From: Alphaproteobacteria bacterium MedPE-SWcel
GTDB lineage: Bacteria; Pseudomonadota; Alphaproteobacteria; Rhodobacterales; Rhodobacteraceae
Assembly: GCA_001874255.1 (NCBI GenBank)
Contig: MPDC01000001.1
Location: forward strand, 62,001 to 126,000
DNA length: 64,000 nt
Direction of reading: 5' to 3'
Part shown: positions 1-64,000 of the stretch, in pieces
Numbering within the stretch: the stretch's first letter is position 1
How the letters are laid out: each line of letters starts with the position of its first letter
Made by a program: the position numbers and the translations under genes
The notes under the pieces: generated by a model
The model's input: the letters and a program-made list of their open reading frames with translations, nothing else
Told to the model about the DNA's origin: nothing
Database searches by the model: none

Positions 1-1
1 C

Positions 2-799
2 ATGGTCAAGGAAAACCGCTCACTCGATCGCGGCATAGCGATCCTGGAAACACTCGCCCGTGAAGGCGCCATGTCGCTGGCTGACCTGCACCGGGCCACC
101 GGGTTGCCCAAAAGCACCATCCGGCGGCTGTTGCAGACATTGATCACGCGCCGGATCGTGCGCCGGTCGCTGGCGGATCAACTGTATCGCACATTGATTG
201 TATTCCCCGACATTTCTGCGGAGGTGATGCCCAAGGGGATGCTTCAAATCGCCGATGCGGCCATTCCCCGAACGCTGGCGCTGACGCAGGCGATCGGCTG
301 GCCGTCGGACATCCACATCCGCGAGGCGCGGGCGATGCGCATCATCGACAGCACCCGGCAGGCCAGCCAGTTCCATGTCGGCCAGGGCCGGATCAACCGG
401 CGCGTCAACCATTTCGGATCCGCGACCGGACTGGCCTGTCTCGCGACGCTGACCGATAGCGAGATCCACGCCACCTATGAGGCCCTGAAATCCGACCTCA
501 CGTGGGGGCCTGTACGCTTTGGCCTTGATCTGCCCGCTCTGATGCAGCGGATCGAAGGGATCCGGGCACAGGGCTACGCCTCCCGCAGCCCCGCCTATCT
601 GAGCGAGCAGGAATGGGACAGCGACTTGCACGCCATCGCGGTCGCGATCATGGCGCAGGGGCGGGTGGTTGGTGCTCTGTCGGTGCTGTGGCTGCGCAGC
701 TACAAATCGGTCGAATCCTTCGCCGCCCTGCACCTCGTGGCGCTGCAGACCACGGCGCGCGACATCAGCCAGGCCTTGGATCAGGTGCGGGACGACTAG
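2..799 (+). CDS. IclR family transcriptional regulator
   Basis: DNA-binding regulator of the IclR family. Residues about 8-60 form the winged helix-turn-helix (ADLHRATGLPKSTIRRLL carries the recognition helix). Residues about 80-250 match the GAF-like effector domain, ending with the usual sALSV and QTTARDISQAL segments. The 265-residue length is typical. The ATG sits at the second base of the window, so a start further upstream cannot be excluded. It converges on an FAD-dependent oxidoreductase; no target or ligand can be read from the sequence. The family call is firm, the regulated pathway unknown. Confidence 0.88.
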   Translation: MVKENRSLDRGIAILETLAREGAMSLADLHRATGLPKSTIRRLLQTLITRRIVRRSLADQLYRTLIVFPDISAEVMPKGMLQIADAAIPRTLALTQAIGWPSDIHIREARAMRIIDSTRQASQFHVGQGRINRRVNHFGSATGLACLATLTDSEIHATYEALKSDLTWGPVRFGLDLPALMQRIEGIRAQGYASRSPAYLSEQEWDSDLHAIAVAIMAQGRVVGALSVLWLRSYKSVESFAALHLVALQTTARDISQALDQVRDD

Positions 800-805
800 G
801 CTCCG

Positions 806-857
806 GGCCCGGAAGTCAGGCCCGACAGTCAGACCCGGAAGTCAGACCCGGAAGTCA
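806..857 (-). repeat. 13-bp tandem array starting at the stop codon of the FAD oxidoreductase
   Basis: Read on the minus strand there are four contiguous 13-bp units: TGACTTCCGGGTC twice, then TGACTGTCGGGCC and TGACTTCCGGGCC. The TGA of the first unit (857-855) is the stop codon of the oxidoreductase gene. As 13 is 1 modulo 3, the next TGAs lie in the other two frames. The array fills almost all of the convergent gap to the IclR gene, and no U-tailed hairpin is seen there. Confidence 0.9.
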
Positions 858-2177
858 GAACAGGCTTTCGGCTGTCTGCTTGACGAGAAAGGCGGCGCGA
901 TAGGCCTGCGTCTTCACCCCCCGCCCGCGGTCAGGCCTCAGGTCGCTGACCGGGACCGGCAGGCTGTCCTCGGTGGTGCCTGCAAACAGATCAGCCAGGG
1001 CCCGCCCGAACAGGGTGCCCGTGGTGATCCCGCGCCCGTTGTACCCGGTCGGCGCATAGAGCCCGTCTGCCAGGCGATGGATGCGGAACAGGTAGTCCGG
1101 TGTGAAGGCAATCTGCCCGTGCCAGGCATCCTCGAAACTCTGCGGGCCGAGGTCGGGAAACAGGCGCTGCAGCTTGCGTGCGGCCCAGCGGCGCGTCAGC
1201 CCCTCGGTGCCGCCGATCACCGATCCCATCGATCCGATGATCAGCCGCCCGGCCTGATCGCGCCGCAGCGACAGCATGATCTTGCCGGTATCCCAAAGCC
1301 CCTGACCTTCGGGCAGGATCATGCGCCCGGCGTCGCCCAGTGGCGCGGTCGCCAGCTGAAAGAAATTGATCGGTGTGAAGCTCCGCGCTAGGCTAGGCCA
1401 GAGGTCCGCCGTATAGGCATTGGTGGCAATCACCACCCGCTTTGCCGTGAGCACGCCCCGGTCTGTCTCGACGCGCCAGTCCGCGCCGTCGCGGCTCAGC
1501 GCCAGCACCTTTGTCCCGGTCGAGATCTCGGCGCCCGCCGCATGGGCGGCCCGGGCGAGCCCGCGGGCATAGCCCATCGGGTTGATGGTGCCCGCACGCG
1601 CATCCAGCAGACCGCCGTGGAACCGTCGGCTGCCGGTTTTTTCGGCGGTTTCTTCGGCCGTCAGCAGCCGGACCGGGGCGCCCAACGCCTGCCAGGCCTT
1701 CACGCGGCGCTCCAGGTCGCGCAGGCCAGCGGCCGAGTGGGCGGCGTGGATGGTGCCCGCCCGCGTGGCTTCGCAGCGGATCTGATAACGCTCGATGAGG
1801 GAAAAGACATACTCCGGAGCCCGGCCCAGCTCTGCCACCAGGGCCGCCCCCGGCTTTTCGCCCAACCGCTGCTGAACGTCCTGCGGCGGCAGCCAGAGAC
1901 CGGCGTTCACCAGTCCGACGTTGCGCCCGGATCCACCATGGCCGATATCCCTGGCTTCCAGCACATGACAGCGCAGCCCTTTCAGTGCCCCATGCAGGGC
2001 GGTGGACAGACCGGTGTAGCCGCCGCCGACAATGGCGACATCGACCCGACCGTCGATCCCGGAGGCGATTTGGGTCTCGATTTGGGCCTCACTGGGCGTC
2101 TCCGCCGTCAGCGGCCGCCCGACGGTGGCTTCCTCGGAGGAGTGATCCCACAGGGAAATGGGTGTATCTGCGGTCAC
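855..2177 (-). CDS. FAD-dependent oxidoreductase of the DAO family (PuuB-like)
   Basis: Flavoprotein of the D-amino-acid oxidase/glycine oxidase superfamily, most like gamma-glutamylputrescine oxidases. The dinucleotide-binding motif VAIVGGGYTG is at residues about 47-56, followed by the FAD-contact segment GGSGRNVGLVNAG. The C-terminal GYNGRGITTGTLFG is the usual second FAD contact of the family. I place the start at a GTG at 2177 (VTADTPISLWDHS), since the longer frame upstream is Arg/Pro-rich and unlike the family; this gives 440 residues. A putrescine substrate is only an inference from similarity; other secondary amines or amino acids are possible. Confidence 0.82.
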   Translation of the reverse strand: MTADTPISLWDHSSEEATVGRPLTAETPSEAQIETQIASGIDGRVDVAIVGGGYTGLSTALHGALKGLRCHVLEARDIGHGGSGRNVGLVNAGLWLPPQDVQQRLGEKPGAALVAELGRAPEYVFSLIERYQIRCEATRAGTIHAAHSAAGLRDLERRVKAWQALGAPVRLLTAEETAEKTGSRRFHGGLLDARAGTINPMGYARGLARAAHAAGAEISTGTKVLALSRDGADWRVETDRGVLTAKRVVIATNAYTADLWPSLARSFTPINFFQLATAPLGDAGRMILPEGQGLWDTGKIMLSLRRDQAGRLIIGSMGSVIGGTEGLTRRWAARKLQRLFPDLGPQSFEDAWHGQIAFTPDYLFRIHRLADGLYAPTGYNGRGITTGTLFGRALADLFAGTTEDSLPVPVSDLRPDRGRGVKTQAYRAAFLVKQTAESLF

Positions 2178-2383
2178 CTGGCGGGCCTCATTCTCTGGAG
2201 CATATAGCGGGGGGCGGGACCGTCGCACGGAGACGCGCGCCGGGGCCGGTCGCAACATTGAGCCAGGGCCGCCTGCCTGTCAATCGGGCTTGGCGTGCGG
2301 GGGCGACATTGCCTAGGATTGGCCACGGCACACCGCCTCACATCGTACCACGTCGTCGCACACCCAGGAGGAGGAGGAGGCCC

Positions 2384-2902
2384 ATGGCACCGCTCAAGAT
2401 CACATCGGCCCAGATGGTGGCCGAGGCCCGCAGCCGCATAGAGGAGTTGACCTGCGAGACCGCGATTGCCTTGCACCGGTCAGGGTCAGGGTCAGGGTCA
2501 GGGTCAGGGGCAGGGACGGGGACAGGGTCAGGGACGGGGGAGGGAACGGCGGCAGGCTCAGCGGCAGAGGCAGAGGAAAGCGCCGCAGATGTGGTCTTTG
2601 TCGACTTGCGCGATGTGCGGGAACGCCAGCGGGCGGGCTATATCCCCGGCAGTTTCCACTGTCCGCGCGGCATGCTGGAATTCTGGGTGGATCCTGACAG
2701 CCCCTATTTCAAACCGGTTTTCGCCGTCGAGGATACGCAATTCCTGTTCTATTGTGCGTCGGGCTGGCGCTCGGCTCTGTCGGTGGCGGTGCTTCAGGAC
2801 ATGGGGTTCAAGGCGGCGCATCTTCGGGACGGGTTTTCCGGCTGGGCCAAGGCGGGCGGGCCGGTGGAGATGCCAGAGGTCGACCCGGAGCATCAGCCCT
2901 GA
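2384..2902 (+). CDS. Rhodanese-like protein with a Ser-Gly repeat insert
   Basis: Single-domain rhodanese (sulfurtransferase fold), 172 residues. The domain runs from about residue 66 (DVVFVDLRDVRE) to about 165, with the active-site loop CASGWR and the presumed persulfide cysteine at C124. The ATG at 2384 is preceded by a very strong ribosome-binding site made of repeated GGA triplets (2368-2380). Oddity: residues 33-54 are a Ser-Gly/Thr-Gly stretch encoded by a hexamer repeat, placed between the N-terminal helix and the first strand, where relatives have a short loop. Substrate unknown; the gene stands alone. Confidence 0.85.
   Translation: MAPLKITSAQMVAEARSRIEELTCETAIALHRSGSGSGSGSGAGTGTGSGTGEGTAAGSAAEAEESAADVVFVDLRDVRERQRAGYIPGSFHCPRGMLEFWVDPDSPYFKPVFAVEDTQFLFYCASGWRSALSVAVLQDMGFKAAHLRDGFSGWAKAGGPVEMPEVDPEHQP
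2480..2545 (+). repeat. In-frame hexanucleotide repeat in the rhodanese gene
   Basis: TCAGGG is repeated five times from 2480 to 2509 and then decays into GCAGGGACGGGG-type variants. It is in frame and encodes alternating Ser-Gly, then Thr-Gly, so length changes would not break the gene. Confidence 0.9.
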
Positions 2903-3262
2903 GGCAACCAGAGGCCGATGTGGCAAACAGCGATTGCGCAAAAACCGGACGCTGCCCTGGCCTCCCGTGTCGGCGCAGGGGGCGGCGATGCAGAGGGGCG
3001 GTTGCGAAACCGGACCTTTTGAAAAACTCCCGGATCCAATGGCGATGCAAGGAGGCACTATCGGTGAATGGCACGATGAACGCGACCGGCCCTTTGCAAA
3101 ACTATACCTTTGCTCAAATGACTATGCGTAAAATCGGCCTTTATCACGGTATTCAGCCTTTCCTCAGAGGGCTTGTTTCTTTAAGGCTTTCTTAATGTCG
3201 GCGCGAAGCTTCTGCTGTTTCGCGGTCGTGTGGTTGAGGTATTTGGTTATGGGGTGCTGCAG
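2903..3262. other. Gene-free stretch between the rhodanese and Hint-protein genes
   Basis: No convincing coding frame, RNA gene or hairpin terminator seen. The second half (about 3080-3240) is less GC-rich and probably holds the promoter of the Hint-domain gene, but no clear -35/-10 pair stands out. Confidence 0.5.
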
Positions 3263-4324
3263 ATGAAAACGGGCTTTTGTGGCACGTATGTCATCTCCTG
3301 GACGCAAACGGAAATTGATGGTCTCGACGCGGCCCCGCTTGCGGCGGTCGATGTCGGTGCAACCTGGTCCTGGCATGGCGATGCCGTGCGGGTGGACCGT
3401 CCGTCAGAGCTGTTTTGTCCGGACATGGTGAACGGAGAGGGGGACCTGCGACGGCAGGCCGCCCGCGCAGTGCGACGACTGGTCGGCGCAGCGGTCCAGA
3501 ACCGGACGGACATCAACGCGATCAAAGTGGAGGATCCGGCGACCGACAGCAGCTTCGTGGTCACCAATGGCGTCAAAATGTACACGGTCACGCTGATTGA
3601 GATCGGCGACGGTCGGCTTCCGCTGCTGATGTTCGTCGACGACGTGCCGCCACGCAATACCGATCTTTGGGTGGTTCATCACGCCCTGGTGCAAAAGGCA
3701 TCCGCCCAGACTGCGCTGGATCCGGGGGTCATCTGTTTCACGCCGGGGACGCGGATCGCCACTCCTTCGGGGCCGCGGCCGGTGGAGACCCTGCGCGAAG
3801 GCGATCGGGTCCAGACCCGCGACAATGGCGCCCAGCGGGTGCAGTGGATCGGTGCGCGCCGCATGACCGGTGCCCGGCTCTTTGTGATGCCGCAACTGCG
3901 GCCGGTGCGCATTCGCGCCGGTGCGCTGGGGATTGACCGTCCTGAACAGGAGCTTCTGGTCTCGCCTGAACATCGGATGTTGCTCCGGGGCCATGCCGCG
4001 CGTGCCCTGTTCAACGTCCCCGAGGTGCTGGTCGCGGCGCGCGATCTGGTGAATGACGGCACCATCGCCGTCGACCGGACGGTGACAGAGGTGACCTATG
4101 TTCATCTGCTGCTGGAAAATCATCAGGTGATCTGGGCCAATGGCGTCGAAACCGAGAGCTTTCACCCCGCCCATGCGGCGCTTTCGGCGCTCGACGGTTC
4201 CGATCGCAAGCGTCTCTTGCGCCGACTGCCCGGCATCGAAGCGGATCCCGCCAGCTATGGTGCCTTTGCCCGGCGCAATCTGTCCGCCTCCGAGGCTGCT
4301 ATCCTGTTGCAAGAGGCCGCCTGA
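3263..4324 (+). CDS. Hint (hedgehog/intein) domain protein
   Basis: Protein of 353 residues with a Hint domain. The N-terminal part (MKTGFCGTYVISWTQTEIDG) matches the start of a family common in roseobacters, which is why I choose the ATG at 3263 rather than an upstream start. The Hint domain begins near residue 159 (VICFTPGTRIATPSG, with the conserved Cys after which self-cleavage occurs in active members) and continues through PVETLREGDRVQTRD to SPEHRMLL and the late segment NHQVIWANGVETESF. Such proteins are often exported or attached to RTX-type partners, but no RTX repeats or signal peptide are seen here. Role unknown. Confidence 0.85.
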   Translation: MKTGFCGTYVISWTQTEIDGLDAAPLAAVDVGATWSWHGDAVRVDRPSELFCPDMVNGEGDLRRQAARAVRRLVGAAVQNRTDINAIKVEDPATDSSFVVTNGVKMYTVTLIEIGDGRLPLLMFVDDVPPRNTDLWVVHHALVQKASAQTALDPGVICFTPGTRIATPSGPRPVETLREGDRVQTRDNGAQRVQWIGARRMTGARLFVMPQLRPVRIRAGALGIDRPEQELLVSPEHRMLLRGHAARALFNVPEVLVAARDLVNDGTIAVDRTVTEVTYVHLLLENHQVIWANGVETESFHPAHAALSALDGSDRKRLLRRLPGIEADPASYGAFARRNLSASEAAILLQEAA

Positions 4325-4326
4325 CC

Positions 4327-4410
4327 GGCCACATGTGGCCCAAGGCAGGCGGCCACTTGGCCAGTGGCGCAGGCAACCAGTCGCGCAGGCAACCAATGGC
4401 GCGGGCAAAC
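4327..4410. repeat. Palindrome and 16-bp tandem repeat downstream of the Hint-protein gene
   Basis: A perfect 14-bp palindrome, GGCCACATGTGGCC (4327-4340), is followed by three 16-bp units: AGTGGCGCAGGCAACC (4363-4378), AGTCGCGCAGGCAACC (4379-4394) and AATGGCGCGGGCAAAC (4395-4410). The units do not contain the stop codon. They end just before the rpsD promoter. Confidence 0.85.
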
Positions 4411-4432
4411 TGAAAAACAACCGGGTTCCGGC

Positions 4433-4460
4433 TTGACACTGCGTCGGGTTCCTATATACG
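4433..4460 (+). promoter_or_regulatory. Likely sigma-70 promoter of rpsD
   Basis: A perfect -35 TTGACA (4433-4438) is followed after 16 bp by TATACG (4455-4460), overlapping TATATA (4453-4458). Transcription would start near 4467, giving a leader of about 205 nt before the rpsD start. Confidence 0.65.
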
Positions 4461-4466
4461 CCCGGC

Positions 4467-4671
4467 TTCATTGGTGTTGGTGGCCCCCGCAAGGGGAAGC
4501 CTGTCATGGCAGCGGATCCGAAGGGATCCAACCCCAAGAGGACAACGCCCTTCATATGTTGCAGGTTTCCTGGGGCAGGTGAACACTGAGGCTGCGATGA
4601 GACCCGCAGCCGACAGGGTGTGACCTTGGTCAAGGACGCGCTGCAGCGTCACTTTGAGAAGGAGAACAGCC
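4467..4671 (+). ncRNA. Hairpin-rich rpsD leader, possible autoregulatory element
   Basis: The leader holds four well-formed hairpins. CCCC/GGGG with a GCAA tetraloop (4485-4496) is extended by GGC/GCC across a 2-nt bulge. GGATCC/GGATCC with a GAAG loop is at 4514-4529. GGCTGCG/CGCAGCC spans 4590-4611, and GACGC/GCGTC spans 4635-4650. Ribosomal protein S4 is a known autoregulator in other bacteria, so a feedback role is plausible. That role here is inference; only the hairpins are seen. Confidence 0.5.
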
Positions 4672-5292
4672 GTGACCAAACGCACGTCTGCCAAGTACAA
4701 AATTGACCGCCGTATGGGCGAAAACATCTGGGGCCGTCCGAAATCCCCGGTGAACCGTCGTGAATACGGCCCCGGCCAGCACGGTCAGCGCCGCAAGGGC
4801 AAACTGTCCGACTTCGGTATTCAGCTGCGCGCCAAGCAGAAGCTCAAGGGCTACTATGGCGACCTGACCGAAAAGCAATTCCGCCGCATCTACGGTGAAG
4901 CCGAGCGTGTCAAAGGCGACACCGGTGAAAACCTGATCGGTCTGCTGGAAAGCCGTCTGGACGCCGTCGTCTACCGCGCGAAATTCGTGCCGACCGTGTT
5001 TGCGGCCCGTCAGTTCGTGAACCACGGCCACGTTCTGGTGAACGGCCAGCGCGTCAACATCCCCTCCTACCGTGTGAAGGAAGGCGACCTGATCGAAGTG
5101 CGCGACAAGTCCAAGCAGTTGGCTGTTGTCCTCGAAGCGGTTCAGCTGGCCGAGCGTGATGTCCCTGACTACATCGAAACCGACCACAACAAGATGACCG
5201 CGACCTTCGTGCGCGCCCCGTCTCTGGCCGACGTACCTTACCCGGTCATGATGGAACCGAACCTCGTGGTCGAATTCTACGCCAAAAACTAA
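4672..5292 (+). CDS. rpsD: 30S ribosomal protein S4
   Basis: Primary 16S rRNA-binding protein of the small subunit, which nucleates assembly of the 30S body. The 206 residues have the standard length. The S4 RNA-binding domain lies in the second half ([33 protein letters not shown]) and the C-terminal end VEFYAKN is typical. I place the start at the GTG at 4672 ([16 protein letters not shown]), because it follows the ribosome-binding site GAGAAGGAGAA at the right distance and matches the family start. The gene is monocistronic, with its own promoter, long structured leader and terminator. Confidence 0.97.
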
Positions 5293-5332
5293 TCCGCGAC
5301 CTCTGCGGAGGCCTGCCGGATCAAACGATCAC

Positions 5333-5363
5333 AAAAGCCGCTCCTGTTTGGGGCGGCTTTTCC
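5333..5363 (+). terminator. Rho-independent terminator of rpsD
   Basis: AAAAGCCGC (5333-5341) pairs with GCGGCTTTT (5353-5361). The stem ends in a T-run and lies 40 nt after the rpsD stop. Confidence 0.85.
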
Positions 5364-5495
5364 CGTTCCGGGGGCTGCTGTCGGGATCTGGCGCAGGAAT
5401 CTCTTGGGGGCGGAGGGGTTTGCTGAGTATGGTGGCGCTGACACCGGATCCGGCCGTTGAGATGGCCTGAGGTCCGGATACCTCGGGAGAATAGA

Positions 5496-6068
5496 ATGTC
5501 ACTCAAATCCATCGCCCTTGCCCTTGGGATCATGGCGGGCCTGGCCGCGACTGCGGGGGCCGCGCCGTTGAAATTGCAACCTGCCGACCCGCAGCCCAGC
5601 AACCTCAAACCGGGATTGTCCGTGCGCTATGCCTATCCCTCCGATGTCAAGAACCTCGCGTCGGCCCGCAATGCGCTGAAATACAGGGTGGAGCAGGGCG
5701 CACCGCTGAGCGGCCTCGATTACCGCGACTCCGAGTTGGGGCAGGCGGTCCTGACCTCCAAGCGGGCGGAGCGCGTGGTGGCCGACATTCAGGGCTACGT
5801 CCGCTTTGACGCGCCGGGGATCTACACCATTGATTTCCTCACCAATGACGGGCTGGACGCGATGGTGGGCGGCCAGCAGGTTGGCGAGTTCGACGGTCGC
5901 CAACCCTGCGAGGAGACCTTTGCCGTAGAGGTCGAGGTGCCACGGGCGGGCTGGTATCCGCTCAAGGCGCTGTGGTTTCAACGCACCAATACGGCCTGTC
6001 TGCACATGCGCGCAGGCCCCAGGGGCAAGCGCCCGAAATGGATGCCCAACGCCGCCTTCGGGCATTGA
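5496..6068 (+). CDS. Secreted PA14-domain protein
   Basis: Periplasmic or surface protein of 190 residues. Residues 1-23 form a signal peptide ending in AAP (MSLKSIALALGIMAGLAATA...). The rest resembles a PA14 domain: a strand-rich fold with GYVRFDAPGIYTIDFLTNDGLDAMVGGQQV and a late GWYPLKALWFQ, typical of modules that bind carbohydrate. Two cysteines (in PCEE and ACLH) could form a disulfide. The ATG at 5496 follows a GGGAGA site and gives a clean signal peptide. Monocistronic; ligand unknown. Confidence 0.7.
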   Translation: MSLKSIALALGIMAGLAATAGAAPLKLQPADPQPSNLKPGLSVRYAYPSDVKNLASARNALKYRVEQGAPLSGLDYRDSELGQAVLTSKRAERVVADIQGYVRFDAPGIYTIDFLTNDGLDAMVGGQQVGEFDGRQPCEETFAVEVEVPRAGWYPLKALWFQRTNTACLHMRAGPRGKRPKWMPNAAFGH

Positions 6069-6119
6069 GCCGCAGCATGGCGGCAGCGGGCGTGCCATCG
6101 GATCGGCCAAACGGGCGGC

Positions 6120-6581
6120 CTAGACCGGAAACGGCCGTCCCTCGGCAAGTGTCTCCATGGCGAAATATGATGTGACGCTGTCCAGCTCGACCCCTGAAAT
6201 CAACCGCTGATAGACGGAGTCGTAGCTGGCCATGTCGCGGGTCACGACCTTCAGCTGATAGTCATAGTCGCCGCCGATACGGTGAAAATCCACCACCTCC
6301 GGGATGGTCAGCACATGGCGGCGGAACTGTGCCAGCCATTCAGTGGAGTGATGGCGTGTGCGCAGCATGACAAAGACAACGAGCCCAAGATCCAGCTGGC
6401 TGCGATCGACCTCTGCCCGGGTGCCGCGCAGAACGCCGCGTTCTTCCAGCGCTTTCAGACGCCGCCAACAGGCGTTCTGCGACAGGCCGACCCGGTCTGC
6501 CAGATCGCGTTGCGACAGGCTGCCGTCGCGTTGCAAGGCACGCAGAAGCGCGCGATCAATTTGATCGATAGATTTCACCAT
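6120..6581 (-). CDS. Lrp/AsnC family transcriptional regulator
   Basis: Feast/famine regulator of 153 residues. The wHTH is at residues about 5-50 (SLSQRDLADRVGLSQNACWRRL) and the C-terminal RAM ligand-binding domain runs from about 65 to 145, with the GDYDYQLKVV segment. I use the ATG at 6581 (MVKSIDQIDRALLRAL), which matches the family start. It is divergent from a class V aminotransferase gene 106 bp away, the usual layout of an Lrp-type regulator and its target. That the neighbour is the target is inference. Confidence 0.9.
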   Translation of the reverse strand: MVKSIDQIDRALLRALQRDGSLSQRDLADRVGLSQNACWRRLKALEERGVLRGTRAEVDRSQLDLGLVVFVMLRTRHHSTEWLAQFRRHVLTIPEVVDFHRIGGDYDYQLKVVTRDMASYDSVYQRLISGVELDSVTSYFAMETLAEGRPFPV

Positions 6582-6621
6582 GATGCGATCAATTGATATG
6601 CATTTGTCTGATATGATCAAT
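6554..6621. promoter_or_regulatory. Candidate Lrp operator cluster
   Basis: Three related AT-rich dyads lie in a row: GATCAA-T-TTGATC (6554-6566, inside the start of the regulator gene), ATCAATTGAT (6588-6597) and the arm ATCAAT (6616-6621), which pairs with ATTGAT at 6592-6597. Lrp-type octamers often bind several spaced sites. The first dyad also encodes conserved residues, so it may be chance. Confidence 0.4.
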
Positions 6622-6687
6622 GAGAAATGTGAAATTTATCTACCTTGCCTCGGTTATGATTGGCGAAATCATCACAAGAGCGCGACA

Positions 6688-8148
6688 ATGATCCTTGAAG
6701 AGTTCAAACTATCCATCACACAGGCAGCGGAAACCGGACAATTGGCCCAGGGGCTGATTGGCGAGGGGCTGCGTCTGCCGGGGCCCTTTGGCGAGGTGCC
6801 GCTGGTCTATGCCGACTATGTCGCCTCGGGGCGCGCCCTGCAGCAGGTGGAGGATTTCATCGCCTCCCAGGTGCTGCCCTACTATGCCAACTCCCATACC
6901 GAGGCCTCCTATTGTGGCCAGTATGTGACCCGTCTGCGTCGCGCCGCCCGTGCGGAAATCGCTCGCGTGACCGGCGCGGACGAGGGCTGCGAGGTGATCT
7001 TTGCAGGGGCCGGGGCGACGGCTGGCATCAACCGGCTGGTCAGCCTCCTTGGGGTCAACGCGGCCCGGCGCCCTGTGGTCTTTATTGGCCCCTATGAGCA
7101 TCATTCCAATATCCTGCCCTGGCGCGAAAGCCGGGCGGAGGTGGTGGAAATCCCCGAAGATGCGCAGGGCGGTGTGGATCTTGCGGCGCTCGAGGCCGCT
7201 TTGCTGGCCCATGCGGACAGCGATCTGAAGATCGGCAGCTTTTCCGCGGCGTCCAATGTCACCGGTATTGTCACTGATCCCGACCCCGTAACCCGGATCC
7301 TGCGGGCGCAGAATGCGCTGGCGGTTTGGGACTATGCCGGGGCCGGGCCCTATCTGCCGATCGACATGGGGGCCAACGGCGCGGTGCCCAAGGATGCGGT
7401 GGTGGTCTCGCCCCATAAATTCCCCGGCGGCCCCGGCAGCTCGGGCATTCTGGTTTTGCGCCGCGACGCTGTCCGGGCAACGGCCCCGTCCTGGCCCGGT
7501 GGCGGCACCGTCAGCTTTGTCTCGCCCTGGTCGCATCGCTATAGCGACAGCCTCGCCTCCCGCGAGGAAGCGGGGACCCCGAATGTGATCGGGGATATCC
7601 GCGCCGCATTGGCATTTCTGGTCAAGGAAGCCGTCGGCCAGGCGCAGATCGAGGCGCTGGAATCCCGTTACGCTGCCAAAGCGGTGGCCGCCTGGTCGGA
7701 TCTGCCCGGGCTGACGCTGCTGGGGCATCCACGCGCACACCGGCTGCCGATCTTCTCGTTCACCCTGCGCGGCGCCTCGGGGGCGCCGATCCATCAGCAG
7801 CTTTTCACCCGCATGCTGAGCGACGTATATGGCATTCAGGCACGCGGCGGCTGTGCCTGTGCCGGGGCCTATGCGCACCGTCTTCTGGACATTGACCAGC
7901 CCCGCTCCGAAGCGCTGTTTGCGGATCTGCAGGCCGGGCGGGAGATCCGCAAACCCGGCTGGGTGCGGCTGAATTTCTCCTATCTGATGCCGGAGACGAC
8001 GGTGGATTACATCCTCGACAGTGTCACGGAGCTGGTGGCCCGGGCCGAGGATCTTGCCACCGCCTATGAGGTCGATCCGGCCACTGCGCGGTTTCACCCC
8101 CGGGCGATGATTCCATCGCCACAGCCGCGTTCTGCCACGCTGTCGTGA
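6688..8148 (+). CDS. Class V aminotransferase / cysteine desulfurase-like PLP enzyme
   Basis: PLP enzyme of the SufS/NifS superfamily, 486 residues. The PLP lysine is K244 in SPHKFPGG; upstream are [16 protein letters not shown], the [13 protein letters not shown] segment and the [10 protein letters not shown] region with the Asp that contacts the PLP pyridine nitrogen. A C-terminal [11 protein letters not shown] supplies cysteines in the loop where desulfurases carry the persulfide Cys. The ATG at 6688 ([10 protein letters not shown]) is chosen over an upstream AT-rich start. Divergent from an Lrp regulator, which suggests amino-acid control; it is not next to suf genes. Substrate unknown, and a housekeeping SufS role is unlikely. 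Confidence 0.78.
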
Positions 8149-8212
8149 GATGCCGCTTTTCCCCCGCGCCGCCGGGCGCTATGAGAGGAGGGACGTCAAG
8201 GAGCGCGCAGAC

Positions 8213-9304
8213 ATGACCCAAATCACGCCACAGCCCGGTATCATGGACATTGTCCTCTATCAGAGCGGCGCCGCCCATGTGGACGGGGTGAGCAATGTGA
8301 CCAAACTCTCCTCGAATGAAAACCCGTTGGGCGCCAGCCCGAAGGCGGTCGAGGCCATGGTCGAGGCCGCCGCCAACATGCACCGCTACCCGAGCTCTGA
8401 TCACGGCGATCTGCGGCGGGCGATTGCAGAAACGCACGACCTTGATCCCGACCGTATCATCTGCGGCGCCGGCAGTGACGAGATCATCGCCTTCCTGTGT
8501 CAATGCTATGCCGGTCCGGGCGATGAGGTGCTCTATACCGAGCACGGGTTTGCGATGTACCGCATCTCTGCGCTGGCGGCGGGGGCGACCCCGGTGGAGG
8601 TCCCCGAACACGAACGCGTCACCGATGTGGATGCGCTGCTTGCGGCCTGCACCGCACAGACCAGGCTGGTCTTCATTGCCAACCCCAACAATCCGACCGG
8701 GACGATGATCTCCGATGCGGAGGTGGCCCGTCTGGCGGATGGCCTGCCCAAGGGCGCGATCCTGGTGCTGGACGGGGCCTATGCCGAATATGTCGAAGGC
8801 TTCGACGCCGGGCGCAGCCTGATCGAAGGGCGTGACAACGTGGTCATGACCCGGACCTTTTCAAAGATATACGGCCTCGGTGGCGCCCGTGTCGGCTGGG
8901 GCTATGGGCCGCAGGCGATCATCGACGTGTTGAACCGGGTGCGGGGGCCGTTCAACGTCTCCCTGACGGGCCTCGCCGGCGCCATAGCGGCGGTGCGCGA
9001 TACAGGCTACGTGGCGCATTGCCGCCGTGAAAACGCAAAATGGCGGGGCTGGCTTGCGGATCAACTGGCCGCGCTGGGGGTTCCGTCCGACACCTCCTGT
9101 ACCAACTTCATCCTCGCGCGCTTTGCCAGTCAGGCGGAAGCCGAGGCCTGCGATGATTTCCTCAAGGAACGTGGCTTGGTGGTGCGTCGGGTGGCGGGCT
9201 ACAACCTGCCGGCTGCGCTGCGGATCACCATCGGGGACGAGACCGCCTGCCGTGCGGTCGTCGCCGCCGTCAAGGACTTCAAGACCGGGCAGGCCCCCGC
9301 ATGA
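8213..9304 (+). CDS. hisC: Histidinol-phosphate aminotransferase
   Basis: PLP-dependent class I/II aminotransferase of 363 residues. In histidine synthesis it converts imidazole acetol phosphate and glutamate to histidinol phosphate. Seen: [15 protein letters not shown] at the N-terminus, [10 protein letters not shown], the DGAYAEY segment, and [18 protein letters not shown] with the PLP lysine at about K218. The ATG at 8213 follows an AAGGAG site. The stop overlaps the next ATG by four bases, so it is coupled to the prephenate dehydrogenase gene. HisC enzymes often accept aromatic keto acids, so the pairing with tyrC suggests a role in tyrosine or phenylalanine synthesis as well. Confidence 0.92.
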
Positions 9305-10248
9305 CCACGCCTGCTGCGACCGCTGACTTGACCAAACCCGTCTACAACCGTGTGGCGCTGATCGGCCTCGGGCTGATTGCCTCCTCGATGTTCTGGGCGA
9401 TGAAACGCGCAGGCCTCGCGGCAGAGGTCACGGGGTTCGCCCGCAGTGCAGAGACCCGTGACACCGCCCGTCGCATCGGCCTGTGTGACCGGGTCTGCGA
9501 CAGCGCGGCAGAGGCCGTCGAGGGGGCCGATCTGGTCGTCCTGTGCGTGCCCGTCGGCGCAATGGGAGCCGTCGCGGCCGAGATCGCCCCGGCGTTGATG
9601 CGGGGGGCCACTGTTTCCGATGTGGGCTCGGTCAAGGGCCAGGTGATCGAGACGGTCGCGCCGCATATCCCCGAAGGCGTCCATTTCGTGCCCTCTCACC
9701 CTTTGGCGGGGACCGAGCATTCCGGTCCCGAGTCGGGCTTTGCCGAGCTGTTTGACAACCGATGGTGCCTGCTGGTGCCGGTCGAGGGCAGTGACCCTGA
9801 CGCCGTGGCCCGGCTGCGGGCGCTCTGGGAAGGCATGGGCGCCAATGTGGACGAAATGGACGCCGATCACCACGATCTGGTGCTTGCCGTCACCTCCCAT
9901 GCGCCGCATCTGATCGCCTATACGATGGTCGGGGTGGCGGATGATCTGCGTCGTGTAACCGACAGTGAGGTCATCAAATATTCGGCTGCGGGGTTTCGCG
10001 ACTTTACCCGGATCGCGGCCTCTGATCCGACCATGTGGCGCGATGTGTTCCTGTCGAACAAGGATGCGACGCTGGAAATCCTCGGCCGGTTCACCGAAGA
10101 GCTGTTTGCCCTCCAGCGCGCAATCCGTACCGGCGACGGCGATCACCTGCATGCCTATTTCACCCGCACACGTGCGATCCGTCGCGGCATCATTCAGGCG
10201 GGGCAGGATACCTCTGCGCCGGACTTCGGTCGCGGGCCGAAGAAATGA
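9301..10248 (+). CDS. tyrC: Prephenate (or arogenate) dehydrogenase
   Basis: NAD(P)-dependent dehydrogenase of the TyrA family, 315 residues, making the 4-hydroxyphenylpyruvate or tyrosine branch from prephenate or arogenate. The Rossmann motif GLGLIASS is near residue 21 and [14 protein letters not shown] carries the catalytic His region. The C-terminal helical domain includes [13 protein letters not shown] and [20 protein letters not shown]. The start overlaps the hisC stop (ATGA) and the stop overlaps the next start, giving a tight three-gene unit. Prephenate versus arogenate specificity cannot be told from the sequence. Confidence 0.9.
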
Positions 10249-11156
10249 GCGCGCGCGCGGCGCTCTGTCTGATCGGGCTGGGCCTGGCACTTGTGGGGCC
10301 GGCCGCCGTGACAGAGGCCGCCGCGCCCGACACCACCCCGCGGCCTCCGCTGGACCGCCTGACCCTGGCCGCTGCCACTCCGGCGGGCGGAACCGGGACC
10401 GTTTCCCCCGCCACTGTCGGCACCCTGCCGACACAGCCGACCGGGATCGGCATCTTGTCGGCGCCGCCGACAGGGGCCCTGCGTCCCCGGAACCGTCCCC
10501 CGTCGCCACAGGTCGCCGCCATGCTCATCCGCCCCGCCGAGCGGGTTCCGGTCGCACCGCAGGCCACTCCGCGACCGGCGGTCCGCGGCCCCGAAGTCCT
10601 GCAGCAGGTTCTGTTCGGGCGGGCAAAGAAGCGGCGCGGCTCGGTCTGTGGCTCACTAGACATTCAGGGCGAGGACGCAGGCCAGATTGCCGGCACGCTG
10701 AGGGGGTGTGGTGCAAAAAATGCCGTGCGGGTGCGGTCGGTGGCCGGGGTGCAGCTCAGTACCCCGGCGCTGATGACCTGTGACACCGCCAAGGCGCTGC
10801 AGAAATGGGTCAAAAGCGATGTGACAAAGGCCTTTGGCCGCGCCAACCGGGTGACCCGGCTGCGGGTGGCGGCGCATTATTCATGTCGTACCCGCAACAA
10901 CCGCCCCGGCGCCAAGATTTCCGAACACGGGCGCGGGCGGGCCATCGATATCTCCGGTTTTGGTCTTGAGGATGGCACCATGGTGACTGTGCTGAAGGGC
11001 TGGCGCGACAAATCGACCGGTCGCCCGTTGCGTCGCCTGTGGAAAGCGGCCTGCGGGCCCTTTCGAACCGTGCTCGGACCAGAGGCGGACATCTACCACC
11101 GCGATCACTTTCACCTGGATACGGCCCGCCATCGCAGCGGGCGGTATTGTCGCTGA
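10245..11156 (+). CDS. Extensin-like family protein
   Basis: Exported protein of 303 residues. A signal peptide (about residues 1-24) is followed by a Pro/Thr-rich linker (about 25-120). The C-terminal extensin-like domain carries the hallmark SEHGRGRAIDISGF and a late HRDHFHLD motif. His and Asp in these motifs recall the metal sites of LAS-type peptidases, so a peptidoglycan role is plausible but unproven. Four or more cysteines (for example SVCGS, GCGAKN, MTCDT) may form disulfides. The start overlaps the tyrC stop by four bases, so it is co-transcribed although functionally unrelated. Confidence 0.85.
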   Translation: MSARAALCLIGLGLALVGPAAVTEAAAPDTTPRPPLDRLTLAAATPAGGTGTVSPATVGTLPTQPTGIGILSAPPTGALRPRNRPPSPQVAAMLIRPAERVPVAPQATPRPAVRGPEVLQQVLFGRAKKRRGSVCGSLDIQGEDAGQIAGTLRGCGAKNAVRVRSVAGVQLSTPALMTCDTAKALQKWVKSDVTKAFGRANRVTRLRVAAHYSCRTRNNRPGAKISEHGRGRAIDISGFGLEDGTMVTVLKGWRDKSTGRPLRRLWKAACGPFRTVLGPEADIYHRDHFHLDTARHRSGRYCR

Positions 11157-11176
11157 CAGTTGCCCAAGGGAGCGGG

Positions 11177-11209
11177 CGCAGGTTCAGGGCAGGATCAGCG
11201 CAGGATCAG
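11177..11209 (-). repeat. 11-bp array across the stop codon of the DUF2125 gene
   Basis: On the minus strand there are three 11-bp units: CTGATCCTGCG (11209-11199, coding), CTGATCCTGCC (11198-11188, containing the stop TGA) and CTGAACCTGCG (11187-11177). The array covers most of the convergent gap to the extensin-like gene. Confidence 0.85.
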
Positions 11210-12208
11210 GCGGGGGGCGGGGCCGAGCGGGATCGGGCCGATGGTGATATAGCCGCCGCGAAACCCCAGCGTGATATCCAGATCCTCCGGGTTTCCACTG
11301 GCGCGCGCCAGCATCGCCACCACGCGGCTCGCCTGATTGCGGGCTCCGGGTGACAGCAGGCCGGTATCCACCGCCAGATCAAGGAACGCGGCCCAGGCTT
11401 CGACCTGCAGCGCCAGCGCTCCGGTGGGGATGCCAGCCTCATCAACATCGAGCTGACCGGTGCTTTTGATCCTCATCTCGCCCCAGCGCAGTTCCATGCG
11501 CTCCAGATCGATCCGGCGCGGCTGTGGTCGGCGGGTTTCCAGCGCCGACCGGCTCCAGGGGGTGTCGAACTCCACATCCGCCGCCAGTGTCAGAACCTCG
11601 AAGGTCTGTGGCAGATCCGGGGCCGAGCGCAGCAATCGCCGCAATTCGGCGCCGGGGCGAAAGTCGCGGGCTTCGGCTGTGATCCGATAGGTTTGCGAGC
11701 TCTGCTGCCGGACCATCCGCAGCGACAGATCCGCCGCCCCAAGGGTGGGCGTCTGCCCGTCTCCGATACTCCAAGCCGCGGCCGTCAGGCCCATGTCTTC
11801 GACCTCCAGCGCAAGGCCGGGCGCCAGCGTCAGCTTTGCCTGCAGCCCCTCGGTGGTGATCACCGCCGTGCGGTCGAAATAGGACAGCCGCTGTTGCCCG
11901 TCGGCAAACCGCAGCACCTGTCGCCCCGGCCAGATCGCGGGGCTTTCGATATCGAGCCAATCCGCACGCCAGGCGGCGCCGGTGGCCGGATCGACCAGCG
12001 CGGGTGCGGTGATCCGGGTGCGGTGGTGCGTCGGAAAGCCACCCAAAGGCGCGGCAGGCGCGATGGAGCGGGTCTCGACCTGCCAGCCTAGCTGCGCCTG
12101 TGCGTCGAACCATGCCGCCACGTTCTGGCGCAATCCCCAGCCCGCAACCACCCAATAAAGCGTCCAGACGAGCGCCGTGCCCACAAGGATTTTCAGCCCG
12201 CGTTTCAT
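11195..12208 (-). CDS. DUF2125 domain protein
   Basis: Protein of 337 residues with one N-terminal membrane anchor (residues about 5-24, ILVGTALVWTLYWVVAGW) and a large periplasmic part that fits the alphaproteobacterial DUF2125 family. The C-terminal GFRGGYITIGPIPLGPAPRLILR is characteristic. The ATG at 12208 puts the anchor right at the N-terminus. It is divergent from the gamma-glutamylcyclotransferase gene with a 68-bp gap. Function unknown; the overall shape resembles AsmA-like lipid-handling proteins, but that is only a fold-level guess. Confidence 0.78.
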   Translation of the reverse strand: MKRGLKILVGTALVWTLYWVVAGWGLRQNVAAWFDAQAQLGWQVETRSIAPAAPLGGFPTHHRTRITAPALVDPATGAAWRADWLDIESPAIWPGRQVLRFADGQQRLSYFDRTAVITTEGLQAKLTLAPGLALEVEDMGLTAAAWSIGDGQTPTLGAADLSLRMVRQQSSQTYRITAEARDFRPGAELRRLLRSAPDLPQTFEVLTLAADVEFDTPWSRSALETRRPQPRRIDLERMELRWGEMRIKSTGQLDVDEAGIPTGALALQVEAWAAFLDLAVDTGLLSPGARNQASRVVAMLARASGNPEDLDITLGFRGGYITIGPIPLGPAPRLILR

Positions 12209-12276
12209 CCTGCACAGCCTCTTTTGTTCCTGCCCGTTTTGCTGTTTACAGGGGCGGGCGAAAAAGGACCAGTGAC

Positions 12277-12804
12277 ATGACGATGTGGGTATTCGGCTAC
12301 GGATCATTGCTGTGGAACCCGGAGTTCCCGGTGGCGCGCCGCGAGGTTGCGACCCTGAACGGGTTTGCGCGGTCCTTCTGCATGCGCTCGATCCACCACC
12401 GTGGCAGCGAGGCCGAGCCGGGGCTGGTGCTGGCGCTGGACGCGCATGAGGGCGCACGCTGCACGGGACTGGCGCTTGCGGTCGAACCCGGCCACGAGGA
12501 CCCGACGCTGGAGGCCTTGCGCGAACGCGAGCTGATTTCTTCGGCCTATCTGGAGCGGGTTCTGGATGTGGATCTCGCAAGCGGCGAAACCGTCACCGCC
12601 GTCGCCTATGTGATTGACCCGCAGCACGTCCAATATTGCCGTCTGGAGCTGGAAGAACAGGCGCAGATCATCGCGCATGCGGTCGGTGGGCGGGGGCCGA
12701 ATCGCGAATATTTGTTCAATACTGCCAGTCATCTCGACGAAATCGGCCTGCGTGACGCCGATCTCAGTTGGCTCACCGAGCGGGTCCGCCAAATTTTATC
12801 ATAA
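12277..12804 (+). CDS. Gamma-glutamylcyclotransferase, ChaC family
   Basis: Enzyme of 175 residues that releases 5-oxoproline from glutathione or gamma-glutamyl peptides. Seen: MWVFGYGSLLWNPEF at the N-terminus (the substrate-binding YGSLLW motif), RSFCMRSIHHRGSEAEPGLVLAL, and the late GPNREYLFNT signature of the ChaC group. The ATG at 12277 follows AAAAAGGA; the in-frame ATG two codons later is an alternative. Cytosolic. ChaC enzymes degrade glutathione, and a glyoxalase II gene lies further on in the window, but no operon link is seen. Confidence 0.88.
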   Translation: MTMWVFGYGSLLWNPEFPVARREVATLNGFARSFCMRSIHHRGSEAEPGLVLALDAHEGARCTGLALAVEPGHEDPTLEALRERELISSAYLERVLDVDLASGETVTAVAYVIDPQHVQYCRLELEEQAQIIAHAVGGRGPNREYLFNTASHLDEIGLRDADLSWLTERVRQILS

Positions 12805-12881
12805 ATCCTTGGCGATCTTAGGTCTTTCAAGCTAGGCTGCACTCGCAGAACCACGAAAGAGCCTATCAGGAGCCGTACGGA

Positions 12882-14069
12882 ATGGCGCATCACGAACGCG
12901 AAGGCCGGCCACAATTTTCTCAGCCGGTGCGCCAGGTCGTCATGATGTTGATCGCATTGGGATTGGCAGGGGCGGGGTCGTTTGTCGCCCTGCCACGGGT
13001 GCTTCCTGTGTTCGAGGCGAACCCCTATCTGAACGGGTTCATCTTCTTTGTCTTCTGCATCGGTGTTTTTGCCTGTTTCTGGCAGGTGGTGCAGCTGATC
13101 AATTCGGTGCGCTGGATTGAACGATTTGCGGGCGGCATACATGCGGCCGAGGACGGCCCGCCGTCGATGCTGGCGCCTTTGGCCTCGCTCCTGCGGTCGC
13201 GCGCGGCACGGATGCAGCTCGGCTCGGCTTCCACCCGCTCTATCCTCGATTCCGTGGCAGAGCGGATCGACGAAGAGCGCGAGATCACCAGGTACATTGT
13301 CAACCTTCTGATTTTCCTCGGACTTTTGGGGACGTTCTACGGATTGGCGACCACGGTTCCGGCCGTGGTCGACACCATTCGCAGCCTCGCGCCGCAGGAA
13401 GGCGAAGAGGGGCTCGCGATCTTCAACCGACTGATGACGGGATTGGAGGCCCAGCTGGGCGGTATGGGCGTGGCCTTTGCGTCCTCGCTTCTTGGTCTGG
13501 CCGGCTCGCTCATCGTCGGGCTGCTCGAACTTTTTGCAGGCCACGGCCAGAACCGGTTCTACCGCGAGCTGGAAGAATGGCTCGCCTCCTTCACCCGGGT
13601 CAGCTTCTCCTCCGGTGAGGAGGGAGTCGGCGACAGCAACCTTGTGGCCGGTGTTCTGGACACAATGGCAGAGCAGATGGACGCGCTGCAGGCGATGTTC
13701 GTCGAAACCTCCGAGGGCCGGGCAGAGGTGGACAGCAAACTGTCGCGCCTTGTGGATGCCATCGGTGAAATGAACCGCCGTCAGGATGAGGTGGCCTCGA
13801 TCTCCTCGGCGCTCGAACGGGTTGCGGTGGGGCAGGAGGCGCTGACCGAACTGATGCGCGCCCACGGCGATGTGGGCATCGACGCCGAGAGCCGCATGCG
13901 TCTGCGGTCCATCGATGTGCAGATGCTGCGCATTCTGGAGGAAATTTCGGCCGGCCGACAGGAAAGCCTCGCCGAATTGCGCAAGGACATCGACCTTCTG
14001 GTCAAGGCCTTCGCCAGCCCGCGGGGGCTTGACCGGGCGGCGCGGGTGGCAACCCAGAGAGAGAGCTGA
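12882..14069 (+). CDS. MotA/TolQ/ExbB-like proton-channel protein
   Basis: Inner-membrane protein of 395 residues. Predicted membrane segments lie near residues 18-40, 47-70, 138-160 and 188-215. The conserved core of the MotA/TolQ/ExbB superfamily is seen in IVNLLIFLGLLGTFYGLATTV and GMGVAFASSLLGLAGSLIVG. A charged helical C-terminal tail of about 170 residues follows, probably cytoplasmic. The next gene, three bases after the stop, encodes a MotB/OmpA-like partner, so the two should form an ion-driven complex. It is not next to flagellar or tol-pal genes. The fold is clear; the process it powers is not. Zorya ZorA has a similar plan, but no zorC/D-like gene is present. Confidence 0.8.
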   Translation: MAHHEREGRPQFSQPVRQVVMMLIALGLAGAGSFVALPRVLPVFEANPYLNGFIFFVFCIGVFACFWQVVQLINSVRWIERFAGGIHAAEDGPPSMLAPLASLLRSRAARMQLGSASTRSILDSVAERIDEEREITRYIVNLLIFLGLLGTFYGLATTVPAVVDTIRSLAPQEGEEGLAIFNRLMTGLEAQLGGMGVAFASSLLGLAGSLIVGLLELFAGHGQNRFYRELEEWLASFTRVSFSSGEEGVGDSNLVAGVLDTMAEQMDALQAMFVETSEGRAEVDSKLSRLVDAIGEMNRRQDEVASISSALERVAVGQEALTELMRAHGDVGIDAESRMRLRSIDVQMLRILEEISAGRQESLAELRKDIDLLVKAFASPRGLDRAARVATQRES

Positions 14070-14072
14070 TCC

Positions 14073-16430
14073 ATGGCTCTGTCGCGTCGTACCGGCCAAC
14101 GGTTCCAAGGGTCGATCTGGCCCGGCTTCGTCGATGCGATGACCGGTCTCTTGCTGGTGCTGATGTTCGTGCTGACCATCTTTATGGTGGTGCAATTCGT
14201 GCTGCGGGAAACCATCACCGGCCAGGAAACCGAGCTTGACGAACTGTCGACCGAAATCCGCGCTCTGGCGCGTGCCTTGGGCGTGAAGGAACGCGAGACC
14301 AACCTGCTGCAGGCCCGGCTTGGGGCCTTGGGCGCGACGCTCAACACGGCGCGATCCGACCTCGATGAGGCCCGCACCCAGCTCAGCCAACAGCAGGCGC
14401 TCATCACCTCCCTGTCCAGCGAGAGGGATCAGGTGACCTCGGACCTTGCCGCGGCGCGCAGCCGGATCACCGACTTTGAGGCGCAGGTGGCCACATTGAT
14501 CGCCGGCCGTGACAGCGCGGAGGCGCAGATCGCGGCCTTGCAGACGGAACGCGACGCCCTCGATGTGGCGCGCGCCGATCTGCTGTCAGAGCAGGAGGCC
14601 CTGAACCTCGCGCTCGCCCAGAGCCGTGATGAGGTCGATGCGCAGACCGAAACCGCTCGCCTGGCCGCGGCCCGCACCGAGGCGCTGCAGGCGCTGGTCG
14701 AGGAGCTGCGCACCGAAGACGAGACCCAGACCGCACGCATCGCCGACTTGGAGGCCAGCCTCTCGCAGGAAGAGGTCGCGCGCCTGACGGAAACCGCCGC
14801 AGCCGAGGCTCTGCGCGCGCGGTTGGAGACTGCCGATGCGGAGCTGACCGCCATGACGCTGGCGCTGGAAGCGGAGCGCAAAAAGGCCGAGGACACGCTG
14901 ACTTTGCTGGCCGCCGCCGAAGTCGCGCGGGAGCGGCTGGATGCAGAGCTGGAGACCGCCCTGTCAGCAATTGACCAGGCGCGGGCGCAGGCGGAGGACC
15001 GCGATGTTCTGGCCGAGCGGCTGACCCGCGTATTGGCGCAGATGGAAGTCTCGGAAAGCCAGGCCGCCTCGCGGGTCTCGGCGCTTGAGGCCGAACTGGA
15101 GCGGGTGCGCGAGGACAGCCGCGCGACCCGGACCCAATTGACAGCCGAGCTGGAGGCGGCGCGGCAGACTGCGGCCCAGACCCGTGGCCAGTTGGAGACC
15201 GAGCTGACGCGTCAGCGCGCGGCGACGGTCGAGACCCAATCGCAATACGAACAGGAGCTGGCGCAGCTCCAGGACCGTTTCGATACCGAACGGCGGGCGC
15301 TCGAAGACCAGCTTGTGGTCCTGCGCGCCGAGTCCGAGACCACCCGCCGCGCGCTGGAGGATCAACTGGCGGCGGTGCGCGGGCAGGCGGAGGAAATCCG
15401 GACCGGACTGGAAACCCGGCTGCAGCGGACCGAGGCGGATCTGAATGCGGCGCGGTCTGCGGCGACCTCCACCGCCGAGGAACGCGCATCGGTCGAGCAG
15501 CGCCTGCTGACGGCACTGGAGGCGCTGGAACGGGCGCAGGCGGCGGCAGCGTCGGATCAGGACGTGCTGCAACGGCGCCTGCTCGCCGCCCTGTCTCAAC
15601 GCGAGGCGACCGCGGTCGAGGCGGCGGAGCAGAAGAGCCTGGCACAGCAGCGGGCGGATCTGCTGGCACAGGCGCGCGCGGCCCTGTCAGAAGAAAAGGC
15701 GATCTCTGAAGATGCGCGCCGCGAGACGGCGTTGCTCAATCAGCAGGTGGCTGCATTGCGCGAACAGCTTGGCGGCCTGCAGGCTCTGCTGGACGATTTC
15801 AAGGATCGTGATGCCTCGCAATCGGTGCAGCTTCAGAATCTGGGGCAGGACCTGAATTCGGCCCTGGCACGCGCCGCGGCAGAGGAACGGCGTCGCCGTC
15901 TGCTGGAAGAGCAGGAACGCAAGCGTCTGGAGGCCGAAACCGCGCAGCTGACCTCCAAGGCGGAGGATCTGGAACGCTACCGCTCTGAATTCTTTGGGGA
16001 ATTGCGTCAGGTGCTGGGCGATCAGGACGGTGTCCGCATCGAAGGCGACCGCTTTGTGTTTGCCTCGGAGGTCCTGTTTGCACTTGGCAGTGCTAACCTG
16101 TCGGCCAAGGGCAAGACCGAGATCGCCAAAGTCGCCCATATCCTGCAAAATATTGCGACCGCGATCCCGAGTGATATCAATTGGATTATCCGGGTCGACG
16201 GGCATACGGATAATCAGGCTTTTTTCGGTACCGGCAAATACGCCGACAACTGGGAACTCAGCCAGGGGCGGGCCCTGTCGGTGGTGCGCTATATGATGGA
16301 TGAGCTGGGAATTCCGCCGGATCGTCTTGCTGCCAACGGCTTTGGCGAGTTTCAGCCCATCAATCCGGCGGATACGCCAGAGGCGCGGGCGCAGAACCGT
16401 CGGATCGAGCTCAAGCTGACAGAACGCTGA
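14073..16430 (+). CDS. MotB/OmpA-like protein with a very long coiled coil
   Basis: Partner of the MotA-like protein, 785 residues. A single membrane helix near residues 16-45 (WPGFVDAMTGLLLVLMFVLT) carries D21, placed like the proton-binding Asp of MotB. Residues about 50-640 are an almost unbroken Glu/Ala/Arg/Leu/Gln-rich coiled coil. The C-terminal OmpA-like peptidoglycan-binding domain starts near 654 (VLFALGSANLS, RVDGHTDN, LSQGRALSVVRYM, NRRIELKL). A continuous rod of about 590 residues would be roughly 85 nm, far longer than the periplasm is wide, so it must fold back or lie along the membrane. Function unknown. Confidence 0.82.
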   Translation: MALSRRTGQRFQGSIWPGFVDAMTGLLLVLMFVLTIFMVVQFVLRETITGQETELDELSTEIRALARALGVKERETNLLQARLGALGATLNTARSDLDEARTQLSQQQALITSLSSERDQVTSDLAAARSRITDFEAQVATLIAGRDSAEAQIAALQTERDALDVARADLLSEQEALNLALAQSRDEVDAQTETARLAAARTEALQALVEELRTEDETQTARIADLEASLSQEEVARLTETAAAEALRARLETADAELTAMTLALEAERKKAEDTLTLLAAAEVARERLDAELETALSAIDQARAQAEDRDVLAERLTRVLAQMEVSESQAASRVSALEAELERVREDSRATRTQLTAELEAARQTAAQTRGQLETELTRQRAATVETQSQYEQELAQLQDRFDTERRALEDQLVVLRAESETTRRALEDQLAAVRGQAEEIRTGLETRLQRTEADLNAARSAATSTAEERASVEQRLLTALEALERAQAAAASDQDVLQRRLLAALSQREATAVEAAEQKSLAQQRADLLAQARAALSEEKAISEDARRETALLNQQVAALREQLGGLQALLDDFKDRDASQSVQLQNLGQDLNSALARAAAEERRRRLLEEQERKRLEAETAQLTSKAEDLERYRSEFFGELRQVLGDQDGVRIEGDRFVFASEVLFALGSANLSAKGKTEIAKVAHILQNIATAIPSDINWIIRVDGHTDNQAFFGTGKYADNWELSQGRALSVVRYMMDELGIPPDRLAANGFGEFQPINPADTPEARAQNRRIELKLTER

Positions 16431-16469
16431 TTCGTCAGATCTATCGATTTGAAAAATATAAAATAAATG

Positions 16470-16500
16470 GGCCTTGGCGACACGAGATCGCCAAGGCCTT
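16470..16500. terminator. Strong hairpin after the MotA/MotB-like pair
   Basis: An 11-bp perfect stem, GGCCTTGGCGA (16470-16480) with TCGCCAAGGCC (16488-16498). The T-run is short on the plus strand. On the minus strand the stem is followed by a T-rich tract, but no minus-strand gene ends here. Confidence 0.7.
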
Positions 16501-16695
16501 GATGCTAAAATTGAATGTCTGAAATATGGACGCCTCCACCACTCACGGCAATTGGGTTCGTCCAGAGTATGGAATATCATGGAAAGGCTAAACTTTCAAT
16601 AAATTATCATGCGCGACAATTTTAATGTGCTATAGTCAACACGTTGGATTTTATCTATACATCTTCTTCCTGAATGGTTTGAAAGGACTGAAGTC

Positions 16696-17001
16696 TTGGA
16701 CAGGTTGCGTGCGATTTTTGAACTTCGTGACATGCTGCGCCAAATGGAGCGCGACATAGGGTTGGAAGATCTGAGCCCGGCTGAGAAGGATGTTTTCCAG
16801 GCGGCCCATACCCTGACCCAAGCCCCTGGCCAGCTTATAGAATCCGATCAGATCAGGCAGCATCGTCTGGCCAAGAACCTCGCGCAGGCAACGTTTCACA
16901 GGGCCTTGAAAACGCTGTTGGACCTTGGGTTTCTGGAACGCCCCGATGGCACCCGGGCAAAGCACTATCTGGTACGCCGGGATCTGCTGCACGACTCATA
17001 A
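16696..17001 (+). CDS. Small winged-helix DNA-binding protein
   Basis: Protein of 101 residues. The N-terminus is a helix (DRLRAIFELRDMLRQMERDIG), followed by a wHTH-like module: LSPAEKDVFQAAHTL, then AKNLAQATFHRALKTLLDLGFLERPDG (recognition helix and wing). It resembles the MarR/PadR-type winged helix but lacks a dimer arm. The start is a TTG at 16696 behind GAAAGGACTGAAG; no ATG fits as well. The region in front (16500-16690) is AT-rich against the window. Regulatory role likely, target unknown. Confidence 0.6.
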   Translation: MDRLRAIFELRDMLRQMERDIGLEDLSPAEKDVFQAAHTLTQAPGQLIESDQIRQHRLAKNLAQATFHRALKTLLDLGFLERPDGTRAKHYLVRRDLLHDS

Positions 17002-17088
17002 TGTGACGCTGCGGCGGAACTGTCGCAATTTCCTGTTTCTTCAGAGACGGGAATTGTTTTGTGAATATGAGCACGCTACACCTTCGGC

Positions 17089-17685
17089 ATGAAAATTGCT
17101 GACGGTTTAGGTCTGAGTGTTTCCGACACGGTTATTATCGTGCTGGCCTATGTATTCTGTCACGGATTGACCGCCTGGGTCGTAAATCCGGTGCAGGCTT
17201 ACTATCTCGGCGATATCACCATGTTTGCCAGTCTCGTGTATCTGCCCCATGGGGTGCGGGTTCTCAGCATCTGGTTGTGCGGGTGGCGGGCGTTGTTGCC
17301 GCTGATGATTGCGGCCTTGCTGTCGGAATTCCTGTTTACAGATGCGCATGTTCTGGAATTGACCAGCTATGCCTTGTGGCTGTCGATCCCGGTCGGAGCC
17401 CTGTCTGCGTATTTGGCCTTTGAGGCGCTGCGCATCTTTGGCAGTTCGGTCTACGCAGGCCATAGTCGTCGCATGGACTGGCGGCAATTGATGCTGGTCG
17501 GGGTATTGGCGTCGATATTCAACTCTATCGGCCAAACGATCGTCTTTGCCGGAGTGATCTCACCGGGAGACCAGTTGAGCGTGGTCGTGACCTACGCGCT
17601 GGGGGATATGATTGGGCAGGCCGTGACCATGCTCGCGCTGATGATGGTGTTTCGCACGCTACGCCGAATGGCGCAGAGCGGCTGA
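17089..17685 (+). CDS. Integral membrane protein, MASE1-like
   Basis: Hydrophobic protein of 198 residues with about five or six membrane segments (for example VIIVLAYVFCHGLTAWVV, LLPLMIAALLSEFLF, LMLVGVLASIFNSIG, ALGDMIGQAVTMLALMMVF). The pattern PVQAYYLGDITMFASLVYLPHGVRVL and the YALGDMIGQ near the end recall MASE1-type sensory membrane domains, but no GGDEF, kinase or other output domain follows. It may be a stand-alone membrane sensor or a partner of another protein. It follows the small wHTH gene by 87 bp on the same strand. Function unknown. Confidence 0.6.
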   Translation: MKIADGLGLSVSDTVIIVLAYVFCHGLTAWVVNPVQAYYLGDITMFASLVYLPHGVRVLSIWLCGWRALLPLMIAALLSEFLFTDAHVLELTSYALWLSIPVGALSAYLAFEALRIFGSSVYAGHSRRMDWRQLMLVGVLASIFNSIGQTIVFAGVISPGDQLSVVVTYALGDMIGQAVTMLALMMVFRTLRRMAQSG

Positions 17686-18454
17686 ACCCTGTGCGTTCAG
17701 GCCGGATCCGCCTGCAAAATCTTGTCTTTTTTCTCGGCGTAAAACCGACCTGAGTGGACATGAAACTGTCCGGCACCGTCAGGGCGCGCGGAACACTTCG
17801 GTCCGTTTTCGTCGCTCCTCCACAGCCTGTGCCCGTTATCTTGGTGTAGACCTTACATCATTGCAGGTGACACGCAGGGGCAGGGGATAGGCTGACGCCA
17901 TATGTCAAAACGACAGTCTCGCGATTTTCTGTAGGGCCGGGCTGGTTCAAACCTGCCATCGTTGCGCAATTACGGCCGTTGATGTGATCTTCGGCTCATA
18001 CGGGTTGGAGATGTAACCTTCGGCACACTACCGGTCGAATGCGCTGCGGGCTGATTTTCACCGCTTGAACAACCTGTGTTGCAACGGTCGCCCTCGCCAT
18101 TGCCACTTCGGCGTGGGTGGCAGGGATCTGTGGTGCTCCGCGCAACCGTCACCTGTGAACGTTGGGGGCCTGTCGGTTCCCGGCAAAGCGTTCTGTCTGG
18201 GTGTTTAGCGGACAAAAGTGTGTTTGGCGAACAAAAGTATGTTTGGCAGACAAAAGGGACCTGGCCTGCCAACGCATATGAGAGTCGCCCGCCGCCGCAG
18301 AGGAAGGTGGGCGAGCCAAGGCCGTTATGGCTGTACGTCAGGGATGGTTTGGGCGCGCGGGGAACCTTGCCGCCGCCTAATCTGGTGCCCCGCCAGCCTT
18401 TGTCCGGCCCCAGGCAGTCAGGAACTGCAGGCGGCCGGACCTCAGTCGAGGTTG
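17686..18454. other. Gene-free region of 0.77 kb between converging genes
   Basis: No convincing coding frame, tRNA or terminator. Two repeat features are seen: an imperfect direct repeat with a 29-bp offset (GATGTGATCTTCGGC at 17981, GATGTAACCTTCGGC at 18010), and three 19-bp direct repeats at 18202-18258. For a convergent gap it is unusually long compared with others in this window (mostly under 140 bp). Confidence 0.6.
18202..18258. repeat. Three 19-bp iteron-like direct repeats
   Basis: TGTTTAGCGGACAAAAGTG (18202-18220), TGTTTGGCGAACAAAAGTA (18221-18239) and TGTTTGGCAGACAAAAGGG (18240-18258). Each unit holds a partial dyad TGTT-N5-(A/G)ACA followed by AAAGG or AAAGT. Head-to-tail protein-binding sites or simple tandem duplication would both fit. 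Confidence 0.9.
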
Positions 18455-20800
18455 CTACTCTGCCGTCAGCAACGGTGGTTTGTTGCCGGACAGGCGCGGC
18501 TTTCCGGGACCTTCGATGCGAAGATCGAGTTTGCCGTCCTTGATGCCAACCTGAACCACGCCACCCTTGGCGAGCTTGCCGAACAACAGCTCCTCTGCCA
18601 GCGGTTTCTTGATGTGTTCCTGAATGACACGACCCAGGGGGCGGGCGCCCATCTTCTCGTCATAGCCCCGGTCCGCAAGCCACTCGGCGGCCTTGCGCGT
18701 CAGCTCGATCGAGACGTTTCGGTCCATCAGCTGCGCTTCAAGCTGCAGTACGAATTTCTCCACAACCTGCATGATCACTTCTTTGGGAAGTGCTCCGAAG
18801 GAGATCACCGCATCCAGACGGTTGCGGAATTCCGGTGTGAACGTGCGCTCGATCGCCGCCGTGTCTTCGCCTTCGCGCCGGTCGCGACCAAAGCCGATGG
18901 CCGCTTTGGCCATATCCGCAGCCCCCGCATTGGAGGTCATGATCAAGACCACGTTGCGGAAGTTCACCGTGCGGCCGTTGTGATCCGTCAGCTGACCGTT
19001 GTCCATCACCTGAAGCAGGATGTTGAACACGTCCGGATGCGCCTTCTCGATCTCGTCCAGCAACAAGACACAGTGCGGATGCTGATCGACACCGTCGGTC
19101 AGCAGGCCACCCTGATCAAAGCCGACATAGCCCGGAGGCGCCCCGATCAGGCGGGACACCGCGTGTTTCTCCATGTATTCCGACATGTCGAACCGCAGGA
19201 GCTCCACGCCCAGCGTGTCCGCCAGTTGTTTGGCCACCTCGGTTTTGCCGACGCCGGTGGGGCCTGCAAAGAGATAATTGCCGATCGGTTTTTCCGGCTC
19301 GCGCAGACCAGCGCGAGACAGTTTGATGGCGCTCGACAGCGCGTCAATGGCGTCATCCTGACCAAAGACCACCCGCTTCAGCGAGTTCTCCAGATCCTTC
19401 AGCACCTCTGCATCGTCCTTGGAGACGCTCTTGGGCGGGATGCGGGCAATCTTGGCCACCACGGCCTCGATTTCCTTGACGCCGATGGTCTTGCGGCGCT
19501 TGCTCTCGGCGACGAGATGCTGGGCGGCGCCCGCTTCGTCGATGACGTCGATCGCCTTGTCGGGCAGCTTGCGGTCGTTGATGTAGCGCGCGGCAAGCTC
19601 GACGGCGGATTTGATCGCATCCGAGGTGAACTTGATAGAGTGGTGCTCCTCGAAATAGGGTTTCAGCCCCTTCAGGATCGCAATGGAATCCTCGACCGAG
19701 GGCTCATTCACATCGATTTTCTGGAACCGGCGCGACAAGGCGCGGTCCTTTTCGAAATGCTGGCGGAACTCCTTGTAGGTGGTGGAGCCCATGGTGCGCA
19801 GCTTGCCGCCCTGAAGGGCAGGTTTCAGCAGGTTGGAGGCATCCATCGCACCGCCAGAGGTCGCGCCCGCACCGATCACCGTGTGGATTTCATCGATGAA
19901 GAGCACCGCATCGGGGTGATCTTCCAATTCGGTGACCACAGCCTTCAGCCGTTCCTCGAAGTCGCCCCGATAGCGGGTGCCCGCCAGCAGCGCGCCCATG
20001 TCGAGCGAGTAGATCGTGGTGTTGGACAGCACGTCGGGTACTTCGCCCTGCACGACCTTGCGCGCCAGACCTTCGGCGATTGCGGTTTTGCCGACGCCGG
20101 GGTCGCCCACGAGCAGCGGGTTGTTCTTGCGACGGCGGCACAGCACCTGAATGCAGCGCTCGACCTCGGAGTCGCGCCCGATCAGCGGATCGATGTCGCC
20201 CTCGCGGGATTTGGCATTCAGGTCGACGCAATATTTGGCCAGCGCGCTTTCTTTTTGTTCGCCATCTGCAGCATTGCCGCCGAGGCTGCCGCTGCCGCCG
20301 GGCATTTCGTCTTCGGCTTCAGGCGCGCCGCTGACGGTGCGGTTCTCGCCATAGGCCGGGTCCTTGGCCACGCCATGGGCGATGAAGTTCACCGCATCGT
20401 AGCGGGTCATATCCTGATCCTGCAGGAAGAACGCGGCGTCGCTTTCACGTTCGGCAAAGATCGCGACCAGAACATTGGCGCCGGTCACCTCGGTCCGTCC
20501 CGAGGATTGAACATGGATGGCGGCGCGCTGGATCACGCGCTGAAATGCGGCGGTGGGGACCGCTTCTGATCCGTCGATGTCCGTCACGAGGTTCGCAAGA
20601 TCCTCGTCCAGGAATTCTAGGAGCGCCGATCGCAGCTCCTCCAGGCTGACGCTGCAGGCCCGCATCACGCGCGCAGCGTCCGGTTCCTCGATCAGGGCCA
20701 GCAGCAGGTGTTCGAGAGTGGCAAATTCATGCCGCCTTTCATTCGCAAGCGCCAGCGCTGCGTGAATGGCTTGTTCTAAAGTGCTCGAGAATGAAGGCAC
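18455..20800 (-). CDS. clpA: ATP-dependent Clp protease ATP-binding subunit ClpA
   Basis: AAA+ unfoldase of 781 residues that feeds substrates to ClpP. It has an N-terminal double Clp-N repeat (residues about 1-145), the first AAA module with Walker A GDPGVGKT and the second with [15 protein letters not shown]. The ClpP-docking loop AIGFG follows, then the C-terminal D2-small domain. No M-domain is present between the AAA modules, which separates ClpA from ClpB. The start is a GTG at 20800 ([16 protein letters not shown]) behind AGAGGAG, matching the family N-terminus. clpS is not adjacent here. Confidence 0.95.
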
Positions 20801-20880
20801 GGGCGTGCTCCTCTGTCTTGGGTCATGGGGATCAGCCGCCACCGGGCGGACCGGTCCTGTCCCATGATCATGTCCTCATA

Positions 20881-20903
20881 TTGATAGAGTTTGGTTGATA
20901 GAG
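20881..20903. repeat. Short direct repeat upstream of clpA
   Basis: TTGATAGAG occurs twice with a 14-bp offset (20881-20889 and 20895-20903), about 80-100 bp before the clpA start. It could be a regulator site in the clpA promoter; no heat-shock promoter with good spacing was recognised. Confidence 0.4.
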
Positions 20904-20999
20904 CGTAACCTTCAAGGCCTTTCTTTGTGATTGCGGTCACAATTCCCAAGTTTATGCCGGTGCCAGGGCGTCAAATGTCCAGAAAGCCCGCGCGCGGCG

Positions 21000-21803
21000 T
21001 CAGAATTTGTCCTTGGCGGTGCGGATGTGGGCAAAAACCTCGACATCCTCAACCCCTGTCATGCCAAGGCTTTTCTTCAGATCCGGGTCGCCTGCACGCA
21101 AAAACGGGTTGGTGGCTTTCTCCAACCCAAGTGACGCCGGCACCGTCGGAGCATTTTTTACGCGCAGTGCCGCGATTTCTTCGGCCCGTTGCCGGAGCGT
21201 GGGATTGTCCGGGTCGATACTGAGGGCAAAGGCTGCGTTGGACTCGGTGTATTCGTGCCCGGAATAGACCATGGTTTCGTCCGGCAGCGCCGCGAGGGTC
21301 TGCAGGCTGCGCCACATCATGGCCGCCGTGCCCTCAAACAGCCGTCCACAGCCAAGCGCCATCAGGCTGTCGGCGGTAAACAGTGCGTGGGCTTCGGGAT
21401 AGTAGAAGGCGATATGGCCCAGCGTATGTCCGGGGACTGCGATCACCTGACACAGGCCCGCGCCGCTGCCGCCTTCGAACCCCGGCACCAGCTCCATATC
21501 CAGCGGCGGCATTTTGTCCGCCTCGGCCTTTGGTCCCATGACCATGCAGCCGTATCGCTCGCGCAGCGCCGCCACGCCGTTCACATGGTCGTGGTGGTGG
21601 TGGGTGATCATGATCACGCCGGGCGTCCAGCCCCGGCTTTCCAACGTGGCAATGATCGGCCCGGCTTCGGGCGCATCGATGATGGCGACGCCGTCGGGAC
21701 CGTTGACGATATAGGCATAATTGTCACTCAGGCAGGGGACCGTGACAATTTCGAGCTTCGGAGCAGGCTTTGCACCCGCGGGGGTCGGATCGGGCATGGT
21801 CAT
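21000..21803 (-). CDS. gloB: Hydroxyacylglutathione hydrolase (glyoxalase II)
   Basis: Metallo-beta-lactamase-fold hydrolase that splits S-lactoylglutathione to lactate and glutathione, the second step of methylglyoxal detoxification. The metal motif THHHHDHVNG is near residue 80, followed by VPGHTLGHIAFY, LFTADSLMALGCGRLFEGT, and SGHEYTESNAAFA. The C-terminal helical domain (DNPTLRQRAEEI, ATNPFLRAGDP) is typical. Start at 21803; the in-frame ATG two codons later is equally possible. It is divergent from a methyltransferase gene, an arrangement common in Rhodobacterales. Confidence 0.95.
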   Translation of the reverse strand: MTMPDPTPAGAKPAPKLEIVTVPCLSDNYAYIVNGPDGVAIIDAPEAGPIIATLESRGWTPGVIMITHHHHDHVNGVAALRERYGCMVMGPKAEADKMPPLDMELVPGFEGGSGAGLCQVIAVPGHTLGHIAFYYPEAHALFTADSLMALGCGRLFEGTAAMMWRSLQTLAALPDETMVYSGHEYTESNAAFALSIDPDNPTLRQRAEEIAALRVKNAPTVPASLGLEKATNPFLRAGDPDLKKSLGMTGVEDVEVFAHIRTAKDKF

Positions 21804-21858
21804 TCGCTTTCACATTGCTAGACTGCCCCCAGAGTGACCGAACCGGTGGGCGTCTGCA

Positions 21859-22605
21859 ATGCATCTGGATGTGCAGGATCTGAGGAATTTCTATTATCGC
21901 AGCACATTGGGGCGCGCGGCACAGGCTGCGATCCGGGGGCAGCTGCTGCAGATCTGGCCCGATACCACCAATGATACCGTGGCGGGCTTCGGGTTTGCGG
22001 CCCCGCTTTTGCGCCCCTATCTGGACGAGGCCCGCCGGGTGATTGCCCTGATGCCGGGACCGCAGGGGGTGATGCAATGGCCGGCCGGGCAGCCCAATGT
22101 CTCTGTCCTGTGCGAGGAAACCAACTGGCCGATCGAGACGGGGCGCATTGACCGGCTGGTGGTGCTGCACGGACTCGAAACCTCCGAGCGGCCATCGCGT
22201 CTGCTGGATGAATGCTGGCGGGTTCTGGGGCCGGGGGGGCGGGCGATCTTCATCGTGCCCAACCGGGGCGGGCTCTGGGCGCGGTCGGACCGGACCCCGT
22301 TTGGCTATGGGCGGCCCTATACGCTGACCCAGGTGGAAAACCAGCTGAGGGGGCATCAATTCGCGATCGAGCAGCACACGGCCGCGCTCTATCGCTTGCC
22401 CAGCCCGCGCCGGTTCTGGCTCAAATCGGGCGCGATGATGGAGCGCGTCGGACGCCGTCTGCCGGCGATGATGGCGGCGGGCGTGTTTCTGGTGGAGGTG
22501 TCAAAGCAGACCCATCCGCAAAAAGGTCACATGATCACATCCCGGGCGCCGAATCCGATCCGGGTGCTCGAAGGGCTGTCCAATCCCAGCGCCGAACCGG
22601 CCTGA
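21859..22605 (+). CDS. Class I SAM-dependent methyltransferase
   Basis: Protein of 248 residues of the Methyltransf_11 type. The core runs from about residue 35 to 160: [39 protein letters not shown] is the post-motif strand/loop region of the fold. The N-terminus ([26 protein letters not shown]) is the form usually found next to gloB in Rhodobacterales, so the pair is likely functionally linked, but the substrate is unknown. The stop codon starts a 12-bp tandem array. Confidence 0.8.
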
Positions 22606-22664
22606 GTTCGGGCCTGAGTTCTGCCCTGAGCTCGGCCTGAGTTTCGGGCTGAGTCCCGCCCTGA
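22603..22664 (+). repeat. 12-bp tandem array starting at the methyltransferase stop codon
   Basis: Units begin with TGA at 22603 (the stop codon), 22615, 22627, 22638, 22650 and 22662: TGAGTTCGGGCC, TGAGTTCTGCCC, TGAGCTCGGCC, TGAGTTTCGGGC, TGAGTCCCGCCC, then TGATGA. All but one unit is 12 bp; the third is 11 bp and shifts the later TGAs to another frame. Confidence 0.9.
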
Positions 22665-22989
22665 TGACAGCGAAGGAGATTCGATATTGTGTACCTTCGC
22701 ATACCGTTAACGGCTCATTTACGTCTCTGGAATCGCCTTTCGGGCCGACCGCGCGGTAATTTTTTTGCGTATGCCTCTGCTGCAAAGCGTCACACTTTTG
22801 GTAAGTCATTGAAAAACAGTGAAATCGGTTTTTCCGGGTGGTGAGAGAGGGAGTTGCTAGGTTTGCATTGCTCTGCTACATCCACGCTGATTTCGATGCC
22901 CGGCCACAATCGGGCAGACCTCACGCCCCCGGATGCAACCTGCCAGGACGCATTAAAACCGGGGCCAAAATAATATCGGAAGGGTGGAC
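22665..22989 (+). promoter_or_regulatory. Promoter and leader region of the atp operon
   Basis: Gene-free stretch before atpH. A candidate promoter is TTGCTA (22854-22859), 17-bp spacer, TACATC (22877-22882), giving a leader of about 100 nt. The pair is weak but well spaced. AT-rich tracts at 22755-22835 lie just upstream. No hairpin regulator was recognised. Confidence 0.4.
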
Positions 22990-23550
22990 GTGTCCGAACC
23001 AGCTTCGATTTCCGCAGGCATTGCTGACCGCTATGCCACCGCGATTTTTGACATCGCTGCCGAGAGCGGTGCTCTCGAGTCTCTCGAAACCAGCATCAAT
23101 GACCTGGCAGCCGCTCTGGCTGACAGCGAAGACCTGCGCACGTTGATCAGCTCTCCTCTTGTGTCGCGTGACGAACAGGCCGCTGCAATCACCGCCGTGG
23201 CCACCAAGATGGGGACGGATGAGGTGCTGCGCAATGCCCTCTCCGTGATGGCAGCCAAACGGCGCCTGTTCGTGGTGCCTGCGCTGGTCGCTGCATTGCG
23301 GACGCGCCTGTCCGAGGCCCGCGGCGAAGTCACCGCCGAGGTGATCTCTGCCAAGGCGCTGACCAAGACCCAGAGCGAAAAACTGGCCAAGACCCTCGCC
23401 GCGAATGTCGGCAAGACGGTCAAGATCAATGCCACGGTTGATGCAAGCATCATCGGTGGCCTCGTCGTAAAAGTGGGCTCGAAGATGATCGACAGTTCGA
23501 TCCGCTCCAAGCTCAACTCCCTACAGAACGCAATGAAAGAGGTCGGATAA
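22990..23550 (+). CDS. atpH: F1 ATP synthase delta subunit
   Basis: Stator subunit of F1Fo ATP synthase, 186 residues, linking the F1 head to the peripheral stalk. Family segments ISAGIADRYATAIFDIA (N-terminal helix) and GGLVVKVGSKMIDSSIRSKLNSLQNAMKEV (C-terminus) are plain. I place the start at the second of two GTG codons (22990, MSEPASIS), since it matches the family start and sits at the right distance from the GGAAGGGTGG site. First gene of atpHAGDC; its stop abuts the atpA start. Confidence 0.95.
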   Translation: MSEPASISAGIADRYATAIFDIAAESGALESLETSINDLAAALADSEDLRTLISSPLVSRDEQAAAITAVATKMGTDEVLRNALSVMAAKRRLFVVPALVAALRTRLSEARGEVTAEVISAKALTKTQSEKLAKTLAANVGKTVKINATVDASIIGGLVVKVGSKMIDSSIRSKLNSLQNAMKEVG

Positions 23551-25092
23551 ATGGGTATCCAAGCGGCAGAAATTTCTGCGATCCTTAAAGACCAGATCAA
23601 GAATTTTGGTCAAGAAGCCGAAGTGGCCGAAATCGGCCGCGTGCTCTCCGTCGGTGACGGTATCGCGCGTGTCTACGGCCTCGACAACGTCCAGGCGGGC
23701 GAGATGGTCGAATTCCCCGGCGGCATCATGGGCATGGCGCTGAACCTCGAAGCCGACAACGTCGGTGTGGTGATCTTCGGCTCCGACCGGGACATCAAGG
23801 AAGGCGACACCGTCAAGCGCACCAACTCCATCGTGGACGTGCCGGCCGGTCCCGAACTGCTCGGCCGCGTGGTCGATGGTCTCGGCAACCCGCTCGACGG
23901 CAAGGGCCCGATCAACGCCAAGGAACGCAAGGTTGCCGACGTCAAGGCGCCGGGCATCATCCCGCGTAAATCCGTGCACGAACCGATGGCGACCGGCCTC
24001 AAATCCGTTGATGCGATGATCCCGATCGGCCGTGGCCAGCGGGAACTGATCATCGGGGACCGTCAGACCGGCAAGACCGCCGTGGCGCTGGACGCGATTC
24101 TGAACCAGAAGACCTACAACGAAGCCGCAGGCGACGACGAGAACAAGAAGCTCTACTGCGTCTATGTTGCGATCGGCCAGAAGCGGTCGACCGTGGCGCA
24201 GCTGGTGAAAAAGCTCGAAGAAAACGGCGCCATGGAATATTCCATCGTCGTGGCCGCCACCGCCTCCGACCCGGCGCCGATGCAGTTCCTGGCGCCCTAC
24301 GCCGCGACCGCAATGGCCGAATATTTCCGCGACAGCGGCAAACACGCGCTGATCATCTATGATGACCTCTCCAAACAGGCCGTGGCCTACCGCCAGATGT
24401 CCCTGCTGCTGCGTCGTCCGCCCGGCCGCGAAGCCTATCCTGGCGACGTGTTCTACCTCCACTCCCGCCTGCTGGAACGCTCCGCAAAGCTGAACGAAGA
24501 CAACGGCTCCGGTTCCTTGACGGCGCTGCCGATCATCGAAACCCAGGGCGGCGACGTTTCCGCGTTTATTCCGACCAACGTGATCTCGATCACCGACGGT
24601 CAGATCTTCCTTGAAACCGAACTGTTCTATCAGGGCATCCGTCCTGCGGTGAACACCGGTCTGTCGGTTTCGCGTGTGGGCTCCTCGGCTCAGACCGACG
24701 CGATGTCCTCGGTTGCCGGTCCGGTGAAACTGTCCCTCGCGCAGTACCGCGAAATGGCGGCCTTTGCGCAGTTCGGCTCCGACCTCGACGCCGCCACCCA
24801 GCAGCTGCTGGCCCGTGGCGCCCGTCTGACCGAGCTGATGAAACAGCCGCAGTATTCGCCGCTGACCAACTCTGAAATCGTCTGCATCATCTTCGCGGGC
24901 ACCAACGGCTATCTCGACAAGGTCGACGTCAAGGACGTGGGCCGCTACGAGGCGGAGCTGCTGACCTTCCTGCGCACCAAGAAAGCCGACTTCCTGGCAT
25001 GGATCACCAACGAAGATCCCAAGTTCAAGAAGGGTGAGCCGGTCGAGAAGATGAAAGCTGTTCTGGACGAATTCGCCGCAGACTTCGCATAA
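23551..25092 (+). CDS. atpA: F1 ATP synthase alpha subunit
   Basis: Non-catalytic nucleotide-binding subunit of F1, 513 residues. Seen: [20 protein letters not shown] at the N-terminus, Walker A GDRQTGKT near residue 170, the [36 protein letters not shown] region (with the arginine finger further on in [10 protein letters not shown]), and the C-terminal helical domain. The ATG directly follows the atpH stop. Length and motifs are standard. Confidence 0.98.
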
Positions 25093-25107
25093 GGAGAGAG
25101 ACAGCAC

Positions 25108-25983
25108 ATGCCTTCTCTCAAGGACCTCAAAAACCGGATCTCGAGTGTCAAGAACACTCGCAAGATCACCAAAGCCATGCAGATGGTCGCGGCGGCGAAA
25201 CTTCGCCGCGCCCAGGAAGCGGCCGAGGATGCGCGTCCCTACGCAGAACGGTTCAATGCCGTTCTCGCAGGGCTGGCGGCCTCTGTCGGAAACAGCGATA
25301 CCGCGCCCAAGCTCCTCGCGGGCACCGGCTCTGATCAGGTTCAGCTTCTGGTGGTCATGACCGCCGAACGCGGCCTGTGCGGTGGCTTCAACTCCAACAT
25401 CGCCAAACTGGCGCGCCTGAAAGCACAAGAGCTGCAGGCCGCCGGCAAGGTGGTGAAAATCCTGACCGTGGGCAAAAAGGGCCGGGACGTGCTGAAGCGC
25501 GACTTTGCCGATCTGTTTGTCGGCCATGTGGATCTGACCGAAGTCAAACGCGTGGGCTACAGCGACGCGCAGGGCATCGCCAAGGATGTGCTGAGCCGTT
25601 TTGACGCCGGGGAATTCGACGTTGCGACGATCTTCTACGCGAAGTTCCAGAACGTTGTGACCCAGATCCCGACGGCACAGCAGATCATCCCGGCACAATT
25701 CGACGCCGACGGCGCCGAAGAGGTGTCCGGTCTGGTGGACTATGAGCCGAGCGAAGAGGCGATCCTTGCGGATCTTCTGCCGCGCGGTGTGGCCACCCAG
25801 ATCTTTGCCGGCCTGCTGGAGAACGGAGCCTCCGAACAGGGGGCGCGGATGAGCGCGATGGACAATGCGACCCGCAACGCGGGCGATATGATCGACAAGC
25901 TGACCATCGAGTACAACCGCTCGCGTCAGGCCGTCATCACCAACGAGCTGATTGAAATTATTTCGGGCGCCGAGGCGCTTTAA
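25108..25983 (+). CDS. atpG: F1 ATP synthase gamma subunit
   Basis: Central rotor shaft of F1, 291 residues. The N-terminal helix ([36 protein letters not shown]) and the C-terminal helix ([47 protein letters not shown]) form the coiled coil; the Rossmann-like middle includes [18 protein letters not shown]. It lies 15 bp after atpA with an AAGGAGAGAG site. Confidence 0.97.
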
Positions 25984-27429
<1,446 letters not shown>

Positions 27430-27440
27430 GGAGGGCCCTT

Positions 27441-27854
27441 ATGGCTGATACGATGCAATTCGACCTCGTCAGTCCGGAGCGGAGCCTGGCTTCGCTTCAG
27501 GCCAGCGCGGTCCAGATCCCCGGCTCCGAGGGTGATATGACGGCCATGCCACAGCATGCGCCCACACTCACCACCCTGCGTCCGGGCATTCTGAAGGTGG
27601 AAGCACCGGAAGGCACATCGGAATATCTCGTCACCGGCGGGTTTGCCCAGATTTCTGCAGAGGGCCTCTCGGTTCTGGCGGAAAAGGCAGTCCCCATGGA
27701 CGAGATGACCCGTGCCCATCTGGACGAGCTGATCGAAGAGGCCCGCACCATGTACAAGACCGCGCAGGAAGATGACTCCGAACACGGTCTGGTGGAAGAT
27801 GCGGCCAAGCTGCTTGCCGATATGGAAGCGCTCGGGACCCATATGAGCCTCTGA
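27441..27854 (+). CDS. atpC: F1 ATP synthase epsilon subunit
   Basis: Small rotor subunit of 137 residues that couples gamma to the c-ring and inhibits ATPase activity. The N-terminal beta-sandwich is seen in [45 protein letters not shown]; the C-terminal helical hairpin is present. Last gene of atpHAGDC, 11 bp after atpD, followed by a strong terminator. The Fo genes (atpIBEF) are not in this window, as usual for alphaproteobacteria. Confidence 0.95.
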
Positions 27855-27896
27855 TTTCGCCGCTGACGCGCGCCGTCAGTGTCACGCGCATGCTTT

Positions 27897-27936
27897 GAAA
27901 CCGGCCCCCTGACCAGCGGGCCGGTTTCTTTTGTTT
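27897..27936 (+). terminator. Rho-independent terminator of the atp operon
   Basis: GAAACCGGCCC (27897-27907) pairs perfectly over 11 bp with GGGCCGGTTTC (27918-27928), followed by TTTTGTTT. Confidence 0.95.
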
Positions 27937-27992
27937 AATGATCTTGTGTCAGCCTTGGTTTCATCGGTTTTTTAGCAACAGGGAGCCTCCTC

Positions 27993-28349
27993 TTGCGCTC
28001 AATACAGCTCCGCAATCCCCGCACGGGCATCGCTCAGGGCGATGTCGAGGTGTTCTCCGAATTCGAAAGCGGCGGCGAGATGTGGACCGGTACCGGAGAG
28101 CGGGAACGTCGCCTGCGTGTTGAATTCGACGCGCCCTTTGCCGATCCGCCCGCCGTCCATCTGTCGGTCTCGCTGATGGATGTGGACCACGCCACGGCCT
28201 ATCGGGCCGAACTGGTGGCACATGATATCACCAACAGCGGCTTTGACGTTGTGTTCCGCACCTGGTCCGACAGCCGCATCGCACGGGTGCGCGCCGCCTG
28301 GCTGGCGATCGGCAATATGCCCTTCGAGGATGACTGGGCGGTGGACTGA
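27993..28349 (+). CDS. H-type lectin domain protein
   Basis: Protein of 118 residues that consists of an H-type lectin domain (family first defined from Helix pomatia agglutinin, binding N-acetylgalactosamine). Typical strands: GDVEVFSEFESGGEMWTGTGERERRLRVEF, PPAVHLSVSLMDVDH, and a late VRAAWLAIG. The start is a TTG at 27993 behind GGGAG; no ATG is suitably placed. No signal peptide is seen, so it is cytosolic or exported by another route. It converges on the MarR-GNAT gene. Ligand unknown. Confidence 0.8.
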   Translation: MRSIQLRNPRTGIAQGDVEVFSEFESGGEMWTGTGERERRLRVEFDAPFADPPAVHLSVSLMDVDHATAYRAELVAHDITNSGFDVVFRTWSDSRIARVRAAWLAIGNMPFEDDWAVD

Positions 28350-28373
28350 CGGCCTCCATGGCTGGTCAGCCCA

Positions 28374-28485
28374 TGCCAGGTACGGGTCATGGCAGGCGTG
28401 GGTCATGACAGATGCGGATCATGACCGGCGCAGATCATGCCACCTGCGGATCATGCCTGATGCAGGTCATGCCGGATGCGGGTCA
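28374..28485 (-). repeat. Seven 16-bp units starting at the stop codon of the MarR-GNAT gene
   Basis: On the minus strand seven exact 16-bp units follow one another, the first TGA (28485-28483) being the stop codon: TGACCCGCATCCGGCA, TGACCTGCATCAGGCA, TGATCCGCAGGTGGCA, TGATCTGCGCCGGTCA, TGATCCGCATCTGTCA, TGACCCACGCCTGCCA, TGACCCGTACCTGGCA. TGA and the final CA are kept in all seven while other positions vary. The array fills most of the convergent gap. Confidence 0.95.
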
Positions 28486-29418
28486 TGCCAAGTGCGGATG
28501 CCTGCGTGCGAAGCGCAACCCCACCAGATCCTGGCCCCAATGGGTGCCGGGGGTTTCCTCCACCAGCTCAAATCCCGCGCTCTCATAAAGATGACGGGCG
28601 GCGTCCAGCCCGCGAAAGGTCCACAACTCCGTGCACGCCACATTCTGTCGGTCCACGTGATCCATCGCCTGCTCCAGCAGACGGCGTCCCAGACCCATGC
28701 CCCGGGTTTCATCCGACAGAATGAACCAGCGCAGGGCTGCGCGGTCCTCCGGGTGGGCCTCGATACTGACCGACCCATGCACCGTCCCGGCAAGGCTCGC
28801 GTGAAAGGTGGCATTCACCTGTGACCCTTCCATCTGCGCGAGAAAGGTCGCCATTTCGCGGGCAACACAGCATTCAAATTCCGCCCCGAACCCGACGGCG
28901 CGGCTGTAGTAGCGGGCATGCAGGTCTGTCACCCGGCCCAGAAGCGTCGGCAGGTATCCTGTCCCCAACCGCAGCTCCGGCGGCGCAGACGGCGACCCGA
29001 GGGCGCGCGCATAGGTCTGCAGCCCCTGTTGCACATCGCGCTGCTCGTCGGCCGTCAGCACAGCAAGCGCCCTGCGGACTTGCTCGCGTCCAAAGGTTTC
29101 GATCTGCTCGAACAGACGGCGGCCGGGCTCTGTCAGCTGCAGGGCCTTGAGGCGCGGATCGGGTTTCGCGGCGCTGGCGGTGATCAACCCATGTGCCTGC
29201 AGCCGCGCCAACATCCGGCTGACGGTGGATTTGTCCAACCCCAGCGCCTCGCTCAGATCCCGCGCCGTGGTGACGCGGCCGTCGCCGATCTCCAGCACTG
29301 CATGTACGGCCGAAGGTGCGAGCCCGGTCGCCGCCAGATCGGTGCGCATGAAACCGAGCCGCCGCACGATCGTGCGTGACGCGGCGCGGATGGTATCAAT
29401 ATCGGCTGTTTGCATCAT
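28483..29418 (-). CDS. MarR-type regulator fused to a GNAT acetyltransferase
   Basis: Two-domain protein of about 311 residues. Residues about 5-140 are a MarR-type winged helix (TTARDLSEALGLDKSTVSRMLARLQAHGLI, with wing KPDPRLKALQLTEPG). Residues about 160-305 are a GNAT N-acetyltransferase with the acetyl-CoA loop ETRGMGLGRRLLEQAMDH and the late ARHLYESAGFELVEE. Such fusions are known and usually act as regulators whose acetyltransferase part has an unknown substrate. The ATG at 29418 or 29415 is the start. A perfect dyad overlaps the start, fitting autoregulation. Divergent from copA, but the copA promoter has its own MerR-type site. Confidence 0.87.
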   Translation of the reverse strand: MMQTADIDTIRAASRTIVRRLGFMRTDLAATGLAPSAVHAVLEIGDGRVTTARDLSEALGLDKSTVSRMLARLQAHGLITASAAKPDPRLKALQLTEPGRRLFEQIETFGREQVRRALAVLTADEQRDVQQGLQTYARALGSPSAPPELRLGTGYLPTLLGRVTDLHARYYSRAVGFGAEFECCVAREMATFLAQMEGSQVNATFHASLAGTVHGSVSIEAHPEDRAALRWFILSDETRGMGLGRRLLEQAMDHVDRQNVACTELWTFRGLDAARHLYESAGFELVEETPGTHWGQDLVGLRFARRHPHLA

Positions 29419-29419
29419 G

Positions 29420-29434
29420 GTTGCACGATGCAAC
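29420..29434. promoter_or_regulatory. Candidate MarR operator
   Basis: GTTGCA-CGA-TGCAAC, a perfect 6-bp inverted repeat with a 3-bp centre, lies 2 bp upstream of the ATG of the MarR-GNAT gene. Its size and symmetry fit a MarR dimer, and binding would block translation-proximal transcription of the gene itself. Confidence 0.6.
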
Positions 29435-29496
29435 TCTATGGAACGACCTGCAAGTCACAATGGGTTTCATGCTCGAAAATAAATTGTCAGGAGGGC

Positions 29497-29527
29497 TTGA
29501 GCTTCCAGTGACCGGAAGCCCTATATG
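29497..29527 (+). promoter_or_regulatory. CueR/HmrR-type copper-responsive promoter of copA
   Basis: The -35 TTGAGC (29497-29502) and -10 TATATG (29522-29527) are 19 bp apart, the overlong spacing typical of MerR-family promoters. The spacer carries the dyad GCTTCC-N7-GGAAGC (29501-29519), close to the known copper-regulator box CCTTCC-N7-GGAAGG. A MerR-type copper sensor encoded elsewhere should therefore switch on copA. Confidence 0.85.
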
Positions 29528-29530
29528 ATC

Positions 29531-29591
29531 CCTGTTCCCACCGGTCCCGACCTGCTCCGACCCGTCCCGACCTGTTCCCACCCGATACCGA
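29531..29591 (+). repeat. Three 20-bp repeats in the copA leader
   Basis: Units at 29531-29550, 29551-29570 and 29571-29591 share the form CCTGyTCCsACCsGTCCCGA. They lie between the copper promoter and the copA ATG at 29610, so they are transcribed in the leader. The plus strand is C-rich with few G runs. Confidence 0.85.
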
Positions 29592-29609
29592 CTGACCCGA
29601 GGCCCCGCC

Positions 29610-32072
29610 ATGTCCACTCCTGTCACTGCGACCCTTTCCATCGACGGCATGAGCTGCGCCAGTTGCGTTGGCCGGGTGGACCATGCCCTGACCGCGCTGC
29701 CGGGCGTTCGCCAGGTCGCGGTCAATCTGGCGACAGAGACCGCACAGGTCGAGGTCAAGGACAGGACCGACCTCCTGCGGGTCGATGCGGCGCTGCGCGA
29801 TCTCGGCAAACCCGCCCGCCACCAGAGCGTCACCCTCGCCATCGAAGGCATGAGCTGTGCCAGCTGCGTCGGCCGGGTGGAGCAGGCCTTGACGGCGGTG
29901 CCGGGCGTTCTGTCGGCAAAGGTCAATCTCGCCACCGAAACCGCGCAGCTCGACCTGCTGCAGGGGGTGGTGACACCGGCCGAGGCCGCCGCCGCCAGTA
30001 CCCGGGCGGGCTATCGCGCGCGCCCCGCCGCCCGGACCGAGACGGATGACAGGGCCACCCGCAAGGATCGCGAAGCGCGCGACCTGCGCCGTCAGCTCGG
30101 GCTGGCCGCCGCCCTGACCCTGCCGGTGTTTCTGCTGGAAATGGGCGGCCATATGATCCCGGCGCTGCATCACTGGATTGCTGCCACCCTGGGCACCCAG
30201 AACTCCTGGCTGCTGCAGGCCGTGCTGACCACGGCGGTGCTTCTGGGGCCGGGGCGGGTGTTTTTTGCTCGCGGGCTGCCGGCGCTGCGCAAGGGGGCGC
30301 CGGACATGAACAGCCTGGTGGCGGTCGGGGCAGGGGCGGCCTGGGCCTATTCTCTGGTCGCGACCCTGCTGCCGGGGCTGCTGCCCGAGGCGGTGCGCGC
30401 GGTCTATTTCGAGGCGGCGGCGATGATCGTGACGCTGATCCTGATGGGCCGCTGGCTGGAGGCCCGCGCCAAGGGCCGCACCGGGGCCGCGATCCAGGCC
30501 CTGATCGGTCTGCAGGCGCGACAGGCGCGGCGGCTGGCTCCGGACGGACAGCCCGAGGATGTGGAAATCGACGCCCTCGCGCCCGGCGACCGCATTCTGG
30601 TCCGCCCGGGCGAACGGATCCCGACCGATGGCACCGTCACCGACGGGGCGAGCCACGTGGACGAGAGCATGCTGTCTGGCGAGCCGCTGCCGGTGCAGAA
30701 AACGGCAGGCGGCGCCGTGACCGGCGGCACCGTCAATGGCACCGGCAGCCTGACGGTGACGGTCACCCGCACCGGCGCCGACACGACGCTGGCGCAGATC
30801 ATCCGCATGGTGGAGCAGGCGCAGGGGGCAAAGCTGCCGATCCAGAGCCTGGTCGACAAGGTGACCCTGCGCTTTGTGCCGGTGGTCATGGGGCTGGCGC
30901 TGCTGACGGTGGGCATCTGGCTCGCGGTGGGGCCGGAGCCCTCGCTGACCCATGCGCTGGTGGCCGGGGTGTCTGTCCTGATCATTGCCTGCCCCTGCGC
31001 CATGGGGCTGGCGGTGCCCACCTCGATCATGGTCGGAACCGGTCGGGCTGCGGAACTCGGGGTGCTGTTTCGCAAGGGCGACGCGCTGCAATCCCTGACC
31101 GAGGTCGATGTCATCGCCTTTGACAAGACCGGAACCCTGACCGAGGGCAAGCCGCAGCTGGTGGCGCTGCAGCCGACCGCCGGGTTCGAGCGCGAAGAGG
31201 TGCTGATCGCGGTGGCCGCCGTCGAGAGCCGCTCGGAACATCCCATTGCCCGCGCTCTGGTTCTGGCAGCGCAGGCCGAGGGGCTGCCCCTTGCCGAGGC
31301 TCGCGATTTTCAAAGCCTCACGGCGCGCGGTGTCCTGGCGACAGTGGATGGTCGCGAGATCCGGATCGGCAGCGCCCGGCTGATGGCCGAAGCGGGCATC
31401 GGCGTCGAGGCCCTGGCCTCCGATGCCCTGAGCCGCGCCGCGCGGGGCGAAACCGTCCTGTATGTGGCCATCGACGGGCATCTGGCGGCGCTGCTGGCGG
31501 TCGCCGACCCCGTGAAACCCACTACTGCGGCGGCGCTCAAAGCCCTGCGGGCCATGGGTCGGGACGTTGCCATGATCACCGGCGACGCCCCGGCCACGGC
31601 AGAGGCGATCGCCCGCGATCTCGGCATCACCCATGTGGTGGCCGGTGTCGCCCCCGACGGCAAGATCGCGGCGCTGGAGGATCTGCGCACGCGCGGGCGC
31701 AGGCTGGCCTTTGTCGGGGACGGTATCAATGACGCGCCCGCATTGGCGCGGGCAGACGTGGGCATTGCCATCGGCACCGGCACGGATGTGGCCATCGAGG
31801 CGGGCGATGTGGTGCTGATGTCCGGCGATCTCGGCGGCGTCGTCACCGCGCTGGATATCTCGCGCCGGGTGCTGCGCAATATCCACCAGAACCTCGGCTG
31901 GGCCTTTGTCTACAACGCCGCCCTGATCCCGCTGGCGGCGGGCGCGCTCTATCCGGCCTTCGGGCTCCTGCTGTCGCCCGTCTTTGCCGCTGCCGCCATG
32001 GCGCTGTCCTCGGTGTCGGTGCTCGGCAACGCGCTGCGTCTGCGCCGGATTGCGGCCCCCACCTCGGACTGA
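29610..32072 (+). CDS. copA: Copper-exporting P-type ATPase with two metal-binding domains
   Basis: P1B-1 ATPase of 820 residues that pumps Cu(I) out of the cytoplasm. Two N-terminal HMA domains carry GMSCASC (near residues 12-18 and 81-87). The membrane CPC motif is in [15 protein letters not shown]; the phosphorylation site is [11 protein letters not shown]; the nucleotide domain has SEHPIARAL; and [34 protein letters not shown] closes the P-domain. TGES appears as SGEP, the usual form in this family. The ATG at 29610 starts just before the first HMA. Expression should be copper-induced through the MerR-type promoter upstream. Confidence 0.96.
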
Positions 32073-32078
32073 GACGCG

Positions 32079-32104
32079 CGCCGGAGGCATATTGCCCCCC
32101 GGCG
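32079..32104. terminator. Possible bidirectional terminator between copA and the DnaJ-like gene
   Basis: CGCCGG (32079-32084) pairs with CCGGCG (32099-32104), with a further GG/CC inside. It fills the 39-bp convergent gap. There is no T-run, so termination strength is uncertain. Confidence 0.4.
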
Positions 32105-32111
32105 GCTGGCG

Positions 32112-32738
32112 CTATTTGAAGCTGCGGCTGTCCTTGACCTGATCCCAGGCCCACATGACTTCCTGCAACTGTTCTTCCTGGCTGCGGTCGCCCCCGTTCA
32201 TGTCAGGGTGCAGGACCTTGATGAGCTTCTTGTAGGCCTTGCGGATATCGGCCTTGGACCAATCGTCTTTTGCCTCGAGGATTTCCAGCGCGCGCCGTTC
32301 TGTCGGCGGCAGACGACGCCCGGCGGCCTGTCCGTTCTTGCCGGGGTTCTGGGTGGCATTGGCGCCGAGCACCTGATGCGGGTCCTCAATGCCAAGGCGG
32401 GCCCAGGCGCGGGCTTCTGGATCGCCCATCGGCTTTGTCTGCCGCTCCCAGACTTTGTCCTTGGAGGCCTGGGCGTTCAGCTCCGCCTCTGTGGTGCCTT
32501 CGAAGAAGTTCCATTTCTGATTATATTCGCGTACGTGCTGCTGGCAGAACCAGAAAAAATCATCAAGCACGTCCGGGGCTTTGGGCGCGCGGAACTTTCC
32601 GGCTTCTTCACAGCCCTCGTGATCGCACAGGCGAACGGAGGTTTCGGAGGCGCCAGACATGCTGCGCCGCCCCCGCGGATTCTTCTTCTTCGCGGAGCGG
32701 ATCGACATATCGAAACCAAAGGGATCGGATTTTGTCAT
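32112..32738 (-). CDS. J-domain (DnaJ-like) protein
   Basis: Protein of 208 residues with a C-terminal J domain from about residue 143 (RRALEILEAKDDWSKADIRKAYKKLIKVLHPDMNGGDRSQEEQLQEVMWAWDQVK), including the HPD tripeptide that stimulates DnaK. The N-terminal half is family-specific, with two cysteines in CDHEGCEEAGKFRAP and a CQQH that together could bind a metal. This form is common in Rhodobacterales as a small co-chaperone. Start at 32738. Client proteins unknown. Confidence 0.88.
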   Translation of the reverse strand: MTKSDPFGFDMSIRSAKKKNPRGRRSMSGASETSVRLCDHEGCEEAGKFRAPKAPDVLDDFFWFCQQHVREYNQKWNFFEGTTEAELNAQASKDKVWERQTKPMGDPEARAWARLGIEDPHQVLGANATQNPGKNGQAAGRRLPPTERRALEILEAKDDWSKADIRKAYKKLIKVLHPDMNGGDRSQEEQLQEVMWAWDQVKDSRSFK

Positions 32739-32855
32739 GCGGGAGCACCTTCTAGACGCATCTGTTCGACTCGGAGGCAGCAGTTTAGTCTAACAGTGGC
32801 GAGATAAAAGGGGGGCGGGCACAGTTTTATGAACAACAGGCGGAGTGATGCAGCA

Positions 32856-33110
32856 ATGAGCATGCGAACAGAAATCGAAACAACCCTTCAGAGGGCCTTT
32901 GAACCCAGTCATCTGGAGGTTCAGGATGACAGTGACAGCCATATCGGGCATGCGGGACATGATGGCGCCGGAGAGAGCCATTTCAACGTGGTGATCCGCT
33001 CTGAGGCCTTCAAGGGCATGAACCGGGTGGCGCAGCACCGCGCCGTGCACAAGGCATTGGGCGATATCGTGCCCCGGATACACGCGCTCGCATTGGATAT
33101 CGGCGCCTGA
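32856..33110 (+). CDS. BolA family protein
   Basis: Small protein of 84 residues with the BolA fold. MRTEIETTLQRAFEPSHLEVQDDSDSH is followed by GESHFNVVIRSEAFKGMNRVAQHRAVHKAL, which has the conserved RVxxHR segment. BolA proteins pair with monothiol glutaredoxins in iron-sulfur handling. I take the ATG at 32856 (MSMRTEIE) behind GGCGGAG; the ATG two codons later is also possible. No glutaredoxin gene follows: the next sequence is an IS-remnant region, which may have broken the usual bolA-grx neighbourhood. Confidence 0.9.
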   Translation: MSMRTEIETTLQRAFEPSHLEVQDDSDSHIGHAGHDGAGESHFNVVIRSEAFKGMNRVAQHRAVHKALGDIVPRIHALALDIGA

Positions 33111-33521
33111 CGGCATGACTGGCCTGCGACTGCGCGGCTTGCGAATCTGGTCAGTCTCGCATGTGGCGCAGCGGCAACTGCCGGGCGCGGTCTATGCTCA
33201 TGACTTCGGTAACGGGGCGGTCCGAGTCAAGGGATCTTGGGCAAACGAGTTGAGCCGCCAAAGCGGAACTTTTTGTTCGTCTTGTCCGTTGTGCTTTATC
33301 TTGCGGCTTTCGGTTGAGGCCCTTCGGATACATGCTTCGGTCCGTGGTCAACGCTTTGGTTGCCAACATGATTCTGGTTCGATGTAATTCCGATGTGCCC
33401 ATCTCATAGGCGTGCTTGACAGGCGTCAGCGACGGTCCAGACCACGGCATCATCGGGACCACGTCCCCGTGGGACCTCGAAAGCCTGCGATCAAGCAGGC
33501 AACGGGTGGAGTTTCATCCGG
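33111..33521. other. Unassigned stretch left of the IS remnants
   Basis: No frame here resembles a family I recognise. Base composition falls toward the IS region (about 33260-33400 is more AT-rich). The last 120 bp probably belong to the end of the degenerate IS110 copy, but terminal sequences could not be fixed. Confidence 0.4.
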
Positions 33522-33980
33522 TCAGGCAACTCTTGGCGCCGAATCGGGCCGGAAGGTTGCGCCATCGACCCCAATTCGATGGAGAATGACGGCAATCCGG
33601 CGCGCCAGAGCAACCATCGCAATCTTTCGGCCACGGCGTTGTGCCAGTTTTGCGCCCCATGTTCTCAGCCATGTCGACCTGCCACGGAAGAGTGCTCAGA
33701 CCTTCAGACCAAAGTTGCGAAGAAGCCCTCGCAGCGACATCTCCAGCGCGATCATGTTTTGCTGTATTGCTGTCCGCGCACTCAGAACAGCGCGGGTTTC
33801 TCGAGCCGAGACCGAATTGTAGTGAACCGGGCGGAACCAGCCGAGATGAAGCAGGCGCGCAATCCCCTCAGCATCGCGCCGAGCCGTCTTGGTCGGCATG
33901 GCTTGCAAAGCAGCTTTTCACCTGGCGTGTTTCCATCAGAACGGCATCGAGGCCGGCTTCGGTCAGTCCGCGATGCAGCC
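33522..33980 (-). pseudogene. IS110 family transposase remnant, internally deleted
   Basis: Pieces of one IS110-type transposase in order on the minus strand. The N-terminal piece reads HRGLTEAGLDAVLMETRQVKS (about 33908-33980). After a frameshift comes MPTKTARRDAEGIARLLHLG through SLRGLLRNFGLKV (33696-33900), covering part of the DEDD catalytic region. The C-terminal end RRGRKIAMVALARRIAVILH then leads to the stop at 33522. The Transposase_20 domain between FGLKV and RRGRK is missing. Frameshift plus deletion make it dead. Confidence 0.8.
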
Positions 33981-34691
33981 ATTGCGACAACGGTCCTTCG
34001 TGTGCTGCTCAGCACACGCAAGGCGTTGCTTAAGAAGGCGATGGATCTGGAAAATGAGACCCGTGGATTGTTGAAGATATTTGGCATCCGCATGCCCAAA
34101 ACAGTTTCGCATGGCAGTTTTGATGGCATTGTGCGTCCTATCATCGAAATGGATAATGGTCTGGCACATGCCCTTGTGCCGCTGCTTGATGCCAGGGTGG
34201 CGCTGTATGAGCATTCCCTGGAGATGGACCGGCGCGAAAAGCAGGCTGCCAGTCAGGATGAAGTTTACCTGAGACTGATGACGGTTCGCGGAGTTGGCCC
34301 AATCGCAGCACTGACATTTAAGGCAGCCGTCGATGATCCCGCTCGGTTCAAAAGATCCCGCACGCTGGGCGCGCATTTTGGACTTACTCCCCGGCGATAC
34401 CAGTCAGGAGAGCACGACAACCCTGGCCGCATATCAAAGGCTGGGGACAGTGACGCCGGTGCTGCACTTTACGCAGCGGGCAATGCGCTGCTCATGCGAA
34501 GTATGGTGCAATCGCAAATTAAGTCTTGGTTAATGCGTTTGATGCGTTTGATGCGTTTGATGCGTTTGATGCGTACCGAGGGCCGACGCCGTGCCGTCGT
34601 TGCTGTGGCTCGAAAGTTGGCCGTTTTACTGCATCGCATGTGGGTCGACGGAACGGAATTCCGTCCGGAACAATTGGGAAGAGGGGCATGA
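33981..34691 (+). pseudogene. IS110 family transposase remnant lacking its N-terminus
   Basis: C-terminal two thirds of a second, distinct IS110-type transposase: VLLSTRKALLKKAMDLENET at the left edge, then LMTVRGVGPIAALTFKAAVDD (the Transposase_20 helix-hairpin-helix core), FKRSRTLGAHFGLTPRRYQSGEHDN, and REGRRRAVVAVARKLAVLLH-like C-terminus to a stop at 34691. The N-terminal catalytic half is absent; the copy abuts the oppositely oriented IS110 remnant. A five-fold 9-bp repeat inside it encodes extra LMR triplets. Confidence 0.8.
34531..34575 (+). repeat. Five 9-bp repeats inside the IS110 remnant
   Basis: TTAATGCGT followed by four TTGATGCGT units, in frame with the transposase and giving Leu-Met-Arg five times, where relatives appear to have one or two. 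The copy number therefore probably grew after insertion. Confidence 0.9.
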
Positions 34692-34944
34692 CATAAATCG
34701 ACAAGTTACCAACCCTAACGGGGTTGTCCTCACCGGACGAGGTTTGCGGAAGAAGCCGAAAAAATTTGCTGCGCAGATTGAAGCGCGCCAGAAAGTGGGG
34801 CTCTCCACAGCCGATCCAACACATACTGCAGCGGCGCCATCTGAGCATCAATCAGACTGCGAAGAGAAGTGTGCCCCGGATGAGTGACAATGACCCGGAG
34901 AATAAAGAATAAGGAAAGCGAGCTTGACCCAAACACCCAATTGG

Positions 34945-35442
34945 CTGTCACATCCCGGCGGGAATATGGCTGTTTTTTGAACAACTCCGGCTTGATTTTG
35001 TGCCAGTCCTTCATCGCCTGCAACGGCGTCTTGCTGCCGAAGGTTGATTGCGGGAGCTGCTGGTTATAGAGCCAGTCGTAGCGGTGCAGAGTTGTCTCCA
35101 ATTCTTCGCCGGATCGAAAGTGGTGGCTTTGCAACACCTCCTCGATGCGGCCATTGAACCGCTCGACCATGCCGTTCGTCTGAGGCGACTTCGGCGGGGT
35201 CAGGCGATGCTCGATGTCGAGGGCGGCGTACAGCGTGACCAACTTGTGCGCGCCGGTCGCGGCGCGCTTGCGGAGGCCGAAAAGGCGGTCGGTGAACTCC
35301 TTGCCATAGCACGTCGGGAAGAAGCGCTGCTGAGAGGTTTTGGCCACGCGCGCAGCCAAGGTCGATGCGGGCTCTTCACTGGCCTGGATCGCCGCCCTTA
35401 TCTTGGCGTCGTCGTGGCCTGCTTGTGCAGATGGATCAGCAT
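34945..35442 (-). pseudogene. IS481 family transposase remnant
   Basis: The N-terminus MLIHLHKQATTTPK starts at 35442, then loses frame by one base and continues as IRAAIQASEEPASTLAARVAK. After a large internal deletion the C-terminal rve region follows: TDRLFGLRKRAATGAHKL, then IEHRLTPPKSPQTNGMVERFNGRIEEVLQSHHF, and finally PLQAMKDWHKIKPELFKKQPY. Normal ends in this group read PYYLPGCD; here a base change shifts the frame and the reading frame runs on. Clearly inactive. Confidence 0.82.
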
Positions 35443-35524
35443 GGTTGTGCCCCGTTCCGTATGCTCTTCAGAGCCGATCTTGCCTTGAAAAGCGCGGATC
35501 GCCGAGGGGAGATGTGATCATCCG

Positions 35525-36100
35525 GGACTGAACAAACAGAAAAGGAAGACCTTTGGGCTGCGGTCATAACGGGTTGCGGCGCGGCGCCAATCCTTGAGCT
35601 TCCCGAACATCCTCTCGATCCTGCTACGCCGTCGATAGGCGCGCTTGTCGTATCGAACGGCTCTGGGGCGCGATTTGCGCCCAGGGATGCAAGGTCTGAT
35701 GCCCTTGTCTTTCATGGCTTCTTTGAACCAATCCGCGTCATATCCTCGATCCGCCAGAAGCCAGTCTGCTTCGGGTAGGCTGCCCAGAAGTGCTTTTGCA
35801 CCGGGTAAACGCTGATCTGACCGGCGGTGATAAAGAGCCGGATTGAGCGACCATTGGTATCTGTGATGGCATGCAGCTTCGTGTTCATGCCCCCTTTTTT
35901 CTGCCCGATCAGACGTCCACGCCCCCATATTTCAGCCCCAAACTTGAGGCCGTGCGGTGCGATTTCAAAAAGGTCGCGTCAATCGAGATGGTCTTACTAT
36001 CAGGGATCTCATTGGCGAGGCCCGTCATGATGCGCGCAAACACCCCCATGTCGTTCATCGTTTCCACCGGTTAGAGGGCGTCTTGGGCGGGCCATATTCA
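35525..36100 (-). pseudogene. IS5 family (IS427-like) transposase remnant
   Basis: The first-frame part (about 36100-35930) reads NRWKR ... MGVFARIMTGLANEIPDSKTISIDATFLKSHRTASSLGLKYGG. The second-frame part (35920-35525) includes LPEADWLLADRGYDADWFKEAMKDKGIRPCIPGRKSRPRAVRYDKRAYRRRSRIERMFGKLKDWRRAATRYDRSPKVFL. IS427-type elements normally use two overlapping frames. Here the N-terminal half and the last residues (usually SAIALAATVIFWL) are gone, with extra frame breaks. The right end is cut next to the IS481 remnant. Confidence 0.82.
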
Positions 36101-36293
36101 GTGGGAGCAACTGGCCAACGTCAGCTGTTGATTTTGATTAATATTATGCCGATCAGAACACGTCTGTCATCCCCACGGGGCTAGCCACGGCTCTTCGGAA
36201 AGTAGGGTCGAAGCCGCATCATTTGATTGTCGCACAGCCAGAAGAGATTGCTCATAGGGCCCCGCCGCAGTTTGGGGATCGGGATCATACAGG

Positions 36294-36335
36294 ACTAGGC
36301 TCTTCAAGGGATTTAATGGGTCCTGAGCCTAGTCT
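36294..36335. repeat. Inverted repeat at the end of the DUF4177 gene
   Basis: GACTAGGCTC (36294-36303) and GAGCCTAGTC (36326-36335) form a perfect 10-bp inverted repeat with a 22-bp loop. It overlaps the stop codon of the minus-strand gene. It may act as a terminator or be the footprint of a mobile element. Confidence 0.6.
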
Positions 36336-36922
36336 TCGGGCGGGCCGCTGCGGCTGGCGCGGGCTTTCAGGGCGGCTGTCAGCCCGGACACCGGGCTCAA
36401 TTCCTCGACACCGTCGTCAGCCACCATACGGCGCGCACCGGGGCCCGGAACTGCCACGGCTTCGGGCGGGGCCTCCGGGTCGCCTGCGGTGGCGGTCAGC
36501 GGCGCGGGCTCGGGGGCGTGGTAGGCTTCCGGGGCCGCCACAGGGGAGGAGACTGCGGGGGAGGAGGCTGCGATCAGCTCGGCTTCGGGGTCGCTGGCCA
36601 CGGCCTCGGCTGGGGCGCCTGTGGCGGGCGGAACACTGGCCGTGGCGGCCAGGGGCAGTGCGGCGTGGCGGTCGTCGCTGGCGTGCGCGGTGAGGGCGCG
36701 GCGGAACACCAGCAGATTGCGCCAGGTGGTCTTGGTGCCCGTGAGGCCCGAGCGTTCTTCGGCCGGCAACATTTCGGCGCGCTGAAAGTCCCAGCCTTCG
36801 GCGGCCATGTCATTCAAGACGCTCTCTATCCCATTGGCAAAGCGCGCCTCGGGCGTCTTGACGCCGCGCGCCTTCTTGCCCCGATTGGGGGCGGGGACGA
36901 CTTTATACTCGTAGTTCTGCAT
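36329..36922 (-). CDS. DUF4177 domain protein with an Ala/Pro-rich tail
   Basis: Protein of 197 residues. Residues 1-75 fit the DUF4177 fold: MQNYEYKVVPAPNRGKKARGVKTPEARFANGIESVLNDMAAEGWDFQRAEMLPAEE, then WRNLLVFRR. The remainder is low-complexity Ala/Pro/Glu. The ATG at 36922 is chosen from the family start MxxYEYKVVPAP. Cytosolic, function unknown. Common in Rhodobacterales, usually with a variable tail as here. Confidence 0.8.
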   Translation of the reverse strand: MQNYEYKVVPAPNRGKKARGVKTPEARFANGIESVLNDMAAEGWDFQRAEMLPAEERSGLTGTKTTWRNLLVFRRALTAHASDDRHAALPLAATASVPPATGAPAEAVASDPEAELIAASSPAVSSPVAAPEAYHAPEPAPLTATAGDPEAPPEAVAVPGPGARRMVADDGVEELSPVSGLTAALKARASRSGPPED

Positions 36923-36998
36923 CTGGTGTTCCTGTGCGGCCCTTTCGGGCAATGTAGCAGCTTGGTGGGTGAACGAAAGAGACCTATGAGACGGCAGA

Positions 36999-38285
36999 TT
37001 ACTCCGATGCGATGGCCGTGCGGCCCTGCTCCGCCGCGCGGTCTGCCAAAGTCAGGCACATCCGGGTTGCAAGGGCCATATCCTGAACCGAAATCCACTC
37101 CAAGGGGCCATGAATGCATTGCATGCCGGTAAAGATATTCGGCGTCGGCGTCCCCAGCTCTGTCAGACGCGAGCCATCGGTGCCACCGCGAATCGGAACC
37201 GAAACCGGGTCAATGCCGAGATCCCGACAGGCCGCGCGGGCCAGATCGACCGGGGTCATGTCGTTTTCCAGCCAATAGCGCATGTTGCGGTATTGCGGTG
37301 TGATCTCGCAGCTGATCGCCGCCCGCGGCTCGCCGGCCTGCACCGCGTCGCAGACGCTGCGCAGCAACGTGCCCTGTCGGGCCAGCCCCTCCCGTTCGAA
37401 ATCCCGCAGAATGAAGCGGATCTCCATCTCGGAGGAGCCGCCGACCATATCGGTGGCGTGCAGAAAACCCTCGCGGCCGTCGGTGACCTCGGGCGTGAGC
37501 GTCGCCTGCGGCAGGGTCTGGATGATCTTCGCGGCAAGGTGAATGGCGTTAACCATCTTGCCCTTGGCGAGACCCGGGTGGATCGAGACTCCGGTGATCC
37601 GGACCACCGCGCGATCGGCAGAAAAGCTCTCATACTCTATTTCTCCCACCTTGCCGCCGTCCAGCGTATAGGCGAAATCGGCCCCCAGATCCTGTGTCAG
37701 CCGCGGGTCGACGCCGCGGCCGATCTCCTCGTCGGGGGTGAAGGCCAGCCGGATCGGGCCGTGGCGCAGGCCGGGCGTTTGCAGCAGGTGCTCGGCCATG
37801 GTCATGAGGATGGCCACGCCGGCCTTGTCATCCGCGCCCAGAAGCGTCGTGCCCGAGGCGGTAATCAGGTCATGCCCGACCTTGGTGGCCAGATAGGGAT
37901 GCTCGGCCGGAGACAACACCAGCTGCGCATCATCGGGAAAGGTGATGTCGCCGCCATTGTACCCTTTGATCACCCGCGGCTTGACCCCGGATGCGTTGAA
38001 CTGCGGGGCCGTGTCCACATGGGCCAGAAAACCGACGGTCGGCCCCTCCGCTGTGCCGGGCAAGGTGGCCAGGACGACGCCGTAGTCGGTCAGCTCCACA
38101 TCCTCGGCCCCCAATTCCGTCAGCTCATCCCGCAACAGGGTCAACATGTCGAGTTGGATTGCCGTGCTGGGGGCGGAGGCGGAATTCTCGTCGCTCTGAC
38201 TGTCGATGGCCGCATAGCGCAGCAGCCGGGTTTCGAGTGCCGCGTCGAACTGTTGCGACATGTCGGGGCAAAGGTCATTGGTCAT
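36999..38285 (-). CDS. pepT: Peptidase T (tripeptidase)
   Basis: Zinc aminotripeptidase of the M20 family, 428 residues, removing the N-terminal residue from tripeptides. Metal site segments: GFLAHVDTAPQ (H89, D91), LLGADDKAGVAILM, FTPDEEIGRGVD, and the late GGTDGSRLTELGTPTPNIFTG. The dimerisation/lid domain includes SIHPGLAKGKMVNAI. The ATG at 38285 follows a GGAG site and is preferred over a longer upstream frame. It lies downstream of gatB on the same strand but a terminator separates them. Confidence 0.95.
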   Translation of the reverse strand: MTNDLCPDMSQQFDAALETRLLRYAAIDSQSDENSASAPSTAIQLDMLTLLRDELTELGAEDVELTDYGVVLATLPGTAEGPTVGFLAHVDTAPQFNASGVKPRVIKGYNGGDITFPDDAQLVLSPAEHPYLATKVGHDLITASGTTLLGADDKAGVAILMTMAEHLLQTPGLRHGPIRLAFTPDEEIGRGVDPRLTQDLGADFAYTLDGGKVGEIEYESFSADRAVVRITGVSIHPGLAKGKMVNAIHLAAKIIQTLPQATLTPEVTDGREGFLHATDMVGGSSEMEIRFILRDFEREGLARQGTLLRSVCDAVQAGEPRAAISCEITPQYRNMRYWLENDMTPVDLARAACRDLGIDPVSVPIRGGTDGSRLTELGTPTPNIFTGMQCIHGPLEWISVQDMALATRMCLTLADRAAEQGRTAIASE

Positions 38286-38489
38286 GGGGGCTCCTGATGT
38301 TGGCGGCAAGATTGCGGAGGGCCGATGGGAGGTCAAGGCGGCGGGCGCATGTTTTGCGCCGCGCTCATGCTGCGCAGGAGCCACATTGCGAAATTACGGC
38401 GAACGCCATGGCTGTTTCACGATGATCATGCGATCGGCAGTCCCGATCTCATTGCCACCACAGGCAAAACCAGTAGGGGGCGCAGATGC

Positions 38490-38515
38490 AAAAAGGGCGA
38501 CCTCCGTGGCCGCCC
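38490..38515 (-). terminator. Rho-independent terminator of gatB
   Basis: On the minus strand GGGCGGCC pairs with GGTCGCCC (one G-U pair) across a 5-nt loop, followed directly by TTTTT. It lies 25 nt after the gatB stop. Confidence 0.9.
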
Positions 38516-38540
38516 CTGGGTCTCTCGGATCTGCCGGAGG

Positions 38541-40049
38541 TCAGCTCAGCTTTCTGGCGATGAGGTCATTGACGGCCTTCGGATTGGCCTTGCCGCCGGT
38601 GGCTTTCATCACCTGACCGACAAACCAACCGGCCAGTTTCGGGTTCACCTTGGCCTTTTCGACCTGCGCCGGATTGGCCGCGATGATCTCGTCCAGGGCG
38701 GCCTCGATGGCGCCTGTGTCGGTGACCTGCTTCATGCCGCGGGCCTCGACGATCTCGGCCGGGTCGCCGCCTTCGGTATAGACAATCTCGAACAGATCCT
38801 TGGCGATCTTGCCAGAAATCGCGTCCGAAGCGATGAGGTCGATCACCCCACCCAGTTGCGCGGGCGAGACCGGGCTGTCGGTGATGTCGCACTCATCTTT
38901 CTTCAGGCGGCCGAACAATTCGTTGATGACCCAGTTCGCGGCCAGCTTGCCCGAGCGCCCTTCGGCCACGGCGTCAAAGTAATTGGCGCTCTCGACATCG
39001 GCAGTCAGCACTGACGCGTCATAGTCCGTCAGGCCGAACTCCCGGATGAACCGGGCTTTCTTCTCGTCCGGAAGCTCCGGCAGGCGCGCCTTGATGTCAT
39101 CGACCCACTCTTGTTCGATCTCCAGCGGCAGCAGGTCAGGATCGGGGAAATAGCGGTAGTCATGCGCCTCTTCCTTGGAGCGCATCGACCGGGTCTCGCC
39201 CTTGTCGGGATCGTAGAGACGGGTTTCCTGATCCACGGTGCCGCCTGCTTCGACGATGGCGATCTGACGCCGCGCCTCCACCTCGATGGCCTGCTGGATA
39301 AAGCGCATGGAGTTCATGTTCTTGATCTCGCAGCGGGTGCCGAGATGCGAAAAATCCTGCGTTTCCTGATACTTCTCATATTGGCCCGCCCGGCAGATCG
39401 AGACGTTCACATCGGCGCGCAGGTTGCCGTTTTGCATATTGCCATCACAGGTGCCGAGATACCGCATGATCTGGCGGATCTTGGCGATATAGGCGGCGGC
39501 CTCTTCGGGGCCGCGAATATCGGGGCGCGAGACGATCTCCATCAGGCAGACACCGGTGCGGTTCAGATCCACAAAGGACATGTTGGGGTCCATGTCATGG
39601 ATCGATTTGCCCGCGTCCTGTTCCATGTGGATGCGTTCGATCCGCACCAGCCGTGCGGTGCCGTCGCCCAGTTCCACCAGCACTTCGCCCTCGCCGACGA
39701 TGGGGTGGTAGAGCTGGCTGATCTGATAGCCCTGCGGCAGGTCGGGGTAGAAATAGTTCTTGCGGTCAAAGGCGGATTTCAGGTTGATCTCGGCCTTGAG
39801 GCCCAGCCCGGTGCGCACGGCCTGTTCGATGCAGTATTCGTTGATCACCGGCAGCATGCCGGGCATCGCCGCATCCACGAAGGCGACGTTGGAATTCGGC
39901 TCGGCGCCGAATTTTGTCGAGGCACCGGAGAACAGCTTGGCATTGGAGCTGACCTGGGCATGCACCTCCATACCGATGACCAGTTCCCAGTCATGCTTGG
40001 CGCCCGCGATCACCTTGGGCTTGGGGAGTTCATATGTCAGGTCGAGCAT
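38541..40049 (-). CDS. gatB: Asp-tRNA(Asn)/Glu-tRNA(Gln) amidotransferase subunit B
   Basis: Subunit of GatCAB, which converts Glu-tRNA(Gln) to Gln-tRNA(Gln), and Asp-tRNA(Asn) in some species. 502 residues with the GatB catalytic fold ([85 protein letters not shown]). The C-terminal GatB/YqeY tail domain ([32 protein letters not shown]) grips tRNA. The ATG at 40049 gives the family start. gatA and gatC are not adjacent. Confidence 0.97.
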
Positions 40050-40444
40050 TTTGAGCCCTTTTTCCGTTGATGCATGTGTCACAAGCGGTTCTAGGCGGGT
40101 CCCGTGCAGGGGGCAAGGGGGCAATGGAGACAAGCGCGCTCTGGTCCGGGGCAAACGCGGGAAAAAAGGCGCTGCCCTGGCGGGCCTCCTCTGAGACGGA
40201 GCGCACGGCGGCGGCTGGTTCTGGCCTGCGACAGAGGACAGGCCTTGAGGGTGGATCCTCCGCAGAATGTCGCCGTGGTCCTGTTGCCGTGGTCCTTTTG
40301 CCGTGGTCCTGTTGCCGCGTGCATGTCGCGGCGATTTGCGGCCACCCGCCGCGATCCCCCTTGGCCTGATCGCCGAAGGCCGGTAGAACGGGTCTCCCGG
40401 CCTCTCGGCGGAGGACGCGATCAAAAAACAAGGAGCAGCCCGAC
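40050..40444. other. Divergent intergenic region between gatB and tex
   Basis: No gene seen. It must contain promoters for both genes. Its middle carries three 14-bp tandem units (40273-40314). Confidence 0.6.
40273..40314. repeat. Three 14-bp tandem units between gatB and tex
   Basis: CCGTGGTCCTGTTG (40273-40286), CCGTGGTCCTTTTG (40287-40300) and CCGTGGTCCTGTTG (40301-40314), followed by a decayed CCGCGTGCATG. Not attached to a stop codon. Confidence 0.9.
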
Positions 40445-42793
40445 GTGGACACGACCCTTCGTATTTCCCAAACCATTGCCGCGGAAATCAACGCCAGCGC
40501 CCCACAGGTGAATGCCGCTGTCGCGCTGCTGGATGAAGGCGCCACCGTGCCATTCGTTGCGCGCTATCGCAAAGAGGCGACCGGCGGGTTGGATGATACC
40601 CAGTTGCGGACCCTCGCGGAGCGGCTGGACTATCTGCGCGAGCTTGAAAAACGCCGGGCGGCGATCCGGGAGTCGATCCTGTCTCAGGACAAGTTGACGG
40701 ATGATCTGGCGCGCTCCATCGCCAAGGCCGAGACCAAGGCCCAGCTTGAGGACATATATCTGCCCTACAAGCCCAAGCGCCGCACCAAGGCGATGATTGC
40801 CCGGGAAAACGGGTTGGAGCCGCTGCTGGACGCGATACTCGCCGATCGCATGGGCGATCCGGAACACTTGGCAGGCGGGTATCTCAGCGAGGCGGTGCCC
40901 GGCAGCAAGGAAGCGTTGAACGGCGCGCGCGACATTCTGACCGAACGGCTGACAGAGAACGCGGATTTGCTGGGCAGATTGCGCGGCTACCTGCAGCGCG
41001 AGGCTGTTCTGTCGGCAAGGGTCGTTGACGGCAAGGAGCAGGCCGGCGCGAAATTCTCGGATTATTTTGCCCATTCCGAAGCCTGGAAGACCGCCCCGTC
41101 GCACCGTGCGCTGGCCATGCTGCGCGGGGCCAACGAGGGGGTTCTGACGCTCGACATCGCGCCTCCGGGAGAGGACGGCGTGGCCCGCGCCGAGGAGATG
41201 GTCGCCGCGACATTGGAGATCCGGGGGCAGGGCCCGGGCGACAAATGGCTGCGCAAGGTCGCGGGCTGGACCTGGCGGGTCAAGCTGTCACTGTCGATGA
41301 TGCTGGAGTTGATGAGCGACCTTCGCGCCCGATCCCAGGAAGAAGCGATCAATGTCTTTGCCCGCAATCTCAAGGATTTGCTATTTGCAGCGCCAGCCGG
41401 TGCGCGACCGACTCTCGGGTTGGACCCGGGCATTCGCACCGGCGTCAAGGCGGCAGTGGTTGATGCAACCGGGAAAGTGGTGGCCACAGAAACGCTGTAT
41501 CCCTTCCAGCCGAAAAACGACATGCGGCGCGCGCAGGGGGCCATCGCCAGGCTGATTGCCGACCACGGTATCGAGCTGATCGCGATCGGCAACGGGACCG
41601 CCAGCCGAGAAACGGAACGGATGGTCGGAGAGGTCCTGAAGATCCTGCCGACCGGGATCAAGACCCCGACGCGGGTGGTGGTGTCCGAGGCCGGGGCCTC
41701 GGTCTATTCCGCGTCTGAACTGGCGGCGCGGGAGTTTCCGGATCTCGATGTTTCGCTGCGCGGGGCCGTCTCGATCGCGCGGCGGCTCCAGGATCCTCTG
41801 GCGGAACTGGTCAAGATCGAGCCGAAATCCATCGGGGTCGGCCAGTATCAGCACGATGTGGATCAGCACAAACTGTCCAGATCCCTGGAAGCCGTCATCG
41901 AGGACGTGGTGAACGCGGTTGGCGTTGATCTCAATATGGCGTCGGCCCCGCTGCTGAGCCATGTGTCGGGCCTCGGCCCCGGGCTTGCGGAGGCGGTGGT
42001 TGCGCATCGCGATCTCAACGGGGCCTTTGCCTCGCGTCGGGAACTGCTGAAAGTGGCGCGACTGGGGCCGAAAGCGTTCGAACAATGCGCGGGGTTCCTG
42101 CGCATTCAGGGTGGAAAGGAGCCGCTGGATGCCTCCGCCGTGCACCCGGAATCCTACGAGGTCGCGCGCCGGATCGTTGCAGCCTGCGGGCGCGACATTC
42201 GCCAGATCATGGGCGACGACCGCGCCCTGACGCAGCTCAGGGCCGAGGATTTCGTATCCGCAGAGGTCGGATTGCCGACCGTTCGCGATATTTTCTCAGA
42301 ACTGGAAAAGCCCGGGCGCGATCCCCGTCCAAGCTTTGTCACCGCCTCTTTTACCGATGGGGTGGAGGAGATCTCGGATCTGAAGCCGGGCATGGTGCTG
42401 GAAGGCACGGTGACGAATGTGGCGGCCTTTGGGGCCTTTGTGGATGTCGGCGTGCATCAGGACGGGCTGGTTCACGTCAGCCAGTTGGCCGACCGGTTTG
42501 TAAAGGACCCGCATGAGGTGGTGAAGGCCGGTCAGGTGGTCAAGGTCACCGTGGTCGAGGTCGACGCGGCCCGCAAACGCATCGGTCTGACGATGAAGAA
42601 GGACGGGGGCGCCTCGGGCAGGGAGGAGCGCAGCGCCCGTGGTCCGGCACGGGAGGCGCCCCAGGCGCCCCGTGGCGGCAAATCCGGTTCCGGCGCCCGC
42701 GGCAAGATGTCTGCCGCACCGAAAGGGGGCGGCGGCGGCAAGGATACCGGCGCATTGGGCGCTGCATTGATGGACGCGTTCAAGAAAAAATAA
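40445..42793 (+). CDS. tex: Tex family RNA-binding transcription accessory protein
   Basis: Nucleic-acid-binding protein of 782 residues linked to transcription and ribosome processes. In order: Tex N-terminal helical domain ([48 protein letters not shown]), YqgF/RuvC-like domain ([17 protein letters not shown] ... [15 protein letters not shown]), helix-hairpin-helix region ([19 protein letters not shown]), and an S1 domain near residues 645-718 ([30 protein letters not shown]). The tail is Gly/Arg/Lys-rich. The GTG at 40445 follows AAGGAG and matches the family start. Confidence 0.95.
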
Positions 42794-42836
42794 TCGGCCC
42801 GCCCGATCATCCGTCCACTCGCCCGCGCGCGTCCGG

Positions 42837-42864
42837 TTTCTGATTTCTGATTTCTGGCTTCTGG
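42837..42864. repeat. Heptamer repeat downstream of tex
   Basis: TTTCTGA twice, then TTTCTGG and CTTCTGG: four 7-bp units in the gap after tex. Confidence 0.75.
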
Positions 42865-42907
42865 CGCCTGCTGTCCGGCGACTGTCCGCAACGTGTCACT
42901 GCGTGGC

Positions 42908-42930
42908 AAAGGGGCCTGATGGCCCCTTTG
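42908..42930 (+). terminator. Hairpin terminator after tex
   Basis: AAAGGGGCC (42908-42916) and GGCCCCTTT (42921-42929) form a perfect 9-bp stem with a TGAT loop. The T-run is short and the hairpin lies 115 nt after the tex stop. Confidence 0.65.
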
Positions 42931-43007
42931 ACGGATCTGGCAGGGCGGCCATGATACGGCGCAGGCAAAGGGGGATGCCCGCGACGCAAAGGCGCGCCGG
43001 ACCCCGG

Positions 43008-44432
43008 TCAGCCCGGCGTCACCCGAGGGCCCTCGGGGGTGAAGACCACGCGGTGCCCGGCTTCGATATCGTCCCGAAACAGATCCGCAATCGCCCGCAG
43101 GGCATCGGCGCGGCCCCGTTCGGCGAAGGTGCGTGCAGAGCTGACCTGCGCGTCATTGTCAAACCCCGCGCCCGCATGGGCCCAGATCAACGGATTGAGC
43201 TCGCGCAGGTGGTCGCGGATCAGCCAGTTGGCGGCCTCTGCGATTCGGTTCCGCACGCGGCGGGCCTCGGGATCCGCCTTCGGGTCCGGTTTCAGGACGA
43301 TGCTGCAATAGGCAGACAGCAGGTTGACCCGGTCCTGGTTCGGCGCCCGCGCCACGATATCGCCCACACCCTCGAGGAAAAAATCCACGTCAAGCCTCGC
43401 GCAGGCGGCGTCGCTGCGGGCCAGCGCATCGAAATAGACCCAGGTATACCCGGCCGCCCCCCAGTCGGATTCAACCAAGGCGGCGACGCGGCGCGCTTCG
43501 AGGTCCAGCGCCGACAGGCCCTCATGGTCCTGTTCCGCAAGATGGGTGCCGAGGGCGCGCAGATGCCGAGGATTACCCGGGGCCATCTGGATCAGGTCGA
43601 TGTAGTCATCGGCGATCTGGCGCGGTGCGGCGGGTCCGCCACCGCTGTATAGGGCACAACGCGCCGCCTGATGAAACGGATGGGCGCTGCAGGTATCAGG
43701 GAGCATCGACAGGATTTCACCGGCCCGCGCATGATGGGCCGTCGCGCGCGGGCTGAGCGCGCCCTTGCCATGCGCCGCCCCGCGGGCGCTGTTGCGGCGA
43801 CAGGCCCAGGCAATATCGAGATGGGCGAGGGCGACCACCGTCGACAATACCGGCGAACGACCGAATTCCAGCCGCACCCGCTCCAGCGACATGATGCCCT
43901 CCAGCGTGACCCGCTCGGTCAACGGCAGCCCCGCCATCAGCGCATGATCCACGGCATTGATCACATCGGCCCGCGCGCCATAGGCAATCAGATCGGCAAT
44001 CGAGGTGCCGCCGGGGGTGGCGTCACGCGCGAGATCCACCTCGGCAATGCGCTTCTCCAGAGTATCCCAGCGGTCTTGCCGGGCGAGAAACTGCCCCTCG
44101 GCAATGGCCTGATCGGCCGCTTCGTTTTCGGCGTTGGACTCCGGAACCGGAATGCTCAGCACATCTTCGAGCTGCAAGAGAGACGAGGCGGGCGAGCGGT
44201 CATCTGCAGCCCTGCGGCTGACGGCGGCCGTCAAAGGCAGGGCCAGAGCGGCGGGCAACGTCAGCCCCCCAGTCGATCTGAGCCCGGACGATCTGCGCCC
44301 AGACGATCTGAGTCCAGTCGATCCGGGCCCAGTCGGCCCGAGCCCGGACGATCCGAGCGAAGATACGCGGCTTGAAATCAGGCGCAGTGCTTTTTTCAAA
44401 CCGTCTTTTGCCGGCAGTGCGGAAATTGGCAT
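43008..44432 (-). CDS. Hypothetical protein with an N-terminal pentapeptide repeat
   Basis: Protein of 474 residues that I do not recognise as a named family. Residues 26-55 are six pentapeptides of the type L-x-S-S-G, encoded by six 15-bp units. After a hydrophobic stretch (about 57-70, LTLPAALALPLTAAV) the rest is helical and Ala/Arg-rich, with repeated features suggesting a TPR-like or solenoid fold (NAVDHALMAGLPLTERVTLEG, HPFHQAARCALYSGG, NPRHLRALGTHLAEQDHEGLSALDLEARRVAALVESDWGAAGYTWVYFDALARSDAACARLDVDFFLEG). The start may lie further in. Similar lone proteins occur in Rhodobacterales, function unknown. Confidence 0.65.
   Translation of the reverse strand: MPISALPAKDGLKKALRLISSRVSSLGSSGLGPTGPGSTGLRSSGRRSSGLRSTGGLTLPAALALPLTAAVSRRAADDRSPASSLLQLEDVLSIPVPESNAENEAADQAIAEGQFLARQDRWDTLEKRIAEVDLARDATPGGTSIADLIAYGARADVINAVDHALMAGLPLTERVTLEGIMSLERVRLEFGRSPVLSTVVALAHLDIAWACRRNSARGAAHGKGALSPRATAHHARAGEILSMLPDTCSAHPFHQAARCALYSGGGPAAPRQIADDYIDLIQMAPGNPRHLRALGTHLAEQDHEGLSALDLEARRVAALVESDWGAAGYTWVYFDALARSDAACARLDVDFFLEGVGDIVARAPNQDRVNLLSAYCSIVLKPDPKADPEARRVRNRIAEAANWLIRDHLRELNPLIWAHAGAGFDNDAQVSSARTFAERGRADALRAIADLFRDDIEAGHRVVFTPEGPRVTPG
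44269..44358 (-). repeat. Six in-frame 15-bp repeats in the hypothetical gene
   Basis: On the plus strand: CCAGTCGATCTGAGC, CCGGACGATCTGCGC, CCAGACGATCTGAGT, CCAGTCGATCCGGGC, CCAGTCGGCCCGAGC, CCGGACGATCCGAGC, contiguous from 44269 to 44358. The period is a multiple of three and codes for pentapeptides ending in Ser/Thr-Gly. Confidence 0.95.
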
Positions 44433-44614
44433 TCATTTTTCCCAGGTCTTGTGCAGCAGGTCCGTAACTGTCGGCAAGATTCTGGGCGCAATCATGGCAG
44501 GCCAGAGGAGTTTGGCCGTTGAATTGCGGCTCTGGCGGCGGCAAAGGCGGCAAGAGCGGGGCATTGTCCCGAGCTGACCTGCAAATAGCCTTGGCGCCGG
44601 GGCACTGATGCCCG

Positions 44615-45121
44615 TCAGAGAACAGTAAAATGCTGTGTTTTTATCGCGATGCCACGGGCGGCCAGGGCTGCTTCGAGCGCAGGGGCCTTTGGGGTGACCT
44701 CGGGGGGGATGCGATGATGGGTCCCCGGGCGGGTGTGGATGGTCGCGCGAATTGAAAAATCCCAACGCGTGACGAGCGCCATATGATCGATCTCGGTCAG
44801 AGCAATATCTGCTGTGCTGCGCGGGCTGTGCCACCGACAGGCGGTATCGTCAATTTCCAGCCAGGCCTCAGGATTGCGCCAGATCTCCCACAGGGCGGGG
44901 CCGACGGGCAGCGCCAGCAGAACAAGGATCCATACGGCAGCGTCGAACAGGGCCCAGAGGGCAAACAGCAGGCATAGCCAGACCGCGATCACCAGCAGGG
45001 TGCCGCCGGAGCGCGCGTCCCGTTGGAAGCGGAACGCGCCCGGTTGCCCGGCAGGCGAGACGGGAGATGACCCGGCCGGTGATCCGTGGGTCAAGTCGGC
45101 AGGGGCGCCGGGATCAGGCAT
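44615..45121 (-). CDS. DUF2244 membrane protein
   Basis: Protein of 168 residues with two adjacent membrane helices near residues 41-60 (LLVIAVWLCLLFALWALFDA) and 63-80 (VWILVLLALPVGPALWEI). A cytoplasmic C-terminal part follows with WLEIDDTACRW and FSIRATIHTRPGTHHRIP. The layout fits DUF2244, a small integral membrane family. Its ATG overlaps the pepN stop by eight bases (ATGCCTGA), so it is translationally coupled to pepN. Function unknown. Confidence 0.75.
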   Translation of the reverse strand: MPDPGAPADLTHGSPAGSSPVSPAGQPGAFRFQRDARSGGTLLVIAVWLCLLFALWALFDAAVWILVLLALPVGPALWEIWRNPEAWLEIDDTACRWHSPRSTADIALTEIDHMALVTRWDFSIRATIHTRPGTHHRIPPEVTPKAPALEAALAARGIAIKTQHFTVL

Positions 45122-47678
45122 CCAGAATCCGGCTCACCATTTCATTGGTGTCGCGGCTGAGGCCGGGGGCAGCCTTGATTCGCTCCAGTTCGCCACGGAT
45201 CTTGTCCTGACGGGCGCTGTCATACCGTTTCCAGGTCTGAAAGGCGGTACACATGCGGGCGGTGGTCTGCGGGTTCAGCGCATCCAGCGCGATCAGCTGG
45301 TCTGCCAGCAGGCGGTAGCCGGAGCCATCGGCGCGGTGAAAGCCTGCGTGGTTCATCGACAATGCACCCATCACCGCGCGGAACCGGTTCGGGTTCTTGA
45401 TCGTGAACAACGGGTGAGTGGTGAGATCACCGGCGACGGTGGCGGCATGGGAGGGCCGGGCGGTGATCACCTGCAGGGCGAACCACTTGTCCATCACCAG
45501 TCGATCCGCCTGCCATTGATCGAAAAACGCCTTGTTCTGCTCGGCGCCTTTTTCTGCTTTCAGCAGACAGGCCAGCGCGGTGTTCTGGACCGTCATATTG
45601 TCGGCCCCGGCGAACTGTCTGGCCGCCGCATCGCTGCCGTCAATGCGGGTCAACAGGCCCAGCAGACGCCCGTTCAGGGCCCGCAGGCCGGTGCCATGGG
45701 CATCCGGCCGGTAGGGGCCCTCGACCAACGTGGCGGCAAACAGGCGCGGCAGGCTGTCCGCGAGGCTCTGGGCCAGGGTCTGGGCAAAGGTCTCGCTCGC
45801 ATCGTGGATGGCATCCGGATCGGGGGTCACGCCCTGATCCGCCAGCGCCTGCGCGATCTCGGTCTCGCCGGGAGGCGACAGCACCAGGGCGCGGAAGGCC
45901 GGATCAAGCCGGTCATCGCGGACCAGCACCTTCAGCGCCTCCAGGTAGCCTGCATCGGGGCTGGCCCCTTCGGTCACCATGGCGATGCGCGAGGCCTTTG
46001 CCAGCTCGCGCCCCGCGTCCCACCGGTTGAATGGATCGCTGTCATGGGCCAGCAGAAAGGCGCGTTCCTGCGCCGTGGTGTCGCGCTCCAGAATGACCGG
46101 AGCCGAGAAATCCCGCAGGATCGAGGGCACCGGCCGGGCGCTCAGCCCCTCAAAGGCAAAGCTCTGTTCCTCTTCGGTCATTTCCAGCACGGTTGTCGGC
46201 ACCACCTCATCCCCATTCGGGTTGAGCAGACCGACGGCAATCGGGATCACCTTCGGATCCTTATGCGGCTGTCCGGGCGTCGGCGGCGTGGATTGGCGGA
46301 ACGTCAGCCGGTAGGTGCCATCTTCATAGGCCTCGGAGACCGTGAGGCGCGGCGTGCCGGCCTGACTGTACCAGTTCTGGAACTGCTGCAGATCGCGGCC
46401 GGTGGAGTCTTCGAAGACCTTGATCCAGTCCTCGATGGTGCAGGCCTGCCCGTCATGACGGTCAAAATAGAGGTCCAGCGCCTTGTAATAGGCGTCATCC
46501 CCGACCAGCCGTTTCAGCATGCCGATGACCTCGGCGCCTTTTTCGTAGACGGTTGCGGTGTAGAAGTTGTTGATCTCCTGAAAGGCCTCGGGGCGGACCG
46601 GGTGGGCGAGGGGGCCGCCATCCTCCGGAAATTGCCGAGCGCGCAGGTCGATGGCATCCTCGATCCGCTTGACCGGCGCGGACCGCATGTCGGCGGTGAA
46701 CTGCGCATCGCGAAACACCGTCAGCCCCTCTTTCAGGCAGAGCTGAAACCAATCCCGGCAGGTGATCCGGTTGCCGGTCCAGTTGTGAAAATACTCATGG
46801 GCGATAATCGCCTCAATTCTCTCAAAATTGGAATCTGTGGAGGTTTCCGGGCTCGCCAGAACGCAGGAGGAGTTGAAAATGTTCAACCCTTTGTTTTCCA
46901 TCGCCCCCATGTTGAAGTCGTCCACGGCAACGATATTGAACACATCGAGGTCGTATTCGCGGCCATAGACCTCTTCGTCCCAGGCCATGGATTTCTTCAG
47001 GGCCTCCATGCCAAAGGCGCATTTGTCCTCATCGCCGGGCCGCACCCAGATGTTCAACCGCACCTCCTTGCCGGAGCGGGTGGTGAACTGGTCCGGATGG
47101 GCCAGAAGATCCCCCGCCACCAGGGCGAACAGATAGGCCGGTTTGGGCCAGGGGTCGTGCCATTCGGCAAACCCGTCGCCCGCCCGCACCGGGTTGCCGT
47201 TCGACAGCAGAACCTGTTCCGTGCCCTCGATGCGCACGGTGAAGACGCTCATCACATCGGGACGGTCGGGGTAATAGGTGATCTTGCGAAACCCCTCGGC
47301 CTCGCATTGGGTGCAATACATGCCGTTGGACATATAGAGCCCCTCCAGCGCGGTATTGGCCTTCGGGTTGATTTCAACCTCCGACTCCCAGACGAAGGGC
47401 CGGTCCGGCACCGCGCAGCTGAGGCCGGTCGGGCTGATCTCCGGGGTGACCTCGGCGCCGTCGATCCGGGCCGATATCAGCGAAAGCTGCTCGCCATGCA
47501 GGAAAAACCGCCGGTCCGTGACATCGGGTTTCGGGGCAAACCGGATTCGGGCGCGCACGCGCGTGGCCTCCGGGGCGAGCCGGAACGTCAGCTCCACCGT
47601 TTCCACATCAAATCCAAAGGGCGTGTAGTCCTTCAGGTAGATCGTCTCGGGCTGCGTGGCGGGGCTTGCGTCTTTCAT
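45114..47678 (-). CDS. pepN: Aminopeptidase N (M1 family)
   Basis: Zinc aminopeptidase of 854 residues that removes N-terminal residues from peptides. The exopeptidase signature GAMENKGLNIFN and the zinc motif HEYFHNWTGNR with the downstream Glu (CLKEGLTVFRDAQF) are intact, and the N-terminal segment YLKDYTPFGFDVETVELTFRL fits the E. coli-type subfamily. The start is the ATG at 47678 behind AAGGATG; longer upstream frames are unlike the family. Cytosolic. Coupled to the DUF2244 gene by an overlap. Confidence 0.96.
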   Translation of the reverse strand: MKDASPATQPETIYLKDYTPFGFDVETVELTFRLAPEATRVRARIRFAPKPDVTDRRFFLHGEQLSLISARIDGAEVTPEISPTGLSCAVPDRPFVWESEVEINPKANTALEGLYMSNGMYCTQCEAEGFRKITYYPDRPDVMSVFTVRIEGTEQVLLSNGNPVRAGDGFAEWHDPWPKPAYLFALVAGDLLAHPDQFTTRSGKEVRLNIWVRPGDEDKCAFGMEALKKSMAWDEEVYGREYDLDVFNIVAVDDFNMGAMENKGLNIFNSSCVLASPETSTDSNFERIEAIIAHEYFHNWTGNRITCRDWFQLCLKEGLTVFRDAQFTADMRSAPVKRIEDAIDLRARQFPEDGGPLAHPVRPEAFQEINNFYTATVYEKGAEVIGMLKRLVGDDAYYKALDLYFDRHDGQACTIEDWIKVFEDSTGRDLQQFQNWYSQAGTPRLTVSEAYEDGTYRLTFRQSTPPTPGQPHKDPKVIPIAVGLLNPNGDEVVPTTVLEMTEEEQSFAFEGLSARPVPSILRDFSAPVILERDTTAQERAFLLAHDSDPFNRWDAGRELAKASRIAMVTEGASPDAGYLEALKVLVRDDRLDPAFRALVLSPPGETEIAQALADQGVTPDPDAIHDASETFAQTLAQSLADSLPRLFAATLVEGPYRPDAHGTGLRALNGRLLGLLTRIDGSDAAARQFAGADNMTVQNTALACLLKAEKGAEQNKAFFDQWQADRLVMDKWFALQVITARPSHAATVAGDLTTHPLFTIKNPNRFRAVMGALSMNHAGFHRADGSGYRLLADQLIALDALNPQTTARMCTAFQTWKRYDSARQDKIRGELERIKAAPGLSRDTNEMVSRILDA

Positions 47679-47801
47679 CGGAGCATCCTTCGAGATATTT
47701 GGGAACCTGCGCGGGGGTGGGCGCGTATACCCTATAGACGTATGAAACCCCGGGCAGGCGGGCAAGCGCCCTTCGCGCCCAAAACTGAAAAGGAGCGGCT
47801 C

Positions 47802-48029
47802 ATGGCTGAATCTGAAACCCCGATGACCTCCCAAAGGGAGGTGCGCCAGCGCAACCGCGGCCTGTATTGGCTGGTGGCGCTGATCCTGCTCGGTGTGGTC
47901 GGCGTGGCGCTGCTTGGCTATACCGATGACCGGGTCGAGGAAGACAGGTCGCTGCTGGACGAGGGGGCGGTTGCACCGCTCATTGATGGCATCGAAGTCG
48001 GGGGCAACGGAGCGGCAGAGGGCAACTGA
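47802..48029 (+). CDS. Small single-pass membrane protein
   Basis: Protein of 75 residues: a charged N-terminus (MAESETPMTSQREVRQRNR), one membrane helix (GLYWLVALILLGVVGVALLGY, residues about 20-40) and an acidic tail (DDRVEEDRSLLDEGA). The ATG follows AAAAGGAG at good distance. Divergent from pepN with a 123-bp gap. No family recognised. Confidence 0.65.
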   Translation: MAESETPMTSQREVRQRNRGLYWLVALILLGVVGVALLGYTDDRVEEDRSLLDEGAVAPLIDGIEVGGNGAAEGN

Positions 48030-48157
48030 TCCTGCATGTCTGCGCTGTCGCCCGGTCTGCTGTGCGGTTCAGGCACATGGCGCCAGATCCGGATCTTGGT
48101 GCTCAAAAAACCGGACAGGACGCCTCCATTGCCTTGCTATTCCTGAAACTCTTCTGT

Positions 48158-48182
48158 CTGGATTGGTAAAATCATTTGACCA
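48158..48182. promoter_or_regulatory. Candidate GntR-type operator upstream of glcB
   Basis: TGGT and ACCA arms (in ATTGGTAAAATCATTTGACCAG) form an inverted repeat around an AT-rich centre. GntR/FadR-subfamily regulators such as GlcC or PdhR bind TGGT-N-ACCA-type sites, though usually with a tighter spacer, so this is only a candidate. Confidence 0.35.
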
Positions 48183-48185
48183 GTC

Positions 48186-48214
48186 TTGTTGCCGATAGGA
48201 AACTTTTGTTATAT
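48186..48214 (+). promoter_or_regulatory. Candidate glcB promoter
   Basis: TTGTTG (48186-48191), 17-bp spacer, TTATAT (48209-48214), 37 bp before the glcB ATG. It sits just downstream of the candidate operator. Confidence 0.45.
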
Positions 48215-48250
48215 CCGGTGGCAAAGCCCACGCTGTTCAGGAGGTGCGCC

Positions 48251-50374
48251 ATGCGCAAGATTGAGGGGATGCAGGTTGCATCCGAATTGGCCGAGTTCAT
48301 CGAGACCAAGGCTTTGCCGGGGACGGGTGTCAGCGCCGACGCTTTCTGGGCCGGCCTGTCTGGCCTGGTGAATGGCATGGGCGACGAAAACCGCGCTCTG
48401 TTGGCCGAGCGCGCGGCGATCCAGAGCAAGATCGACGCCTGGCATCTGGGTCGGCGCGGCCAGCCCCACGATGCGGCCGCCTACAAGAGCTTTCTGGAAG
48501 AGATCGGCTATCTGGTCCCCGAGGGCGCCGATTTCGAGATCGAGACCGCCGGTGTCGACCCGGAGATCGCGCATCTTCCCGGACCGCAGCTGGTGGTTCC
48601 GATTACCAACGCCCGATTTGCCCTGAACGCGGCAAATGCGCGCTGGGGCAGCCTCTATGACGCGCTCTATGGCACCGATGCCATGGGCGATCTGCCGGAG
48701 GGCAAGGGCTATGACGCGGATCGCGGCGCGCGGGTGATCGCCTGGGGGCGCGCCTTCCTGAACGAGACCTTCCCGCTGGCTGAAGGCTCCTGGAACGATC
48801 TCGAGGCGCTCAGCGTCGAAGACGGGCGGCTGACCCCCGCCCTGGCCGATGCCGCACAGTTCGCAGGCTATGTCGGGGATGCGGCCTCTCCCTCTCGGGT
48901 TCTTCTGAAAAACAACGGCTTGCACGTGATACTGGAAGTGGATCGCGCCGGCACGATCGGGGCTTCTGACCCTGCAGGGCTGAACGATATCACGCTGGAA
49001 AGCGCGCTCTCCACCATCATGGACTGCGAAGATTCCGTGGCCTGTGTCGATGCGGCGGACAAGGTCACCGCCTATGCCAACTGGCTGGGTCTGATGAAGC
49101 GCGATCTGGCCGAAGAGGTCACCAAGGGCGGCAAGAGCTTTACCCGCGTGCTCAACGACGACATCTCCTACAGCGCTCCGGATGGCACGGCGGCTGCCCT
49201 CAAGGGGCGCTCGCTGCTGCTGATCCGCAACGTCGGCCACCTGATGACCAACCCGGCCGTGCTCGACAGTGCGGGCCGCGAGGCGGGTGAGGGGCTCCTC
49301 GATGCGATGATCACGGTGATGATCGCGATGCATGACCTGCAGGCGGCGGGCGGCAACTCGCTGCAGGGCTCTGTCTATGTCGTGAAACCAAAGATGCACG
49401 GACCCGAAGAGGTCGCCTTTGCGGTGAAGATCTTCGATCACGTCGAGGACGCGCTGGGCCTGCCGCGCAATACGGTGAAAATCGGCATCATGGACGAGGA
49501 ACGCCGCACCTCGGTGAACCTCAAGGCCTGCATCCGCGCGGCCAGATCCCGGGTGGCCTTCATCAATACCGGCTTCCTCGATCGCACCGGCGACGAGATC
49601 CACACCTCGATGGAAGCGGGGCCGATGCTGCGCAAGGGCGAGATGAAGGGCACGGCCTGGATTGCCTCCTACGAGGATCGCAATGTGGACATCGGTCTGG
49701 CCTGCGGTCTGAAGGGGCGCGCCCAGATCGGCAAGGGGATGTGGGCGATGCCGGACCGCATGGGCGAGATGCTGGAGGCCAAGATCGGCCACCCGAACGC
49801 GGGCGCGACCTGCGCCTGGGTGCCGTCCCCGACTGCCGCCACCCTGCATGCGACCCACTACCACAAGGTCGACGTCCTGGCACGCCAGGACGCGCTCAAG
49901 GCGGGCGGGGCCCGTGGGACGCTGGATGATCTTCTGACCATTCCCGTGATGGACGGGCAGAACCTCTCGGAGGCAGATATCGCCAATGAGATCGAGAACA
50001 ACGCCCAGGGCATCCTTGGCTATGTGGTGCGCTGGGTCGATCAGGGCGTCGGCTGCTCCAAGGTGCCGGACATCAATGATGTCGGCCTGATGGAAGACCG
50101 CGCGACCTGCCGGATTTCCTCGCAGGCGCTGGCCAACTGGCTGCATCACGGCGTCGTCACCGAAGAACAGGTGATGACGGCGATGCGGAAAATGGCCGCT
50201 GTGGTGGATGCACAGAACGCTGCCGATCCGATGTATCGCGCGATGGCGCCGGGATTTGACGGGGTCGCCTTTCAGGCCGCCTGTGACCTTGTGTTCAAGG
50301 GGCGGGTGCAGCCCTCCGGCTATACGGAGCCGGTGCTGCATGCGCGGCGCCTGGAAGCCAAGGCGCGGGGCTGA
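48251..50374 (+). CDS. glcB: Malate synthase G
   Basis: Condenses glyoxylate and acetyl-CoA to malate, 707 residues, the length of the G isoform. Key segments: [27 protein letters not shown], the catalytic/magnesium region [69 protein letters not shown], and [22 protein letters not shown] near the end. The ATG at 48251 follows AGGAGG. Followed by glcG, as in glycolate-utilisation loci, so the enzyme likely serves glyoxylate or glycolate assimilation. Confidence 0.97.
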
Positions 50375-50385
50375 GGCCTCTTTCG

Positions 50386-50406
50386 GGCCGGGGATGACCC
50401 CCGGCC
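50386..50406 (+). terminator. Intercistronic hairpin between glcB and glcG
   Basis: GGCCGGGG (50386-50393) pairs with CCCCGGCC (50399-50406) with a 5-nt loop. Without a real T-run it may only attenuate or stabilise the glcB transcript. Confidence 0.55.
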
Positions 50407-50436
50407 TGTTTCACTCCAGAACAGGGAACTTTCAGC

Positions 50437-50862
50437 ATGACCATCACCCTCGATCAAGCCCGCACCATCATCCAGACCGCCCGCGCCAAGGGGCGGGACA
50501 TGGCACTGAAGCCGCTCTCGGTTGTGGTGCTCGACGCCGGCGGGCATGTGCTGGCCTTCGAACGCGAGGACGGCGCCTCTCCCGGCCGCTTTGGTATCGC
50601 GCAGGGCAAGGCCTACGGTGCGGTGATGTTGGGGATGGCAGGCACCGCGCAGATGGCCCGCGCGGAGCAGCAGGCGTTTTTCATGGCCGCTGTGAACGGC
50701 GTATACGGCGGCCAGGTGGTGCCCGTGCCCGGGGGCGTCCTGGTGCGCGATGCGGCCGGTCAGGTGATCGGCGCCGTTGGTGTCACCGGCGACACGTCGG
50801 ACAATGATGCCGAGGCCGCACGGGTGGGGATCGAGGCTGCAGGCCTGACCGCCGAGATCTGA
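50437..50862 (+). CDS. glcG: GlcG/HbpS family heme-binding-like protein
   Basis: Protein of 141 residues of the GlcG/HbpS family: ITLDQARTIIQTARAKGRDM, LSVVVLDAGGHVLAFEREDGASPGRFGIAQGKAYGAV, VVPVPGGVLVRDAAGQVIGAVGVTGDTSDNDAEAARVGIEAAGL. In E. coli glcG lies in the glc operon with glcB; the biochemical role is unclear, and some family members bind heme. Position right after glcB supports the name. The last codons and the stop are tandemly repeated downstream. Confidence 0.88.
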   Translation: MTITLDQARTIIQTARAKGRDMALKPLSVVVLDAGGHVLAFEREDGASPGRFGIAQGKAYGAVMLGMAGTAQMARAEQQAFFMAAVNGVYGGQVVPVPGGVLVRDAAGQVIGAVGVTGDTSDNDAEAARVGIEAAGLTAEI

Positions 50863-50899
50863 CCGCCGAGATCTGACCGCCGAGATCTGACCGCCGAGG
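50845..50899 (+). repeat. 14-bp array made from the last codons of glcG
   Basis: CTGACCGCCGAGAT occurs at 50845-50858, 50859-50872 and 50873-50886, with a shortened fourth copy at 50887-50899. The first copy encodes the last residues (Leu-Thr-Ala-Glu-Ile) and the stop TGA is formed at the junction to the second copy. TGAs therefore recur every 14 bp, in a new frame each time. Confidence 0.95.
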
Positions 50900-51218
50900 G
50901 CCCCCCGAGGGACCTTTCACGTGGCAGAACCTGCAGGCAATCACGATCAGACAGGGCAGGGGCGCGCGCCGGACCCACATCCGGGCGCGCTTCGTGTCAA
51001 AGGTCAACGACCCGGTTTCGGGCCGGGATCTGGCCGGGATCTGGCCGGTGCAGGTCTGCCAACATGCTCAGGAAAACGGCAGGCCAGCTGCAAAGGACCA
51101 TGTGCGCATGTGAACAAGTGCTTGCGCCACAGCTATGAATTGCGCGCGTGTGGATGATCACCATAATGTGTCTCACCATCCATACCCTGTAGTTCCTGTT
51201 TGACCGGAGACCTCAATC
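50900..51218. other. Gene-free region before the glutamine amidotransferase gene
   Basis: No gene recognised. A short tandem (GGGATCTGGCC twice) lies near 51020-51048. The AT-richer part at about 51120-51200 probably contains the promoter of the downstream gene. Confidence 0.5.
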
Positions 51219-51995
51219 GTGCGCCCCAAAGTTGGCATAATCGGCAATTCCTACTTGATGAACGATCAATACCCGACCCACGCGGGCGGGACGATGAACT
51301 CCGAGGCGGTGTCTCGGGTGTCCGGTTGCCTGCCGCTGCTGATCCCGACCGATCCCCGGTTTGTCACGGTCGAGGAATTGCTGCAGAGCTTTGATGGGTT
51401 TCTGCTGACCGGGGGGCGCCCGAATGTGCACCCGGAGGAATATGGCGAGGACCCGACCGAGGCGCATGGGGAGTTCGACCGCGCCCGCGACGCGATCACC
51501 CTGCCGCTGGTCCGCGCCTGCGTCGAGAGGGGGCAGCCGTTTCTCGGGATCTGTCGCGGCTTTCAGGAAGTGAATGTCGCCATGGGGGGCACGCTCTATC
51601 CGGAAATCCGCGATTTGCCTGGCCGCATGAACCACCGCATGCCGCCCGATGGCTCGATCGAAGAGAAATTTGCCCTGCGCCACCCGGTGAGCCTCGCCAA
51701 GGGGGGGATCTTTCACCAGTTGCTTGGCGCCACCGAGGTGATGACCAATACGCTGCACGGGCAGGGGATCAAGACCGCCGGGGCGCGTATCGAAATCGAG
51801 GGTCACGCGCCGGATGGCACGCCAGAGGCGATCTACGTGCGGGATGCGCCCGGCTTTACCCTCGCGGTGCAGTGGCATCCCGAATATTGCGCCGCCGAAG
51901 ACCCGGTGTCCCGCCCCCTGTTCGAGGCGTTTGGCGCTGCGGCCCGATCCTGGTGCAGCGGAACGCGCCCGGCCTCCCTTCAGCTCTCGGCCTGA
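51219..51995 (+). CDS. Class I glutamine amidotransferase, PuuD-like gamma-glutamyl hydrolase
   Basis: Protein of 258 residues of the peptidase C26 type. The nucleophile loop is FLGICRGFQEVNVAMGG (Cys about 112), and the rest of the triad is in LAVQWHPEYCA. Also seen: FLLTGGRPNVHPEEYG, typical of enzymes that split gamma-glutamyl-GABA or similar compounds. Start is a GTG at 51219 behind CCGGAGA. Putrescine breakdown (PuuD role) is an inference; a PuuB-like oxidoreductase lies at the other end of the window, not in an operon with it. A degenerate tandem array begins at its stop. Confidence 0.82.
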   Translation: MRPKVGIIGNSYLMNDQYPTHAGGTMNSEAVSRVSGCLPLLIPTDPRFVTVEELLQSFDGFLLTGGRPNVHPEEYGEDPTEAHGEFDRARDAITLPLVRACVERGQPFLGICRGFQEVNVAMGGTLYPEIRDLPGRMNHRMPPDGSIEEKFALRHPVSLAKGGIFHQLLGATEVMTNTLHGQGIKTAGARIEIEGHAPDGTPEAIYVRDAPGFTLAVQWHPEYCAAEDPVSRPLFEAFGAAARSWCSGTRPASLQLSA

Positions 51996-52094
51996 AGACC
52001 GGCGGGAGAACCGGCCCCAAAAAATCCGGCCTCAAAAAATTTGGCCTGAAAACCGACCTGAAAACCGGCCCCCAAAGAATCCGACATGAATTCC
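51989..52094 (+). repeat. Degenerate tandem array starting at the amidotransferase stop codon
   Basis: About eight units of 12-16 bp begin with GGCC or GACC-like blocks followed by an A-run: GGCCTGAAGACC (containing the stop TGA), GGCGGGAGAACC, GGCCCCAAAAAATCC, GGCCTCAAAAAATTT, GGCCTGAAAACC, GACCTGAAAACC, GGCCCCCAAAGAATCC, GACATGAATTCC. TGA recurs at 52047, 52059 and 52087. Confidence 0.8.
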
Positions 52095-52187
52095 CGCCCG
52101 CGATCCCGACTGATATTCCCTGCGAGCAGGGACTGTGGTCGCGGGCTTGAGGGGGGGCACGCGCGCGCCGCCCCTCAGCGGCTCAGA

Positions 52188-52940
52188 TCACACCTGTCCG
52201 CCTGCGATTTCGATGGTCTGGCCGCTGATCGAGTCTGATCCCGGCCCGCAAAGCCAGAGCGCCGCCGCCGCGATTTCTTCCGGTGCAATCAGACGTTTGT
52301 GCCGGTTCGACCGGACCATCATCTGCAGCGCCGCCTCCGGGTCAATGCCCGCGCGGCTCGCGATCGAGGCGGTGTTGCGCTCCACAATCTCCGTGTCGAC
52401 ATAGCCGGGGCAGATCGCGTTGAAGGTGAAGGCGCTGCCCAGATAATCCTCGCTCAGCGAACGTGTCAGCCCGATCAGGCCGTGCTTGCTGGCGGTATAG
52501 CAGGGCGCGCCCTTCAGGCCACGCACCCCGGCGATCGAGGAAACGGTCAGGACCCGCCCCCAATCGGTGTCATGCATGGATTTCATGCACTCGCGGATGG
52601 TCAGAAAGGCGCCATCCAGATTGGTCGCCATCATATTGCGCCAGAAGTCCAGGGACATCTTGTGCAGCGACTGGCCCTCGGCAATGCCTGCGTTTGCAAC
52701 ACAAATCTGCACCGGCCCGCGCGCCTCGACGGCTTCCGCAATGGTGGCGCCGACCGCGGCTTCATCGCGCACATCCATCGCCATCGGATACAGCCCCTCC
52801 GTGGCGACCTCCTCGAGAACCGCCTGACGCCGTCCGGTAATGGTGACCTTTGCCCCTTCTGCGGCCAGCGCCCGCGCAATCGCCAGACCGATTCCGGTGC
52901 CTCCGCCGGTGACAATCGCGTGCTTTCCTGAAATGCTCAT
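52188..52940 (-). CDS. SDR family oxidoreductase
   Basis: Classical short-chain dehydrogenase of 250 residues. The cofactor motif TGGGTGIG is near residues 11-18, NAG at about 85, the catalytic Ser in VSSIAG, and YxxxK as YTASKHG. The C-terminal segment ISGQTIEIAGGQV is usual. GRR after the second strand suggests NADP(H) preference. The ATG at 52940 follows GGGAGGA. Often annotated as 3-oxoacyl-ACP reductase or hydroxybutyrate dehydrogenase-like; the substrate cannot be told. Converges on the amidotransferase gene. Confidence 0.85.
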   Translation of the reverse strand: MSISGKHAIVTGGGTGIGLAIARALAAEGAKVTITGRRQAVLEEVATEGLYPMAMDVRDEAAVGATIAEAVEARGPVQICVANAGIAEGQSLHKMSLDFWRNMMATNLDGAFLTIRECMKSMHDTDWGRVLTVSSIAGVRGLKGAPCYTASKHGLIGLTRSLSEDYLGSAFTFNAICPGYVDTEIVERNTASIASRAGIDPEAALQMMVRSNRHKRLIAPEEIAAAALWLCGPGSDSISGQTIEIAGGQV

Positions 52941-53336
52941 GGTGAAATCCTCCCTCCCGGCAAACCCTATCGGGGCCATCGCCAGGAGCAAGCACGCCGT
53001 TCCGTCATTTCACGCAGCGCAGAGTTTCCGCGGAGATTCAGGCCGGGGAGCTCAGGTCGAAATTCGGCGGAAATGGCGGAATCAGAGGTTGAATTGCCGC
53101 ATTTGGCAGAAAAACCTGCATTCTGCGCTTTTCATTGCCCAAAACTTCTGTTGCTTTGAGGCGCGCAACGCAGGCGGCGCAGCGTGCTTCGTCCCGGCCA
53201 GCGGTCTCCGGAGAGTCAGGCGGCCTGCCGCGATGCAGCGAAAGTTGTTGCGCAACATTCTTGCGCAGCCTATTCAAGGTATTTGCAAAACGTGCGCACC
53301 TTTCCATTTCGGCAGGTGCAGACAGGGGGAAGACTG
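52941..53336. other. Gene-free divergent region upstream of pntAB
   Basis: No gene recognised. The right part holds the pntAB promoter and leader. The left part must contain the SDR promoter, which is not obvious. Confidence 0.5.
53248..53276 (+). promoter_or_regulatory. Candidate pntAB promoter
   Basis: TTGCGC (53248-53253), 17-bp spacer, TATTCA (53271-53276), 60 bp before the pntA GTG. TTGCGCA occurs a second time inside the spacer. Confidence 0.45.
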
Positions 53337-54911
53337 GTGAAGATAGGGACACCGAAAGAGATAGCCGACGGCGAAGCCCGCGTTGCGATGACGCCGGCCT
53401 CGGCCCGGGATCTTCAGAAGCTGGGGTTTGAGTGCTGTGTCGAGAGTGGCGCAGGCGAGAAGGCCGGGTTCTCTGATGCCGCCTACGAAGAGGCAGGCGT
53501 CGAGATCCTCAAGACGGCAGCGGCACTGTGGAAGGCAGCGGACGTGATCGCCAAGGTCCGTCAACCCACGGAGACCGAGCTGAAGCGGCTGACGAAATCC
53601 AAAACGCTGATCTCGTTTTTCAACCCGGGTGGCAATGAAGACGGGCTGGAACTGGCCAAATCCAAAGGCGCTACCGTCATCGCCATGGAAATGGTGCCTC
53701 GGATCAGCCGTGCCCAGAAAATGGATGCGCTGTCGTCGATGGCCAATATCGCGGGCTACCGTGCGGTCATCGAGGCGGGCAACAACTTTGGCCGCTTTTT
53801 CACCGGCCAGATCACCGCAGCGGGCAAGGTCCCTCCGGCCAAGGTTCTGGTGGTCGGCGCGGGCGTTGCGGGTCTGGCAGCGATCGGCACCTCGACCTCG
53901 CTCGGGGCTGTGACCTATGCCTTCGACGTACGCCCCGAAGTCGCCGAGCAGGTCGAATCGATGGGCGCCGAATTCGTCTATCTCGATTTCGAGGAAGAAC
54001 AGCAGGATGGCGCCGCAACCGGTGGCTATGCGGCCGTGTCCAGCCCGGAATTCCGCGAGGCCCAGCTGGCCAAATTCCGGGAACTGGCGCCGGAGGTGGA
54101 TATTGTCATCACCACTGCGCTGATCCCCAACCGCGAGGCGCCGAAACTGTGGCTGGCCGATATGGTCGCCGCGATGAAGCGCGGATCGGTGATCGTCGAT
54201 CTGGCGGCGGAACGCGGCGGTAACGTCGAAGGCACGGTGATGGACGAAAAAGTGGTGACCGACAACGGCGTCACCATCATCGGCTATACCGACTTCCCCA
54301 GCCGGATGGCGGCGCAGTCCTCGACGCTCTATGCCACCAATATCCGCCATATGATGACCGATCTGACGCCTGCGAAGGACGGTCAGATCGTGCATGACAT
54401 GGAAGACGACGTGATCCGTGGCTCCACTGTCACCCATGCGGGCGAAATCACCTTCCCGCCTCCGCCTCCTAAAATCCAGGCGATTGCGGCGCAAAAGAAA
54501 CCCGACGCGCCCAAAGAGCTGACGGCAGAGGAAAAACGCGCTCAGGAGGTGGCGGCCTTCAAGCAGCAGACCAAGAATCAGGTGACGCTGCTGGCTGTCG
54601 GCGGTGCGCTGCTGCTCGCGGTGGGCCTTGTCGCGCCGGCCAGCTTCATGCAGCACTTCATCGTCTTTGTGCTGGCAGTCTTTGTCGGCTTCCAGGTGAT
54701 CTGGGGCGTGTCGCATTCGCTGCACACGCCGTTGATGGCGGTGACCAATGCGATCTCGTCGATCATCATCCTGGGCGCGCTGATGCAGATCGGATCCGGA
54801 TCATTCCTGGTCATCCTGCTGTCGGCATTGTCCGTGTTCATGGCCGGGATCAATATCTTCGGCGGCTTCCTCGTGACACGGCGCATGCTCGCCATGTTCC
54901 AGAAATCGTAA
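53337..54911 (+). CDS. pntA: NAD(P) transhydrogenase alpha subunit
   Basis: Subunit of the proton-translocating transhydrogenase, 524 residues, with the NAD(H)-binding domain I (residues 1 to about 380; [38 protein letters not shown]) and about four C-terminal membrane helices after a charged linker. This is the long E. coli-type alpha subunit, not the split form. The GTG at 53337 follows AGGGGGA and gives the family start. Forms an operon with pntB 15 bp on; together they make NADPH using the proton gradient. Confidence 0.96.
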
Positions 54912-54926
54912 GGCGGGAGAGAGATT

Positions 54927-56360
54927 ATGGATTTCGGATTTACAACGGCGGCCTATGTGGTCGCGGCTGTTCTCTTCATCCTCAGCCTCGGCGGTCTGTC
55001 CGGCCAGGAAAGCGCCAAACGCGCGGTCTGGTACGGCATCGTGGCGATGGGGCTGGCGGTTTTTGCCACCCTGATCGGGCCGGGCTCCGGTCTGTGGCTG
55101 TTGTCGCTGGTGCTGATCGGCGCGGGCGGGGTGATCGGATATATGCTGGCGACAAAGGTCGAAATGACCCAGATGCCGGAACTCGTGGCGGGCATGCATG
55201 CGCTGGTCGGTCTGGCGGCGGTTCTGGTGGGCTTCAACGCCCATATCGAACTGGGGCGCGTCCTGATGATGGACGAGGCCACACGCGCGGGCCTGACCGG
55301 ATTTGCCGAACTGCTGGCGCATAAAACCCAGGTGGAGATCAATATCCTCCGGGTCGAGGTCTTCCTCGGTGTATTCATCGGCGCGGTGACCTTCACTGGC
55401 TCGGTTGTGGCCTACGGCAAACTCTCGGGTCGCGTGACCTCCTCGGCGACCAAGCTGCCGGGTGGCCATATGCTGAACCTTGCGGCGGCGGTGTTTTCGC
55501 TGCTGTGCCTGTTCTGGTATCTCGGATCGGGCGGCGCGGTGCCGCTGTTCCTGATGACCCTGGCGGCGCTGTTCATCGGCTATCACCTGATCATGGGCAT
55601 CGGCGGCGCTGACATGCCGGTGGTCGTGTCGATGCTGAACAGCTATTCCGGCTGGGCGGCGGCCGCGATCGGCTTCTCGCTGGGCAATGATCTGCTGATC
55701 GTCATCGGCGCATTGGTCGGCTCCTCGGGGGCGATCCTCAGCTACATCATGTGCAAGGCAATGAACCGCTCTTTCGTTTCCGTGATCCTTGGTGGCTTCG
55801 GCGCTGCGACAGGTCCCGCCATGGCGGTCGAAGGCGAACAGATCGCCATCGACGCCGACGGGGTCGCCGCGGCGCTGGACGAGGCCGACAGCGTCATCAT
55901 CATCCCCGGCTACGGCATGGCAGTGGCGCAGGCGCAGGCCAATGTGGCGGAACTCACCCGCCGCCTGCGGGCCAAGGGCAAGACCGTGCGCTTTGCCATC
56001 CACCCGGTTGCCGGACGTTTGCCGGGCCACATGAACGTGCTCCTCGCCGAGGCCAAGGTGCCCTATGACATCGTGATGGAGATGGACGAGATCAACGATG
56101 ACTTCCCGGACACGGATGTGGCCATCGTGATCGGCTCCAACGACATCGTGAACCCGGCCGCGCAGGAGGATCCGAATTCTCCCATCGCGGGCATGCCGGT
56201 CCTCGAATGCTGGAAAGCGAAACAGGTCTTCGTCTCCAAACGGGGGCAGGGCACGGGCTATTCCGGCATCGAAAACCCCCTGTTTTTCAAGGAAAACACC
56301 CGCATGTTCTATGGCGATGCCAAGCAATCTCTGGCCACATTGCTGACCCTGATCGACTGA
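54927..56360 (+). CDS. pntB: NAD(P) transhydrogenase beta subunit
   Basis: 477 residues: about eight or nine membrane helices in the N-terminal 270 residues, then the NADP(H)-binding domain III with [83 protein letters not shown]. All standard. Ends in a strong terminator. Confidence 0.97.
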
Positions 56361-56386
56361 CGGCACCCACATCATCAGATCTCAGG

Positions 56387-56418
56387 AGGGCGGCCCAGCC
56401 GGGCCGCCCTCTTGTCAT
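56387..56418 (+). terminator. Rho-independent terminator of pntAB
   Basis: GAGGGCGGCCC (56387-56397) and GGGCCGCCCTC (56402-56412) form a perfect 11-bp stem with an AGCC loop, then TTGTC. Confidence 0.85.
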
Positions 56419-56734
56419 TCATCTTTTCTCAAAATACCTCGGGGGAGGCCCGCATGGGCCGGGGGCAGCGCCCCTAATGTGGCGTGCGCCGCGCAACACC
56501 CCCATAAGTTGGTTCAACGGTTCTGACCCATTGTTTCGCGCGCGAAACATCAGGTCAGTAAGCCTGACCTATCCCGCCTGACCTATCCCGCTAGGCCTCT
56601 CTCGCCTGTGCCACCCGTGCCGCAGATCCCCACGGTATACCATAGCATCCACGTAACGCGCTGATTTAAAGGTAAAACTTTACAAACGACAGGGCTTCTG
56701 ACTACCCTTCACCGACCCCAGCCGGAAGGTGCCC
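56419..56734. other. Gene-free region before the DUF3422 gene
   Basis: No gene seen. CCTGACCTATCCCG is tandemly repeated twice near 56562-56592. The AT-rich part around 56640-56700 likely carries the promoter of the next gene. Confidence 0.5.
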
Positions 56735-58015
56735 ATGGCCGCGATAGATGACCACCCGCTGCGTTACCAGCTCACCAACGAGCTGCACGCCCGCCCGTTC
56801 CCCACCATCCAACTGCCTGCCACCGTGGCCTATCTGGCGGTGAAACAGCTCAATGAGGCGGTGCATCGCGACCGCAGCCTGGATCTGCGCCATCTGACGG
56901 ACCTGTTGGACCGGCACGGCGCGCCGCATCCGCAACCCGGTGCCACCCATCACACGGCCCAGCTCGGTCGCCATACGCTGAAATGGGAACAACATACGGA
57001 ATTCGTCTCCTATACGCTGCATGGCGACGGCGTGAGCGACCGCGCCTATGATCCCCGCGACTTTGATTTCTTCCCGCCGGACTGGCTGGCGCAGGCGCCG
57101 GGGCAGCGCGTCACCTCCGCCTTGATCCGCATTGTGCCGCGCCCCACGGCGGACCGGCTCAAGGCCGAGGTCCAGGACTGGTTCGTGCCGGAAAGCCTGG
57201 CAATGGCCTCGGTTCTGGATGACACGGCCGTGGTGGCGGGGGATTTTCGCATCGACCCGGCCGGGCATGTGCGGTTCGCGCTCTTTGCCAATCCCGACAC
57301 CGGCCCGCAGCGGGTCGGCCGCGTCGTGCAGAGGCTCTGCGAGATCGAGACCTACCGCGCCATGTCGATGCTGGGCTTTGCCCGCGCGCGCGAGCTGTCA
57401 CCGACCATCGGCTCCATGGATGCTTCGCTGTCGCAGATGATGGGAGAGATGACCCGGGGCAGCGCCCCCTCGGACCAGACCCTTGGTCAACTGCTGGCGA
57501 TCTCGGCAGAACTGGAGGCGATGGCCGCGCAATCCGCCTTTCGCTTCGGCGCGACCGGCGCCTATGAGGCACTGGTGAACCAGAGGATTTCCCTCCTGCG
57601 CGAGGGTCGCTTTGCAGGGTTCCAGACCATGGCGGAATTCATGCTGCGCCGGTTTGAACCGGCGATGCGGACGGTGCAATCCACTGAAAAACGGCTGGCG
57701 GTGCTGGCGGATCGGGCGCGTCGCGCGGGCGAGCTGCTGCGGACCCGGGTCGATGTCGAACGCTCGGCGCAGAATCAGGCGCTTTTGGAAAGCATGGACC
57801 GGCGCGCGGATCTGCAGCTTCGGCTGCAACATACGGTCGAGGGGCTGTCGGTGGTGGCCATCAGCTACTATGCGGTGTCGCTGGTGGCCTATGCGCTCTA
57901 TCCGCTGGGGGCCGCCCTGGATCTGGGCAAGAGCATGCTGACCGCAATCGTGACCCCTGTGGTGATCGCTGGCGTCTTCTTCATCGTGCGGCGAATTCGC
58001 AAGCGACTGCATTGA
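56735..58015 (+). CDS. DUF3422 family membrane protein
   Basis: Protein of 426 residues. The N-terminal HPLRYQLTNELHARPFPTIQLPATVAYLAV is the family signature, followed by a long helical middle and two C-terminal membrane helices (about 375-420; VVAISYYAVSLVAYALYPLG, VTPVVIAGVFFIVRRI). The plan of a soluble head and a two-helix membrane tail resembles CorA-like or Bap31-like architecture but no metal motif is seen. The ATG at 56735 is preferred since the GTG two codons earlier overlaps the ribosome-binding site. Function unknown. Confidence 0.85.
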   Translation: MAAIDDHPLRYQLTNELHARPFPTIQLPATVAYLAVKQLNEAVHRDRSLDLRHLTDLLDRHGAPHPQPGATHHTAQLGRHTLKWEQHTEFVSYTLHGDGVSDRAYDPRDFDFFPPDWLAQAPGQRVTSALIRIVPRPTADRLKAEVQDWFVPESLAMASVLDDTAVVAGDFRIDPAGHVRFALFANPDTGPQRVGRVVQRLCEIETYRAMSMLGFARARELSPTIGSMDASLSQMMGEMTRGSAPSDQTLGQLLAISAELEAMAAQSAFRFGATGAYEALVNQRISLLREGRFAGFQTMAEFMLRRFEPAMRTVQSTEKRLAVLADRARRAGELLRTRVDVERSAQNQALLESMDRRADLQLRLQHTVEGLSVVAISYYAVSLVAYALYPLGAALDLGKSMLTAIVTPVVIAGVFFIVRRIRKRLH

Positions 58016-58147
58016 CGGCAACCCGCCCGTGATGAGCCTGAATGACGGGTCTGCAGCCGTCAGCCTGTGCCACAGGATGCGGGGGCGCAGCCGGATATGA
58101 AAACGGCCGCCTTCAGGGGCGGCCGTCTTGGGTGCAAAGCTGAGGCC

Positions 58148-59140
58148 TCAGCGGCCGCGAATGCGCGGATCAAGCGCATCGCGCAACCCGTCACCGAGGT
58201 AGTTCACCGACAGCACCGTCAGCGAAATCAGGATCCCGGGCCAGACCACGCGTTCCGGGAACAGCGTCATCCGGTCCACCGCATCGTTCAGCAACCGGCC
58301 CCAGGTCGGAAAGTCGGGCGGAAAGCCAAACCCGAGGAACGAGAGCGCCGATTCCGTGATGATCGCCGTGGCGATGCCCAAAGTGGCCGACACCATAATC
58401 GGAGACATCACGTTCGGCAGGATATGCCGGGTGATGATATTGCCGGGCTTGGTCCCGATGGAGCGGGCCGCCAGAACGAACTCGCGCTCCTTGATCGCCA
58501 GCACGTCGCCGCGCACGATCCGCGCGGTCGGCATCCAGGAGGTGATGCCGATGAGGCAGACGATCAGGACGAACACACCGCCCTCGGGGCCGATCGCCTT
58601 GGACAGCGACTCGCGGAACAGCACCGCGGCCACCAGAATCATCGGCAGCAGCGGCAGCGCCAGAAACAGGTCGGTCAGCCGCATCAAAAGCCCGTCGAGC
58701 TTCTTGAAATAGCCGGCCATCACGCCAATGAGGCTGCCGAGGAGCAGCGCCAGAATCATCGCCGCCATGCCGACGGCGAGCGACACCCGGCCGCCGAACA
58801 TCAGCCGCGCCAGCGTGTCCCGCCCGAGGTTGTCGGTGCCGAGCGGATAGGCCCAGTCCATCTTGGCCGAGCCGTCCCAGAGACCGTGGTAGATCGGCCG
58901 CATGTCGCGCAGCGTGATGAAATCGCGGCCCGTGGGCACAAAGGTGGCATCGTTCCAATAGACAAACGGGCCGATCACCACGCCAAGCACGATGACGAAG
59001 AACAGGCAGCTGCCGAACAGCGCCCCGCGGTGGGATTTGAACTGATCCCAGATGTCGCGCCACTGGCTGCGCGGAGGCGCGGCGAGTTCGGTTTGGGCGC
59101 TGGAATGCTCCAGTTTGGTGTCTTTTGCCGCGTCAGTCAT
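58148..59140 (-). CDS. Peptide-type ABC transporter permease (DppC/OppC-like)
   Basis: Inner-membrane permease of 330 residues. An N-terminal helix (LFGSCLFFVIVLGVVIGPFVYW) is followed by a periplasmic loop, then the BPD permease core with GGRVSLAVGMAAMILALLLGSLIGVMAGYF and the EAA-type loop EREFVLAARSIGTKPGNIITRHILPNVMSPIM. The ATG at 59140 overlaps the stop of the upstream permease gene (ATGACTGA). Works with the neighbouring permease, binding protein and dual ATPase. Substrate: peptides or a related small molecule, not certain. Confidence 0.92.
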   Translation of the reverse strand: MTDAAKDTKLEHSSAQTELAAPPRSQWRDIWDQFKSHRGALFGSCLFFVIVLGVVIGPFVYWNDATFVPTGRDFITLRDMRPIYHGLWDGSAKMDWAYPLGTDNLGRDTLARLMFGGRVSLAVGMAAMILALLLGSLIGVMAGYFKKLDGLLMRLTDLFLALPLLPMILVAAVLFRESLSKAIGPEGGVFVLIVCLIGITSWMPTARIVRGDVLAIKEREFVLAARSIGTKPGNIITRHILPNVMSPIMVSATLGIATAIITESALSFLGFGFPPDFPTWGRLLNDAVDRMTLFPERVVWPGILISLTVLSVNYLGDGLRDALDPRIRGR

Positions 59141-60140
59141 AGCGGATCCTCGGGTCGAGAATGCCGTAGAGTACATCGGCAATCAGGTTGAACAGCACGA
59201 TGAGCACGGCAAAGATGAATGTCAGGGTCTGCACCATCGGCAGGTCGTTGGCCTGAATGGCGCCGATCAGAAGCTGGCCAATGCCGTTCACCTTGAACAC
59301 CTGTTCGGTGATGATGGCACCGCCAAAGATCGACGGGATCCCGAGCGCGATCACGGTCACCACCGGGATCATGGAGTTGCGCAGCACATGGACCATGACC
59401 ACGGTATATTCGCCGATGCCCTTGGCACGCGCCGTGCGGACATAATCCTGGTTGAGATTGTCGAGCATCGAGGCGCGCATGAACCGGCTGAGCTGCGCGG
59501 TGATCTGCAGGGCCAGCACCATCACCGGCATCACCATCTGTTGCAGCTGTTTGACGAAGCTGTCCCAGTCGGTGACCTTCAGCGTGGTGTCATAGATCGA
59601 GGGGAACCAGCCCAGCTGCACCGAGAAGATCACGATCACCAGCACGCCGGAAAAGAACGGCGGCACAGAGAAGCCGACCATCGACACGAAGGTGCCGAGC
59701 TGGTCGAACCAGCTGTACTGACGGTAGGCGGAATAGATGCCGATCGGCAGGGCAATCAGGATCGCCACGATATAGGCGGTGCCCACGACCGACAGCGTCT
59801 GCGGCAGGCGCTGGACCACGATGTCCATCACCGGCGAGCGGGTCTGCCAGGAGATCACGCGCAGATCGCCCTGGGAAAAAGAGGTGCCAAAGATGTGGTC
59901 GACCAGCACTTGCGGCTCGATCCAGAAGAACTGCACCAGCCACTTCCAGAACCGGATCGGGGCGGGCTCGCCAAGGCCGAGGGCCTGACGCATCTTCTCT
60001 TTGACTTCGGGGGGGACGGTGAGGGGGACCTGCGCCATCGGGTCGCCGGGGGCGAGCTCCAGCAGCAGGAAGATCACGAGACTGATGAACAGCAGCGTTG
60101 GCACTGCGAGGATCAGCCGTCGGACGGTAAAAGTCAGCAT
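59133..60140 (-). CDS. Peptide-type ABC transporter permease (DppB/OppB-like)
   Basis: Permease of 335 residues with the DppB start MLTFTVRRLILAVPTLLFISLVIFLLLELAPGDP and the EAA-type loop DYVRTARAKGIGEYTVVMVHVLRNSMIPVVT. It overlaps the next permease start by eight bases. An insertion of about 30 residues with PPEVKEKMRQALGLGEPAPIRFWKWL is normal in this group. Transcribed with the binding protein gene, about 200 bp upstream across a strong hairpin. Confidence 0.93.
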   Translation of the reverse strand: MLTFTVRRLILAVPTLLFISLVIFLLLELAPGDPMAQVPLTVPPEVKEKMRQALGLGEPAPIRFWKWLVQFFWIEPQVLVDHIFGTSFSQGDLRVISWQTRSPVMDIVVQRLPQTLSVVGTAYIVAILIALPIGIYSAYRQYSWFDQLGTFVSMVGFSVPPFFSGVLVIVIFSVQLGWFPSIYDTTLKVTDWDSFVKQLQQMVMPVMVLALQITAQLSRFMRASMLDNLNQDYVRTARAKGIGEYTVVMVHVLRNSMIPVVTVIALGIPSIFGGAIITEQVFKVNGIGQLLIGAIQANDLPMVQTLTFIFAVLIVLFNLIADVLYGILDPRIRYD

Positions 60141-60294
60141 CAGCCGGGCGCCTTTGCAAATGGGGTGTGTGTGGTCTGCGGCGGCCTGACCCGTGTGAGA
60201 GGGGGCAGGCGTCGCGTCATCCGGGTCTCATAGGGTATGTCAGACAGGACGACAACGCCGGAATTCCACAACGTCGGCTACGTTGAAACCAGCA

Positions 60295-60317
60295 GGCCCC
60301 GGAACGTGTCCGGGGCC
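60295..60317 (-). terminator. Intercistronic hairpin after the binding-protein gene
   Basis: GGCCCCGGA (60295-60303) and TCCGGGGCC (60309-60317) form a perfect 9-bp stem with a 5-nt loop, 22 nt after the stop of the binding-protein gene. No T-run follows. Such hairpins commonly keep binding-protein mRNA levels above those of the permeases. Confidence 0.7.
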
Positions 60318-60339
60318 CCTGTCGAGTGCGGTTGAGCGC

Positions 60340-62037
60340 TTATTCGGCGCGGTACCAGTCGGCTGCATTCCACAGCTCGCTGTCCCACACGTTCAGCTCG
60401 ACACCGCCCAGGGTGTTGGCATGTGCGGACAGACGGCCACGGTGCACCAGCGGGATCATGCCGCCTTTTTCGAACACGATGGTGTTCAGCTTCTGGCCGA
60501 TCTCGATGCGCTTGGCCATGTCTGCGGTTGCGGACAGTTCGGCATGCAGCGCGTCGAATTCCTCGTCGCAGAAGCGGGAGATGTTCTCACCCTGCCACTG
60601 GGACGCAGGTGTCGGCGCCTTGTCGCACAGGCCGTTGCCGAAGTAGGACTGCGGGTCGGTGCCGTTGAAGGTGTTGGCGTACATTTCTACGTCCGCGTAG
60701 AATTTCTGGAAGGTATCCGGGGAGCCGGGATCGCCGCCGAAGAACACGGAGGAGTTGATGTTGCGCAGCTCGGTTTCGATACCGATCTCGCTCCACCACT
60801 GTTTGATCAGCGCCTGGAAATCCTGACGGACGGCGTTGGTGGAGGTCTGGTACAGGATCTTCAGCGGGGTGCCGTCTTTTTCACGAACGCCGTCGCCGTC
60901 TGTGTCAACGATGCCAGCCGCGTCGAGCATGGCATTGGCAGCGGCGATGTCCTGGACGTCACAGCCTTCGGGGCTGATGGCAAAGGCTTCAGGCGCCGGA
61001 ACCCAGGAGCAGGACACGCGGCCCGCTTTGCCATAGCCGATTTCAACCAGCAGCTCGCGGTCGATGGCCATGGACATGGCCTTGTAGACGGCCGGGTCGG
61101 ACAGGAACGGGTGCGGACGGATCACCGAACGCTCTTCCGGGCCGAGATCGGCAGAGGGGTTGGTGTTGTTCAGCATGATACGCTCGAGCAGCGGACCAAA
61201 GCCTGCAACGGCCTTGCCTTTGCCGCCGGCTTCCATCTGCGCGATGACGTCGGGCGCCAGCTGCAGGTTCCAGGCGTAGTCGAATTCGCCGGTTTCCATC
61301 ACGGCACGGCCGGCTGCGGTTGCGTCGCCGCCGCCTTTGAACAGAACCTTGCCAAAGGCCGGTTTCGCCGGATCACGGTAGTTCGGGTTCGCCGACAGGG
61401 TGATCACGTCGTTCGGTTTGAACTCGTCGACCACAAACGGGCCGGTGCCGATGGGGGAGAAGTTCGCCTCGGTGCACTCAGGGGCCTTGGCGCCCATGCA
61501 GTCTGCGAATTGGGTGGCCTGCAGGATCGGGCTCTCGCCGCCAACGAAGGGTCCGTAGGGGAAGGGCGTGGCGGAGGCAAAGGTCACCACGACGGTGGTT
61601 GCATCCGGGGTTTCGACCGAGGTCACGCCTTCGAATTTGGTCACCTGCGCACAGCCGCCTTCGGGGTCGGTGCAGTAGTCATAGGTGAATTTCACATCCG
61701 CAGAGGTGAAATCAGTGCCATCGGACCATTTCAGCCCCGGTGTGATTTTCCAGGTGATGGAGGTCAGGTCTTCGCTCACGCCGCCGTTTTCGACGGTGGG
61801 GATTTCCTCGACCAGCCAAGGCACCATTTCGCCAGCGGAATTGTAGCGCGCCAGGGGCTCGATCACCAGCGAGGCCGCCTCGACGTCTTTGGTGCCGCCC
61901 GACAGGAACGGGTTCATGATGGACGGGGCCTGCCAATAGATGACGTTGACCTGGCCATCTGCGCCACGCTCGGCGAAGGCCGCCGGGGCAAATGCCGTCG
62001 CGGCGACAGCTCCCAGCAAAAGCGTTTTAAGTTTCAT
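60340..62037 (-). CDS. Peptide-type ABC transporter substrate-binding protein
   Basis: Periplasmic solute-binding protein of family 5, 565 residues. The signal peptide is MKLKTLLLGAVAATAFAPAAFA. Mature domains show IYWQAPSIMNPFLSGGTKDVEAASLVIEPLARY, DGTDFTSADVKFTYDY, IGTGPFVVDEFKPNDVITLSANPNY and ALIKQWWSEIGIETEL, all typical. Several cysteines in the mature part (CTDPEGGC; CSWVPAPEAFAISPEGC) may form disulfides. The ATG at 62037 follows AAGGAGAG. Divergent from the ATPase gene and upstream of the two permeases. Ligand uncertain. Confidence 0.93.
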   Translation of the reverse strand: MKLKTLLLGAVAATAFAPAAFAERGADGQVNVIYWQAPSIMNPFLSGGTKDVEAASLVIEPLARYNSAGEMVPWLVEEIPTVENGGVSEDLTSITWKITPGLKWSDGTDFTSADVKFTYDYCTDPEGGCAQVTKFEGVTSVETPDATTVVVTFASATPFPYGPFVGGESPILQATQFADCMGAKAPECTEANFSPIGTGPFVVDEFKPNDVITLSANPNYRDPAKPAFGKVLFKGGGDATAAGRAVMETGEFDYAWNLQLAPDVIAQMEAGGKGKAVAGFGPLLERIMLNNTNPSADLGPEERSVIRPHPFLSDPAVYKAMSMAIDRELLVEIGYGKAGRVSCSWVPAPEAFAISPEGCDVQDIAAANAMLDAAGIVDTDGDGVREKDGTPLKILYQTSTNAVRQDFQALIKQWWSEIGIETELRNINSSVFFGGDPGSPDTFQKFYADVEMYANTFNGTDPQSYFGNGLCDKAPTPASQWQGENISRFCDEEFDALHAELSATADMAKRIEIGQKLNTIVFEKGGMIPLVHRGRLSAHANTLGGVELNVWDSELWNAADWYRAE

Positions 62038-62419
62038 TGCACTCTCCTTGTCGGTACCGACGTAGTGTTTTTGTATTGCAGGCTGCACCTGTTCAGATGG
62101 CGCAGCCAGAACCGCGGATGCGGAATCGTTTGGAAACCGCAGATGCGGTTTGGACATGCGTCCACCCAAGGTTTTCAGGATGTCGAAAAAGTCCCGTGCG
62201 TGTCGCACCGGATGCATGGGTCCGGTTTTTGCGGACCTGTTTTAATAACCCCCTGTCGCCTTTGGCGTTCACTGCCTTTATCGAAGCAGAGTTTTCAGAA
62301 AATGCAAGAGCCCGCGCACAGGAAAAGACGTCGGGGGTTTGACGGGTCCGGCTGCTTCGGCTTAGATCTCGCATCAAAGGGCGCCCAGGGTGCCACCAGA
62401 AAACAGACAGGATAGACGG
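62038..62419. other. Divergent promoter region of the ABC transporter genes
   Basis: No gene seen. It serves the binding-protein gene (minus) and the ATPase gene (plus). No clear operator was recognised. Confidence 0.5.
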
Positions 62420-64000
62420 ATGCTGGACCAGCCCATTGCACAGATCAAAGGCCTTCGGGTTGAGTTTCAAACCAAGGACGGTCCGGTCGTCGGAGTGGAG
62501 AATGTTTCGTTCGAGGTGCAGGCCGGTGAAACATTGTGCATCGTGGGCGAGTCCGGATCAGGTAAATCTGTCTCTTCGCTCTCTTTGATGCGTCTGGTCG
62601 AATATGGCGGCGGCGCCATTGCGGGCGGCGAATTGCTGTTTGACGCCGGGGACGGCGCGCCGGTGGATCTCGCCAAAGCCGAGTCGGATCTGATGCGGCA
62701 GATTCGCGGAAACCAGATCGGGATGATCTTTCAGGAGCCGATGACGGCGCTCAATCCGGTATTTACCGTGGGGCGCCAGCTGACAGAAGGCCTGCGCATT
62801 CACAAAGGATTGACTAAAAAAGAGGCAGCTGCCCGCGCAATCGAGATTTTGCGCGAGGTCCGCATCCCCGAAGCGGAGCGCCGGATGACGCAATATCCGC
62901 ATGAGTTGTCCGGCGGCATGCGTCAGCGAGTCGTGATCGCCATGGCAATGGCCTGCGAGCCGCGCCTGCTGATCGCCGACGAGCCGACCACCGCGCTCGA
63001 CGTGACCATCCAGGCCGAGATCCTGGCTCTGATGGACCGGCTGAAGCGGGAAACCGGCACGGCCGTGATGTTCATCACCCATGACATGGCGGTTGTGGCG
63101 CAGATGGCCGACCGGGTGGTCGTGATGTACCGCGGCAACAAGGTCGAAGAGGGCACGGTCCACGAGATCTTCGAGGCGCCAAAGCACGACTATACCAAGG
63201 CGCTGCTGGCGGCGGTGCCGAAGCTGGGCGAAATGCGCGGCAAGGACTACCCCGAGCCGATGAAGCTGTTGGGGGTCGATCAGGGCGAGATCAAGCCGAT
63301 CGTCGGATCGGACAAGGTACTGCTGGATGTCGAACATCTGGTCACCCGCTTTCCGGTCAAGGGCGGGGTGTTGCGCCGCACGGTGGCGCAGGTGCATGCG
63401 GTCGAGGACGTGTCCTTCAAGGTCTACAAGGGCCAGACGCTCAGCCTCGTGGGGGAATCGGGCTGCGGCAAATCCACCTGCGGGCGCTCGATCCTGCGGC
63501 TGGTCGAACCCAACGAAGGGTCGATCCGCTTTGAAGGTCGCGACATCCGCGCCCTCAACCAGCGCGACCTGCACAAGGCGCGGCTGGACATGCAGATGAT
63601 CTTTCAGGATCCCTTTGCCTCACTGAACCCGCAGATGCAGCTGCAGGATCAGGTGGCCGAGCCGATGAAGAACTACGGGATCGCCTCCGGGTCGGAGCTG
63701 CAGGACCGGGTGGCGGCGCTGTTTGACCGGGTGCATCTGCCGCGAAGCTTCATGCGCCGCTTTCCGCATGAGATGTCCGGCGGCCAGCGGCAACGGATCG
63801 CCATTGCCCGGGCGCTGGCCCTGAACCCGAAGCTGATCGTCGCCGACGAGGCGGTTTCGGCGCTGGATGTGTCGGTGCAGGCGCAGGTGCTGAACCTGAT
63901 GATGGAGCTGCAGGCGGATCTGGGCCTGTCGTTCCTGTTCATCAGCCACGATATGGCGGTGGTTGAACGGGTCAGCCATCAGGTCGGGGTGATGTATCTG
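62420..64000 (+). CDS. ABC transporter ATPase with two nucleotide-binding domains, partial
   Basis: GsiA/DppDF-like fusion of two ATPases; 527 residues are seen and the gene runs off the window. First domain: Walker A GESGSGKS (about residue 43), Q-loop [11 protein letters not shown], signature LSGGMRQR, Walker [13 protein letters not shown], His-switch FITHDM. Second domain: Walker [20 protein letters not shown], signature [15 protein letters not shown], Walker [23 protein letters not shown]. All catalytic motifs are intact in both halves (Walker B of the second reads DEAVSALD). Start ATG 62420. It powers the two permeases encoded on the other strand. Confidence 0.94.

What the first reader, a model, noticed from the sequence alone, without database searches (positions are those of the whole stretch)
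806..52094. Stop codons embedded in short tandem arrays at six unrelated genes
At six genes the stop codon is part of a tandem array that continues downstream: FAD oxidoreductase (13 bp x4, 806-857), DUF2125 (11 bp x3, 11177-11209), methyltransferase (about 12 bp x5, 22603-22664), MarR-GNAT (16 bp x7, 28374-28485), glcG (14 bp x4, 50845-50899) and the glutamine amidotransferase (12-16 bp, 51989-52094). The arrays do not share a sequence; each seems grown from its own gene end, and most units carry TGA. Four of the six fill convergent gaps where no U-tailed terminator is seen. Possible meanings: neutral slippage, a fail-safe stop in all frames, or a Rho-loading (rut-like) C-rich tract. I know no described system of this kind.
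Basis: partly seen in the sequence, partly recalled or inferred. Interest (0 to 1): 0.85.

Follow-up and report, generated by a model that had tools for sequence, protein, structure and literature searches.

The report
Genome-wide short repeat arrays between genes
The repeats at stop codons are real, but they are the edge cases of many small copy-paste repeats scattered between genes in this bacterium and its nearest sampled relative, so they do not look like a special stop signal.

Summary
The arrays exist: five of six stops lie inside TRF arrays; the amidotransferase array starts 16 bp after its stop. The link to stop codons is weak. In 1.13 Mb of this genome short arrays (mostly 11-16 bp units) cover 6-7% of bases 10-75 bp after stops, 4-6% at 100-300 bp, 3.3% at the stop codon, under 1% at starts: no peak at the stop. 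An up to two-fold excess near 3' ends remains, clearer in the sister; constraint or uncalled genes could cause it. TGA is not kept better than other positions in downstream units (110/121 vs 740/854), and arrays have no sense-strand C excess. The oddity is lineage-specific: 86 noncoding arrays per 100 kb noncoding DNA here and 67 in the sister (Phaeobacter sp. B1627), against 19 pooled over ten genus mates. In seven shared gaps the two species carry different arrays. Best reading: fast birth and loss of short tandem duplications by slippage, tolerated where harmless, including across a stop. Why this pair is rich is unexplained; Ku is absent from all 18 genus genomes searched, and RecJ, ExoVII and the PolA exonuclease domain were found in 17 or 18.

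The parts
808..859 (-). 13 bp x4 array over the stop (855-857) of the FAD oxidoreductase; convergent gap
   Evidence: TRF; ORF; Pfam DAO; sister has a different 14/18 bp array here
11178..11210 (-). 11 bp x3 array over the stop (11195-11197) of a DUF2125 protein; convergent gap
   Evidence: TRF; unit found at the coding end of 5 of 7 relatives scored; sister has an 11 bp array with another consensus
22597..22664 (+). about 12 bp x5.8 array over the stop (22603-22605) of a methyltransferase
   Evidence: TRF; sister has a diverged, loosely repeated stretch at the same place (by eye) inside a gap aligned at 0.89 identity
28372..28497 (-). 16 bp x7.9 array over the stop (28483-28485) of a MarR-GNAT protein; convergent gap
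   Evidence: TRF; sister gene end shows no such array
50845..50898 (+). perfect 14 bp x3.9 array over the stop (50860-50862) of a glcG-like gene
   Evidence: TRF; seed CTGA...CTGA spaced by 14 at the coding end, similar in relatives without the array
52011..52067 (+). 15/12 bp degenerate array starting 16 bp after the stop (51993-51995) of a glutamine amidotransferase; convergent gap
   Evidence: TRF; ORF
2483..2539 (.). 18 bp x3.2 array not at a stop (divergent gap)
   Evidence: TRF; context; no array in the sister gap
4361..4408 (.). 16 bp x3 array, intergenic, 36 bp after a stop
   Evidence: TRF
18201..18256 (.). 19 bp x2.9 array, intergenic, 198 bp from the nearest stop
   Evidence: TRF
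29531..29584 (.). 20 bp x2.7 array in a divergent gap; the sister expanded a neighbouring 15 bp unit that appears once here
   Evidence: TRF; alignment
40268..40317 (.). 14 bp x3.6 array in a divergent gap
   Evidence: TRF
44268..44358 (.). 15 bp x6.1 array, intergenic, 90 bp upstream of a gene
   Evidence: TRF
51021..51048 (.). 11 bp x2.5 perfect array, intergenic, 158 bp from a stop
   Evidence: TRF
56562..56591 (.). 14 bp x2.1 perfect array, intergenic, 201 bp from a stop
   Evidence: TRF

Best explanation
In the two-species lineage of this genome and its nearest sampled relative (Phaeobacter sp. B1627), short tandem duplications of about 11-18 bp arise often, probably by slippage between chance short direct repeats, and then grow, decay and are replaced. 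Selection removes them in coding DNA (except multiples of three) and close to gene starts, and tolerates them elsewhere. A duplication that spans a stop codon is harmless because the first copy keeps the gene's own end intact, so gene ends are simply the borders of the tolerated zone; the copies downstream carry the stop triplet along without a job. Shown: distribution over 1.13 Mb, frame rule, different arrays in the same gaps of the two species, seed copies at two gene ends, no special conservation of TGA. Inferred: slippage as the copying step, and neutrality. Not explained: why this lineage is rich in them.
For: Coverage in this genome rises from 0.3% at 15-50 bp inside genes through 3.3% at the stop to 6.3-6.6% at 10-75 bp after it, with no peak at the stop, and is 0.6-0.8% around starts rising to 5.4% at 200-300 bp upstream (578 stops, 618 starts with gaps >=60 bp). 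Stop codons fully inside arrays: 24 of 992 (2.4%), against 3.8% of all noncoding bases; in the sister 9 of 324 (2.8%) against 2.6%. Coding arrays are multiples of three in 44 of 50, noncoding in 51 of 130. Stop-phase bases among downstream units identical 110/121, other phases 740/854, Fisher p=0.24. In 69 syntenic gaps >=40 bp, arrays in both species 7, own only 7, sister only 4, none 51; the consensus units differ in all 7 shared gaps. In the best aligned gaps (identity 0.80 and 0.89) the array is a local island of difference. Seeds at coding ends of relatives for glcG and DUF2125. Density: G000 130 in 152 kb noncoding, sister 32 in 48 kb, ten mates 20 in 107 kb (p=1e-13 and 6e-6).
Against: Some 3'-end preference is left after setting aside start-proximal DNA: 7.5% (CI 5.5-9.6) within 100 bp of a stop vs 3.6% (2.3-5.1) further away, both >=200 bp from starts, both genomes pooled; in gaps without a 60-aa ORF 9.7% vs 1.9%, the latter on 2.2 kb only. 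In the sister coverage falls from 5-6% at 10-150 bp after stops to 1.5% (CI 0-3.8) at 200-300 bp, and stays at 0-2.2% upstream of starts out to 300 bp. Arrays recur in the same gaps in both species more than independence predicts (p=0.0007; gap length and type not controlled). Non-stop units are enriched for CAG/CTG (92 of 125 vs 63.9 expected). Coding arrays are only mildly more frequent here (5.1 vs 3.2 per 100 kb coding), less than a pure mutator might give.
Confidence: 0.7

Rival explanations
1. Stop arrays are a fail-safe: repeated TGA triplets in several frames catch ribosomes that read through or slip.
For: In this genome in-frame backup stops within 60 nt are commoner after array-bearing stops (18 of 29 vs 169 of 550, p=0.0008). 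Against the stop-bearing unit, the stop triplet is kept in 51 of 60 other units vs 577 of 833 for other triplets.
Against: The second figure is in the direction expected when one of the two compared copies is fixed by selection; among downstream units only, the difference is not significant (110/121 vs 740/854). The sister shows no backup-stop excess (3 of 8 vs 60 of 171). Arrays are also common where no stop is near.
Confidence: 0.05
2. The arrays are Rho-loading (rut-like) tracts or other terminators that end transcription, above all in convergent gaps.
For: 30 of 99 convergent gaps >=60 bp hold an array vs 12 of 119 divergent in this genome (p=0.0002). Convergent gaps with an array show a U-tailed hairpin less often (6 of 40 vs 31 of 95, p=0.04, both genomes pooled). 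The 11-16 bp period would suit evenly spaced YC dimers (recalled, not from a call).
Against: No C>G excess on the sense strand. In co-directional gaps the terminator relation goes the other way (12 of 72 vs 42 of 410, p=0.15). The array at C6:96360-96487 lies between the stop and a U-tailed hairpin also seen in the sister, by eye. Convergent gaps hold no gene starts, which alone raises their share. Gap length was not controlled in the terminator test, and rut sites were not scored with a predictor.
Confidence: 0.08
3. Array birth is directed to 3' ends, for example by transcription-replication conflict or supercoiling between convergent genes, so the location is a mutational bias and not only tolerance.
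For: Two-fold excess within 100 bp of stops among bases far from starts, the order convergent > co-directional > far > start-proximal in this genome, and the fall-off with distance from stops in the sister.
Against: Far intergenic DNA may contain uncalled genes and other elements, which would lower its array density; the convergent vs co-directional difference near stops (9.0 vs 6.0%) is within the intervals, and in the sister far co-directional DNA (6.1%) is no poorer than near-stop co-directional DNA (3.6%). CTG/CAG orientation shows no contig-wide strand bias.
Confidence: 0.2

Closest known systems
Tandem repeats of Borg elements (PLoS Biol 2023, PMC9879509; passages and the first part of the discussion seen)
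   Same: Many unrelated arrays scattered over a genome, different unit at each site, fast turnover between close relatives, ORF units in multiples of three, arrays that begin within gene ends; virtually absent in the host genomes.
   Different: Borg units are perfect and A-rich and sit on an archaeal extrachromosomal element; here most arrays have degenerate copies, array G+C (63% in arrays within 150 nt of stops) is like that of the surrounding DNA, and the arrays lie on contigs of a bacterial genome.
Bacterial intergenic VNTR / minisatellite loci
   Same: Head-to-tail arrays of 10-35 bp, mostly intergenic, slippage as the usual explanation.
   Different: Usually reported as tens of typing loci (recalled); here 130 noncoding arrays in the sampled 1.13 Mb. 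Strain-level copy-number change could not be tested.
Small tandem duplications made at DNA breaks (Pol alpha-primase; PMC8355091, search listing with the start of the abstract only)
   Same: Short direct duplications.
   Different: Described with reference to the human genome; the bacterial Ku protein that could join such ends is absent in all 18 genomes of the genus searched.

Membership tests
Intergenic tandem repeat (minisatellite/VNTR-like) loci | Head-to-tail copies beyond chance | tested here: met
   83 real vs 0,0,0,2,0 in shuffles
Intergenic tandem repeat (minisatellite/VNTR-like) loci | Copy number varies between strains | not testable with these tools
   One genome per species held; between sister species the consensus units themselves differ
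Borg-type tandem repeats | Units perfectly repeated | tested here: not met
   24 of 130 noncoding arrays at 100% match in G000, 2 of 32 in G009
Borg-type tandem repeats | A-rich units | tested here: not met
   A is 17.9% of array bases within 150 nt after stops, sense strand, G000
Borg-type tandem repeats | ORF repeats in multiples of three | tested here: met
   44 of 50 coding arrays in G000, 9 of 12 in G009
Rho utilisation sites | C richer than G on the transcribed sense strand | tested here: not met
   Skew +0.016, CI -0.06 to 0.085, vs +0.019 in gaps without arrays
Rho utilisation sites | Rho-dependent 3' ends at the site | not testable with these tools
   Needs term-seq
Fail-safe tandem stop codons | Extra stop triplets kept by selection | tested here: not met
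   110/121 vs 740/854 identical among downstream units, p=0.24

The most novel reading that the evidence does not exclude
A two-species roseobacter lineage has acquired a process that makes 11-16 bp tandem duplications at a raised rate, with a preference for CAG/CTG-bearing sites and gene 3' ends, so that gene ends and intergenic DNA are rewritten within the divergence of sister species: a bacterial chromosome counterpart of the Borg repeat burst, from a cause not yet identified.
Probability: 0.3. Interest if true: 0.6.

Novelty: new member of a known kind. Interest (0 to 1): 0.35.

Why it matters
It sets aside a proposed stop-codon system and replaces it with a measurable genome property: two sister species have several times more short intergenic arrays than the genus mates sampled. 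That makes the cause of short-duplication births in bacteria testable by comparing close relatives, and it warns that repeats at gene ends need an intergenic background count before a function is proposed.

Tried and rejected
Stop-specific function, fail-safe stops and rut tracts were tested and not supported. A primase-site model (CTG start sites, period like primer length; recalled ideas) was considered because CAG/CTG is enriched in units; it predicts a strand bias along contigs, and none is seen (G000 C1: 17 arrays with more CTG, 18 with more CAG, 20 with equal counts). Missing repair genes: Ku not found in 18 of 18; PolA 5'-3' exonuclease domain and ExoVII found in 17 of 18, the exception being the 67%-complete G008; RecJ in 18 of 18. 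Presence does not exclude point changes. No other repair gene was searched. Young (>=97% match, n=25) vs old (<85%, n=39) arrays: within 100 bp of a start 8 and 12, over or within 30 bp of a stop 5 and 15, not clearly different. Literature: phrase 'stop codon tandem repeat' 0 papers; six-term Rho query 0 papers; in the titles and abstract starts listed (15 of 500 listed; 15 of 111 listed) I saw nothing on tandem arrays over bacterial stop codons; only the archaeal Borg paper came near. The library lacks most subscription journals.

Rows dropped: one search left out paralogous loci (L130-L133, L146-L153, L191-L204) and counts some arrays twice because glcG and amidotransferase loci overlap, so densities are taken. 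Genus mates sampled besides the sister G009: 10 of 16 (not G008, G013-G017). The seed test scored 8 of 10 glcG relatives, 7 of 12 DUF2125, 7 of 17 methyltransferase, 6 of 11 FAD and 6 of 17 amidotransferase relatives, and no MarR-GNAT relative. The stop-conservation tests left out arrays with indels (3 listed as skipped) and stops only partly inside an array. Pooled runs used period 8-35 unless said, which drops the MarR-GNAT array; one search used 8-60. One search printed 14 gap pairs, identity 0.25 to 0.89, so several align poorly. Gene calls are from my own hexamer caller; on 100 kb of E. coli K-12 (trained on that 100 kb) it found 76 of 88 annotated stops with 1 extra call, and 54 of those 76 starts exactly.
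Full report
Observation. TRF on the window and ORFs confirm the six arrays. In five the stop codon lies inside the array (FAD oxidoreductase, DUF2125, methyltransferase, MarR-GNAT, glcG-like); in the sixth (glutamine amidotransferase) the TRF core starts 16 bp after the stop. Pfam agrees with the gene names. The arrays are not chance: in 408 gaps (114 kb with margins) of a 752 kb sample there are 83 arrays of period 8-35 and score >=50, against 0, 0, 0, 2, 0 in five dinucleotide shuffles.

Genome-wide count. I read 1.13 Mb of the 4.08 Mb genome (and the window, which is C1:62001-126000), called 997 genes with a hexamer model, and ran TRF: 50 coding arrays, 98 intergenic, 27 touching a stop, 5 over a start. 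The profile around 578 stops with gaps of at least 60 bp is: -50 to -15 bp 0.3%; -15 to -3 1.7%; stop codon 3.3% (CI 1.9-4.7); 0-10 4.5%; 10-25 6.3%; 25-75 6.5-6.6%; 75-150 5.7-5.8%; 150-200 5.1%; 200-300 4.3%. Around 618 starts it is 0.6-0.8% up to 25 bp upstream, rising to 5.4% at 200-300 bp. In the sister G009 (179 stops, 198 starts) the rise at the stop is alike (3.7% at the stop codon, 5.3-6.3% at 10-100 bp), but coverage falls to 3.9% at 150-200 and 1.5% (CI 0-3.8) at 200-300 bp, and upstream of starts it stays at 0.5-2.2%. Stop codons fully inside arrays are 24 of 992 (2.4%) in G000 and 9 of 324 (2.8%) in G009, against 3.8% and 2.6% of all noncoding bases. So the stop is on the flank of a plateau, not on a peak.

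What is left of a 3'-end preference. In G000 convergent gaps of at least 60 bp hold arrays more often (30 of 99) than co-directional (60 of 376) or divergent (12 of 119) gaps; in G009 10 of 36, 12 of 106 and 2 of 44. Part of this follows from avoidance of starts, but among bases at least 200 bp from any start, those within 100 bp of a stop are covered at 7.5% (CI 5.5-9.6) and those further at 3.6% (2.3-5.1) (both genomes). Far intergenic DNA may contain uncalled genes, so I treat this as an upper estimate, untested: restricting to gaps without a 60-aa ORF leaves only 2.2 kb of far DNA (1.9% vs 9.7%). Random placement of each of 163 arrays within its own gap gives 23.5 or 28.6 stop-covering arrays for an allowed reach into the gene of 15 or 20 bp, against 33 observed; with 5 or 10 bp it gives 9.9 or 18.0, and with 30 bp 36.2.

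TGA. With the stop-bearing unit as reference, stop bases match in 178 of 189 comparisons and other bases in 659 of 756. One side of that comparison is held by selection, which by itself would lower the mismatches. Using only the units downstream of the working stop, stop-phase bases are identical in 110 of 121 and others in 740 of 854 (p=0.24). In arrays away from stops TGA is kept in 138 of 194 comparisons against a mean of 67% for all triplets; in stop arrays 108 of 126 against 74%. Array stops are TGA in 32 of 37; all stops are TGA in 931 of 1316 (both genomes).

Rho and terminators. Sense-strand composition of arrays within 150 nt of stops in G000 is C 32.2%, G 31.2% (88 segments), as in gaps without arrays (C 31.7%, G 30.5%, 484 segments). 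In convergent gaps with an array a U-tailed hairpin is found in 6 of 40, without in 31 of 95 (p=0.04, gap length not controlled); in co-directional gaps 12 of 72 against 42 of 410 (p=0.15). At C6:96360-96487 the array lies between the stop and a U-tailed hairpin that the sister shares, by eye.

Lineage. The same GTDB genus has 18 held genomes including this one. G009 is the closest (78-99% amino-acid identity over the six genes) and has the contig length and gene position of Phaeobacter sp. B1627; G006 and G011 have contig lengths of Tritonibacter scottomollicae and Epibacterium sp. Ofav1-8. Noncoding arrays per 100 kb of noncoding DNA: G000 85.7 (130), G009 67.3 (32), ten mates 0-41, pooled 18.6 (20 in 107 kb). 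Coding densities are 5.1, 3.6 and 3.2 per 100 kb coding. Arrays with a period not divisible by three and at least 2.8 copies, per 100 kb of total sequence: G000 4.16, G009 2.08, ten mates 0.52, 79 homologous loci from other genomes (676 kb) 0.15, E. coli K-12 (100 kb) 0.

Turnover. Between the sampled parts of G000 and G009, 101 gaps are syntenic and 69 are at least 40 bp long: arrays in both 7, own only 7, sister only 4, none 51, more sharing of gaps than independence gives (p=0.0007; length and type of gap not controlled). In all 7 shared gaps the consensus units differ, though at DUF2125 both arrays seem by eye to start from the same coding end. Of the 14 gap pairs printed some align well (0.80, 0.89) with the array as a local island, others poorly (down to 0.25). 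In the divergent gap at C1:91419 the sister expanded a 15 bp unit that appears once here, while this genome expanded the neighbouring 20 bp. For glcG the unit is present in the conserved last codons of 7 of 8 relatives scored, between two CTGA copies 14 bp apart in this genome; for DUF2125 in 5 of 7; for the methyltransferase only weakly; for the FAD oxidoreductase and amidotransferase the seed could not be shown.

Mechanism. Periods cluster at 11-16 bp (mode 14 in G000). The upper bound is probably real, since longer units pass the TRF score more easily; the lower bound is partly set by the score. Non-stop units are enriched for CAG/CTG (92 of 125 vs 63.9 expected) and ACTGG (16 vs 2.7), with no strand bias along contigs. 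Slippage between short direct repeats is the simplest copying step and fits the glcG seed; it is inferred. Ku-dependent end joining is unlikely, and loss of the PolA exonuclease domain, ExoVII or RecJ is excluded by presence in G000 and G009, though not subtler change. Whether the lineage makes more duplications or keeps more of them is open; coding arrays are only mildly raised.

Known relatives. The nearest description I found is the repeat burst of Borg elements (PMC9879509; passages and first part of the discussion read), whose authors also note repeats whose first unit lies within or partly within gene ends. The bacterial case here differs in mostly imperfect units without A enrichment. 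I saw no paper on tandem arrays over bacterial stop codons in the listings, in a library that lacks most subscription journals.

Verdict. The sequence observation is right for five of six; the inferred link to stop codons is mostly an edge effect of abundant intergenic arrays, with a modest 3'-end preference unresolved. The abundance itself, high in my sample only in two sister species, is the part worth following.

Noticed in passing
C6:96360-96487 of G000 (outside the window), aligned to G009: A 16 bp array sits between a stop codon and a U-tailed hairpin that is also seen in the sister, a clean case of an array beside a terminator-like hairpin.
   Followed up: partly
L062 and L046 (records titled Kiloniellales MAGs): Four and two arrays respectively in 9.3 kb, so other alphaproteobacterial lineages may be array-rich too.
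   Followed up: no
array units of G000 and G009: CAG/CTG and especially CCAGT/ACTGG are over-represented in array units compared with non-array intergenic DNA; cause unknown.
   Followed up: partly
window 52094-52150: Downstream of the amidotransferase array a G+C-rich inverted repeat without a T-run lies in the convergent gap, seen by eye.
   Followed up: no
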